From: Agelas oroides
Taxonomy: Eukaryota > Porifera > Demospongiae > Agelasida > Agelasidae
DNA: 64,000 nucleotides
Assembly: GCA_949130485.1 (NCBI GenBank)
Contig: OX422195.1
Coordinates: 2,279,566-2,343,565 of the forward strand
Direction: 5' to 3'
This document shows positions 1 through 64,000 of the stretch, piece by piece. The notes under the pieces are model-generated. The model saw only the letters and a program-made list of their open reading frames with translations. It made no database searches and was not told the DNA's origin. Each line of letters starts with the position of its first letter. Position 1 is the stretch's first letter. The translations under genes and the position numbers were made by a program.

Positions 1-1844
1 AGACAGAAGGTTTAACTGTGTTCCTTATACAAAATGGTGCGCAATGTTTTATTTTTCCCATAACATTGTAGCACCTAAAGTCACTAGATCATATACAAGC
101 ATGCCCTTTACCTTGTACCAGCCCTTTGGATATATACTAATTGTTTTTTCAACTCTTTTGTCCCACATTCTGTATCACACTGGAACTCACTTTCTGAGCC
201 AGTTGTTTCAACTCCCTCGATCCTTGCAACTTGTACCCATTGCTATTATACGCAAAACTAAATAGAAATAATAAAATTTAATTACAAACCAAGTGGAAAG
301 AAAAAATTTACAAATGAATGAATGAATGAAAAGCCACAAAAGTGCACATGTATGTCCAATGTTTTAGCCTTTCTCTCCAAGCCTGAGAGGACTTGCTGAA
401 GTTTGACACCACAGCTAGATACAGCTGTCATTGAAGTACCTTTGGTTAAAGCGCTATATATGGCTGAGAGTTAATCTACGGAGACTATATATAGGGCCAA
501 ACATTTGCCATCACGAAATGGGACCAATGGTGACACAGGATTTTACAGTGGCCATACTAGCTATCTTAGCATGAAGGTACTTACATTTGCTAAAGATGAG
601 AATACACGTCATGTATGCAATTCTTTTTAAACCACTGCTAACCTCAGTTATGATCGAAAATGTTGACACTTCAGTGACCACATAAACTTCATCCCAACTT
701 GCAGCTCTGGAGCCTTGTATAAAGGCTATGGTAGAACAAGCTAGATCTATTAGCTTTATGGTAGCAGACTACCAATACAGTACAGCAACACTGAGCTACA
801 AGTCACTTCAGTGAAGTGCGCACATAGCTACTGGTTTGCTGCACTACAGCACATCCCATGCCTCCACAGCACTTCTGCTGGCAATGACGCTTCTTTACAA
901 TACTGACTGAGCTTGCACATCAAGCCAGAGAAATTCGCCCTGCGTTTGGTGGACACTTGCATGGATGTCAGCATTCGACGAGATGACTGAGCCAGAGTCT
1001 GGGGTGGTGGATAGTGAGAGTATGATACTATCTGCTCAGGAAATGTGCTTATGCAGTGAATCCACCCCAGGCCTGCAACCACATCTGCCAGGGATCTCCA
1101 TTCAAAATACGGAGCTGCCACTGGCTCATTGGTGCCATCAAAAGCCACTGAAAAGCTAGAACCACTGACTCATGATGCAACAGAGAAAACAAACAGCTCA
1201 AATTACATATGTCCTAGCTACATGTCCAAGCAGGGTCTCACAATTAAGTTGTCACAGGTCATGTCAATAAATGAAGTGTATCTCTGTAACTACGGTCATG
1301 AAAATATACACACCCTGGGAATCTGGCCACTGTCGTGTGAAAATGGGGACCCCTAAAAATTCCCAGGAAAATGGGGACCTGGTTTCCCAATGTGGGAATC
1401 CCTGTATGCCTGACCATTCCCCAGGAGTATAGAGACCCTCTGTATGGTAGATCTTCAATGCCACTGACCTGAGCATCCCTCTCTGTAGTTTGGTAACCAG
1501 ACCTCTGACTTGTGAGACTAGAGAGAGACACATTATTCACCAAGGGGAGACATGTGTCTTAGGGGGCTTATTGACATTTTGTGGGCTGGAAACTGTGAAC
1601 TATAACACTGGCCTATGTCATGTAGCCACAGGAACAAACTTGAGATAATATCACTCGCATAGCCTGCATTGTATCTAGTGGAATGCATGTGGACTAGACT
1701 CGATCCTAGATCCATCCCAGATAAGCAGATGTGTCTGTGAAAAACATAACACACCACACCACACTTTTCCAATAAAATATCAATAAAATATCACACCACA
1801 CCACACTTTTCCACAACTACTTGTGGACGTAAGTAGTTCCATAG
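1..1844. other. 3' flank of the STRA6-like gene, no gene recognised
   Basis: Only short, unconvincing reading frames occur here, none with a recognisable domain or paired splice sites. A short GAAT run lies near 312-329. An imperfect direct repeat containing an ACCACACCACACTTTTCC motif lies at about 1,751-1,813. Part of the right end must be the 3' untranslated region of the minus-strand gene that stops at 1,845; I see no convincing polyadenylation signal close to that stop. Confidence 0.5.
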
Positions 1845-4800
1845 TCAGTTAGCCCATATGTTGTGTGCATGCAGGTGTTCATCACATTGTGTGTGGGCCC
1901 TCTCCTCAATCCTGCTAGCTGTCAGCTCCTGTAGGCTTGGATTCCTCAGCAGGGTGTATGTCACCAGCCAACGGTTACGAGCTCGACGAGACTTGAGAGA
2001 AGGAGAATCTGCATTAATAAAATAATAACATTTTAGATAGAAAGATAGATAGTAGCCTCGTTCCCAGGTTGGGCCTGGGAACGAGGCTGAATAGATAAGA
2101 CAATATACCGTCCTTATTCGAATAAAATGCATGCAAATTAAATAATTTGAGTGGGCATGCGTTGAGTTATATCCACCCATAAATTCCAGGAATTGAATTT
2201 CTTGGATCATGCGCTGCAATGGATTCAAACGCAAAAAATTTTTGGGTCAAGAGAAATGCAAAGAGTTCCTGGCCTTCAGTTCTCTAGAAGTGAGGTTCTT
2301 GGTAGACAGTAGCAGCTGCAGCAACAACAAAAGTCTTACAAATGCCAAAGTAGAACATTTATGGACTACCGTATTTCTTCGACTAGACACCCCCCCTCGA
2401 ATACGGTAGCCGCAGCAACTATATCCGGTGCACGTACACGTATGCGAATAATTCTGACGACGGTCACCGGGCTAGAGCTAGGACTGTTCGTGTTGTACAA
2501 CTCTTTTCCATGGCTGACAGCAGAACTGAGAGGTTGCGTGTACTACTGCCAGCATCTAACAGTCGTCGCTGTATTGCTCGCATGTACCTTATCCAGCCGT
2601 CATTGATGTCTGTGGGTTTTCCAATGAAATACATACCACAGAAACGTGCAACGAGTAGCCGCGGCATCTGATCGAAGAAATACGGTAGCTCATGTAGCTC
2701 TTTTTCCTGGAAACTGTTCTTGACCGCCCTTTGTTGTCACAAAATAGGGACAACTGAGAGGTTTCATTCCTGGCATTGCGGTAAATTGGATCAACTCAAA
2801 GTTAATTAGTGGCGGCTTGCGCTAAGTTGGATCACCCATAAATTCCCAGAATTGAATTTCTTGCACTAGATTGGATCATGCGTTTATACAGTAGGTCCAT
2901 ATTATATAAATAACTATGCATCTTGCAAGCCACACCTCTTGCACAAGGAGGAAGGGTCTGGTCATACAACTAACAAGTTGTCACCAAGGAATGTGGTTTG
3001 GTAGTACCATAGTCTCAATAAAGAGCACCTACACTCAAAAGAGCGGCTACTTTTGGCCCAATTTCCTGTATAGGGTCAGAGTTTACTTGAATGAGTGTCC
3101 ACCCTGGAGCTAGCTTCGTGTGGCTAATGGAGTGTACTTGTGGAGTTTGAGAAGCACAGTCACAAGCGCTATGCATATCTGAGCTAAGAAACTTCGTGTT
3201 ATACTTCACCAAAGGTTATTACAAGGCAGCTTTGCGTAGACGGACTTGGCGTATCTAATGCGGCGCACACCATGAGCTACACCATGCTCATGGTGACTTT
3301 GTGCCATTCGGAGTGTTGTTGTGCCATCAGGCCTTGACTTTGAAGCCGCTGGTGGCTCGATTGTACATCATTGTCTAATTATTTGCTTCGAGGGCATCCA
3401 GTCGCTGTAAACATGACATGGGCGCTCTTTCGCGGTTAAATGCGGAAACATTTGAAAGAGCGCCCACTCCCCTCTTTGATGGACTTGCAAAGTGCCCTGC
3501 CCATGGGTGCTCTTTCGTGAGACTACGGTACACCCACTAGACGCATTATCGATTCACATATGATGTCGTGGCATGACGATACCACAGCAGCAATAATGGC
3601 CAACTGTGTGACAGGATCACACGATACAGCTGGGGGTCAGGGTCTACGGAATCACCATCGAAAATATATGGAGATTGCTGACACTGGGACTCCGGAACTC
3701 AGATTTTTTGTAGCTGTTCTATTGAGGATTACCTTTGACCATGAACACTATATGAGCCCATCTTGGAATGCCAGCTGACTCAGGTGAGCCAAAATCCATT
3801 ATTATAAACTTGGCTACAAGCTTTTGTGTACACATTATTAATGGGCGGGCGCAGGGGGATGAAGCCAGTTCTAGCTGCTGTACAAACAGCTCTTCAAATC
3901 TGGCTAGCCACTGCTGGCACTATAGTTTCTGCATTGTGGAGTCGTCATCTGCAAGAAACATGATTCCCCACTGCATGCTATTTTATAGACATTATTGTGT
4001 CTATGTAGGTCCACTGATTTCCTGATGAAACAGGCTTATCATCAGAGTGGATAGTGCAGCAACTAACCATCCATGAACGGGGTTGACAAAAATCACAGAC
4101 CTGAGTTATGATCAGATGTTCCAGCTACTGTGGACAACTTGTTGTATCACAAGAAAAAGTACTTGTATGTACTGTTCACTGTGATGCTTGTTCCAGCCTC
4201 TCTTGCTTGACTCTGGTTTGTGTACGTGCGTGTAGTTGTTTGGGCATGTGTCTTTCATATGTGTGCAACACATGCATGGACATACACACACGTGAGTCAT
4301 TAATATTTGAGGGTGGGGCTATGGTGGTCATGGTTCCGCGGCAGCACTTTCATTTCAAGAACTGTGAGTGTTCTGCTATGCAATGAAGCTCTGGAACATC
4401 ATCTTCACTAGCTGTTGTGAAGGAGAAGCTGTTTAAGCCTGGCTTTACAATATACTGTGGCAAAGCTTATAGCGTAATCTCCCGAATGGCTCACCCTCGA
4501 AAATAAGCCAACCCCCCTTTTATAATGAAGTTGTTGCAAAGGGTGGTTTTCTCTTGAAATTACATCCACCTATTTATGCAGCTATACATGCTGTTATGTT
4601 TAGCAAGAAGCACTGAAGAAGCAGCACTGCACTGTGCACGAGGAGGGACTAACAAATGAAGGCAGACACCATTTGTTGTTATGCAAATGGTGTCTGGTGT
4701 CAACTTACAGTGGCTTGTCTCACGAGCCAGCCTATGGCTCATGAGACTGCAGGGCTGTGACCAGGTGAGCTTACAGGTCATGTGGCTCAGCGTAATTACC

Positions 4801-7800
4801 AGAGCACTAAGCTCACCAACCAATGAAATTTTAGAGCAGTTGAATTCTGTTTACTGATAATAGCTCACAGCTGACACTCCTGGGTGTTGCTGTACACTGC
4901 AAGTTTGATGCTTGGCAAGCCACCTTCCTCCGTGTAGTCTGGGAACAAGACTAGCATCAGTATTCCGACGAATATTAATGTGCCTCAGTTAATTAGAGCG
5001 GCTCTCTTGGGTCTGAACTCTGAAGGGACATCTGGAGGGCTCCCTTTTCAGTGACAGCTGTCCGAAGTTCGTGTGCTGTTATTTATACAGAACGGTAGCA
5101 GAATTCAAAGGCGACTGCAACTTCGAGGGCACTAGTACTGCGAGCAACTACGGCAAGTGAGAGTGATGAGTGAGTTTGCACTTCCATTTCCATTTCCATT
5201 TCCATCAACCACGGTGGTCTGGCAAGCTATTTTATCAACCACGGTGGTAGCCTCGTTCCCAAGCCCCGCCCAGCTTTCAGTCGCTTGCAGTACGGAAAAG
5301 CGGTAGAGGGCCTGGAATAATTTATCACGTGAGTGACGTAGGGGTAGAGAGAAGGGTAGAGAGGACTTAATTGAGCGTAGGCGGATCGTCGATGTGCCCA
5401 CGCATGTAGTTGATCGATAATCGACAGTGCACGTAGCTGTGTTTTAGTAGGAGCCCGTTCTGGCAGTCTTTTCGAACAATAAGCGCAGAGAAAACAAAGC
5501 CTAGGAAAGGGCCGCCTTGGCGTTTAATAGCGCCTTGAAAGCCATTCTCCAGGGTGTAAAGCTGTCAGTTTGCCAGGTAAGCTAGTAGGTTAGCGTGATT
5601 TTCGAATGTACGGGTCTGTGTACGCTCACCATAGCGTTCCGTACTGCCAGGTAATGTAGCATAGTGCCATCTAGTCCAATTCTGTCGGCCATATAAAAGC
5701 TATCGCAACTGAACGAATGTATTCTGTCCATACAGCGTGGGCGAATTCATTCGTTCGCCCACATGTAATTAAGTTCTCTCTACCTATGACGTTTCTCACG
5801 TGATAAATTTTACCAGGCTCTCCCCTTTCCTTTCAATTTTTCGTTCGCGCGCGGGGAGAACCTGGGAACAAGGCTACCACGGTGGTCTGGCAAGCTATTT
5901 TATCAACCACGTGGTCTGGCAAGCTATTTTATCAACCACGTGGTCTGGCAAGCTATTTTATCAACCACGTGGTCTGGCAAGCTATTTTATCAACCACGTG
6001 GTCTGGCAAGCTATTTAAGTACCCAGCATGTAGATAAGACTTAGTCTATTTACTGTTACCATGCTCCACTTTTTATAAAATTGCTAAGAGGCTATGAAGA
6101 AAGATTTTAGTTGGTTAGCACTGCACTAGTAAAATAAAAGCAGAACTACATTTTAAAGCTTCAACACAGCTATACAACAAAAAGTAGTATTAGTAAAAAT
6201 TGAAACTCCTGATCCTGAGTACTTTGCGGCTACTTTGCGGTCTTCATGTGAGTGACATTTCTGGTTAGTGCAATGGCATCATGCTGTGACATCACATGCA
6301 AATCGATACCTCCTTTTTTATTTTTCATCGGGGCAAAGGGTTACATAATTCGATGACCACAAAAATGGACATTAGGCTAAAGGCAGGCCTAGCTAAAGGC
6401 AGGCCTAGCTAAAGGCAGGCCTAGAATTGTTGTTGTTGTCTTGGATACACCATGAGTACATGTACGAGGTTACTTACTGCTACCAAGTGTTCCTGGTGGG
6501 AGTGGCCCTCCATTGACTACTCTACCCAAGTGGGAGTGGTTGGAGTGCAGCAGTGAGGACCCTGTGGAAAGATGAGTGATGAGATCAATACAGGCATACC
6601 TAGATATTTCTTGCCTTGCTTGTCAAACCTCAGTATGCATAATAAAGTTGAATGTTAGATTGATCTGCTTGAAGAAAAAGAAGAGGAAGATATGAGAATA
6701 GCTTCGTTCCCAGCCTTTCATCCCCTTCCCCCAGCGTTTATTTCTTGTAATATGGAGTGACCAAAGTTGGGGGTGTGAGAGGCTGGGAATGAGGCTACAT
6801 TGCTGAACATGGCAAACTGCAGTCAATAATGGAAAGGGTAAAAAGTCTGAACAACAGAAGAGAGGGAGAAGAGAGGGAGGGTGAACTCCAGACCTTCATT
6901 CTCCTCTGAGCTGGCGCTTCCTGCACACTGAGGGTCTCTCTGAATACTTGTACTCTCAAACGGTCCTGTGCGCACCCTGCCAATACCAACCGGCTTCATC
7001 CTTCCCTTCACAGTGTCCTGAAGCAGCTTAGTGAATGTACGCAACACAGAGTTGTTGAAAGTGTACTCCATGTACACATAGCTGATGTAAATACGGTTAC
7101 CTGCAGGGAGACAGAGAGAGAGAGACGTTTAGATCTGCACAATTGCATTGGCAGACTTGAAGCATTGGTTTAGTACAGTTTTCTGTAGAACATACCTGCT
7201 GTCCCTAAACAAAAACTGTGTGCCTACTATATACGTTCTACAGTACTAAATTTAGAATCAATGTGTCTGACGTGGCTTACAAAAACCGTTCTGGCGGAAT
7301 ACTTACAAAAAAACCCGACTGTCCTTCCATTCACTTCCATCCTTTAAGCAACCTCTGAATAGTGGACGCCCTGCTACTTCATACAATGAACATTTTTCGC
7401 ACTCCTAACTGTACGCAAACAATACTCAACAACCCAATTTAGCAGTCACTTGTCAAACATTTCTGCAAGATTGTCCACTGTCGCTGCTGGAGTTAACAAA
7501 TTGACATTAGACTTGCGCTGTTACTCATAGTATTAAGCCTCTAGTTAGCCTACCCCGCCAGCATGAAAGATCTGAAAATGTGGCCATGTTGTCCTCAAAG
7601 GTCTGATTACACAGTACCACGCCTACTGGAAATGCACAGGAAACCCCCCGAGTTAGGGACCCCTTGCTATAAGGGAATAAATATTGACTCAGATGGTGTG
7701 CGCTATAGTGAAGGTTCCACTGTCTTAACCGTATCCTGCCTACAAAGCTGCCTGCCAGGAGGCGGTAACACATACCTAACTCCAACCACCTCTAACTTTA

Positions 7801-10590
7801 CATGTACAGGTAAACACATGTGTACCTGTGTCCCACCCCTCAAGGCCCCTCATGTAGACATCCCAGTCAATGCGGAAAAGCATCACCATGGTGAACATTA
7901 TCACTGCAAAGACCCTTAAGACACACATCACCATCCCATAGATCATATTGAAGAAGAGGAGGAGGTAGGTTACTACCTGGTAGAGACGACTGGGAGGGAG
8001 GGAAGGGGAGGGAAGGGAAGGGGAGGGAAGGGGAGGGGAGGGGAGGGGAGGGGAGGGGAGGGGAGGGGAGGGGAGGGGAGGGGAGGGGAGGGGAGGGGAG
8101 GGGAGGGGAGGGGAGGGGAGGGGAGGGGAGGGGAGGGGAGGGGAGGGGAGGGGAGGGGAGGGGAGGGGAGGGGAGGGGAGGGGAGGGGAGGGGAGGGGAG
8201 GGAAAAGAAGAAAGCAGCATGTTGTTGCAGGTTTGTTTTATGATGCTATATCCCTAGCTACCAGGAGGTTCTGTACCTCTAATTTATTTAGACTAATCTG
8301 GGTGAACCAAGGTTACACACAACACTCATGTACACACAAACCTATGTTGAATGGTCACAAACTGCCCGGACTTCTTGTCCAAAAAGAAATAACGACAGAT
8401 GAAGAGCTGTAAGTGGTGCAAACCAGCTGCCCACATCATTGGAATCCTGGTCAAGTACAGAACTACATCACAAACTGCATCAGTTACGTATCTACTGAGA
8501 ATAGGAATGTCACTACTGCTATTACACAGAGAAATACACGAAAACATTACAAACTGGAACCATTGGAGCAAGGAACATCTAGACTGGATCAGTTACGTAT
8601 CTACTGAGAATAGGAATGTCACTACTGCTATTACACAGCGAAACATTACAAACTGGAACCATTGGAACAAGGAATATCTAGACTGGATCAGTTACATATC
8701 TACTGGGAATAGGAATGTAAGAGCTGACATAAAAGTCTGGGAATGTTACTACATATTCTAGCAACACGTCAGGTCTGTAAGCTCTGTTGACAACAAGGCC
8801 CAGGAATGTGATCCCTGTCAACAACAAGACACTGGGAATGCAACTGCTACTCAGGAGTATGACTGCTACTAAAACAATGTCTGGGAATAACTACACAACA
8901 TGGGGTATGAGACTACAGGTAAATAACTCACATGAACCATGCCCAAATATGGATGCCAAAGGATTGGAAGTTTTTGAAGAGGTAGTAGAAACCCAGGCCG
9001 ACAAACATGATAAACCACAACATAACCGTGTAGAGCATCCAAGCTGTGTGAGTGAATAAACATTCAACATCCTGCCTCAGCTGGACATGAAGACATGCTC
9101 GATGTTATGAGGCAAAGCAGAGCAAAGTGAAAAGCAACACAAACAATGGTTGTAAGGTCTAGGGCTAGTGGTTGTCTGGTGGTCATAGTTCAGTGGCAGA
9201 ACACAGGCGGGTCAAATCAGGAGCCCTGGACTCAAATCTTGGCAACTGCGGCTTTTCACTTTCGTCTATTTCGTCTCATAACCATCAAACATGCCTCAAC
9301 ATTCAGTAGTTTCCTCACTTCATTCCATGTACATGTATGTATGTAGCATGCGTCAACTCACTGGTGAGCAGGTAGGCTGCCTGGAAGGCAGAGTACTTCA
9401 TTGTGCCAGCCTGGGAGGGGAGGAAGACAGACAGGATGGTAGACTCCGAACAAACAAAATACCACCAACTTCCCCCAGCAAAATTGTCTACTAGTTGTGC
9501 TAATTACTGTCATTGAAAACATACACACAGAATAAATCAATTTTAAGATCCTTCTGTTCTGTTGGTTAGTGATTTGATGAGGATATAATGAAAAGTGCAC
9601 AAGTATTTTGGCAGGAAGAAGGGGGGTGGCTAGCCACCATTTTGCCTGGCACTGGCAACAATACAGACAGCAAGTGATATTTTCCAGTATAGCTTTGCAT
9701 TGTGGTGATACTTACATAATATTTGTAGCTGTACTCAAACATTTTGATATCACTATCAGCATACCGTAGATCTGGAAATTTTCGTGTTACAAAATTTTCG
9801 TGTTTTAAATTTTCGTGTAAAAATATTTTCGTGGTCTAGGATACCCATGAAAATTTTTTGACAGTATTAAATCAATTGTACATTCCCAGGTTTGGTGATC
9901 TGGAACGAGACTACACACGCCAAGGGAGTACGAACAGTTTGCTGCGTTCGTGGCTACCACGCAGCTGTTGGCGAACTACTCGCGTGGGAAAGATAACCAA
10001 AGAATGCTGTAGGCACGTACTGTGGTAGTAAAGACAGACGGTTTATCGGACACTGAGCGGAAAGTTGTAACGCGTTTGCCATGACAGTCACCTGCGGGTA
10101 TCGAAGAGGCCGTCTCGCGCGAAGTAACTAGCTAGCTGTGCTGTGAAACCGTGTGTACAAAAATGTGCTGACTGTATTGGTGTGTAATAATTATCCATTG
10201 TAAAATATATTTCGTTTTTTTTATTTTCGTGGTTTACGCAAACCATGAAAATATTTTTACAACAAAAATTTCCAGATCTATGGTATTAGCAAAATTAATA
10301 TTTTAAATCATGCCAATAAAGACATGTATGATGTTATGGAGGAGATTGCAGTCGCTACAAATCAAACCCAGGGCTCTTGGCTGCTTCCAGTACTCACACT
10401 GAGTACTGGACAACTACCAGCCCTCACAATCCTCTATATGTACTGCACAGGTGGTACTGAATGTTTTAGTCACGCACACCCATGCAGCAGCCACTGAAGC
10501 ATTGTGCTTACCAGCATGTATGTTAGTGTTGGCAAGGGTTCTGATGAAACAAGAAACGATATGTCACCTCTGAATGCTCTCCTAAGTTGC

Positions 10591-10675
<85 letters not shown>

Positions 10676-13600
10676 ATGTGTGTGGATGTGTGTGTGTGTG
10701 TGTGGATGTGTGGATGTGTGTGTGGATGTGTGGATGTGTGTGTGTGCGTGCGTGTATGCATGTGTGCGTGTGTGAGTGTGTGTGTGCGTGTGTGTGTGCA
10801 TGTGTGTGCGTGCATGTGTGTTCATAGCTAGAGGTAAATGAAATCATCCTGTTTTTAGCACAACCTACACAAATGATCATGACTAAACATCACGAGCATG
10901 CAGAGTTCATACTGTCTTGTGAAGCTCTGCAAAGTACAGTTGCGACATTCATGACCTGTTAAGACCTGTGAAGCTGTGCTCACAAATGCACAGTTGTGAG
11001 TGTTGCGTTACCTTTTTGAGGGTTGCATATGAATAAACAAAAAGCAGGGAGCTAGGCCTAGGATGGAGGCTATCAAGGACTAGATGCTCAATCACCATTG
11101 CACTTGTATACAGACAGGTGCACACTCACTGGAAGCTCTGCACCATGTACAAGGTGAATAAGCACATGGCAACAAAGGCAACCACAATACCAACTGGGAG
11201 AATCGCTGCAGAGAGAAACAACAATATGTACTTGAGTGACAAATTTATGTACAATTCCATGCACAAAGACCCAACCACTCTTTCACGCATTCGTATGTAC
11301 CATAATCTCTCAAAAGTACACCCATGGGCGATGAATTTTAGTGGCTCCTCAAAGGGGGGGATGGGCATATTCTCAAGAGTTGTGATATTTCTCTTGAAAA
11401 TACGTTCACCTCACATGCAGTTAGTCTAGCCCGCCGAAAATAGAGAGATTAGATGGTTACGATGTGAAATGGAGGGTTGTGAGGGCTGGTGGTTGTCCAG
11501 TTGTTGTAGCTTAGTGGCAGAGCACTGGCTGCACAAGCCAGATGTTCTGGGTTCAATTCCCAGCTAATGCTGGCCTTAATATTGGGTCAGGATAGCAGGA
11601 GAAACAGAGAACATCAAACTGTTCTTCATTGCTTCCTTGTTTGTTTTACTTGGAGATCAGCCCATGCAGGATCGGCATCTATTTGTCATGATAGCGCTCA
11701 GGATCGGCGTCTATTTGTCATGATAGCGCTCAGGATCGGCGTCTATTTGTCATGATAGCGCTCAGGATCGGCGTCTATTTGTCATGATAGCGCTCAGGAT
11801 CGGCGTCTATTTGTCATGATAGCGCTCAGGATCGGCGTCTATTTGTCATGATAGCGCTCAGGATCGGCGTCTATTTGTCATGATAGCGCTCAGGATCGGC
11901 GTCTATTTGTCATGATAGCGCTCAGGATCGGCGTCTATTTGTCATGATAGCGCTCAGGATCGGCGTCTATTTGTCATGATAGCGCTCAGGATCGGCGTCT
12001 ATTTGTCATGATAGTGCTCTTTGCTAGCTTACTTTGATCAACTCTACACAACAATAATTAGTGCACATGACTTTGTCCTACTTCCTCTGTGCACTTATTG
12101 TGATAACCTCATACCATCCATGTGTAAGTGGTAAATCAAAATTGTGGACAGTAAGGCAAGAAAACTATCTCCATATAGTTTGCTTTCTCTGACTAGGCTA
12201 CCTGGCAGCATGCAAAGGTACTACATACAGCAAGGTACACAAAGCATCAGAGTAGAAAGGGATCAAGGCTCAGGAAATATCATGCAGTGCAATTGATAGA
12301 TCACAGACATAGAGATTACTTTGCGTAGCCTTTCCAAAACTCTGAACATCACTATAAATCTTGTCCACTTCTGTTTTTGATGTTGGGAAGAGTGTTTCAA
12401 TCCATTTCACAGTCACATTGAAGCTGTCGATGAAATCAATCAAGTTGCTGGAGAATATGGCCAGGTGCCCCGTCCAAGATACAGTCAGCTGAAAATAGCA
12501 TAGAGAACAGGGTAAATACTCCAATCAATATACACCACTAGTTTTAAGTTTTGACATTGTTGCATGGCTACTATTATAATAATACCCCCATTCAAGTTTC
12601 AGACCTTTGCATCTTGCAACCATGGAGAAATAATATTGCAGCTGTGAGATAAACCCAGACAGAGGCCTAGTAACAAGACTAGCTGACTATAAACTGCACA
12701 TACTCAGGTTCTGGTCCTCCGCCCATGTCTAATGTGAATTTATGAGCACTACATAGTTATGTCATCAAAATTATGTAATCAGGGCTATCCTTATAACCAG
12801 CGTGTAACTCTACATGGAGAAGATGACAGTTGTGCAGCTCTGAAATGGGTGAACAGAGTTCTGTGTGTTGAAGAACCTCCCAAATACCTTCTTCCATCGC
12901 CTCCACGGCTACTACTGTGATGTCATTGGGCAGCAGTAGTCTCGCATGGCCACACCTCGTTCCACAAGACATGCATGTGGCCACGTGAGACTACGGAGCA
13001 AGTGAACATTTCCAATGAGCTACTGCAGCTACCCAATAGTTACAAAGGACAAATAAATTAATGTGCATGACTGTCCCATGTAGAAATTGATTATTCAGCC
13101 GCATATGCATCGCATTATTCAAAGCACCGTATCGCTGAACTTCCATTAAGGGCGGGGCTCATACACGTCTTGTAAACTCATTAGATATTCATGCATCTAC
13201 AAAGCACGTATGAGCCCCGCCCTTAACGGAAGTTCAGTGGTATGGTGTTTTGAATGCGGCAATGCGATCAAAATACACAACGGAACAATCTTCAATTTCA
13301 ACAACAGACTGTCACAAATATTGTATGCAAAACAGATATTTCATGAAGGTTACCATAGTCCTCTAGTCCTCCCCACCCACATCATGTAGGAAGGAAACAT
13401 AGGATCAGAAACTAAAGATATATATTTGGAGTGGCCTAGCTAATATACATAATTAAATGACTGGTACATACCTGATACAGCATGGTGAATGCGATAATCA
13501 AAGCACCAAGAAAGGGTAGAGGATATCTGAACTCTGCAAGAATAGAAAGAACTAATATTCAGCTTTATGATTCAAACTACAACAGTTAGTGGGCCACAAT

Positions 13601-15785
13601 AAATATCTGAGGATGCTATTTGCATGAGTGAGCGCCGGCCGGCCCATATCACACCAAGCGTGCTCTATTATCTTTGCTGTACGTGTTATGGTCCAAATTT
13701 AGCTAGTGTAGGTTCATGAAATGGTGGGAACTAACTCATGCTTGTTTCATGCCGTCCACTGATACTGCACTCATGCATTGTTAAGCACCCACTGATACTG
13801 CACTCATGCTTGCTTCATGCCGTCCACTGATACTGCAATCATGCATTGTTAAGCACACACTGATACTGCACTCATGCATTGTTAAGCACCCACTGACACT
13901 GCACTCACACATTGTTAAGCACACACTGACACTGCACTCACACATTGTTAAGCACACACTGACACTGCACTCACACATTGTTAAGCACCCACTGATACTG
14001 CACTCATGCATTGTTAAGCACCCACTGACACTGCACTCACACATTGTTAAGCACACACTGATACTGCACTCATGCATTGTTAAGCACACATCTCCACAGG
14101 AAGGAAAAGAGCCTTAACAGTGAAATGCGCATAACAGTTACCGTGCTACTAATCCCAATAAACTGTGCAACTACCTATACTAGTCATTGTTAGCTCAAGT
14201 TGTAATCATGTTTGTTGTTTGTGGTCACAACCATATATGGTAACTGTACTGCTCTGGCCAGCTTACTTGAGTTGTATGGAGTGACAAACTTAAGTCCTCG
14301 TATGAAGTAGTTCCAGAGACTCCCAAAATTGACCCCTCTCCCTGTCGACTTTACTGGTCTGCAGCAGAAGAATAATGGTGCACCATACAATAATTACCTG
14401 ACTGTAGTGTATAGGTTGTTCTGAGGCCTCCTCACTGTCCATGCTTACAGTATGCAAATGACATAATCAACTTGGTGTAAGGCCAGACTCTTCTTTTCAT
14501 TTCTGTAGGGGCCTCAGAACGAGGCTAGACCTGTTCGTATTTTCCAAATTGTTCAGAGGGGCCTAGAAATTAGACCCATTCCTTCTCTGATCAGCTTTAC
14601 TGCAACATTTGATGTATTCTGGTCTAGCTATATACCACAACTTAGTTTCTGATGTGGCCATGATAAAGATGTTCACACTGCACATATGTACAAGCTGAGA
14701 GACAGCCGATGTTTGGGGTTCTTGTCCCTTCCCCCATTCCCCCATTTATTGCCGGCCTTGTTTCCAGGCCCAGCTAGGGATCTTTTCCTTGCCAACTAAT
14801 ACAATTTAGTTACTACACACATTTATTATGTCCAGCACATGCAGCCTGGCCTTGGCATGGTGCCAGGAATGTCCTAAACCAACTGTACGTACTCTACTGC
14901 ACTGCAGCTCAACTGTACTCTACCGGTGCAACTCACTTCTTGCATGTTTGTACTCAGCCAGTAACAACTCACCTTTTGAGTAGAGATTACATATACAAAC
15001 AGAATAATGTTTACTTTCTACCTGGGAATGCCACAACTGTATGTATCAGTACAACTCACCTTTTGAGTAGAGATTTGACGTGATGAAAATCATCTTGGTA
15101 TTCATCGTAGTCTGGAATCTGTACGTAAAAAATGTTGTACCTCTTACTGCAGTACACGGTTTCTGCTTTCCCTCCTTCTCCAGGCATTCTCATCTGAAAA
15201 CTGGGCATGCACGAGGACTTTCTCTCCCTTTGGTAAATTCAACAGGGGTACTGGTGCCTTTGTTGTTAAAGCTTGTTGATCTGGACTAGTTGTGGACCAC
15301 ATGCTAGCCACACTACCAACAGAGAATCTCTTCTCAGTGTGCTCTCAAAAAGTGACGTATGTACTCATCAAACTCGACTCACTATTTGTTCCAAGAGGGG
15401 ACATTAGTTCTGAGGCATTCTTTAATGCTAGCCATAAGTGTGCAATTGGGACCCTCCACACAGTTTTCTCTGCTAAACAAAAACATCTTACGTACGTACA
15501 TTCTGACTGAGGCTACCTTCACGTCCTTTAGAGGGGACATTTAAGCCACTGGTTATAGGGAATCCTTTAATAGTTTGTGTAGTCTTCAATGTGATTTATT
15601 GGGATCTCCCGCTTGGGGTTATTCAAGCTAAACAAAAACATCTTATGTACGTACATTCTGACTGAGGTTGTGACGTCGGAAGAGGATCAGCGTAGTTTCC
15701 ATGGCAGCATGGCAGAAAAACCACCCAGCTATCACAACATAGAACACATAGACTGGGAAAATCACACCCAGTGAGATGCCAATCT

Positions 15786-15833
<48 letters not shown>

Positions 15834-18800
15834 GTAAGGGGGAAGAATGGCAGCAGATAACATACACAGTCATAACACATAAATCAACATCACTTACATC
15901 TTTGTTTGTGAGAACCCCTCGATAAGAACAGCCACGAATGGTCGTCACCTCTGTGTAGATATTGCTGCCTGCCCTGTGAGCAGGCAAGACAACATGTCAC
16001 TCAGCTAGGCTTGTATATTTTGGGAATCCTCCTCAATCATGTGTACAAAATGAAAAGTGGTTACCAATACTGTGTAGTCTTGTGCCCAGCCCGGGTGTGC
16101 CTCCCGGTGAGACATAATAGTGAATGAAGCCAAACTTCTCATGCTTATTACCAAAAAGTAATAAGGACCAATGAGATTGAGAGATCGTTAATCATTACGT
16201 AGCACTTTCCTTATAGCAGTAAATTTAGTTTATCTCTACTTGAGTATCCATACATTTTTTTGTGGGTCCAACACAAAATGTTTTGAACATTGCTAGGTTA
16301 CACTGTCGCAAGAGCATGCACTAGCCCAAGAAGTTCAACTTGATTCACCAGACCATTTTTCCTCCTGAGAAGGTGGTATCTGGAGACTAACTATTGTATA
16401 TGAATAAAGGAGCATTCCCTAACTATTAAAGGAGCATTCCCTAAACTTCTTGTTGAGAACAGTTCTCACATATGAATGAAGAAGTGTTCCATAAAAGAAC
16501 AGTTCTCACGTATGTATGAAGAAGTGTTCCCAAAGTTGCTTGTTGAGAACAGTTCTCACGTATGTATGCTCTACAGTTCTCTCAGGGAGGTGCATGTATC
16601 CCTACTTCCTGGACTAGCTTACAAGAGCAGTGTGTAGAAGAAGCCAATGACATGGCCAAGCAGGGGAATGGGAGCATCCACACATGCAAACACGGGGAAG
16701 TAGGCCACAGCCTGGCTCAGTATGATCACAGTGGGTGTGGCCACTGGAGAAGGTGGGTGGGAAGGAGGGGGAAGAGAGGGGGGGAGGAAGGGAGGGAGGG
16801 AGGGAGGGAGGGAGGGAGGGAGGGAGGGAGGGAGGGAGGGAGGGAGGGAGGGAGGGAGGGAGGGAGGGAGGGAGGGAGGGAGGGAGGGAGGGAGGGAGGG
16901 AGGGAAAGAGAGAGGATGGGGGGAGGGAAAAGAGGATGGGGATGGATGCAGAGAGTGGGGAGAGAGGAGAGAGAGAAGAGAGGAGAGGGGAGAGAGGGGA
17001 GGGAGCCCTTTTGAATGCCTGACCACATACAATATGTAAGCCAACTTTTGACAACAATTGTTAGATGGCCAAGGTTTCTCAATGTTCTAGTCTGCACAAT
17101 TGAAACAGCATGTTACTGTTGTACTGTTTGTTGTTTTCTGACAGTCGTGGTCTCCTGCTTCAACACAAACCAAGCGTTACCCAAACTTCACTCCTCCAGT
17201 GGCTCTCCGTGCATGAGATGGGTTGGCTACTGACGACAGACCGTCTGTCTGGCCCCCATGCATGAGAAGGGTGATACCTGAAGACCACATTGGTCAAAAC
17301 GTTGTGTATATCAATTTTTTACCCTGAGATATCTGCGGCAAGTTTGGACTACAACTCCCTATTACACAAAGCTGTAAGTGCACTGGTCATCAGTGCAAAA
17401 AGCCTTGCTGGAACATACCCCTCTTTCGTTCTTTCAACCACAATTCTATTATTTTATTGACAAATTATTTTTCTCCAAAGCTTACATCAAATTGAAAAAT
17501 AATTTACGGTGCTCAGTGGAAGCTACAAATAAGGTATAGCTTACCAAAGAAGTCAAAAGCATCTTCCAGTCCACCATCTGAGTGGAAGTAGAGGCCCTTA
17601 TCCAACATGTTCTGGAGGACATCTCCCCCCCAGGCACTCATAATCAGACAGTAGATGAAACGGAAGGGAGAGGCACTCAGGAACTTGATGGGACTAATGG
17701 TGTGTTAGTGTATGTGTAGAGGGGAGGGGGGAGAAATACAAAAGCAAAGAAGGCTATAATTCAGAGGATCAGGTACATTACTACAAATGTATAACAGTTG
17801 AAAGGCAAAGCTTGGTTGGTTAGGGAGGTCTATACCATTTCCCTCCTCTCCCTCTCACCCTGTCTATCAGCACTCTCAACATATCTACAAAATGAGCAAA
17901 TAAACTAGCTACTACTATTGTGCAAGGTTTGAGCAACAACAGTGTACTCCTCTTGTCCACCAGAGTAGAACTGTACGTACACGATAATGCCAGGAATGCC
18001 CCAGAGGATGTGTGTACAGTGTTCTCTTCGTCGCTGAGTGAAGCCTAGGAGAATCACTATAGTGAACTAAGGGTGGAGGGGAGGGGGAGGGGGGGAGAGG
18101 GGAGGAGGAGGAGGAGGAGTAGGAGGAGGAGGAGTAGGAGGAGGAGGAGGAGGAGGTGGAGGAGGAGGAGGAGGAGGAGGAGGAGGAGGAGGAGGAGGAG
18201 GAGGAGGAGGAGGAGGAGGAGGAGGAGGAGGAGGAGGAGGAGGAGGAGGAGGGAGATGGGGAGAAGGAGGAGGAGGAGGAGGAGGAGGAGGAGGGAGGAG
18301 GAGGGGAGGAGGGGAGGAGGGGAGGAGGGGAGGAGGGGGGAGGGGAGGAGGGGGGAGGAGGGAGGAGGGGAGGAGGGGGGAGGAGGGGGGAGGAGGGGGG
18401 AGGGGAGGAGGGGGGAGGAGGGGGAGGGGGAGGGGGAGGAGGGGGAGGAGGAGGAGGGAGGAGGAGGGATGGAAGAGGAGAAGGAGGAGAAGGAGGAGGA
18501 GGAAGGAGGTTCAGAAGGAAGAGGGATGGAAAGAGGCAGCAGTCAGTACGTTCATAAGGGTCATAAGGGTCATAAGAGTCATCATATGAATATCTTTATA
18601 AGTACAGATATCAAAAGTCATACTCTCCCATGTGCATCTGTTGTGCAGTTTTTCAGCCAACTAGTGATCCGTTAGCACTACACTATCACAGAGTTTCCAA
18701 CCTCAGTAGAGTTAGCCTCGGCACTCATGAGGCTACAATAAGGTCAGCACATGCACAGGAATTTGTTTCACAGTTGATTTACACCTTGTAATTTCCTATT

Positions 18801-21406
18801 GTAGTTGTGATAACAGCAATCATGTGACCGAATACTGCGCTGTGATTGGAACGCACTCCACAGTGCGGGGCAACAAACTGCTGTAACAGAAGTTACCACA
18901 CCCCTTCCCTCTCTTGCGGAAAGGGGTGTGGCCACGCGAGACTAGTATGGTTTAAGCCTCATCTAGAGGTGTGGCCTGGCATTGAGAACCACTTTGTGCA
19001 CGCACATGAGATGTTGGTTTCAGTGCATGGTTAAGTGTGTGCGTGTTGCATGCAGAATGCATGGGAGCTGGCAGCTCTGCCATCGTTGGATGCAACACTA
19101 TACAGCAGAGAGCACACAGATGGTCACAGACAGGTGACTATGATGGAGACTTACTGCAGTAACCATCACAGAAATGTACAGCAGAAACGCTATGTGGTTC
19201 TCATGGTGGCAGCTGGAGAATAAGAGAAAAGCAGACAAACCATTTCTAAACTGTTAGGAATTAAAGGATCATCAGTCTGGGTGAAGGTCTTGTCAACAAA
19301 ATCACTCTGCTGTGCTCTATTCGACTTCCTGAGAACAGCAATCCAATGCTAAATTGCCAGCTTCATTCAAAACTTAGGCATCATTTGCTCCTATTTCTGA
19401 TGTGATTGCATGGCATTTTGGTTTCGCCCCTCGAAGGTCAAGTGGATGTCACATTGTAACCAGACCCTTTCTCGTGCAGCAGCAGGGCCAGTGGTCTGAG
19501 AACGAGACTAGAGTCTAACCTCCATGGGGGTTTAAACCAACCATCAGCCGAGATCACTTTCGAGGAAAACAGAAAGCAGCTGCCATGTTGGTGCACAGTG
19601 ATAGTGTCCATGTCAATCTTGGCAAAGGGAAAGAGACACTTAGACTAGTGCTTCACTAGTGTGTTGAACCAGACCAAATAACGCTGCTATGTAAGTTAAA
19701 TCAGCTGTATAAGCAAAAGCATATAATGTGAGGTTGACATCATCCACAACAACAACCTATTGAGAGATGATATCAGGCAGGGTAATTCCGTCAAATGTAC
19801 TGTTACACGTTGAGTTAATTCCAATGTTGGACTGTGTACATGCAATTGGAGGTACAAAGGTGAAAAAAAAAACCTGCTGGCCTTCAATCATTACTTTCCA
19901 ACTCTGGCTAAATCAACAGTTCGCCTGTATGGCATAGGTAATAGCTCAATTGCCAGTGTAAGCGTGATAATGGGGACCCCCTAGCCCCAAATCACCAGTG
20001 ATAGGGGAGTCCCCCTCAGCCCCAAACTGCTAGCGATATGGGGATCCCCTTAATGGTATAGTGACCCACGAGATATGGACCTGTTTGTACAACACTGGAC
20101 ACTCAATCTTGACAGGAAACTTGTGGCAAGTCGTGGGGTATGCCATAGGTTGTATAAAAGCAAAAGCACAGTGTATACAAGTACCTACAGTTGTCAGAGT
20201 AGCGAAGGGCATCAATTTTGAGGAAGATGTGGCAAAAGTGAAATGTACATTAAAATTTTACGACCACTTTGCCTGCAAGACATTCCCTGCCGTGCAGATA
20301 AAAAATGCAAGCCAGACCGAGGAAGTATATTAATTCTTTCACAGCGGACGGAGGCTATACTACTTCAGCGGACAGAAGTGCAAAGGGAATGAGAAGGGAA
20401 TGGGAAATCTCTCTTGGCAGTGGAAGAGGAGAGGATAATAGTAGGTAGCATCAATGATCAGGCACACTTGGGCAAAGATTGTTGTACTGGGGCGAGCGTG
20501 GCCGAGCCCTACACTAGTGAGTTGAATTGTGATTTTTCGTATATTTATATCTGGCATACACTGCGTACGTCATTGAGTGCATCACTCTGTTTGTTTTTGA
20601 CCCTATAATTTAACTCAATATGTGTGGACAATATGTAATATTTTCGTACAACTTTAATACAGCCAGTGAGCAGATGAGCTTGAATTAGGAGAGACAGTCA
20701 GGAAAGCCAGTCGGAGCACGCACACCTACTGTGTAACAAGGGATTGCAGTTGTGTGCAACATTCAGAAGAGGCAGCTGGAGCGCTAGTATCTACTGTATG
20801 TATATACGAGGGCTATTAAACAGCTGTGTAGACTGCATGGCTGCTTACGGAACGTGCTCCGACTGTTCTGTGTGTGGCGACATCCTAAACAGTATTGATA
20901 GTGCAGTGACCAACAGTTCTATGGTTCAATGCAGCAGTTCACTGCTTGCTGACGCTTGCCCCCACAATGTTGTACATTCACCTAGTTACAATCGTACTAT
21001 TGTTGCATAAATATGTTATTTGGTACCTGCATGTTCATTTGAGTGCATTGTGTGAAACTAACTTGAGGGGTCCCTAAATCACTAAAAAAGGGCCCCAGAA
21101 CACTAGTGTAAAGGGACCTCGGGTCCCAATTTGGGGGTCTCCATATCATATCACGCGGACACCGGAACTACCCCGCCAACGGACATATATAACTTACTCG
21201 GTAGCAGTGCCATTGACCACGTCAGACATCGGAGTGTGTTTCGGGGGCCAAGGGAAGGCACCCAGCTGACCCACCGTGGATCCTAGTAGAGTGGATGAGT
21301 TCATCGGGAGAGGTTCAGATGTTTGCGCTTGCCTAGCCAGGCTTACAAGCCACTCACGTGTTTGCATGGGCTTACTGCTATAATTTGAATACAGCGCAGG
21401 TTTCAT
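1845..21406 (-). CDS. STRA6-like: STRA6-like multi-pass membrane receptor/transporter, 21 coding exons
   Basis: STRA6 proteins are plasma-membrane receptors that take up retinol from its carrier; the ligand here is unknown. Exons in transcript order: 21406-21198, 19212-19155, 18066-17981, 17693-17545, 16743-16623, 15964-15898, 15783-15655, 15118-15060, 14358-14267, 13533-13472, 12488-12320, 11205-11130, 10540-10512, 9771-9716, 9410-9362, 9043-8932, 8494-8342, 7989-7826, 7100-6894, 6561-6478, 2008-1845. All intron phases match and the sum is 2,295 bases (764 residues plus stop; human STRA6 is about 670). The N-terminus is hydrophilic with three N-glycosylation sequons (NYS, NSS, NGT). Hydrophobic segments lie in exons 2-3, 4, 5, 7, 10, 12, 15-16, 17 and 18. 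Family landmarks are the RGLEGWDTG stretch before the exon 18/19 junction, the following YVYMEYTFNNSVLRTF block, and the C-terminal RNRWLVTYTLLRNPSLQ. Exon 13 has 29 bases. The exon 19 donor (GTCTGG) is weak, so that junction is the least certain. The gene is divergent from MIB-like A. Confidence 0.9.
2054..2088. repeat. Perfect 15-bp inverted repeat of the TAGCCTCGTTCCCAGG family
   Basis: AGCCTCGTTCCCAGG at 2,054-2,068 is followed by a 5-base loop and its exact reverse complement at 2,074-2,088. The same terminal sequence recurs as foldback termini across the window (5,248, 6,690s, 26,925, 40,096, 53,142). This is the shortest form: two termini with nothing between. It lies about 45 bases upstream, in transcript sense, of the last STRA6-like exon. 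Confidence 0.85.
2369..2685. mobile_element. TA-flanked MITE, 317 bp
   Basis: The left terminus CCGTATTTCTTCGA and the right terminus TCGAAGAAATACGG are inverted repeats, each bordered by TA (2,367-2,368 and 2,686-2,687). A TA duplication is typical of Tc1/mariner-type MITEs. There is no coding capacity. It resembles the elements at 9,764 and 29,658 in its CCGTA-type start. Confidence 0.7.
5208..6016. repeat. 29-30 bp minisatellite split by a MITE
   Basis: The unit is about ACCACGTGGTCTGGCAAG followed by CTATTTTATCA. One copy and a partial lie at 5,208-5,247; about four and a half copies lie at 5,877-6,016. The MITE at 5,248-5,876 separates them. The unit contains the palindrome CCACGTGG (an E-box, CACGTG). 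Confidence 0.8.
5248..5876. mobile_element. 629-bp MITE with 9-bp target duplication
   Basis: It starts TAGCCTCGTTCCCA and ends TGGGAACAAGGCTA, an inverted repeat. It is flanked by CCACGGTGG on both sides (5,239-5,247 and 5,877-5,885). Sub-terminal inverted blocks, both containing TCACGTGA-type sequence, lie near 5,299-5,365 and 5,771-5,825. A 9-base target duplication suggests a Mutator-like source. It carries no transposase. Confidence 0.8.
6377..6424. repeat. 16-bp tandem repeat, three copies
   Basis: The unit CTAAAGGCAGGCCTAG is repeated three times in intron 20 of the STRA6-like gene. Confidence 0.9.
6692..6796. repeat. Foldback element of the TAGCCTCGTTCCCAG family
   Basis: AGCTTCGTTCCCAGCC at the left is mirrored by GGCTGGGAATGAGGCT at the right about 95 bases on. 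It lies in intron 19, about 100 bases from the 3' end of exon 19. Confidence 0.7.
7991..8203. repeat. (GGGGA)n microsatellite, about 40 copies
   Basis: A nearly pure GGGGA run on the plus strand with slightly irregular GGGA/GGAA units at its left end. In the minus-strand transcript it reads (CCCCT)n and stops directly against the acceptor of STRA6-like exon 18 (first exon base 7,989). It therefore forms that intron's polypyrimidine tract. Minus-strand reading frames of Pro/Ser/Leu over it are low-complexity artefacts. Confidence 0.95.
8479..8720. repeat. About 100-bp tandem repeat spanning an exon acceptor, three copies
   Basis: Copies begin near 8,479, 8,588 and 8,687 (spacings about 109 and 99). 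Each begins ATCAGTTACGTATCTACTGA or a close variant and contains the acceptor plus first exon bases of STRA6-like exon 17. The copy nearest the exon is the one in use; the third has the acceptor changed from CTCAG to CCCAG. Confidence 0.85.
9162..9250 (+). repeat. tRNA-derived SINE-like repeat, degenerate
   Basis: A TAGTTCAGTGG A-box-like sequence and a GGACTCAAATC B-box-like sequence occur about 40 bases apart. It shares its left part (GGTTGTC...GGCAGA) with the copy near 11,480. It does not fold as a functional tRNA. Confidence 0.5.
9764..10283. mobile_element. TA-flanked MITE, 520 bp, overlapping a STRA6-like exon edge
   Basis: The left terminus CCGTAGATCTGGAAATTTT is an inverted repeat of the right terminus ending TTTCCAGATCTATGG, with TA on both sides (9,762-9,763; 10,284-10,285). 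The minus-strand reading of the left terminus contains TTTCCAG/ATCTACGG. This is the acceptor and the first eight bases of STRA6-like exon 14. Confidence 0.75.
10345..10440 (-). repeat. tRNA-derived SINE-like repeat
   Basis: On the minus strand it reads GTGAGGGCTGGTAGTTGTCC, then a region with a B-box-like GGGTTTGATT. The opening is the same as that of the plus-strand copy near 11,478. No functional tRNA fold is visible. Confidence 0.5.
10595..10821. repeat. (GT)n microsatellite with GGATGT interruptions
   Basis: Pure GT runs to about 10,674, then imperfect GT with GGAT and GCGT variants. In the minus-strand transcript it is (CA)n, about 55 bases upstream of the acceptor of the 29-base exon 13. 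Long Cys-Val and His-Thr reading frames over it are artefacts. Confidence 0.95.
11478..11575 (+). repeat. tRNA-derived SINE-like repeat with intact A and B boxes
   Basis: A-box TAGCTTAGTGG (11,507-11,517) and B-box GGTTCAATTCC (11,550-11,560) match the internal RNA polymerase III promoter consensus. The anticodon stem CTGGC/GCCAG and the T stem pair. The loop has G where T33 is invariant and I see no acceptor stem, so I call a tRNA-derived repeat rather than a tRNA gene. Confidence 0.6.
11668..12019. repeat. 32-bp minisatellite, 11 copies
   Basis: The unit is about AGGATCGGCGTCTATTTGTC followed by ATGATAGCGCTC, repeated with a strict 32-base period. Only the first (GGCATC) and last (AGTGCTC) copies differ noticeably, which indicates recent expansion. 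It lies in STRA6-like intron 11. Confidence 0.95.
12938..12995. repeat. Short palindromic element of the TAGTCTCGC family
   Basis: TAGTCTCGCATGGCCACA at the left is mirrored by TGTGGCCACGTGAGACTA at the right with a short spacer. These are the termini of the MITE family seen complete at 46,992-47,386. It lies in STRA6-like intron 10. Confidence 0.7.
13110..13268. mobile_element. Foldback MITE with about 65-bp arms
   Basis: The two arms are near-complete reverse complements. The best block is GAACTTCC(A/G)TTAAGGGCGG through GGGGCTCATAC, present at 13,137-13,165 and inverted at 13,208-13,238. Arms extend outward through a GCATT...CAAA(G/A)CACC block. It lies in STRA6-like intron 10 with no coding capacity. 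Confidence 0.8.
13740..14091. repeat. 33-bp minisatellite, about ten copies in two subtypes
   Basis: The unit is about CACTGATACTGCACTCATGC followed by ATTGTTAAGCACC. Two versions alternate: GATACTGCACTCATGCATT and GACACTGCACTCACACATT. The 33-base period keeps frames open on both strands, which creates spurious reading frames. It lies in STRA6-like intron 9. Confidence 0.9.
15787..15830. repeat. (GT)n microsatellite at a splice acceptor
   Basis: About 20 GT units. In the minus-strand transcript it is (CA)n ending immediately before the CACAAG acceptor of STRA6-like exon 7 (first exon base 15,783). Confidence 0.95.
16751..17006. repeat. Polypurine tract with (GGGA)n core
   Basis: A pure GGGA run at about 16,789-16,905 lies within a 250-base G/A-rich stretch. 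In the minus-strand transcript it is a (CCCT)n pyrimidine tract ending at the CTTCTCCAG acceptor of STRA6-like exon 5 (first exon base 16,743). Reading frames in it are artefacts. Confidence 0.95.
18071..18510. repeat. 440-bp polypurine tract with (GGA)n core
   Basis: GGA units dominate 18,100-18,256, followed by GGGGA/GGA mixtures. In the minus-strand transcript it is a (CCT)n tract that runs to the CCCTTAG acceptor of STRA6-like exon 3 (first exon base 18,066). The 200-residue Arg-rich and 133-residue Glu-rich frames over it are low-complexity artefacts. Confidence 0.95.
18820..18946. mobile_element. Right half of a TAGTCTCGC-family MITE
   Basis: The order of blocks (GTGAC, AATACTGC, an ACAGTGCGG palindrome half, ACCCCTTCCCTCTCTTGCGG, then CGCGAGACTA) matches the right half of the complete element at 46,992-47,386. 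I could not find a matching left end, so it is probably truncated. Confidence 0.5.
19213..21197. other. Intron 1 of the STRA6-like gene, no further gene recognised
   Basis: Exon 1 ends in phase 2 and joins exon 2 directly (GA + C, then TGC), so no coding exon is required here. Frames of 60-90 codons on both strands at 20,030-21,010 lack any domain I recognise. Near 19,420-19,511 lies a decayed end of a TAG(C/T)CTCG-type element. Confidence 0.6.
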
Positions 21407-21527
21407 CTCTTTATTAAATTTTGAATATCAGCAGATCGAACACAGAAGGGATTTTCCCTCGGCCAGCTTACGCTTGCAAAATCTGAAACAAAACAAATCG
21501 CTCGAGCTTTAGGTGACTAGAGTAGAA
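21407..21527. promoter_or_regulatory. 121-bp bidirectional promoter between STRA6-like and MIB-like A
   Basis: The two start codons (minus strand at 21,406; plus strand at 21,528) face away from each other across 121 bases. Both 5' untranslated regions and the core promoter must fit here unless non-coding first exons lie inside the neighbouring genes. No clear TATA box is seen at a suitable distance on either strand. Promoter function is inferred from geometry alone. Confidence 0.6.
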
Positions 21528-24500
21528 ATGGAACTTTGTGAAGGTTTACGTGTTGTCCGTGGCCCAAACTGGTCGTGGGGAGATCAGGACGGAGGAGAGG
21601 GTCACGTTGGGACGGTGGTGGAGGTAGGACAAGGTGGTGGGTGGGTGGTGGTTCAGTGGGACTGTGGGAACAAGTGCAGATACCGCTGTGGGGAGGAGGG
21701 AAAGTATGACCTGAGAGTCTTCGACAGTGGACCAACTGGTGAGTATGTTTATGAACTAGTGTTGGTCTCATGTCATAGTGGGCGTGGCAGTGCCATTTTA
21801 ATAAATTTGGGGGTGTCTACCAGTTCCTTAGACTCTGGACTGTTGACAATTTTAAGTATGTGTCAGTACTGTGACATAAGTCTTTTGTCTACCTTGTTGA
21901 GCTCTAGTTGATAGCAGCATTGACCATGAGGGCTTCGTATAGTCACAAGCAGTCAATGAACCACATCTCCCTTAATAAAAAGGCCTAGATGTTATGCAAA
22001 GTCACCCACCACACAGGATGCATTTCAGCCAATACCAGGCCTCATCAGCTGCGCTACATGCATACTCAACAAAAAGAAAGGGAGCAAGACTATCTCCTTT
22101 TATTTCACTAAAGGGAAAAGGGGGGGGGGGGGGGGGGGGATTGAACCTTGGGCTATGGAAGTGCTGCTTTGTTTCATATATTTGCCGTACTAAGCTAAGG
22201 CTTTAATACATCAGGTACTGTATCAGAAATACTGTACCTCTGACACCAAATGTAGTCTAGATGCAGACGGTGTAAATAGGCTCAATTTCAGACGTAGCAC
22301 TGCTTTTCCTACTGTTGTACGTCAAGAACAAGACGCCCAGCAGTGACATCACAAGAGCTGTACCTGAGGCACTGCCCTTGTGCTTGTACATACAATAACT
22401 ACAGCCATGTCTTTACAACAAAAGAGCATGTAGAACTCAAAAGTCGTATCCACAATACAATAAACCACATCCTCCTTAAAAAGACAGGCCCTTTTCTTGT
22501 GAACTGTGCAGAATGTGTATTGGCCAATACCAGGCCTCATCAGCTGTGCTGGGTGACTGTTATTGCAAGCAAGAAAGATAGTCAAATGGCCAGCCTTATC
22601 GCTGACGTATAGTATGCATGTGTTCATTCTCTGCCTGTTGTCTGTATATAGCTGGCTAGCAACTCCCCTGCAGGTACTAGACATGAAGAGAGGTGCAACT
22701 GGTGCCAGGATGAGCCACTCCGTGGCATGCTGTGGAGGTGTGCAAGGTGCTATGACTACAACCTCTGTATGTCCTGCTACATGAGTGGTGCACATACACT
22801 GGAGCATGAGTTCATCAGGATCGTTGCACAAGACTCACCAAACAAGTAGGTGTACAGACCTATACAGCAAGTAGCCTCGTTTCCAGGCTCTCACCTTGAG
22901 ACTGTACAGCAAGCTTTTTGATGGTCATAATCATAGATGGGGCTTAGTAATAGTTCAAGGTTAACAAATAGTCAAATTCGATTTTAATCATATTCATGAT
23001 GCTTAGTCATTGCTGAGTCATCACATCAGCAATCTGGTTTGATCACACAGAGAATTCTATTAGCTACAGGTCAGCTATATGTAACTAAGCCTCCTTTTCC
23101 TCAGATTGGGGCATCACATACCTTCCCTTGTGATGTAATTATTACCCCGCGTTCACGTGTGCAAGAGGTAAAGTGATTGGTTGTGTCCATCTGTCTGTCT
23201 GTTGGTGTAAAAAACGCCAGTTCTCCAGATCCAGGGCCATTCTAGTAGTGCTAAATACCTTCAAACTGTGGAAAACGTTACAAAACTGCCTTGTCTGTGC
23301 TTCTTTTCGCCAGATACACTCTACAAGCACTTATAATCCTGCGTTTTAATATAACAGTGAAATTTTGGTACTCTACTACCCCTGCACACTGAATATCTCC
23401 TCATCATAGATAACCTCATTCCCAGGCTTGTTCATGAATTGGGTCGATTTTTTTAATGAGCTTGGGAGTGAGGCTACATTGTAGAGTGATCTGAAATTTG
23501 GGTTATCAGCTGCAGAAGAGCCAGGGGTTCTAGACTCTTCCCAGACAAACTGGCAACAGTTGTGTGTTATTTCCTACAGAACCAGACTTCGATCAAGATA
23601 CTGCACAGCCAGAGTGATGGCAAGGGGTATCTTTGAGGGAGCCGAGGTGGTAAGGGGTCCAGATTGGAAATGGGGGAACCAGGACGGTAAGTAAATCTGA
23701 GAGCAGTTTCACGTCATTCTGAAACATTCTCATCTTTTCACACCCTAATGTATGCAGGTGGAGCCAGTTCACCAGGAAGAGTGCGAAAAGTTGAAGGATG
23801 GGGCAAAGAAACTGCTGTAAGCACATTACAGATGCTTAGTGTATACGTTTAAGAGGTATTTTTCTAGGGAAAATATTCTGTCCGCTGCTCACCTTCCGTC
23901 TAACACCTTAAAGTCAAAGTACTGAAGGAGGCCATATGTTGGAAAGTGCTACAGTTGTTCTTAAGACAAGCAAATGTTATTTGTGATGAACCTCTCTGTA
24001 GTATTTGGCAGTTGTGGGGAAAATATGAATGTTGTTTAGTTTGCTTACACATCACTTTTGAAGTGTAGTATCCCTAAAGTTATAGTAAGGGTGGAGCTAA
24101 GAGTCTGCGCATAGTTGCAGCAAGTATCAGTCCTTCACTGTTAAGCTCCAACCAATCACAGAGGTGTGATATGTGCATTGCGTCTGTATTCATACTTCTA
24201 CCTGAGGCTGCCATATGGGTCACTTCATATCACGTCTCTTATTGTTTTATTGAAAGCTGTTGTTTCATCTGGTTTTCTTCAGAGAAGTGTAGTGAATGTG
24301 GAATGGAAGGAGACCCACGTCAGGAATTTGTACAGGGTTGGACACAAGGGCAAGGTACATATATGACTGTATCTACACATGCCACCTTCAAATTGTTGAT
24401 AGTTTCTATGTTGTATTTACATTCATTTTATGACAGGTTGATTTACGATGTGAAGTTCCTGGAAATGGTGGCTACTACTATCCTGATCACCTGCCTGTAC

Positions 24501-27500
24501 TTGGTGAGCTTGTGTGTGCATACATGCACTATGGCTGTGGGATGGAGAACTGCATAGCATTGATGAAGACTAGAATTACACAGTGCTGCTCACTGTTTAA
24601 CAATTTGCATACTGAGAGATCAGTTAGTGGGCGTGGCTGGGTGATTCAGCAGTGTGCATAACAGAGAGTACAGTTAGTATATAGGTAGTTTGTGATGTGC
24701 ATGACCAAGAGATCAGTTAGTGGGCGTGGCTGGGTAATTCAGCAGTGTGCATAACAGAGAGTATATAGGTAGTTTGTGATGTGCATGACCGAAAACACAG
24801 CTAAGGGGTCGTGGTTTTGACAGTGTGCATGACCAAGAGATCAGTTAGTGGGCGTGCCTGGATGATTCTAATTGAGCAATGTGCGTACCTTAGAACAATT
24901 CATAGTAGTCTTGTGGGATATTGCATGGGTAAATTCTGCTGTTGCGCCTCTAGGTGCACCATACATACCATGTGAACATGAGGAGCTATCAGCTGGCGAT
25001 ACAGTCCAGGTCATGTTGGATCCAGACCTTTTCAGGATTGCTCAGGAAGATCACGGGGGATGGAATGACAGAATGGCAGAGGTAAATATTAATGGTTTCT
25101 TGGTGAAAGTTAGTCCTCATCTGCTGCATAAATCTAAAGTGGTGTAAGTCAAGCTGGGACGATACTCAAACCAACACTCTGTTTACGTACAAACTGGTGA
25201 CAGAAGCCTCATGAAATGTTGTTTCACCTCTGGTCTGCCTCCATCCTTGTGGCTGTAGTTTATTGGCACAGATGGTGTGGTGACCACTGTCCATGACTCT
25301 GAAGACGTCATTGTGAGGTATTCAAACAACAAGGCCTTCCGTCTCAATCCTCAAACACTAACCAAGGTAAGACTTAATATGATATCCCAACCCAAGGAGT
25401 CAATGGGAAAGCATTGTAGGTGCATGTAGTTAATTGTATTTCTTATTACAAGTCTCATGAGAATTCGTATCAGTACACAAGTCATGCATGCTACACGTCC
25501 AAACGTGCAATGAAATCATTATCACCATAGTACAAAGCTACGCCAGAAAACATGCACGAGTAACAGCGCAAAAGCAATAAGTGAGTGTAATTTTCTGGTG
25601 TAGCTATTATGGTGAAACTAAAACTAATACGATACATGTATTAAAAAATCTACATTAAAATTATTTCCCTATACTTCATACCATTAATGCAATATATAGG
25701 TGGATGTTCCAGTGTTCTATTATGGTGATGTGGTCCGAGTTCTTGAGGACATGGTTGAAGTTCACCGACTTCAAACTGGCCACGGGGAGTGGAATGATGA
25801 CATGGCACTGGTAAAAACACCATCCAATGTTCAGCAAAGCTGGGATGATTGAGCTATTGTATTAAAAGTGGAAGTTTGCAATATTGTCACTTCAACAGAC
25901 ATAGCCCCTTTCAAGTCTACTGCAGTAAATAATTCAGAAGCTAGTTGGTAATGAGGGTAATTTTAGAGGCATTCTTTCTTCAGTTCAGTTTGAAGCTGGA
26001 CGATCACACTTCGTAGAGTTGCTGCGTGCTCATGAACTACACTTGCCATTGGAGATTAGTTTAGAAACATGTTCAGTTTTGGCTGTAGTACATACATGTT
26101 CTGGGCTCTTTGTTACGACGTGCTGGTAGCCCCACTTCTATTGCTCTATAGTCCCTTCTTCTATTATTTAGGCCATATTACTTACGCTGTTATTCTGCAA
26201 TTTACATGCATACAGCCATACACACTCTTATGGGAATTTTCAGATATGTTATGTTACATATTCTCTCTGTCTTTTATTGTAGTCACTTGGTCAAGTTGGC
26301 CGCGTGATCAAAGTCCAAGCCAACAGTGACCTTAGGGTGGCTGTCAATGGGAGGCGGTGGGTCTACAACCCCCGCTGTCTCTCCCTTGCTCCTGGAGAGA
26401 TCCCTCTGGAAGAAACAACAGGTAAACACCCAGTATATATCATAACAGGTAAACACTCAGTATATCATATTGTTGTTGGTGACTCATACATGTTCTAAAT
26501 CTACTCCATTTGAGCTTTGTGTTTTATGCTGATATCACACAAAGTGACAATGGCCATTTTTTGTGGGGGCCGGGGAGGATCTGTTTCCAGGATTTTATGT
26601 GTTATAGAGTATTCCATTGAGGAAATAATGTGTTGAAAATCTAGCCTAACTTGACGTTCTCACGCAGACATCATTGAAGTGGGTAATGCAATGAGACTAC
26701 AGCTGCTCTCTCTGGTACAAGCGGACTGTCCCGATGTTGTGTGCGTAGCTGCAGAAGTTGGTGATGTCTCCACTATCATCACCTTCCTACAGAAGTACCC
26801 CAGTGAGGTACAGGCAGACATGCACATGTAGTTCTACATATGTACATATATGTCAATTAAAATTATTTGATGTTGATCATGCTCGAGCAAGACAGAAAAG
26901 CTTATGATTCGCATAATGGACGACTAGCCTCGTTCCCAGGCCACTCCCAAATTTTATCTCTCAGCAGTGGATATAAATGGGAGATAAAATCTGGGAGTGG
27001 CCTGGGAGCAAGGTTAATGGTGACTTAATTACTCTCCACATGTGCTTTCTGATCTTGCTAGTCACTGTTTGACTATAATGCTATCTGCTAGGTCATAATT
27101 TATGTTTATGCAGCGGACATGACTTTACCCGTATAGAAGTATCTTGGTTTATTCCTCTTCAGGTAAACACTACGTACCAGGGAAAAGGGCCCATACACAT
27201 TGCAGTTGTGCTGGGTTTCATTCCTGTGCTAAGAACTCTCCTCCAGTTCCATCCTGATTTAGAACTGGAGGTATATACCCCAAATAATTGCATGCTGTCT
27301 AGCCGTGGTACTTGTGCATACTTACCTGGTAATACAATTTCCACTTGACTTGCACTGCAGCATGTTAGATGAGAACACATCATGGTTTATGTAGACTAGA
27401 ACACACATAAATTAGAAGTGATTCTTCTTTGTTTTAGTAGAACATATAGCTTAGCAAGCCTGGCCTCGTTTCACCATGCATAGTGTGAGATGTATATTAC

Positions 27501-30500
27501 ATGATACTGATTACAGTAGGACTATTGGTTAGACTTTAAATCATATGTTATTGCTTACTATAGGATGACAATGGGGAAAAGGCACTACACCTGTGTGCTT
27601 ATGTGTGAGTTGAATTAGTTTATACCGGTGTATCAATTTCGTATTATGTCCACAAATTGTTAGGTATGCACTGCTGCACATATGTCACTAGCTAATAATT
27701 CTTACTTAATTGGCAAGGCTGATTTACTACATTGTGTGTTCTTAGCTTGTGTGAGTACTTTTTACATAGATGAGGTCAAATACACTGTTTTATTATCCAG
27801 TTGATATTACTACAACAGTATTTTCCTATTCCCGTGCCGTGCAATATCACACGGTATTGCACGAGTGTTATTGCATGGGTGTTATTGCATGGGCAGGAAC
27901 TACGCGGTATCCTAGCAACCATGATATGCTTTAATTAGAACCGGTGCGTTTCGAACAGCGAGTTACTTGGTTCTTTGTGTGAGTTGAGACACGACGCTGT
28001 TGTGGTAATGGATAATAAACATTTTATTACACTCGTTAGCGTGCATATCGCGGTTATTGCACTCGTGGGCTGCATTTTCACTCGCCTTCGGCTCGTGAAA
28101 ATACCACGCCCACTCGTGTAATAAGGTATATTTACCTTGAACAATTTTGCTCAATTTGAGCTATAAAGTTCATGTTTATTGTTATTAACTCCTCTAGATC
28201 CTTATAAAAAGGCCCTGTTCAGACTATCATGCCTTGGTTTACACATATAGCAACAATGCAACGGCAGCTAAGATCCTCCTGGATGCTGGTGCTGATGTGA
28301 ATTCAAAGGACTGGAATGGAGTGACCCCCCTAGCTGTAGCTGCAGCCCTTGGGCACTACAATGTCATGGAGCTTGTCATCAACCACCCTGGAGTGCGGAT
28401 TGATGTGCAGGTATGTGATCCTCCTTCTGGTTGATAATAGTACACAACCTTGCTCCCAGCCATCCGTGGTGAAATACGTGACGGTAGAGTACTGTATGTG
28501 GCATCATCAGTGAGGATCAGTTAACACATTGGTATTGTATAGCAGTGACAAGAATGATCACGCTGGTGAATTGTACAGTGTGTAGCTGTGGATAAATATG
28601 CCACTTGTACATAGCCCAGGCCCTCACCCAGCTTTCGACTCTTCAGGTTTCCGTACTGTAAACGACAAAAAAAGCTAGGCCTAGAAACTGATCATAACAT
28701 TTTTCCCTTTGACGAACTACATCTCCCTAAAAAATTCGCTCGTTGATTGTTCATGCATGTAGTTCATACACATTGACAGAGTGATCTTCTGATGGTAAGA
28801 TATATTCCATTCATTTCATCTTCTTTGTTGATGTTTTCCTTTGCCTCTATACGCAGGACTCAGAAGGGAAGACTGCACTGCACAGTTCCGTGTTCTCACA
28901 GAGAAGAAGATCAGTAGAGCTCCTGCTACAGAAAGGTGCTGATCCAACACTGTTGGACTTTGAAATGATGACCCCCATTCACAATGCTGCTGGGATTGGA
29001 TTTGTAGCGTAAGTGCCTGTACTGTGACTTTGAGCTAGCCTTGTTTCACTCAATAGAGTATATAATTCTGTGAATGTTTTTTTTGTTGGCTTTTCTGTTG
29101 GCTCCTGCATAAATAGAAGAAGGTTCTCGGATACTAACTTGGTTTTAGTAGCTCATTAATATATTCATGAACCCAAAATTGCCACTGATGGACGTATCTA
29201 CATGCTCACAGTATGTAGCGTCCTAACCGTCTATGAGTCTCATATGTATGTAATCTAATGCACACAACAAAGTGGCTATAAGGACAATGTCATGCGTATT
29301 TATCTGCAGTGGGATGGAGGAGATAATGAGGCATTGTCCCCAGTACATTAATGCCAGGAAGGACAACGATTCTACTCCACTACATGTTGCTGTAACAAAC
29401 CACCACTGTGATGTTGTCTCTCTTCTCGCTTCTCATGTGAGTAAACAGTCCTATACAGTCTATGTAGACTTTACAACAAACCACATATTTATGTAGTTTA
29501 CATGTAAGTGCATCAGTGAGATAGCAGTATAGTGATTGAGAAGGATGTGTGGTGGCTATCTTGCGAATATATTTCAATCTAAATAGAATACATGTGTAAA
29601 TAATACTAAATATGTTCTAGGCTGATTTCAATGACCACTTTTGATGACAGTTACATACCGTATAGCCAGAAAATTTGACGGGGAATTAAATTTGGCGGTT
29701 TGGCAGTCGGGGTTGAAACTGCTAAATTAAAATCCGCCAATATATTTTTGCCCGCAACACATAATGACGTAATGCATGCAGTAGCGCTCTTGGTCCCACC
29801 CGGTGCCCCTCTACGCGAGCTGTGCATATAGCTAGCTCGACGCTAGTACGCTGCCAGTTATATTTCTTGTAAATTTGCGAACCCACGGCATTGTTGAAGT
29901 ACCTCAAGCGAGTGGACGGCAACACCCTCTGATAAACGAGTGCGCAATGTTTATGATGACGTAATACGATGTGGGGCACCACCACCAAATTTAAATTCCG
30001 CCAATATTTTCTTATGCTTGGTTTGGGGCCAAACCGCCAAATTTAAAGACCGCCAATATTTCCAGCTATACGGTATGCTCATGATGAGTGTCGATCTCTT
30101 CTTGTTTTTCTTGTTTTTTCACGAGTATATATAGGCTAGTTCCCACAGACAAAGGCACTAGTTGGACACATGATTTAGTGCGATATTTCTGTATAGCATC
30201 AAACGGCATTATATTTGTCTTCATGTGTAGCCATCCTGTGACATTGATGCTAAGAACAGAAATGGAAATCTGACTCCGCTGCACATAGCAGTGCATGAAG
30301 GCCACATCAAGATAGTTGAAAGGCTTGTTGGATTTGGAGCTGATGTCAACAATCCAGCTGAACGGGGAATCACACCATTACACCTTGCACTTGGGAGAGA
30401 CACCATGCAGCAGCCCTCAGATAGCACCCCTCAGATCATGAAGGTATAACTGTGGGTACTGCATATATATAGAGCGATACTTTCAGTTCAACACACACAC

Positions 30501-32732
30501 ACACACACACACACCTGCATGATAACATACACCAGCACCCAACTGATGGTCTTGAGCCAATAAGTTCTGGTAATCTTGTGATTTTGTTCCACTTGAAAGT
30601 ACGAAATGACCAATTGATTAAGATTGATTGATTGATCAGTGATTAACTATTGTATAGTTATAGTGTCAACTGTAGTTGACTGTATCTATTTTAGTACGCA
30701 CAGGGATAAGTATATCGATCACCAGAGCTGTGAGTTTGAGCAAAGGTTGCTAAACAAGAAATTGTCATAGAAGGACACACTCTTTATTGAATGAAGAAAA
30801 TGAACTCTGCCCATGCACGGTATTAACCAGGATGAAACCCTGTGCATTTCACTCTGAGCTTTCTCCCTCCCTGTATGAAACCTTGCACTGAGTGCCTATA
30901 TGACTCTGCAGCTGCTCAAGTTGGTGTTCCTTTGCCTGTACAGATTCAACAAGAGCTGGAGAGAATCGGAAGGTTTAGAGTGCCTTCCAATGTGATGGTA
31001 GCCCTGTTTTTGGTGCAGCAAGGTGCAGACTCTCATGCCAGTGATGAACGGGGTATCCTTCCTTTTCAAATTCGTTCCCCCGATGTGGCTACACTTCTGC
31101 TGACTTTTATGAGGAGTAAAGGGTGAGAGAAAGTCCACTGTGTGTTCATGAGCAATGGATTATATAAAGGTAGAAATGAATAGTCTGTTGAGGAAAAATA
31201 AATCCAAGGTGAAGATCTGCTGCAAGTCCAGCCCAAAACCTTCTGAATACTACTCAAATGCACTTACCACTAAACCAGTACTTTGGCAGAGAAAATGAAG
31301 ACAAGCTGTATATGTAAGCAGATTGCGCCAAATTCCAACCTCAGCTGTGTTCCAACTGATTCTCACACTTTTGGCTTTCTGCCCACAAGCAAGTAACATT
31401 AATGTTTTGTTATAGAAAAAGTTAGTTTCTTTTATGAATGCACCTGGAGTCAAGGCACCATCATGTTTGCCCATCTTCTCCTGTGCAGCCCCAGTTCATT
31501 TCATGGTAGCCTGCGCAACTACACTCATTCATTCAACAGTACCTGGCCAAGCACCACAAAGTCTCAGGTTAGTAAGAACTTCATTTAACTAGTGTATGTA
31601 GTATGTTAAACAACAGAATGGGAGAGCCATGCATGTTATATAGGTTTCTAGCACAATTATCACAGATGTTCATTTCTCTCCTTCTCAGATGCACACATGC
31701 ACATACTCACAGAAAGATCAACTTTCTTCACCTGGTGCAGTCGGTGGTCCACCCAGCAGCTCTACACCTCAGCCACCAGCTCAGTTCGGTAAACAGTTCA
31801 ATAAAAGTTCCTCTGGTGGGACTGCTACACACCTTCACAAGGACCTCAACACCTACGCTAAAAAGCCACCAGTCAAGGCCTTGAGTGAAGGTTAGCGTCA
31901 TGATTTTTGGTGCACCAAATCTATAATTATGTATGTGCATTTGCATGAAGCATGGAATGAGAATGTACAACCAGTTTGATCGTAAAAGCAAAATTGCTGT
32001 GAGTAGGACTTGTAAGTTACACCCAACGTACAGAAATCATGTGTCATGGAGAAAATGTGTGTAAGTAGCACAAGTTATTTTTCTCTTGAGCGTGCGTGTT
32101 GAAGCTAAAATGAACCCCAAAGCTCTCCTGTCTGTTCCATGACCCATACATTTATGACTGTTGTGGTGAATGTGTATACATGTATGCAGACCAATATTAT
32201 TTGTAATGACTTTTGGATGAGGCTGTGTGTATTTCCCTTTCTTAGCTTCTTCGAGAGTGGTGCCATGTTTCCTTTGTCAAAAGGGAGCGGATACCAAGCT
32301 TCTCCCATGTGGCCATGTGATCATGTGCAGTGACTGTGCTGGCCGAGCTAAGAGGTGTCCAGATTGCAGGGTAGGCCCAATATTTATTCAGGTTCTTCTG
32401 TTGCCTACTGCTTGAACCATACTTGATCTATACTTGATTGCATCTACGTATACTGTAGGCAGTGGTGCAATCATTTGTAGCAACATGTGTGCTATGCCAG
32501 CAGGAGCAAGTTACACACACCCTCACACCTTGTGGTCACAACTACTGTTCAAGTAAGTATGTACATGCTGATGACATCAAATGTTTCCACTTCTTTCATG
32601 AATATTTCTACCGGAATCGTGTTGCAAAGATGACAGCCACTCTTTTGCCATTCAGATTGTGGTGCTCAACTCACAAGCTGTGTTGCCTGCCAGATGCTCA
32701 GTAGAACTGAAGAGGAAGAAGAAGCTTCCTAG
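21528..32732 (+). CDS. mib-like: Mind bomb-like E3 ubiquitin ligase A, two RING fingers, 23 coding exons
   Basis: MIB proteins are cytoplasmic E3 ligases that ubiquitinate Notch ligands (Delta/Jagged) and trigger their endocytosis. Exons: 21528-21738, 22674-22845, 23580-23686, 23758-23816, 24283-24354, 24437-24503, 24954-25081, 25259-25366, 25700-25810, 26283-26421, 26668-26807, 27163-27270, 27564-27604, 28251-28410, 28857-29008, 29310-29436, 30231-30443, 30944-31122, 31489-31567, 31689-31890, 32246-32370, 32459-32552, 32656-32732. Phases match throughout; the sum is 956 residues plus stop. Domains: MIB/HERC2 about 1-70 ([13 protein letters not shown]); ZZ about 74-120 (CNWC, CARC, CMSC, paired His); MIB/HERC2 about 135-229; Mib repeats about 230-308 and 309-391; ankyrin repeats about 400-765; Pro/Ser linker about 765-858; RING 1 about 864-900 (CFLC, CGH, CSDC, CPDC); RING 2 about 908-945 (CVLC, CGHNYC, CVAC). 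Two RINGs resemble vertebrate MIB2 more than three-RING MIB1. The start is the ATG aligned with MELC in the paralogues. The acceptor of exon 18 is chosen for phase. Confidence 0.94.
22120..22139. repeat. G homopolymer, 20 bases
   Basis: An uninterrupted G run in intron 1 of MIB-like A; its length may be affected by sequencing. Confidence 0.9.
24617..24863. repeat. About 100-bp imperfect tandem repeat, three copies
   Basis: The block GATCAGTTAGTGGGCGTG plus CTGG(G/A)T...TGATGTGCATGACC recurs three times in intron 6 of MIB-like A, the last copy shortened. Confidence 0.85.
26925..27016. mobile_element. 92-bp foldback MITE of the TAGCCTCGTTCCCAG family
   Basis: TAGCCTCGTTCCCAGGCCAC at the left and GTGGCCTGGGAGCAAGGTTA at the right form long arms that continue inward through the ATTTTATCTC block. 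It lies in intron 11 of MIB-like A. Related copies sit in intron 11 of MIB-like B (about 40,096-40,204) and C (about 53,142-53,225). Confidence 0.8.
29658..30073. mobile_element. TA-flanked MITE, 416 bp
   Basis: The left terminus CCGTATAGCCAGAAAATTT is an inverted repeat of the right terminus AATATTTCCAGCTATACGG, bordered by TA (29,656-29,657; 30,074-30,075). Sub-terminal AATTTGGCGG-type repeats occur in both orientations. It is non-coding and lies in intron 16 of MIB-like A. Confidence 0.75.
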
Positions 32733-32999
32733 AATACAACTATGTGCTGTACTTTGTTAATAGCAGTTTTTTACTGACATTTTAGTGCAAGATTCTAATC
32801 ATTTTTGGTACATGGATGTCATGCACATAGTCATATGTACAAACATTGAGAGCTCAGGGAGTTTGAGCCATATGTACGCACGCACAAAAAAAAAACACAA
32901 GCGGTTAGCAAGTCCTTATCTACGTGCTGACTGCGCCAAACAAATCCGTGTTACGTTGGCAACCTTCCAGTAGCCTGGCAGTACAGTAGGGCGAGACGA
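32733..32999. other. Spacer between MIB-like A and B
   Basis: The 3' end of MIB-like A and the 5' start of B lie within 360 bases. It contains a short poly-A stretch near 32,887. No AATAAA signal is seen after the A stop codon. Confidence 0.5.
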
Positions 33000-33092
33000 T
33001 TTCAGGGGTGGGGCCGTGGGAGTTCCCCGCGAGCCGTGCTGGGGTCTGGGCACGAGACTATGCTGACTGTGCATGCATCGTTGTCAACAAGT
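33000..33092 (+). promoter_or_regulatory. Conserved leader/promoter element of MIB-like B
   Basis: A block beginning TTCAGGGGTGGGGCCGTGGG, continuing AGTTCCCCGCG and ending GACTGTGCATGCATC stands just before the start codon. The same block precedes MIB-like C and D but not A. In B it has an extra segment GGGTCTGGGCACGAGACT. An in-frame ATG at 33,060 would add 11 residues, but C has no in-frame ATG there, so I start at 33,093. Confidence 0.6.
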
Positions 33093-36000
33093 ATGGAGCT
33101 GTGTGTAGGTTTGCGTGTTATTCGTGGTCCGAACTGGTCGTGGGGGGATCAGGACGGAGGGGAGGGCCACGTTGGGACGGTGGTGGAGGTAGGACAAGGT
33201 GGTGGGTCGGTGGTGGTTCAGTGGGACTGCGGGAACAGGTGCAGGTACCGCTGTGGAGAGGAGGGAAAATATGACCTGATGGTCTTCGACAGTGCACCGA
33301 CTGGTAAGTAAATGGTGTAATTGGCACTATTAGGTAGCCACTCCCCTCTGATTTCTCGTGAGATCTGCAAATTATATTGGCTGGGAATATGTGTTGACAT
33401 AGTGGAACATTGGTGGTATGTAGTGTCAAGCATTTCTTCCTGCAGATGAAGAATGAAAATATCATTCTGCAGCCAATGTCCCAAGAGTTATTAGCTAGCA
33501 TTTTACCTCAATGGTATTTTTGTTCTTGTTGTCTAAAGCTCCATGTCACCAATACACATTGGACAAAGACAAAGTGTACATAAGATTGACAAAAACTTTG
33601 CACCAACTGCTCCCTCTACCTGATAATGCCAAAAAACTCAACTTTTAGTCCCTCTGCTAAAATGAAAATTTACACCCTCTCCAAGGCTCCACCCATAGTC
33701 TCACCACATTGTCAACTCACACACACAAAAAATAAGTGAAAACTTCACACACGTGGACTTGTCATGGGACCACTTCAATTCCGGTCTACAGGGCAAATTC
33801 ACAGTTGACCTCAAAGCAGCAATTGAACTGAAATCAACTAAAACTGAGCCCAGTTTCAGAAAGCTCAACTCATCCCCTACTAAACTACCCATGCTTTTTC
33901 CCACTCACCTCTAGGCCAGGGAGCTATGGCCACAAACCTACTCCCTGGCATTGCCCCTAGAATGGAGCCAAGATACACACATTTCCGCTAGCACAACAAC
34001 AGGCGGACCTACAAGCCTGAAAAGTCAGCTTTCTACAGTACCTTTACCAGATGATACCCATCTCTTCCAGGGTGGCTCTTAGCCTTTCCAGCACACTCAC
34101 AAACATCCAAGCACACTCCAGCAAGCTTTACACACATAAATGGCCAATCATCTCTTCAATTAGCTAGAAAAAGTGCTTTTTTTTAAGTGTTGGAGGATTT
34201 CTTCAAAGTTCTGCACAGCCACATGAAAGTGCTGCCAGACCACTACGAAAGGGCACACACCATATCAAAGGGACACCCCCCCCCCCCTCCTTGTTGATTC
34301 CATTTGCTGCCATGGGAAAATGTAAACAAGCCAATGAATTTCAATAGCGCCAGCAATAGTCACCGGGGCTCGTTAATTATTCCTGACCAAAATCGACCTG
34401 ATTGGTGGTTCAAGGTTTTCCTGCCTTAAAAAATGCACTCTCTTAAAAAGCAAGTAGGGATGGCTCCACCTCAATATCAATCTGCTCTTTTGGTTTACGT
34501 AGGTCTAGTCCACCCCCAGTTGAGGTGCCATGGATGTCTTCTGGAAGGGATAGCTGGAATACTGTGGAAGTGTGTCCGCTGTTTTGAGTACTTTCTCTGC
34601 ACACCCTGCTATGCAGCTGGCAAGCACAGTGTAGAACATTCCTTTCTGAGGATTGACGGTGAAGATTTAACTGAAAGGTTTGGAGAAGCGTAAACATTTA
34701 GCCTAGATGTTTTTTCCCCTAATTCATAAATCTATTCTTAATATGGATTGTCTACTATGACCTGTAATGTACTGTCTGAGCGGAAGTAAAGCCGAGTGCT
34801 AACCCTTGGGCTATCAATTCCATTTTAATTTATAGGTAGAAAGATATGCAATAGGAAGTTGCTTATCTGAACATGCTGGGACCAAGGTGTGTTTGGATGT
34901 TGGATAAGTGAAACTGTATACAAAGCAGAGTACTTGTCAAAAATATCTATGAACTGATGTTCGGATAAGTGACTTCCTACTGTAATAGATCAATTGGAGG
35001 TGATTTTACCACCAAGTTTCATCCATCTATTATAGAACTAGGGTACCTTCTAGGGCCAGGTCTTTGAGAATTGAAGCGAGGGGCATATTCCTGGGAGCAG
35101 AGGTAGTTCGAGGCCATGACTGGAGATGGGGGAACCAGGATGGTAAGTGGTTATGGTTGGAGTCTCTTTCTTGTCATACTGCATCCACTGAAAGTGCCTT
35201 TGGTTCAAGCATCTTTTGTAGTTATGGTGGCCTCAGAAGCACTCTCCAGATCTGCCCTAGCAAGTGTCATTTATGAGTGATATTTGACCCTGATTGGTGG
35301 CTGCTTTCTCTCACCAGGAGGTCTGGGTATGGTTGGCAAGGTGGTTAACGTTCAGGCATGGAAGAAGGAGTCTGCAGTAAGTGGTTGGATGTCTCTAAAT
35401 CTGTACTCTATTTGTATGGAGATACATACAGCTCATATAACCTCAGATCTAGGCTTTCTGTTCAGACTTTTGTCGTGTAGAAGTTCCCCAAAGCTGCTAC
35501 ACAAAATCGGGAACGAAAAGCCTGGGTTTGAGGCTAGCTGTAACAGCATATGCACAAAATTGTGGCCTGTTGCATGTGCTGCCCTGATAGTGTCTGTGGT
35601 TAAGTGAGTGTATGTGTACAGCCACACTACAAAGATGGTATATACAAATAGATAATATATACAAAACCATTGTTCGCAATGCTCAAGGACAACAAATTAG
35701 TAGATACATAGCTCTTTGTTTTGTTTTTTGTTGTATGAAGTGGTGTCCAAACTGTCTGGAAGTAAAGCATTTTGTCTGCTTGTTCTGTTTTGTTGTCCAT
35801 ACAAACCTGCAGAGAAGTGTGGCAAGTGTTGAGTGGATTGGCATCCCTAAGAAGAACCAGTACAGAGTGGGCCACATGGGAAAGGTACACATGCTGGTCT
35901 CTATACACTACCAATCATTTGTGGCAATTCTATTTTTGTTCCCTGTGTCTCTTTGCTAAGTGCTTGTGTGGCTTAGCTCTGAGTTTACCTGTAGTGTAGG

Positions 36001-39000
36001 TGCCACATGGCAGCTAGTTTCCAGTGAGGTGCTATATGTGTGCTTGTGTGGCTTAGCTCTGAGTTTACCTGTGCTTGTGCCTATTTTGATCCCATTCTGA
36101 CTCTCTTTAGGTTGATCTGAAGTGTACCAAGCCAGGAAGTTGGGGCTACTACTTCCCAGAGCACCTTCCTGTCCTTGGTGAGAGTTAGCCCTATGCATCA
36201 CTTGTATTGTCCATGGTTTCAGTTAGCTACATATCTTTGGTAAGTGTTGCTTATCTATTTATGATGTTAGGTAAACGGACAGGTCTGGTTCATGTACCTA
36301 CTGCATATTGCCAGTGTCAACTCTTGATATAACCTCTTTCCCAGGCCTCCCCCGTTTTTTTTGTTGTTGTTTTGTGTTCAATATAATACACGGAAGCAAA
36401 AGAGCAGCAAAAACAGGGAAGGCCTGGGTAAACTTACATGTGAGGTGGATGTGAGGTGGTCGTAGGAGGGGAGCGGTCCACATTGGAATAACGTCTAGAC
36501 TTTATTATCAAGCGCTCCAATGCTAGACAAGACCCCAGATGCTCTCGAGACCAAGAGTACTCGACTTCACCAGTAAGAAACTCGCTCTCAAGTTTATTGC
36601 ACACAAATGTGTGGTTGGGCACTGCCCCCTTATGTCCACCTCGCGTTCTCCTCGCGTCCACATCACTCGGGATACACTGCATTCAGAACCACAAGGGTGA
36701 TTGGTGTCATTGCTCTGTGTATCTCCCTCTTTAGCTGGTCTGTCAAGCTAGACCTCTTGTGTGCATGCCAGAGAGTGTCCAGCCTTAGACCAGTAGTCCT
36801 AATGTCAGTGACAGTAAACAGTATCAGGCCCATAGGAAGCAATATTTAGTTGGTCAGGCGATAAACTGTTGCCACTAGGGGGGTCTGGGGGCATGCTCCC
36901 CCAGGAAAATTTTTGATTTCAGACATTCTAAGATCGCTTCTGGTGCAATGTTGGGGAGAAAGAGCAAGAGTTGCCTAACCTGGTGCCAAACATAGAAATG
37001 TGCTCGAAGCCTTAACATTTGCGCATTCAGTGACTCCACTTCACAAGAACTTTTTCTCAGCCTCACAGCGCATACAAAGGTAGCAGAATGCAGCGTCGGT
37101 TTTGACATCATAGCGGAGCCAGCTGAAAGTGTCACACCATTCAGCCCGGAAACTCCTCTCCTCGCCGTTTGTACCAAACTGTCGCTTTGGAAAGTTGAAA
37201 CGCTTTAGAACTGGGACTCGGCCATGTTGCGCGCGTATGGACGTCGCGGCTGTTACATGTGGAGTTGTAAACATGTGGGTGTGGCTGAAGTCATTGCAGC
37301 TGTGCTGCAGCACTTCAGCCACACCCATGTTTTGTGTTACACAGAGCGCTGAGATTGGTCCGGCGGCCGCCGGACCTGCCGGACCTGCTCCTACGGCCCT
37401 GAGTATACATAGCATGAGGAGCACTAGCTCCTATCTCATATTCTCTTTCTCTCACATCCAAATCCAAATATTCACAAGTCCTTTTGGTGTATTGTGACAC
37501 CTGTACATGCCGTAAAGTGGCACACATGTGTATGCATTAAGATGCACAGCTTACTTGACTGCTGGACTTTGGATCACCCTGACCTTGTGATATATCCACT
37601 TCCCATGTTTGTCATTGCAGGTGCCCCCTATGAGCCTCCGAGGGAGGGAGAGTTTGCAGCTGGTGACACAGTCAAAGTTGAGCTGGACCCTGATGTGTGG
37701 AAGCTGATGCAGAATGGTCATGGAGGTTGGAATGATCTCATGGGCATGGTGAGGCTGTCAATGTGTAGGAATCTGGTTGTTGTTTGTATAAATTCCTGGT
37801 GACCTGGGTGAAAACCTTACAACAGGGTTGTCCATTGAACTGAAACTATACTGTAGGTCGTAATCTGTCCAGAACCCAAGCCAGAACTAGAAATGCAGTT
37901 AATAGCTAATTAGCAGGGCGTATGTTTGAGATTAGCCTCAAGCTATTCATGTGTCCTATAACTCTGGATGGCATGTTGGTGGAGTTATAACTTTGTGCAT
38001 GCACGGTCACACACATAAAACTGTCTGTGTCCACATGAACTGTACCCTTAAATTTTTCCAAGACCAGTAAAATATCAGTACTAGCTGAACACAACATAAA
38101 CTGTAGACTAAGCTATGTACATGTATATACCAATACTGTTACAACAGGTGGTAAGTTTACCACAGTACAGGTTTCCTCAAAGGTTGAGAGAGAGGGGCAT
38201 GCCTTCAAATTCCTCTGGATGGCATGTTGGTATATGCTAGAGTAGCCCCCAAAAAGTTCTTCTGATGGAAGCTTTATCCCTAAAAGAAACCCAAAAATGG
38301 GTGAACATGAATTTACATTATTGTACTTCCCAGTTCATTGGAGTGATAGGGAAAGTGCACTACATTGATGATGATGGAGACCTGCTGGTCAACTTCCCGA
38401 GCAATGCCATGTTCCACATCAACCCAGCAGCTGTTACCAAGGTGAAGAGGAATACACTGCTGTAGATTCTAGCCAATGGCTGTTTGATTGTAAGTGGTAC
38501 TTGGTAGCAATGGAGAGTCTGATGACTTATGTAGTTAATAATTTTCCTCAGGCTGTTATAATGGCACAACTCTTGATGCTTCAAATGTGCATTTACTGAG
38601 TAATTTGCTGTATTTTCTCAAGCAGACACCTCCTTCAAATAGTAGCCGCACAATCAGAAGCAAGGATTGAAATAAATGCCATGATAGATGCTGCACTTAA
38701 ATAGTACGTAGCCGCACAATCAGAAGCAAGGAATTAAATAATTGCTGCACAACATGGGACAGTAAAACAAATAGTAGCCATGATGTCTGCATGATTGAGA
38801 AAGTATGGTATACCCTTGTACCCAGCCTAACAGTGAATGTTTCTCAGCAGCCACACAGATGCATGCATATGTATGTTGTACATCTAAGTATGCACATATT
38901 GTTCCTTGTAACCTGGTATAGATCTTAATACCTTGACACCCACTAGAATTGTAAAAGCATTGTGTGGTCCCCCACAGAACCCAGAATCTTAGTGTGGTTG

Positions 39001-40270
39001 TGTGGTCAACAATTCAAACTCTGAGAGCTTGAGGTACAGGTTAACAGACTGATCTTGCTAACTGTTGTCGTATTTTTTCTACAGGTGGATGTGCCAATGT
39101 TTAGAGCAGGTGATGTGGTGTCTATCATGGAGGACCGTGCTGAAGTCAGCAAGCTGCAAAAGGGACATGGAGAATGGAATGAAGAGATGACACCCGTAAG
39201 AATCAACTTGCAGATATTAGTTTCACAAGGAATGTTTATTGCAATGTTGACCTTTAGCTATGTATGTCATGCTGCAGAAATTGAACCTAACATACAAGTA
39301 CTTTAATACATGAAGTTGTCAGTAATCTAGAAGAAGACTGGAGAGTTGTCGTATTTATACCACCACATGCAGTCACTTGGCCAACTTGGACGAGTGGTAA
39401 GGGTGGTTCCCAATGCAGCACAGGACGTGCAGGTCTCAGTGGCTGGGAGAAGGTGGACCTTCAACTCTGCCTGCCTGAAGCCTGCTCCTGGGGAGAATCC
39501 TGCCTCCTCAGACCTTGATAAAAGTGGGTGATACTCACAGCATAGAGAGTAGAGTGACTACTATCTATGCTCACAGATAGTGTTGCTCCTTTGCCTTTCT
39601 TCTGGAAACTGAGTAATCCCATACAGTGGAACTTAATGTCATACACATAGGCTCATTACTATGTAGCACTACATAGCATAATAATTTGTAAAGAACGTTT
39701 TAGCTCAAGAGCCTTCATCAGCTGTTAGGCTGAGACAACGGCTAAACAGCTGATAAAGGCTCTCAAGAAAGTTTCTCCATGCTATGTCTAGTCTTGTTCC
39801 TGATATAGAATGTACTTATCTAATGTAGATGCACCCTTGGGGCCAAAAAAACGATGTCCTGATTAGCAAGGTGTCCTCATTTCAAGTGTATACCTTTCTT
39901 GTACACTCCAGATGAAGACCGTGTGAACCCTGACCTTCACAGCCAACTGCAGTTACTGTTGCAGACAATGAGTCCAGAGATCGTTCCCATGGCAACCATT
40001 GCTGGGGATGCCTCTATACTCAGGGAGTACCTGACAAAGCACCCACATGAGGTAGCTACATATGCACGTTGTGCCATTCTGCTAATACTGCCTATTAGCC
40101 TCAATCCCAGGCCTTCCCTGGGTCCAGTTTTTGGTCACTTCCAACATTGTTTTTGCATACTGAAAACGATCAACAACACCAGGGAAAGCCTGGGAGTGAG
40201 GCTAGTTTTACGGCTTCAAAATCTTTCTGTACAATATGATGTTGCAAACTCCATGGTTAGGATACCCAGC

Positions 40271-40336
<66 letters not shown>

Positions 40337-43300
40337 TACTGATTAATACTTATGATGTAATTATCTATCTTCTCTAGGTAAATACACTCTTTCAAGGGAA
40401 GTCTGCACTGCACATTGCAATATTAGAAGGATATACACACATTTTGCAAATCCTGCTGGAGTATGGGCCCAAGTTGGAAATAAAGGTAAGGGTTCTGTTG
40501 ACCAAGTTGGTTGGACTCCTTGATCGTGTAACTGACACTCTACTGTCTACAGTGAGAGAATGGTATACATATACTGTGCCAAATTTGTTTCTTACAGGAT
40601 GAGGATGAAGACGCTCCACTTCATATTTGCGCAAACTTGTAAGTTGGATTCAGATCACTCAATCTAGCAAAGGTGTATGATATCATCATCATAAATATTC
40701 TCTTAACCCATCAAGTGTAACACTGCATGTTGTGATATTCATCTGTATACCTCCTGTGAATGGATCATTGTTCTGCAGTGACCAAGATGATGCTGCAAAG
40801 CTCCTCCTTGATGCCGGTGCTGATCCAAACTACAAGAATGCACTTGGCATCTGTCCCCTGGCACTATGTACTGCAGTAGGAAGCTACAGAGTGTTAAGGC
40901 TGTTGGCTAAGCACCCTAAAATTAACTTGCACAATCAGGTACATGAGATATATATAACTGTAGTTTTAAACTCCAGTGATCCCGACAAGTTCATGTTATT
41001 CTGATTCAGCAATCTACTTTGACAGAGAGCATGTAGAAACTATAATCAGCCCTCCAAATATCTATGTGATTGCAGTTGCTGCAGTGTGATATTAATACTG
41101 TCAAGTCCACTATACTCCCTATCATTCTGCTCATTCACTGCATGCAGGCCTGGTATTGACCGAAATGTGTCCTGAGCAATGGGTGACTTTCCATACATCT
41201 AGGCCTGCCTTTTTTATTCAGGGAGATGTGGTTCCTTGATTGTTCATGCACCTTCTATAATATCCCAACAGCAGAAATAGCTACATACATGTGTCACAGG
41301 AGTGTGATAGCATTTACCTTCTCTTCCTCACCAGGATATTGATGGTAGCACACCTCTACATGCTGCAGTAATTGCACACAGGAATGAGGCAGTCACTATC
41401 TTGCTGGATGCTGGCGCTGACCCTGCACGGTGTAACAATGATTTTTTCACACCCATCCTCGAGGCAGCAAAAAATGGATTCTATGCGTAAGTTTTTTTGT
41501 TTTGTTTTCTCACTGGATCTATATATGTCATGTTGGAAAGACATGTTAGTGTTGAAACTGCTTGATACATGATTCGCATCTAAGTACATGGGAGCTGATG
41601 AAGAAGTCCACGGACGTAGCTACATTCATACAATCAAACATAATTCTGCTAGTGAGTAGGCCTGTGTACAATATGCTTTGTTTTTTCTGGCCCATTGTAT
41701 TATTCTCTTATGCTCAAGGATATAGCCCATTATGCTTTCAGGAAGTACCTATTATGCTCAAAAATTCATCCATTATGCTCCGTATTATACGGTAGTATAG
41801 TTGTGTGTGTTAAAAAGTTGTTAGTGTAAAATGAAAATACTTTCTCTGCTGCGGTAGAAGATGGTTGACAGAGCAAAGATAGTTTGCAGGGTTAGCCCAG
41901 CTAGGGATGTCACTTTTTTGTGGAATCTACACCACTCACACACTGGCATTTTGTGGTGGTACACCATAACTAGAAGCTACACAGTATGCCAGCTCCACTG
42001 TCTATTATAGTGCAGCTATGTCCCTAATATTCCCATATTATGCCAGCATAATTCAACTGTCCTTATTATGCTCAAAATTATGAGTATAATGTACACAGCG
42101 TTACTAGTGAGTTCTTGATCGAAAGCTCCATATGAGAAGATGTGCAGTTGGGAAAGCATGCATATGGCTTAATTATGCCACAGTAGGCTGTTGCCATCCT
42201 GATATTATTTTGTATGCACTTTTGCCTTTAAAATGATTACATTGGTATCTTAAAGTGGATCATGGATCTGGTACTTGCATGGGCCAAGGAAATTATAGTG
42301 CCATAGAGTTATAGTACAGGGTCATGCTATGTTTGTGTGGACAAGGATTGTTAGGTCATATATGCTACATTCCTTTCCTCCAGAGGGATGGAGCAGTTTA
42401 TGGCTCGTTTTCCAGAGCATGTGAATATGGTGAAGGTGGATGATGAGCACACTGCACTGCACATTGCGGCAGCCAATGACCACTTGGACATAGTCCGACT
42501 ACTTGCTTCTATGGTATGTAACATATCTATAGAGACAGTCAATGTTGCACAACTGTTGTATGTAACTGTGCTCCACTGACTCCACATCAGTCACCTATGT
42601 GTAACAACTAGTAATCTATTACTATCTCCATTTCAGACCACTTGCAACCTGAATGCGAAAAACCATCTGAAGCAGTTGACTCCATTGCGCTTCGCTGTTG
42701 AACGAGAATATTCTAGAATTGTGGAGGTCCTGGTGGGGTATGGGGCTGATGTGAACACGACATGTTCTGATGGCCATACACCACTACATGTTGTGACAAC
42801 AAACAAGGATATGAAGAAGCCAACATCCCAGACACAACAGCTGCAGAGAGTAAATATTCTACCAGGAACAGTGCTTGTATAGATGCATGTGGACACATAA
42901 GTTGGGAGAAATGAAAAGGAAGTGCTTGTGTCTGTGTGACTGACATGCATGTAAAACATGCTATCCGCAAAAACAAACTGGCAGTAAATGCATGTTTAAT
43001 GGTATGAGGTGAAATAAGTGAATATATGTATTGACATCAGGCAATCAGCACACTGGCAAGATAATTGGCTATTTGCTGTTTCACAGTAGCTATATGCTCT
43101 CTCAATCATGTTAGGTCAATGATCAGCTGGTGGCTCTCAATGATGGAAAGCCAGTAGAGCCCTATGTAACTGTGGCAGCTTTCCTGGTACAAGAAGGTGC
43201 TGATATGCACATCAAGAGCAGTAGAGGTGTCAGCCCCTTGCAAGTCTGTCCTCCCGATATTGCAGCATTGATTACCAAGTTTGCTAGTGAACACCCGTAA

Positions 43301-44883
43301 GTTGTCGATCCATGTAAGTGGCATCTTGTAATCTTCACATGAGATCTGATTCAATAAACTATTCAGTAAAGATCCTTGTGGATCCTTAGTGGTTAACTGC
43401 TACGTCACAATCAGACAATCATTTGAGCTGTTTTGCCGTAGCAAATTTACAGTTGCAAACATTTCAACCTGAGGACCTTCATCAGTGGTCTAAGGAAGGT
43501 TTGCAAACATTTACTGTAAATTCTCTACAATAAAGCAGCTCAAATAATCCACTACATGTATTGTGTGAGATTGATGGACTTGTTGGATCTCATTCTCCTA
43601 TAGACATCCAGTATTTGCTGGTACACTACGTTCTTCCTCCCCACATTCTCTTTCAAAGACACCTCAGCTGCCAACTGTAAGATCCACATTACAGCATAAT
43701 AATTATTATATAACTGCATTTGGTAACTATTGTAGTTGGTCAACAATGTATATACCTCTTATGGTGAACTCTATCAATTCCAAAGCCAACCAACAGTGAT
43801 GTGTTACAGAGACAACTAGGAAGTGGAGGTACAACAGTTGTGGAGAACAGTGAGCCTCCCAAACTGCCACAGGGGGGAGACAAACAAACAACACCTCAAC
43901 CAGCAGCAGAAGTGCAGTCACATGACGTCTCAAGCCCACAGCTGCCCACTAGTAGCACTGATGGACATGTAAACACTGCTGTCACAGCTAACACCCAAAC
44001 ACCCGGTGGTGCCAAGCTATTGGATATTGACAATGGTGCTGCTACCGGTGCTGAACAAGGTTTGTGTCTTGTAGCTAGTCTGAGTAAGCCAACACATGCA
44101 TCTACGTTTAATACCGTCATTTTACCCTTTTATTACAATTATTTATATACTGAATACAGCTGATGGCATGGAAAATCGTGAGCTCTGTGTACTTTGTGAA
44201 AGTCCTGCTGATGTCAAGTTTGAACCATGTGGGCACATGACCATGTGCAGTGATTGTGCTGACAGAGCAAAGAGATGCCCTGTTTGCAAGGTACAGGCTC
44301 CATGAGATTAACTACATTGAAACTGTGGTGCTTGGATCTGAGTGCTATTAGCATGCTGGCAAGGGGTAGTCGCTTATATCTCTCTGGTCTTGAACCCAGA
44401 CCTCCCTCAAGACTCCCCCCCCCCCCCCCCCAAAAAGGAGGAGGGATCTGGGCTCAAAACTAATGTGCATCTCTCCTGTAATGATGGTATCAATGAGAGC
44501 TGATTATATAGCTACAAAGGACCAAGATGAAATACGAATCAGTGGATGAACCAAAGAAGGTGGGGCTACCCATCAATTCTTTTGAACTACTGTAATTCAA
44601 GCGATCAAAAGCTTTGTAAGGAATGATGAAGGATCAAGGGTGGTTTTTACCAATCAAGTTCAGTCACAAGCGTGACTACCCCTGGGCTGGGGAATGCAGC
44701 CTTGTTCCCAGGCCATTAGCTACATGACTTTGTTGTATCACAACTGTGTGACAACACAGCTAGCTAGGCATCTATTATCTAACAGTGCATTTTGTCTGTG
44801 AGCTTTGTGACAGCACTGTTTACCGCATGCTGTGTTCTTTCATTATACAGAGCCATGTGGAATCCAAGTTGAAAAGCAGTTAG
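33093..44883 (+). CDS. mib-like: Mind bomb-like E3 ubiquitin ligase B, one RING finger, 22 coding exons
   Basis: Exons: 33093-33303, 34503-34689, 35042-35142, 35318-35376, 35813-35884, 36111-36177, 37621-37748, 38334-38441, 39085-39195, 39373-39523, 39912-40051, 40378-40485, 40598-40638, 40779-40938, 41335-41486, 42384-42513, 42637-42849, 43115-43296, 43604-43676, 43810-44059, 44160-44290, 44851-44883. Phases match; 935 residues plus stop. The exon pattern follows gene A up to exon 19. Domains: MIB/HERC2 about 1-70; ZZ about 75-120 (CHGC, CVRC, CTPC, His pair); MIB/HERC2 about 134-232; Mib repeats about 233-311 and 312-398; ankyrin repeats about 405-775; a Pro/Thr/Ser-rich linker about 798-881; one RING about 890-925 (CVLC, CGH, CSDC, CPVC). 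A ten-residue tail ([10 protein letters not shown]) then ends the protein; the second RING of gene A is absent. Exon 8 has a weak GTGAAG donor shared with C and D. The ligase role is inferred from the domains. Confidence 0.94.
37041..37240 (-). pseudogene. TTF-type zinc-finger remnant of a hAT-related transposon
   Basis: The minus-strand frame reads [10 protein letters not shown], then [11 protein letters not shown], then [11 protein letters not shown]. This is the TTF-type finger that opens many hAT-derived proteins (the ZMYM and 52-kDa-repressor-like families). The frame ends soon after the finger and no catalytic domain follows, so it is a fragment. It lies in the 1.4-kb intron 6 of MIB-like B; the same intron is only about 200 bases in C and D, so the insertion is specific to B. 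Flanking GGGGGTCTGGGGGCATGCTC at about 36,879 looks like part of the same element. Confidence 0.7.
40273..40336. repeat. (GT)n microsatellite
   Basis: About 32 uninterrupted GT units in intron 11 of MIB-like B, some 40 bases upstream of exon 12. Confidence 0.95.
43421..43545. mobile_element. 125-bp MITE in intron 18 of MIB-like B
   Basis: ATTTGAGCTG at the left and CAGCTCAAAT at the right are inverted, and AAATTTACAGT/ACTGTAAATT lie inside them. An orthologous copy is in intron 18 of MIB-like C at 56,454-56,576. It therefore predates that duplication. Confidence 0.75.
44415..44431. repeat. C homopolymer, 17 bases
   Basis: An uninterrupted C run in the last intron of MIB-like B; it is absent from the matching, shorter intron of C. 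Confidence 0.9.
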
Positions 44884-46618
44884 AGAAACTAAAATAGTGC
44901 AATATGGCTATGCAGTTGTTTCTAGTGTACAAGAGCGCATGATGACATCATTTTTATTGCGGAGGGAGGAGGAATGACGTCATCATGCGCTCTTGAGTCA
45001 CATCTTTGTCACTTATTATGTCACAAACCAATACCAGTACCGAGGAGCTTTGTGATTCTTTGAGTGCGGGCGTATGGCACGCCACACATAACAAAATTAT
45101 GAAGTTGACTTCAACTTACCAAGTCGTTATATTGTGACTTGCCAAGTACGTCGTCTTTACGTCATGTAATGTTGTAATGTTGGTGCGTTAAAGTCATGTA
45201 ATAATGTTGGTGGGTTAAAGACCGTTCAGTGCACCACAATCGTCAGCAGTGGCTTGTAGCTGGATGGTTAGGGCCAGGGCCAGGGAATGGGGTTCTTCTC
45301 TTCTCTTTTTTTTTCTTTTTTTTCTGTGGTCCTTCCCTTCTTTTCTTTTTTTTTTTCTGTGTTCGAGCAAAGTAACCGCACCCCAAGATACTCACGGAAG
45401 GTTAGTGCTGCAGGTTTACCTTGGCTCGAACACTTTAGAGTTCAGTGCTATACGTAGGTGAAATCTTTGTTAGTATGCTTTAGGGAAGATTCTATTGAGC
45501 TACAAGACCTGGATTTTGTGCTGCAAATCTACTTGAAGTAGGAAACCTTAGAGTTCAGAGTTTGTGGCTTCTTAAAAAGCTTTACCCTCAAGGGAGGAGT
45601 CAGTCAATCGTGAATAGCTGAGCACGCCTTCACCTGCTTTATACTCGCGCGCGTTACGAGCATAATATTAGCCCAAAGTGTGGTAGCGCGCTCAATACGA
45701 TTTTATACGTAGGTATATTGAACGTGTTACGTCACGTAAGCGGAACAATCGCTTCGGGAGTCGCTGTGAGGGGTGACAGTGGTGTAGCTGGTGAAGGGAG
45801 AGTTTTTGGTATACCAAAGTTTCATTCCTGGGGTAAGTGCACCATGCCATTAACGAATATCAACTCAGACTGGATGTCCAACGCTTCCTCTGGCTTGTGT
45901 ATTATATTGTTATTTATATTATATTATACGACGCACCCAAGATGCTTATAAGAGGTAATGTTTGCTGGTAGGCCACTGCTACTTAGCTACAAGACCTGAA
46001 GTAGGTTTTAGAGATCAGGATTTTTTGCTGCAAATTTTCCTGAAGTTGAAAGCCTTAGAGTTCAGAGTTTTGTGGTTTCTTTAAGGGAGGAGCCAGACAT
46101 CAGTTTATCAATTGTGAATAGCGAGGTACGCCTTCACCTCCTTTATAGTCGCGCATTACGCGCGCGTAATATCAGCCCGAAGCGTGGTAGGCTTTGGTAG
46201 CGCGCTCAATACACGCAATGATTTTATACGTAGTATATTGAATGTGTGACGTCACGTAAGCGCTTCGGGCGCGGGAGTCGCTGTGAGGGGTGACAGTGGT
46301 GTAGCTGGTGAAGGGAGAGTTGTTGGTCTACCAAAGTTTCATTCATGGGTAAGTGCACCATGCCATTAACGAATATCAACTCAGATTGGATGTTCAACGC
46401 TTCCTCTGGCCTGTGTATTATATTGGGTTAGTTTATATTAATTATTTACGCGGGTCCTTTAAGTTCCATCTTGGGGTGTTATTATGCGGGTCCTTTAAGT
46501 TGCATCTTGGGGTGTAAAAAAATACCATGACGTAAAGATGACGTACTTGGCAAGTCGCAGACTTGGACCACAGGCTGTGTTTACATTTTGGGGGGTTCCC
46601 CGTATGTGCCGATCGGCA
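44884..46618. repeat. Spacer between MIB-like B and C with a tandem duplication of about 430 bp
   Basis: A unit at about 45,508-45,932 recurs at about 46,014-46,430. Shared landmarks are TTAGAGTTCAGAGTTT, a CGCGCGTTACG block, GCTCAATACGATTTTATACG or a close variant, and GGTGACAGTGGTGTAGCTGG. Both copies hold ACGTCACGTAAGCG, which is CRE-like (TGACGTCA-type). A hairpin of 17-base arms (CAAGAGCGCATGATGAC and inverse) lies at 44,932-44,995. A 35-base TTACGCGGGTCCTTTAAGTT repeat occurs twice near 46,447-46,515. No gene is recognised. Confidence 0.7.
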
Positions 46619-46695
46619 TTTCAGGGGTGGGGCCGTGGGAGTTCCCCGCGGGCCGTGCTGACTGTGCATGCATCAGTGTCAACAGCCGAACAGGT
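46619..46695 (+). promoter_or_regulatory. Conserved leader/promoter element of MIB-like C
   Basis: It carries the same TTCAGGGGTGGGGCCGTGGG block and ACTGTGCATGCATC as B and D, ending at the start codon. Upstream, TTTGGGGGGTTCCCCGTATG is shared with D only. Confidence 0.6.
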
Positions 46696-49600
46696 ATGGA
46701 GCTGTGTGTAGGTTTGCGTGTTGTCCGTGGCCCGAACTGGTCGTGGGGGGATCAGGACGGAGGGGAGGGCCACGTTGGGACGGTGGTGGAGGTAGGGCAG
46801 GATGGTGGATCGGTGGTGGTTCAGTGGGACTGCGGGAAAAGGTGCAGGCACCTCTGTGGGGAGGAGGGAAAGTACGACCTGAGAGTCTTCGACAGTGCAC
46901 CAACTGGTAAGTGGTGCAGTTGCATCGATTCTACCTAGATTGCAATTTATAGGTCGCCATTCCTTTATGTGAAAATGGCTGTCTTCTTTGTTAGTCTCGC
47001 AGGCCTGACCCACTTCCGCAAAAGAAGGGAAGGGTCTGGTGAACTGCGTATACAAGCCGTGTCCCAACGGAATGCAATTAGCTTGAGACGTAACCAGATT
47101 TCAAATAATGCACTCTTGAATTACCTGTTGCGGAGTAAGCACGCTCCCTGAGAAGTATAGTCGAAGTGTTTTTACAGCTTCTGCAGCAGCGGAAAAGATG
47201 CCCTAGCTCATGTTCGCCGTTTTCAAGACCGCTATTGCTACTCAAACAGTGACGTAATGCGTCATGTGACAAAATACTGCAATCTGATTGTACCGCACTG
47301 TACAGTGCGGCGGGACACGGCTTGTATACGCTGTTCACCAGACCCTCTCCCTTCTCTAGCGGAAGTGGGTCGGGCTTGCGAGACTACTTCTTTGTAGACC
47401 CGTTTTATAACTTGGCTATGTTCTAGCCACATCCTTCGTATAGACAAAGTGTCTGGTTATGCTACAACCACCGAATTGTCACCAAGGAACACAATTAATG
47501 TACAGCACGGTAATAAGATGCTGAAATCTGCTAACCATGCAGTGTCGTATATGCTACTCCATGGCAACAGGTGCAATCTACGAAGAGCATGATTCTACAT
47601 CAACGGTTAGTTACAGCAACACTTGCCATGGTGACAACATCAACAGTTGCAGTGTAACCAGACCCTTCCTTATTTTGTGAAGGCTTGCAACAAAAACAAA
47701 AACAAAAAAGAGGTTGTCTAGCTTCTGCCGTCTCCGAATTGAATATTGCATGAGAGTGGTTGAGAGTACACACCATTGGTGTCAACATGGTGCGTGGTGG
47801 TGTTGAGTGCTTCTTCATGGTCATATAGTCATGCAGGTAAAGAATGAATGTACCCATTCAACATACTGTCCATCATTATTATATGGTACCCCAACTCACA
47901 GTGTCTCAAGAGCTGCTTAAGTGGTTCTTGTCTATGTCTATGAAAGTACGCTACCAACACACAGTCATTAGGTTATCTCTGCCAATGGCTTGCACTTCCT
48001 ACATACTTTATCTTGGTCAGTCTTGTGGTTAGAGAGAGCACCACCTCAATGTCAATCTGCTCTTTTGGTTTATGAATAGGTCTAGTCCACCCCCAGTTGA
48101 GGTGCCATGGATGTCTTCTGGAAGGGATAGCTGGAATACTGTGGAAGTGTGTCCGCTGTTTTGAGTACTTTCTCTGCACACCCTGCTATGCAGCTGGCAA
48201 GCACAGTGTAGAGCATTCCTTTCTGAGGATTGACGGTGAAGATTTAACTGAAAGGTTTGGAGAAGCGTAAACCCTCAATTGCCTGAATAGTTTATTTTCA
48301 GTTTTAAATCCATCCACTTGCTATGAAAGTAGCGAAAAATGGATCATTTGTCATACTTGAAGCCATCAAACACCAAATGGAAGTCCTCTTTTCCAGCCCC
48401 CCATCCAGCTCCATCTTGCTTGCAAGTGGCTGCTATGTAAGAGGACCTGCAAAAAAACTAGTTCAATGTGAATGTTAAGAATCGAAACCTTTGGGCTAAC
48501 AATTTCACGTTATGATATAAGTTTTGGAGAGAAAGAAAAATCCACAGGATTCGAGCTTGGAATCAAACCCGGAACCTTTCCATTACTAGTTGGACATGCT
48601 TACCACTGAGCTCTGTGTCAGTGGTAAGTACGTCTGACTAGTGTTCAGAAGGTCCTGGGTCATGGCAGAGAAGCGGAAGCAAATCTGCTTATATCAGCCA
48701 TGCCAGGCTAGAGGCCTTAGCCGACTCTTTCTCTCTCTCACCATTGAATACACTGCCTTATTGTGAATGGAGCGGACAGGGTTGCAGGCCTGGGGTGCAT
48801 GGATTGACTGTACAAACACATTGCCTGAGTAGATACTATCCACCACCCCAACCTCCAGTTCAATTATCTCCCGACACATTGTCACCTGTTCTACAACAGG
48901 CCTCAAATGCTGACATCAGTGTAAATGGCAAACAAATACAGTCATAGGAATCTCTGTGGTTTGTTGTGAAGCTCTGTGTCAGTGGTAAGTACGTCTGACT
49001 AGTGTTCAGAAGGTCCTGGGTTCAATTCCCAGCTGAACCCCTGTAGATTTTCTCCCTCTCCAACGCTTACATTAAGTTTGTTCCTGCCTACACAAAGCCT
49101 CATGACAATTTCACATTCTGTTATTTCAGACAATTGCAAGTTGATTATTATCAGTAGAAGAACTAACCAATCAAATTATGAATCAATCAAACAATCTTAA
49201 AACTAACTTTCACATTAGAACCAGAGTGCACTGGAGGGCCAGGTCTTTGAGAGTTGAGGCAAGGGGCATATTCCCAGGAGCAGAGGTAGTTCGAGGCCAT
49301 GACTGGAGATGGGGGAACCAGGATGGTAAGCAGTCACAACAAACCTTTCTACCACAAAATTGTCTTAGTTGCACTATGTACGCTAAAAGCTGCTTTTAGT
49401 TAAAGCTTATTCACCTACCTGCCAGCATTCTTGTCATTCCAAATGCATTAATGTTATTTACAACTATCCCAACCCTAGTCATACACAAGTATCATTTAGG
49501 GGCTTTAGTGGTATCGACTCCAACAGCTGCATTCTCCAGTGTTTCTGCCGTTCCAAGTGCATTTATTCTACCTCTAGTCATTTCTTTTACACAAGTATAA

Positions 49601-52600
49601 TTTACAAGTGATAATTGACTCTGATTGGTGGCTGCTTTCTCTCACCAGGAGGTCTGGGTATGGTTGGCAAGGTGGTTAATGTTCAGGCATGGAAGAAGGA
49701 GTCCACAGTAAGTGGTTGGATGACTAGCATGTGAGAATCAGCTCCCAACTGTGTAAATTCTCCTCTACAAGAAATGCAAGTCCCAAGTATACCAAGCACG
49801 AGCTAGTACATACTCCCATTCAAAACCATCATAATTATGAAGTAGTATTCAGATATACTGCCTGAAGGCTAGTAGTATTATGTTCTGCAATAATAGATTC
49901 TCACTTGTTTGTAGCCACATTCCCAGGCCTCCCCCATTTTTATTCTTTATTTTGTATTACATGGAAACAGATATAATTGTGAATGTGAATCAAAGAATAA
50001 AAATTATTGTAAAGTATGTTAGATCTTACATTACTTGTACTGTTGTCCATACACTCATGCAGAGGAGTGTGGCAGGTATTGAGTGGATTGCTGTCCATAG
50101 GAAGAACCAATACAGAGTGGGCCACAGGGGAAAGGTACACATGATGCAATTTCCCCACCAAATTGTACTCATGGTTATTATACTACATATCATCAATTAC
50201 CAGTTTCTGTTGTAACGTTCCATTTCCTGCGTTAACATTAATATTTCACCTTCTTCACTACTAACACATGTAGAGTTGTATATTTAAATCAGGTAGAGCA
50301 AGGTTTTAACTCCAAATTTACCCATAATCAACACCATGTAAATGAAACTTGGAAGGTACACAGACCAATACTATGCAATTCTTCCCCTCTGTGGTATAAC
50401 TTAATGCAGGTTGATCTGAAGTACACAAAGCCAGGAAGTGGTGGGTACTACTACCCAGAGCACCTTCCTGTCCTTGGTAAGGGTTAGCCCCATCACCTTT
50501 TAAGAGGTAGGGTACTTTTCTTCCTTCTTTCTCTCACATACACATCTTCACATCACATGCTTATGTACAGTTGCAACATCTATACAATAGCATTTCCATG
50601 AGGGTGCACAGTTTACCTGATTATAGATCACCCTGACCTCCAGTGATATCCACTTCCCATGGTTGTCATTGCAGGTGCCCCCTATGAGCCTCCGAGGGAG
50701 GGAGAGTTTGCAGCTGGTGACACAGTCAAAGTTGAGCTGGACCCTGATGTGTGGAAGCTGATGCAGAATGGTCATGGAGGTTGGAATGATCTCATGGGCA
50801 ATGTGAGGCTGTCAATGTGTAAGAATCTGGTTGTCACTTGCATAAATTGAACCACAGTGCTGTATACTGTAGGTCATAATAATCAGTACCTAATAGCAGG
50901 AAGTACAATTTCGCATTCTGCTAGGAAAGTGCCAGCATTTTGCATGTTCAGCTCAAAACCAAAATGAATGCTAAGTAGCAAGCTAGGCTAAGAAATGTTC
51001 TTCTTTACTGCTGGGCTACTATTACAATCAGAGAGAGAAAAATCACTTTTCTAAATTAATTCATGCTTGGGCAGGTAACGAAATGCTTGTATCACTGTTC
51101 TTTGTGCATGTGAATAATCAAAATTGAGAAATAATGTATCACCAAGAACAAAAACTTTTTATCTCATCTTGCTGACCATTCTTTAACATATGCAGTTGAA
51201 CAATACTCTCATGTAGGTAGGTGTTTCACCAGAGAAGTTTCTGGTGATACAATCTTCGACTATAAAAAAAAATAGATATATACCCCCGCCGGGAGGGGGG
51301 AGGCAATCCCTGTTCTTATGGTGTAGTCTTTAATCTAAATGGCACATGTTATAACATGTATTGTACTTCCCAGTTCATAGGAATGATAGGGAAGGTGCAC
51401 TACATTGATGATAACGGAGACCTGCTGGCAAACTATTTCAGCAATGCCATGTTCCGCATCAACCCAGCAGCTGTTACCAAGGTGAAGGAAATACCCGCTA
51501 CTTGTCCATTACTATGAAGTTAACACTATAGTACTTATCATCCATGCTGTATGCCAAGTTTGGCCTACTAAGTATCTGGTACATCAGCGAAACCATGATG
51601 AAGGTCTGATTGTACTGCCAGCAAGCCATACTAGTCTCATTCCTACACCCTCAGTACGAAGATGAATGAGCGTACCTTTAAGTTACTTGAACACCTGGGA
51701 ATGAGTTCACCCTGTATGCCCATTCATAGTGTTGTGCATAACAGATTGGAGCAGAAGCTATGACACTGTAATTGCTGGTAGAGCCCCTGACAAATTGATA
51801 CCTACAACTAAACTAATACACTCCTTAAATCATAGCAAGAAAAGCAGTGTGTTGTCAACAGTAGAAACCTAACTAGACTATCTGCTAGTACATTGGTCTC
51901 TTCTCATTATGGATGTACTATGCAAAGCTACTCATCTATTTTAAGCTGCTGTGCTGATTTTCTACAGGTGGATGTGCCAGTGTTTAGAGCAGGTGATGTG
52001 GTGTCTATCATGGAGGACCGTGCTGAAGTCAGCAAGCTGCAGAAGGGACATGGAGAGTGGAGAGAGGATATGACAGCTGTAAGCACCTGGATATGTAACT
52101 TGCAGCAATAGATGGTACCTAGAAGTTTTCTGCAGTAGTACCACTGTTAAACATGCATGTCTTGCAGTGTAAACACACCAATGATCTCATTTATACCTCC
52201 ACATGCAGTCACTTGGCCAACTTGGACGAGTGGTGAGGGTGGTTTCCAATGCAGCACAGGATGTGAAGGTCTCAGTGGCTGGGAGGAGGTGGACCTTCAA
52301 CTCTGCCTGCCTGAAGCCTGCTCCTGGAGAGAACCCTGTCTCCTCAGACCTTGATAGAAGTGGGTGATACTTGCATACATACAGCGTTGCTCCTTTCATT
52401 ACAGTTTGTATAGATTTACCATTTAAAGGGAGCACCACTGTTATAAATAAACATAGACTGACATCAGATTGAACAATGTAACACTAGTCATGATGAGACT
52501 ATACAAAACAGCACTATTGATCTGCACACATCCACATCTTGCCTCTTCCCAGTATTTCATGGTGCTTGCTTACTTCACACTTCACAGGCCAGCTAGTTTC

Positions 52601-55600
52601 AACTCCACTCCACCTTAAATTATGGAATGTGTACCATGCTGGTAGCGACTATTTCAGGCCATGAACATCATAGTACACAGACTACATTCTGTGTATCTAT
52701 AGTACAGCTTACATAGCAAGATTCAAGCTTGTTCACAGTAGGCACTACAATGCAAGAAAAGAAAGTGACAAACCTGTCTGCAATACTTGGCAAGAGAACC
52801 ATTCTTGTGATACTGCATTAACTTTAACGAATGGGTGGAGTAGACTGCAATGCTACTGCTGCCTATTATTGTTGATGCGTGCTGAGTTGCACCTTCAATC
52901 ATGATGGTACAAACAGCATGTTGGGCATGCACATGTACATACATAATTGTGCTTCTCCAACTCTCCAGATGATGGCCATGTGAACCCTACACTGCGTATC
53001 CAGCTGCAGTTTTTGTTGGAGACAATGAGTCCAAAGATCATTCCCACAGCAGTCATTGCTGGAGATGCCTCCATACTCAGAGAATACCTGACAAAGTGCC
53101 CACATGAGGTAGCTGCATATGTATACATTGTGCTGGTTTCATTCCCAGGCCTCCACCATGCTTTCCGCACTTTTCTGTATTGCAAGCTACAAAAAGCTGG
53201 GAGCAAAGGCCTGGGAATGAGACTACATTGTCGCCACACGTCAATACATGCAATAGTACTAGTCAAGTATGTCACTGAATGCAACCATATTTGTTGTATA
53301 TTAGTTGTGCATTAACCACTAAGAGCATGGTATATTTACAAGCTGTGAAACTGTGTTAGTTAGCAGATTTGACATAAAGAAAGCCCTATAGTGCATAAAA
53401 TTAATGTGATACTAATAGAATGCTCCACCATGCTTTCCACACTTTTCCTACAAAAAGCTGGGTGGAGGCTTGGGAATCAGACTACATTGTGCCACACTGT
53501 CACCACATGTCAATACTCGCAACAGTATTGGTCAAGTATCACACGGAATGCAACCATGTTTGGTACTTCTGTCTAGGTTATTTTGCTTGGTAAAATGGGG
53601 TGTGATCAGGCTACAAGTGATTTTACAGACATCTGTAAATCTAGCTGGGACCTTTGCTAGATATACATGCAAAGGTTGCTCTGGCTTCTCTTCATCTACT
53701 TTGTTAATATGTCAGTTAAGCAAGCCTAGGTGAATTAGCAAAGCCGTTAATAATTCAAGGTATCTCTCAGGAAGGCAATGGATGTTACTAGATTCTGCAC
53801 TTCAGTTGGCCCTGTTCCTTTATCGTGAATTTGACTAATTCTATCTCAAGATGGGGGTCCAAGATTGCTAATTAGTTGTGCATTAACCACTAAGAGCATG
53901 GTATATTTACAAGCTGTGAAACTGTGTTAGTTAGCAGATTTGACATAAAGAAAGCCCTATAGTGCATAAAATTAATGTGTGCGTATGCATGTATGGGTGA
54001 TACTAATAGAATGTACTATTGATGGGTCTGTACACTTCCTCTAGGTGAATACACTGTTCAAAAAAAGGTCTGCTCTGCACATTGCAATAGCTGAAGGAAA
54101 TATGCACATTTTGCAACTTCTTCTGGAGTATGGACCCAAGTTGGAAATAGGGGTAAGTTACTTTTGACTATTCGTGTGACTGACACATCTAGTGTATGGC
54201 TTACATTTTGTTCTCTGCATGCAGGATGAAAGTGGTAACACTCCTCTGCATTATTGTGCAAACTTGTGAGTCAACATCAGAAGAAATATCAGTACGACAT
54301 AATACAAAATGCCTGAGTATGTCCTAACCACATTATCACCCTTAGTCCATTAGCTAAGTCACATTGGTGCTTTCTAAATACCTGTTGTAGTATTGTTGTG
54401 TGGTGAATGGATCATTGTTCTGCAGTGACCAAGACGATGCTGCAAAGCTCCTCCTTGATGCCGGTGCTGATATAAATTACAAGAATGCAGTTGGTACCTT
54501 CCCCCTGAAACTCTGTACTGCATTAGGAAACTACAAAGTACTGAGGCTATTGGCTAAGCACCCTAAAGTGAACTTGCATAATCAGGTACTTAAACACCAC
54601 ACTGAGTTACATACAATGCATTACACATAGAAATGATTAGATATATCTATCTTTGCACCGAGTTAAGCTGGACAGTTGGCTGTCTGGAGAAGAAACTATA
54701 CTATAGCATCAATCAATAAAACTGAACCTTGCTATATGTAGGAGGCTAGGAGCTTTATCTCAGAAGTGTGATAGCATGCCACCCCACTTCCTCACCAGGA
54801 TATTGATGGTAACACAGCTCTACATGCTGCAGCACGTGCACACAGGAATGAGGCAGTCACTATCTTGCTGGATGCTGGCGCTGACCCTGCACGGTATAAC
54901 AATGATTTTTTCACACCCATCCTTGAGGCAGCAAAAAATGGATTCTTTGCGTAAGGTTTTTTCTTTGGTGTTTCATGGTTTCAGTCAGCATCAGATTCTC
55001 ACAGAGAATTCATCACAGCACAACAAAACGTACTCAACATAAAGTAGGAAACATGTACTTTTGAAGCAGTTCACAATCTAGCTATGGTAATCTGTTGAGC
55101 GTTCAGCTAAGTACTGACCTCGTGTATGCAAAGTGCACCAGCCACTTGATTCTCTCACGTGACCCTTTGCACTGCATTGATGTGTACTTTAACTCACTTT
55201 GAACAGTCACTGCAAGTACAACAACGTTTAATAACCCAAGTGTCACATGCCAGCAGTACACTACTTCACAAATATCATTTCTAGTTTATTGAGCATGGCC
55301 AATACCCTTTATTGACATCTCCAGTCAGATGCCGAGTAATGTATGAATATTGGTGACTTGTAGTCTAATTTGTCGTTATCTTGAGCGTGATGCTCATATA
55401 AACTGGAACTCCATGTACAAATTTAACCCTTAATTTCCTCCAGAGGGATGGAGCAGTTTATGGCTCGTTTTCCAGAGCATGTGAATATGGTGAAGGCAGA
55501 TGATGAGCACACTGCACTGCACATTGCGGCAGCCAATGACCACTTGGACATAGTCCGACTACTTGCTTCTATGGTATGTTAAATATTGGATACCATACAT

Positions 55601-57696
55601 ACTACTGTACAGTCCCTTAAGTATAACAACTACAAAGACACATGACTAGTTTGTCATTGCACCACAGACCACTTGCAATCTGAATGCAAAAAACCATCTG
55701 AAGCAGTTGACTCCTTTGCGCTTGGCTGTTGAACGAGAACATTCTAGAATTGTGGAGGTCCTGGTGGGGTATGGGGCTGATGTGAACATGACATGTTCTG
55801 ATGGCCATACACCACTACATGTTGTGACAACAAACAAAGATATGAAGAATCCAACACCCCAGACACAACAGCTGCAGAGGGTAAGAATACAAGTATCATA
55901 GTATGTAAGGTGCATGGAAACATTCTACCAGGAACAGTGGTTGTATACATGTGGACACATAATTTGTGATGGGAGGAAAGTGCTTCTGTTGTGTGACTGA
56001 TTAAGACAACACATAGCCGCTGCAAAAACTGCAAACAAACTAAGTACGTTGCCAGTGTGCTGATTGCTTGATGTCAATTTTCACTTCAAACATGCATTTA
56101 TTGCCAGTTTGTTTTTGTGGACAGCATGTTTTACATGTATGTCACTTATGTTAGGTCAATGACCAGCTGGTGGCTCTCAATGATGGAAAGCCAGTAGAGC
56201 CCTACGTGACTGTGGCAGCTTTCCTGGTGCAAGAAGGTGCTGATGTGCACATCAAGAGCAGTAGAGGTGTCAGCCCCTTGCAAGTCTGTCCTCCCGATAT
56301 TGCAGCATTGATTACCAAGTTTGCTAGTGAACACCCGTAAGTTGTCAATCCATGTAAGTGGCATCTTGTAATCTTCACATGAGATCAATAAACTATTCAG
56401 TAAAGATCCTTGTGGATCCTAGTGGTTAACTGCTACGTCACAATCAGACAATCATTGAGCTGTTTTGCTGTAGCAAATTTACAGTTGCAAACATTTCAAC
56501 CTGAGGACCTTCATCAGTGCACTAAGGAAGGTTTGCAAACATTTACTGTAAATTCTCTACAATAAAGCAGCTCAAATAATCCACTACATTTTTGTATGAG
56601 ATTGATGGACTTGTTGGATGTCATTCTCCTATAGACATCCAGTATTTGCTGGTACACTACGTTCTTCCTCCCCACATTCTCTTACAAAGACACCTCAGCT
56701 GCCAACTGTAAGATCCACATTACAGCATAATAATTATGCATTTGGTAACTATTGTAGTTCGTCAACAGTGTATATACCTCTTATGGTGAACTCTATCAAT
56801 TCCAAAGCCAACCAACAGTGATGTGTTACAGAGACAACTAGGAAGTGGAGGTACAACAGTTGTGGAGAACAGTGAGCCTCCCAAACTGCCACAGGGGGGA
56901 GACAAACAAACAACACCTCAATCAGCAGCAGAAGTGCAGTCACATGACGTCTCAAGCCCACAGCTGCCCACTAGTAGCACTGATGGACATGTAAACAATG
57001 CTGTCACAGCTAACACCCAAACACCCAGCGGTGCCAAGCTATTGGATATCGACACTAAGAAGAATGGTGCTGCTGTCAGTGCTGAACAAGGTTTGTGTCT
57101 TGCAGTCTGAGTACGCCAACACGTCCATCTACGTTTAATACTGTCATTTTGCTCTTTTATTTATACAATGAATACAGCTGATGACATGGCACAAGACAAC
57201 TTCTGTGCACTTTGTGAAAATCCTGCTGATGTCAAGTTTGAACCATGTGGACACGTGACCATGTGCAGTGATTGTGCTGACAGAGCAAAGAGATGTCCTG
57301 TTTGCAAGGTACAGGCTCCATGAGATTAACTACATTGAAACTAAACTATACAAGGGACATAGATGAAATATGAATCAATGAATGAACAAAAGAAGGTGGG
57401 GCTACCCTTCAATTCTTTTGAACTACTGTAATTCAAGCGATCAAAGGCTTTGTAAGGAATGATCAAGGGATCGAGGGTGGTTTTACCAATCAAATTCAAT
57501 CACAAACGTGACTACCCCTGGGCTGGGGAATGCAGCCTTGTTCCCAGGCCATTAGCTACATGACTTTGTTGTATCACAACTGTGTCTATTATCTAACAAT
57601 GCATTTGTCTGTGAGCTTCATGACAGCACTCATTACCGCATACTGTGTTCTTTCATTATACAGAACCATGTGGAATCCAAGTTGAAAAGCAGTTAG
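46696..57696 (+). CDS. mib-like: Mind bomb-like E3 ubiquitin ligase C, one RING finger, 22 coding exons
   Basis: Exons: 46696-46906, 48080-48266, 49225-49325, 49649-49707, 50063-50134, 50410-50476, 50675-50802, 51374-51481, 51968-52078, 52209-52359, 52969-53108, 54045-54152, 54225-54265, 54426-54585, 54799-54950, 55444-55573, 55668-55880, 56155-56336, 56635-56707, 56832-57090, 57178-57308, 57664-57696. Every exon equals its gene B counterpart in length except exon 20, which has nine more bases; 938 residues plus stop. Domains are as in B: MIB/HERC2, ZZ, MIB/HERC2, two Mib repeats, ankyrin block, Pro/Thr linker and a single RING (CALC, CGH, CSDC, CPVC) with tail [10 protein letters not shown]. 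Exons 16-22 and their introns are nearly identical to gene B; exons 1-10 and introns resemble gene D more. Intron 1 carries a MITE absent from D. Confidence 0.94.
46992..47386. mobile_element. 395-bp TAGTCTCGC-family MITE with 9-bp target duplication
   Basis: The termini TAGTCTCGCAGGCCTGACCC and its near inverse ending GCGAGACTA are flanked by CTTCTTTGT on both sides (46,983-46,991; 47,387-47,395). MIB-like D keeps the empty site (CTTTTTTGT once) near 58,265-58,275. Internal ACAAGCCGTGTCCC and GGGACACGGCTTGT are also inverted. It is non-coding; the 9-base duplication suggests a Mutator-like source. Confidence 0.85.
48535..48612 (-). repeat. tRNA-derived repeat, minus-strand copy
   Basis: On the minus strand CTCAGTGGTAAGCATGTCC is followed by GGTTCCGGGTTTGATTCC, an A-box/B-box arrangement. 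A matching copy lies at about 59,148-59,218 in MIB-like D. It stands opposite a plus-strand tRNA-like copy about 400 bases away. Confidence 0.5.
48968..49040 (+). repeat. tRNA-Thr-like pseudogene or SINE head in intron 2 of MIB-like C
   Basis: The anticodon arm TCTGA-CTAGTGT-TCAGA pairs perfectly with loop anticodon AGT (Thr). The T arm CTGGG-TTCAATT-CCCAG also pairs. The sequence 5' of the D arm does not pair with the 3' acceptor strand, so a functional tRNA is unlikely. A copy lies at 59,536-59,608 in MIB-like D. Confidence 0.55.
53300..53979. repeat. 109-bp direct duplication in intron 11 of MIB-like C
   Basis: Bases 53,300-53,408 recur essentially identically at 53,871-53,979, starting ATTAGTTGTGCATTAACCAC. 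Between them, a CACCATGCTTTCC(G/A)CAC block near 53,425 repeats one at 53,155. Repeat-mediated duplication of about 570 bases is the simplest reading. The intron is 936 bases here against 326 in B. Confidence 0.85.
56454..56576. mobile_element. MITE in intron 18 of MIB-like C, orthologous to 43,421
   Basis: It has the same GAGCTG...CAGCTC inverted termini and the same insertion point as in MIB-like B. Confidence 0.7.
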
Positions 57697-57900
57697 AGAA
57701 ACTAAAATAGTGCAATATGGCCATCAGTGCAGTTGTTTCTAGTGTATATAGCTACGTGGTCACAGCTTTGTCATGTGTTGTTATGTCAAGTTACCAATAC
57801 CGAGAATATTTGAGTGCGGGCGGGGCGGGGATGTACAGGCTGTGTTTACGTTTTGGGGGGGTTCCCCGTATGTGACAACCCCGCTGAAATGCGATCGCAA
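57697..57900. other. Spacer between MIB-like C and D
   Basis: Only 286 bases separate the C stop codon from the D start codon. The left part matches the 3' flank of B; the right part carries the GGGGGGTTCCCCGTATGTG block shared with C's upstream region. The GCGGGCGGGGCGGGG stretch at 57,816-57,830 could bind SP/KLF-type factors. Confidence 0.5.
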
Positions 57901-57982
57901 GACGATCGGTATTTCAGGGGGTGGGGCCGTGGGAGTTCCCCCGTGAGCCGTGCTGACTGTGCATGCATCGATGTCAACAGGT
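57901..57982 (+). promoter_or_regulatory. Conserved leader/promoter element of MIB-like D
   Basis: It holds a GACGATCGGTATTTCAGG start, the GTGGGGCCGTGGGAGTTCCC core and ACTGTGCATGCATC directly before the start codon, as in B and C. An in-frame ATG 12 bases upstream of the chosen start would add four residues. Confidence 0.6.
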
Positions 57983-60900
57983 ATGGAGCTGTGTGTAGGT
58001 TTACGTGTTGTTCGTGGCCCGAACTGGTCGTGGGGGGATCAGGACGGAGGGGAGGGCCACGTTGGGACGGTGGTGGAGGTAGGGCAGGATGGTGGGTCGG
58101 TGGTGGTTCAGTGGGACTGCGGGAACAGGTGCAGGTACCGCTGTGGGGAGGAGGGAAAATATGACCTGAGGGTCTTCGACAGTGCACCGACTGGTAAGTG
58201 GTGCAGTTGCATCGATTCTACCTTGATTGCAATTTATAGGTCGCCATTCCTTTCTGATGGCTGTCTTTTTTGTAGACCCGTTTTATGACTTGTCTATGTT
58301 CTAGCTACATCCTTCGTAGATAGATAAAGTGTCTGGTTATGCTACAACCACCGAGTTGTCACCAAGGAACACAATTATAATTTGTACAGCACGGTTAGGT
58401 AATAAGATGCTGAAATCTGCTAACCATGCAGTGTCGTATGTGCTACTCCATGGCAACAGGTACAATCCACAAAGAGTGTGATTCTACATCAACGGTTAGT
58501 CACAGCAACATTTGCCATAGTGACAGCGTCAACAGTTGCAGTGTAACCAGACTCTTCCTCTTTTTGTGAAGGCTTGCAACATAAACAAAAAGAGGTTGTC
58601 TAGCTTCTGCCGTCTCCGAATTGAATACTGCATGAGAGTAGTTGAGAGTACACACCATTGGTGCTAACATGGTGCATGGTGGTGTTGAGTGCTTCTTCAT
58701 GGTCATATAGTCATGAAAGCCATGAAAGTACGCTACCAACACACAGCCATTAGGTTATGGCTTGTATTCCTACATACTTTATCTTGGTCCTACATTGGTC
58801 AGTCTTGTGGTTAGAGAGAGCACCACCTCAACGTCAATCTGCTCTTTTGGTTTACGTATAGGTCTAGTCCATCCCCAGTTGAGGTGCCATGGATGTCTTC
58901 TGGAAGGGATAGCTGGAATACTGTGGAAGTGTGTCCGCTGTTTGGAGTACTTTCTCTGCACACCTTGCTATACAGCTGGCAAGCACAGTGTAGAACATTC
59001 CTTTCTGAGGATTGACGGTGAAGATTTAACTGAAAGGTTGGGAGAAACGTAAACCCTCAATTGCCTGAATAATTTCTTTCCAGTTTTAAATCCATCCACT
59101 TGCTATGAAAGTAGTGAGAAATGGGTGAGAGAAAGAAAAGTCCACAGGATTCGAGCTTGGAATCAAACCCGGAACCTTTCCATTACTAGTTGGACATGCT
59201 TACCACTGAGCCACTGGACCCATGGCAGAGAAGCGGAAGCAAATCTGCTTATATCAGCCAGGCTAGAGGCCTTAGCCGACTCCAGCTGTCTTTCTCTCTC
59301 TCACCATTGAATACACTGCCTTATTGTGAATGGTGATCTGCGGACAGGGTTGCGGGCCTGGGGTGCATGGATGGACTGTACAAACACATTGCCTGAGTAG
59401 ATACTATCCACCACCCCAGCCTCCAGTTCAATTATCTCCCGACACATTGTCACCTGTTCTACAACAGGCCTCAAATGCTGACATCAGTGTAAATGGCTAA
59501 CAAATACAGTCATAGGAATCTCTGTGGTTTGTTGTGAAGCTCTGTGTCAGTGGTAAGCATGTCTGACTAGTGTTCAGAAGGTCCTGGGTTCAATTCCCAG
59601 CTGAATCCCCGTGGATTTTTTTTCACTCCCTCTCCAACGCTTACATTAAGTTTGTTCCTGCCTACATTTGTTCCTGCCTACACATCGTAACAATTTCACA
59701 TTCTGTTATTTCAGACAATTGCAAGTTGATTATTATCAGTAGAAGAACTAACCAATCAAATTATGAATCAATCAGAGGTGAATCAAACATTCTTAAAACT
59801 AACTTTCATATTAGAACCAGAGTGCACTGGAGGGCCAGGTCTTTGAGAATTGAGGCAAGGGGCATATTCCCGGGAGCAGAGGTAGTTCGAGGCCGTGATT
59901 GGAGATGGGGAAACCAGGATGGTAAGCAGCCACAACAAACATTTCTACCACAAGTTGCACCATGTATGCTAAAAGCTGCTTTTAGTTAAAGCTTATTCAC
60001 ACACCTACCAGCGTTCTTGTCATTCCAAATGTTATTTACAACTATCCCAACTCCGGTCATTTGTTTTTTACACAAGTATCATTAGGGGTTAGTGGTATCA
60101 ACTCCAACAGCTGCATTCTCCAGTGTTCTTGCTGTTCCAAGTGCATTTATTCATAATTATTTTACAACTATTCTACCTCTAGTCATTTCTTTTATGCAAG
60201 TATCATTTATGAATGATAATTGGCCCTGATTGGTGGCTACATTCTCTCACCAGGAGGTCTGGGTATGGTTGGCAAGGTGGTTAATGTTCAGGCATGGAAG
60301 AAGGAGTCCGCAGTAAGTGGTTGGATGTCTAGCATGTGAGAATCAGTTCCCAACTCTGAAAACTCTCCTCTACAAGAAATGCAAGCCCCAAGTACCAACC
60401 GCAAGCTAGTACATACTCCCATTCAAAACCATCATATGAAGTAGTATTCAGATATACTGCCTGAAGGATTATGTTCTACAATACTAGATTCTCACTTGTT
60501 TGTAGCCACATTCCCAGGCCTCCCCCATTTTTATTCTTTGGCTTGTGTTCACAGTAATACATGGAAACAGATATAATTGTGAATGCGAATCAAAGAATAA
60601 AAAAACGGGACAGACCTGGCAATGAGGCTAGAATTAGAGCATCTATTTGAAGCATCCCACAATTGTGAAGTATGTTGGATTATTCTCCTTACATTGCTTG
60701 TTCTGTTGTCCATACACTCGTGCAGAGGAGTGTGGCAGGTATTGAGTGGATTGCTGTCCATAGGAAGAACCAATACAGAGTGGGCCACAGGGGAAAGGTA
60801 CACATGATGCACTTTCCCCACCAAATTGTACTCATGGTTATTATACTACATATCATCAATCACCAGTTTCTGTGGTTTCTTAGAATGTTCCATTTCCTGT

Positions 60901-63900
60901 GACTAGTATTTGTCTACCTTCTTCACTCCTAACACATATATATTTCTATATACTGATAGAGCAGTGTTTAACTCCACTTTACCCATAATCATAATGAAAC
61001 TTGGCAGGTAGACAGTATGCAATTCTTCCCCTTATAATTAATTATAATATAATTAAGTGGTGTAACTTAATGCAGGTTGATCTGAAGTGCACAAAGCCAG
61101 GAAGTGGCGGGTACTACTACCCAGAGCACCTTCCTGTCCTTGGTGAGAGTTAGCCCTATGCATCACTTTCTAGCGGTAGGGTACTCTTCTTCCTTCTTTC
61201 TCTCACATACACATCACATGCTTATGTACAGTTGTAACATCTATACATGTGCAGTATCATTTCCATGAGGGTGCACAGTTTACCTGATTAGATCACCCTG
61301 ACCTCCTGTGATATCCACTTCCCATGTTTGTCATTGCAGGTGTCCCCTATGAGCCTCCGAGGGAGGGAGAGTTTGCAGCTGGTGACACAGTCAAAGTTGA
61401 GCTGGACCCTGATGTGTGGAAGCTGATGCAGAATGGTCATGGAGGTTGGAATGATCTCATGGGCATGGTGAGGTTCTCAGTGTGTAGGAATCTGGTTGTC
61501 ACTTGAACTGAAACACAATGCCATATACTGTAGGTCATAATCTCAATTAATAGCTAGTAGTAGGATATAGTCTACTATGGGGTCATAATCTGTGACTACC
61601 TGACTGCACTGCATCATATGTGACTACATTGATAATCAAATTCCTGGTGACCTGGGTAAAAGCCTGCCTTACAACAAGTACAATACACCAATTTTTTAAT
61701 ATTATAAAAAAAAAATTTTTTCAAAATATTATATAAACTGATGGTTAGAATCCAGGTTTGGTGTAACACTTATAAATTCGTAATCGATCAACTTGCCTCA
61801 ATCTCATTTGGTTGCAGATAGAATTTACATTTAGCATTCCCCAACCCTACCTTAACAATGTCATTCAGATAGTGGAAAGATGCATATATCAGATTAAGGA
61901 GAGCATAAGTAGCAAGCTAGGCTGAGAAATGTTCTCTGCTTACTGCTGGGCTACTATTACAATCTGAGAGGGAAAAAATCACTTTTCTAAACCCATATTT
62001 TATTTTACAGCTCATGCTTAGACAAGTAACAAAATGCTGGGATCACTGTTCTTCGTAATAAACAAGATGAGATAAAAAGTTGTTGTTTTTATCCAAATGT
62101 GAACAATATTCTTTTTGTTTCATGGAACTAAGTGTTTTTTCACCAGAAAAGTTCCTGATGATTCAATCTTCAAGTATGGAAAGATGTATATACATGTGCG
62201 GTAGCCAAGTGGGGGGAGGCAATTCCTGGTCTTAGTGTGGTCTTCAATCTAAATGGCACATGTTATAACATGTATTGTACTTCCCAGTACATAGGAATGA
62301 TAGGGAAGGTGCACTATATTGATGATAATGGAGACCTGCTGGTAAACTATTTCAGCAATGCCATGTTCTGCATCAACCCAGCAGCTGTTACCAAGGTGAA
62401 GAGGAATACCCGCTACTTGTCCATTACTACGAAGATAACACTATAGTACTTATCATCCATGCTGTATGCCAATTTTGGCCTATTAATTATCTGGTAAACC
62501 AGCAGAATCATGATGGAGGTCTGTTTGTATATGTGGCACATAATGTTAATGCTTGGAACAGTTTATTCCCAAGCCATCCTAGAATGTTTTACCGACCCTA
62601 TTACTAGTCCCATTATCGGACCCTTGTCACAACAACAGTTGTGTGTGTGCCTTACTGATGGTCTGGGAACAATTAAGACTATCCTGTACACCCATTTGTA
62701 GTGTTGTGCATAGCAGATTGGAGCAGAAGCTATGACACTATTCCCTGGTAAAGTGGCTAGTACATGGGCTGTTCTCATTATGGATGTAAAGCTACTATTT
62801 TAGGCTGCTGATGATTTTGTACAGGTGGATGTCCCAATGTTTGAAGCAGGTGATGTGGTGTCTATCATGGAGGACCGTGCTGAAGTCAGCAAGCTGCAGA
62901 AGGGACATGGAGAGTGGAGAGAGGATATGACAGCTGTAAGCACCTGGATATGTAACTTGCAGCAATAGGTGGTACCTAGAAGTTTTCTGCAGTAGTACCA
63001 CTGTTAAACCTGCATGTCTTGCAGTGCAAAAACACTATTTATACCACCACATGCAGTCACTTGGCCAACTTGGACGAGTGTTGAGGGTGGTTCCCAATGC
63101 AGCACAGGACGTGCAGGTCTCAGTGGCTGGGAGAAGGTGGACCTTCAACTCTGCCTGCCTAAAGCCTGCCCCTGGGGAGAATCCTGCCTCCTCAGACCTT
63201 GATGGAAGTGGGTGATACTCACATACAGTGCTATTCTTTATAGCTTGTTTAGATTTACCATAGAGCTCCACTGTTACGTATAACCAAATATAGACTAACA
63301 TCTGGTTGAGCAATGTAACACCCTGGTCATGTGACCACCAAACAGTGCCATTGATCTACACATCTTGCCTCTTCCCCAGTTTTACATAGTACATGTTTAC
63401 TTCACACTTCACACACCAGCTAGTTGTCAGCTCCACTCAAAATTAAAGTGAATGTCCCTACGTAACTTGTATAAGGACTACCATTTAGAAATGACAGAGG
63501 TAGTCTGGAATACAATTTGAGTACTTGAACCTAAGATGGTATATGTACCATGGTGATAGCTACTGTCTCAGGTTATAGTACAGACTACACTCTGTGTATC
63601 TATAGCACAGCTTACATAGGAAGGTTTTAGCTTAGTCGCAGTAGGCACGGTAATGCAAGAAACGTGACAAACCTTTCCACAAAACTTACCGAAAGAACCA
63701 TTTATGTATTAACTTTGGTAACTGGGGTTTGTATATAACATAGTATTTGCTTGATCAAAGGTAAGCTATGTATGTCAGACACTGAGCTGAGTCCTATTCT
63801 GACTCTCATGCATCGAGTTATGTTTTTCCATTACTGTACTACCCTGCACACCATGCCTAACAAACCACAAGCCTGCTTTTGCATGGACGTGGTATTTGTC

Positions 63901-64000
63901 CACGATATTTGTGGACATGGGCTAAACAAATGGGTGGTATACACATATGCAGTAGACATGTAATGCTACTGTTGCCTATTATTGCTAGGTGGGTGTTTAT
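57983..64000 (+). CDS. mib-like: Mind bomb-like E3 ubiquitin ligase D, 5' part, runs off the window
   Basis: Ten exons are visible: 57983-58193, 58862-59048, 59821-59921, 60254-60312, 60726-60797, 61076-61142, 61340-61467, 62288-62395, 62825-62935, 63057-63207. All lengths and phases equal those of B and C, coding for the first 398 residues: MIB/HERC2, ZZ (CHGC, CVRC, CTPC), second MIB/HERC2 and both Mib repeats. Exon 11, the first ankyrin exon, is not present up to 64,000. By alignment of intron 10 with gene C it should start about 80-100 bases beyond the window. RING content is therefore unknown. Exons 1-10 and introns are closer to C than to B. No stop or frameshift is seen. Confidence 0.92.
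59148..59218 (-). repeat. tRNA-derived repeat, minus strand, intron 2 of MIB-like D
   Basis: It is the counterpart of the copy at 48,535-48,612. On the minus strand CTCAGTGGTAAGCATGTCC is followed by a GGTTTGATTCC B-box. Confidence 0.5.
59536..59608 (+). repeat. tRNA-Thr-like pseudogene in intron 2 of MIB-like D
   Basis: It has the same AGT anticodon arm and T arm as the copy at 48,968 and lacks a paired acceptor stem. The B-box GGTTCAATTCC is intact. Confidence 0.5.

Follow-up and report, generated by a model that had tools for sequence, protein, structure and literature searches.

Mind bomb genes usually number one or two per animal. Members of the family are diagnosed by MIB_HERC2, ZZ, ankyrin and RING domains occurring together, and a Mindbomb is present in the sponge Amphimedon (PMC2770060, Table 2 for the domain set). 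For Amphimedon, five Deltas and one Notch are given (PMC3482393). The MZM and REP parts of MIB1 mediate its binding of Notch ligands (PMC11887331). In zebrafish, Mib carries three RINGs as in MIB1, and Mib2 ubiquitylates DeltaC and is tabulated with NF-kB components (PMC3979679). An array of mind bomb genes was described in none of the titles and abstract openings searched, with subscription papers outside that scope.

The window, that is, the whole stretch of 64,000 nucleotides analysed here, corresponds to C13:2279566-2343565 (C13 being its contig, 9.2 Mb long) in a 259-Mb assembly of 141 contigs from the sponge Agelas oroides. It was joined with 200 kb of adjoining sequence to a region of 264 kb, and genes were modelled with a purpose-written spliced aligner that used gene B as seed. 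Nine mind-bomb-like genes, A to I, were identified in spliced models over about 169 kb of C13, eight on the plus strand and F inverted:

Gene A, C13:2301093-2311980 (window 21528-32415), plus strand: complete; spliced model of 22 pieces, coding exon 1 at 21528-21738, RING exon from 32246, stop after a 13-residue tail; MIB_HERC2-ZZ-MIB_HERC2-SH3_15x2-ankyrin-RING by Pfam on an earlier model.
Gene B, C13:2312658-2323870 (window 33093-44305), plus strand: complete, 915 aa from 20 coding exons; the model was curated, its introns are GT-AG and its phases agree, and Pfam was run on an earlier version.
Gene C, C13:2326261-2336888 (window 46696-57323), plus strand: complete, 20 coding exons, 918 aa; spliced model.
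Gene D, C13:2337548-2348676 (window 57983-64000, exons 1-10 of 20), plus strand: spliced model on the joined region, with tail.
Gene E, C13:2379210-2385967, plus strand: start set to the nearest in-frame ATG.
Gene F, C13:2399482-2386571 plus a short tail, minus strand.
Gene G, C13:2399627-2412881, plus strand: start set to the nearest in-frame ATG.
Gene H, C13:2414049-2433276, plus strand: start set to the nearest in-frame ATG.
Gene I, C13:2456716-2470319, plus strand.

Mind-bomb-like genes have genuinely expanded in tandem here, and no damage to their frames is visible. Each gene has about 20 coding exons, and the exon-1 donor has the same position and phase in all nine. F and G lie head to head, with about 145 bp between their starts, and E and F tail to tail. 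Models of A, F, G and H comprise 21-22 pieces and those of the other five genes 20; borders are uncertain at exon 19, at the first codons and at some edges in the models of A, F, G and H. Microexons of 2-17 bases from the first spliced alignments were rejected, one of them being the edge of a missed real ankyrin exon of 41 bp.

An earlier note, made from the letters of the window, had described an array of at least four such genes on one strand, with A to C complete and D present as its 5' half, starts 11.3-13.6 kb apart, conserved exon lengths and no frame-disrupting change. The array and its spacing were borne out: the first 10 of D's 20 exons fall inside the window, and the measured distances are 11565, 13603 and 11287 bases. 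Exon lengths in A-D match closely in the spliced models (211, 172-187, 107, 59, 72, 67, 128, 108, 111 and so on). None of the nine models contains an in-frame stop; since the aligner penalises stops and may shift a splice border round one, intactness is strong for conserved exons and weaker at exon edges. The common strand holds for A-D as well as for E, G, H and I, and fails for F beyond the window. The rightward extension that had been proposed yielded the 3' half of D and five further genes (E, F, G, H, I) on the same contig, so 'at least four' was too low. The observation was right and understated; it missed these five genes and the likeness of exon 1 among diverged copies.

Array genes share the layout MIB_HERC2, ZZ, MIB_HERC2, SH3_15 repeats, ankyrins and one C-terminal RING. 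In the first models of A and B, Pfam matched two MIB_HERC2, ZZ, two SH3_15, ankyrins and a C3HC4 RING, and in the N-terminal 396 aa of I it matched MIB_HERC2, SH3_15 and ZZ; the diagnostic mind bomb set is thus present in full in A and B and in its N-terminal part in I. The SH3_15 mind-bomb repeats form two stretches each in A, B and I, and all 23 SH3_15 matches of a genome scan lie on C13, C8 and C17. A RING was found in 7/9 genes by the genome profile scan (E <= 0.05; F and G were outside the listed matches) and in 9/9 by pattern, and the stop codon follows 0-23 codons past the end of the RING model in all nine. A second RING pattern was absent from the 264 kb, where an intron-split RING could escape a pattern search, and no second RING at the cluster was among the profile matches listed, for which 150 of 252 candidates were scored.

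Genome-wide, at least 17 MIB_HERC2 matches were obtained. Those on C13 comprise nine first-exon matches and one to a second domain (gene A), with no further gene, and the others belong to one gene on C8, one on C17 (three matches) and loci on C14, C5 and C12. From sequence, the C14 domain was read as HECTD1, the C5 domain as HERC2 and the C12 domain as a B-box protein. The frame at C12:3809246 is long, carries MIB_HERC2 at its C-terminal end and B-box-like zinc fingers as read from the sequence; a RING match at C12:3807488 falls in a frame that is likewise 685 codons long. The C17 gene is MIB1-like, with 70% identity to human MIB1 (PDB 4xi6) over 262 aa and three RING profile matches in line on its strand, of which two exceed the Pfam cut-off and the third is weak (E 0.03). 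The C8 gene is MIB2-like, with a matching exon 1, the same SH3_15/ankyrin exon run as the array (136, 140, 108, 41, 169, 152, 127 and so on) and two RING profile matches 13-19 kb further on. The RINGs of both genes are known from profile matches alone and were assigned by strand and position. Array bodies are 42-50% identical to C8 over SH3_15-ankyrin and 41-49% identical in protein to each other (seven pairs, outside B/C/D). At least 11 MIB-type genes were found in the genome, nine of them in one cluster.

Compared with MIB1, the array shows the same domain order and 42-49% identity to the human protein over the N-terminal part, against 70% for C17; however, MIB1 has three RINGs and array genes have one, and a separate MIB1-like gene is present on C17. 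The array also resembles MIB2, apparently including the human protein, in the order MIB_HERC2-ZZ-MIB_HERC2-SH3_15-ankyrin-RING, and its exon lengths are largely shared with C8. It differs from MIB2 in having one RING instead of two, nine linked copies and a homogenised exon 1. The best-scoring solved structures for the array RING were cIAP and XIAP, and no MIB2 chain was among the best 60 of 351 matches in a structure-chain search or in a further such search. Because C17 and C8 hold separate genes and each array gene has one RING, the array is, to judge from its sequence, an extra single-RING family of MIB2 type. The earlier designation as Notch-ligand-type E3 ligases is, on the same grounds, unsupported as stated.

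B, C and D are recent copies. DNA self-comparison aligned them blockwise, with offsets of about 10.6-14.3 kb between neighbours and about 24-25 kb between B and D; the likeness of A to them is confined to exon 1 (about 90%), a weak match in the RING exon (74-77%) and one short inverted match. Their dN/dS, a measurement suggested in the earlier note, is 0.37 (B-C), 0.40 (B-D) and 0.43 (C-D) over the whole coding sequence, at dS 0.11-0.20. Identical fourfold sites number 29/34, 32/35 and 32/35 in exon 1 of these pairs against 331/359, 295/333 and 330/350 in the rest, so the synonymous rate of exon 1 is ordinary within the trio. An apparent signal of positive selection in exons 5-10 of the trio, where amino-acid differences outnumbered synonymous ones, disappeared with corrected splice borders (dN/dS 0.34-0.44 in exons 7-10), and RING-exon values above 1 for B-C (1.06) and B-D (1.47) rest on 2-3 synonymous changes. 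One part of B departs from the general pattern:

3' part of gene B (region of exons 18-19, approximate borders), window 42964-44000, plus strand: B/C/D alignment in 600-column blocks.

Here B is 85-97% alike to C and only 57-77% to D, the reverse of what most other parts of the genes show; roughly 1 kb has been exchanged between the 3' ends of B and C.

Among the diverged copies, exon 1 stands apart from all other exons. In the ten pairs of A, B, E, G and H, 261/308 (85%) of its fourfold-degenerate sites and 90% of its amino acids are identical, whereas the other 19 exons of the same pairs reach 25-58% and 15-79%, the highest at fourfold sites being exon 4 (38/66). The exon-1 fourfold identity was reached in 0/2000 column shuffles (highest 0.67), and the best of 775 other windows gave 0.52. 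In these pairs, dS is 0.07-0.52 in exon 1 and 2.1 to infinite in the rest, and dN is 0.02-0.08 against 0.45-0.58. Over the 21 pairs within A-E, G and H, base identity of exon 1 is 86-96%, and Fisher tests of exon 1 against the rest gave p < 0.001 in 18; the exceptions BC, BD and CD show no difference between exon 1 and the rest, which is what recent copies should show. Significance is lower in the 15 pairs involving F or I (p between 0.001 and 0.4), and all these p values are optimistic since pairs are not independent. B and E, for example, share 30/30 fourfold sites in exon 1 and 54/179 in the rest (p = 3e-14). In the 21 pairs among A, B, E, F, G, H and I, synonymous sites of the bodies have reached or nearly reached saturation (pS 0.67-0.77).

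In the nine-region alignment, the likeness occupies a tract of about 190 bp that encodes the first MIB_HERC2 domain, with sharp borders from about codon 6 to the exon-1 donor; the first codons before it differ between most genes. Within the window, the tract lies as follows:

Homogenised exon-1 tract of A, window 21543-21738, plus strand: from the nine-region exon-1 alignment and fourfold-site identity.
Homogenised exon-1 tract of B, window 33108-33303, plus strand: fourfold sites 30/30 identical to E and 29/31 to H.
Homogenised exon-1 tract of C, window 46711-46906, plus strand: fourfold sites 26/30 identical to E and 25/31 to H.
Homogenised exon-1 tract of D, window 57998-58193, plus strand: fourfold sites 29/31 identical to E and 29/32 to H.

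F is a mosaic: fourfold sites of its exon 1 agree at 56/83 over the 5' half and at 10/37 over the 3' half. I is intermediate (50/73 and 31/52). In the dispersed relatives, exon 1 of C8 gave 38/78 in the 5' half, slightly above the usual background, and 19/51 in the 3' half, and C17 is at background (20/68 and 7/27). GC3 is higher in exon 1 than in the rest in all nine genes (0.54-0.69 against 0.39-0.48).

The island in exon 1 is probably the result of recurrent interlocus gene conversion among linked genes that would descend from an old tandem duplication of an ancestor of MIB2 type. Conversion among the linked copies would keep the island of about 190 bp alike and would stop where the flanks have diverged beyond pairing. 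Synonymous identity of the tract lies far above that of the rest of the same genes, and the likeness is limited to linked copies with an otherwise normal substitution rate, the 5' half of C8 being slightly raised. Conversion between linked copies also fits the half-by-half pattern of F, I, C8 and C17 better than a general codon constraint does. Against it stand the somewhat high value of exon 4, which is without explanation, and gene I, which is unconverted by other signs and retains its intermediate identity in both halves. The exon-1 tree, being too short, does not significantly reject the topology of the bodies (AU p = 0.227), which leaves distances as the basis of the argument. An origin of exon 1 from a cDNA template was rejected, as the 3' exons are not homogenised.

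A length of 190 bp is near the lower limit for efficient conversion, which asks for a hotspot or for selection. Gene conversion is classically stronger at 5' ends, and exon 1 may be affected because conversion starts near promoters, a weaker element of the proposal. As in other tandem arrays under concerted evolution, there is a homogenised tract between linked paralogues with mosaic copies and raised GC3, but here it comprises one 5' coding domain exon only, and other exons of the same pairs are saturated. The UGT1 and protocadherin clusters likewise consist of tandem genes with an unequal division into first exon and body; there, however, first exons vary and the rest is shared, whereas in this array whole bodies differ behind a nearly constant first exon. 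The island is a clear natural test case for why conversion persists in a single exon once the sequence on either side has diverged, and for whether 5' ends are preferred.

Conversion might also be incidental, with selection keeping the first MIB_HERC2 domain uniform as a docking site for one common substrate or partner, a somewhat unlikely alternative. The MZM part of MIB1 does bind the N-box of Notch ligands (PMC11887331), and exon-1 dN among A, B, E, G and H is far below that of the rest, but low dN follows from conversion itself; F and I, moreover, have open frames without full homogenisation. Selection on synonymous sites, through a promoter-downstream element, a splicing enhancer or an antisense transcript, could in principle conserve exon 1 without any conversion, and the position of the tract at the 5' end of every gene, the antisense open frames overlapping it in A-D, the partial retention of the 5' half in F and I and the raised C8 value would agree with it. 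This is nevertheless improbable, as the synonymous rate of exon 1 is ordinary in B, C and D, background values occur in unlinked C17 and in the 3' half of C8 despite a conserved protein motif, F changes within the exon, and exon 3, the start of the second MIB_HERC2 domain, reaches only 27/89, although exon 4 of the same domain is higher. A recent spread of exon 1 as a mobile cassette or exon replacement would explain the sharp borders at both ends and the gene-specific first codons of several copies; it is very improbable given that exon-1 DNA copies were found only in the array and its C8 relative (best candidates scored), that donor position and phase agree in all nine genes and that F is alike in one half. 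An assembly artefact of haplotypes or mis-joined copies, which the earlier note had named as a danger for B, C and D and which the similarity of C and D (78-99% in 24/27 genomic alignment blocks) might suggest, has a next to negligible probability, since dS of 0.11-0.20 and the linear order on one contig argue against B, C and D being one gene, all nine genes stand in line on 9.2 Mb and bodies outside the trio share only 41-49% protein identity.

Under interlocus conversion, the preferred reading, the proteins would be adaptors of ubiquitin-ligase type with a shared docking domain and differing ankyrins and linker, possibly tuning the endocytosis of Notch ligands or other receptors. Notch-ligand activity is plausible, and an immune or receptor-trafficking role would be equally open. 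More tentatively, and with a rather low probability, the array could be a ligase repertoire that combines a substrate-docking first module, held constant in seven genes by selection and promoter-proximal conversion, with diversifying ankyrins, linker and RING. One receptor class, perhaps numerous Delta-like ligands, could then be served by several single-RING ligases under different regulation. Splicing of exon 1, whose donor phase is the same in all nine genes, onto the bodies of neighbouring genes is even conceivable. The array makes ligand-side diversification of Notch-type signalling testable in this animal.

Other components of this signalling context were also scanned. DSL-domain matches number 18 in the genome, three of them apparently in one open frame; such matches are exons and not directly comparable with gene counts such as those for Amphimedon. 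Several are clustered, at C14:486438-504934 and on C20. The Neuralized domain, the other domain family of Notch-ligand E3 ligases, gave 19 matches (exons, not genes), of which seven form a run at C2:3340333-3410679 and are apparently expanded in tandem. Homeobox matches amount to at least 32, so homeobox genes are apparently few.

Between H and I, at C13:2445560-2455932, lies a second array, made up of five similar frames: four have 288 aa, and the fifth is an open stretch of 211 aa. One scanned frame contains a lycopene cyclase domain (NCBIfam TIGR03462, E 1e-12) and lacks Pfam matches at E <= 0.01. Among animals, enzymes of the carotenoid type are unusual. In five of the ten pairs, 167/183 fourfold sites are identical in the first 72 codons, the 5' quarter, against 294/423 later. 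Left out, once the table had been seen, were the pair L3-L4, alike throughout (35/38, 31/31, 34/37, 37/38), and four pairs with the shorter fifth frame, which is without the 5' part. The 5' bias would support the idea of 5' polarity and is, as one other array with pairs chosen post hoc, suggestive and not decisive.

Dense tandem repeats precede gene A, at window positions 5876-6016, 7992-8202, 11667-12019, 13756-14087, 16755-17005 and 18075-18509, and include a 32-bp unit in 11 copies with 99% matches. An 80% repeat pair lies between B and C (window 45505-46445), a perfect 109-bp repeat pair inside introns of gene C (window 53300-53979) and a transposon-type integrase frame (Pfam rva_4) between D and E (C13:2374486-2375838). 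Elsewhere in the genome, at C3:17580162-17689102, giant uninterrupted ankyrin-repeat frames of 3714, 5246 and 5971 codons were observed.
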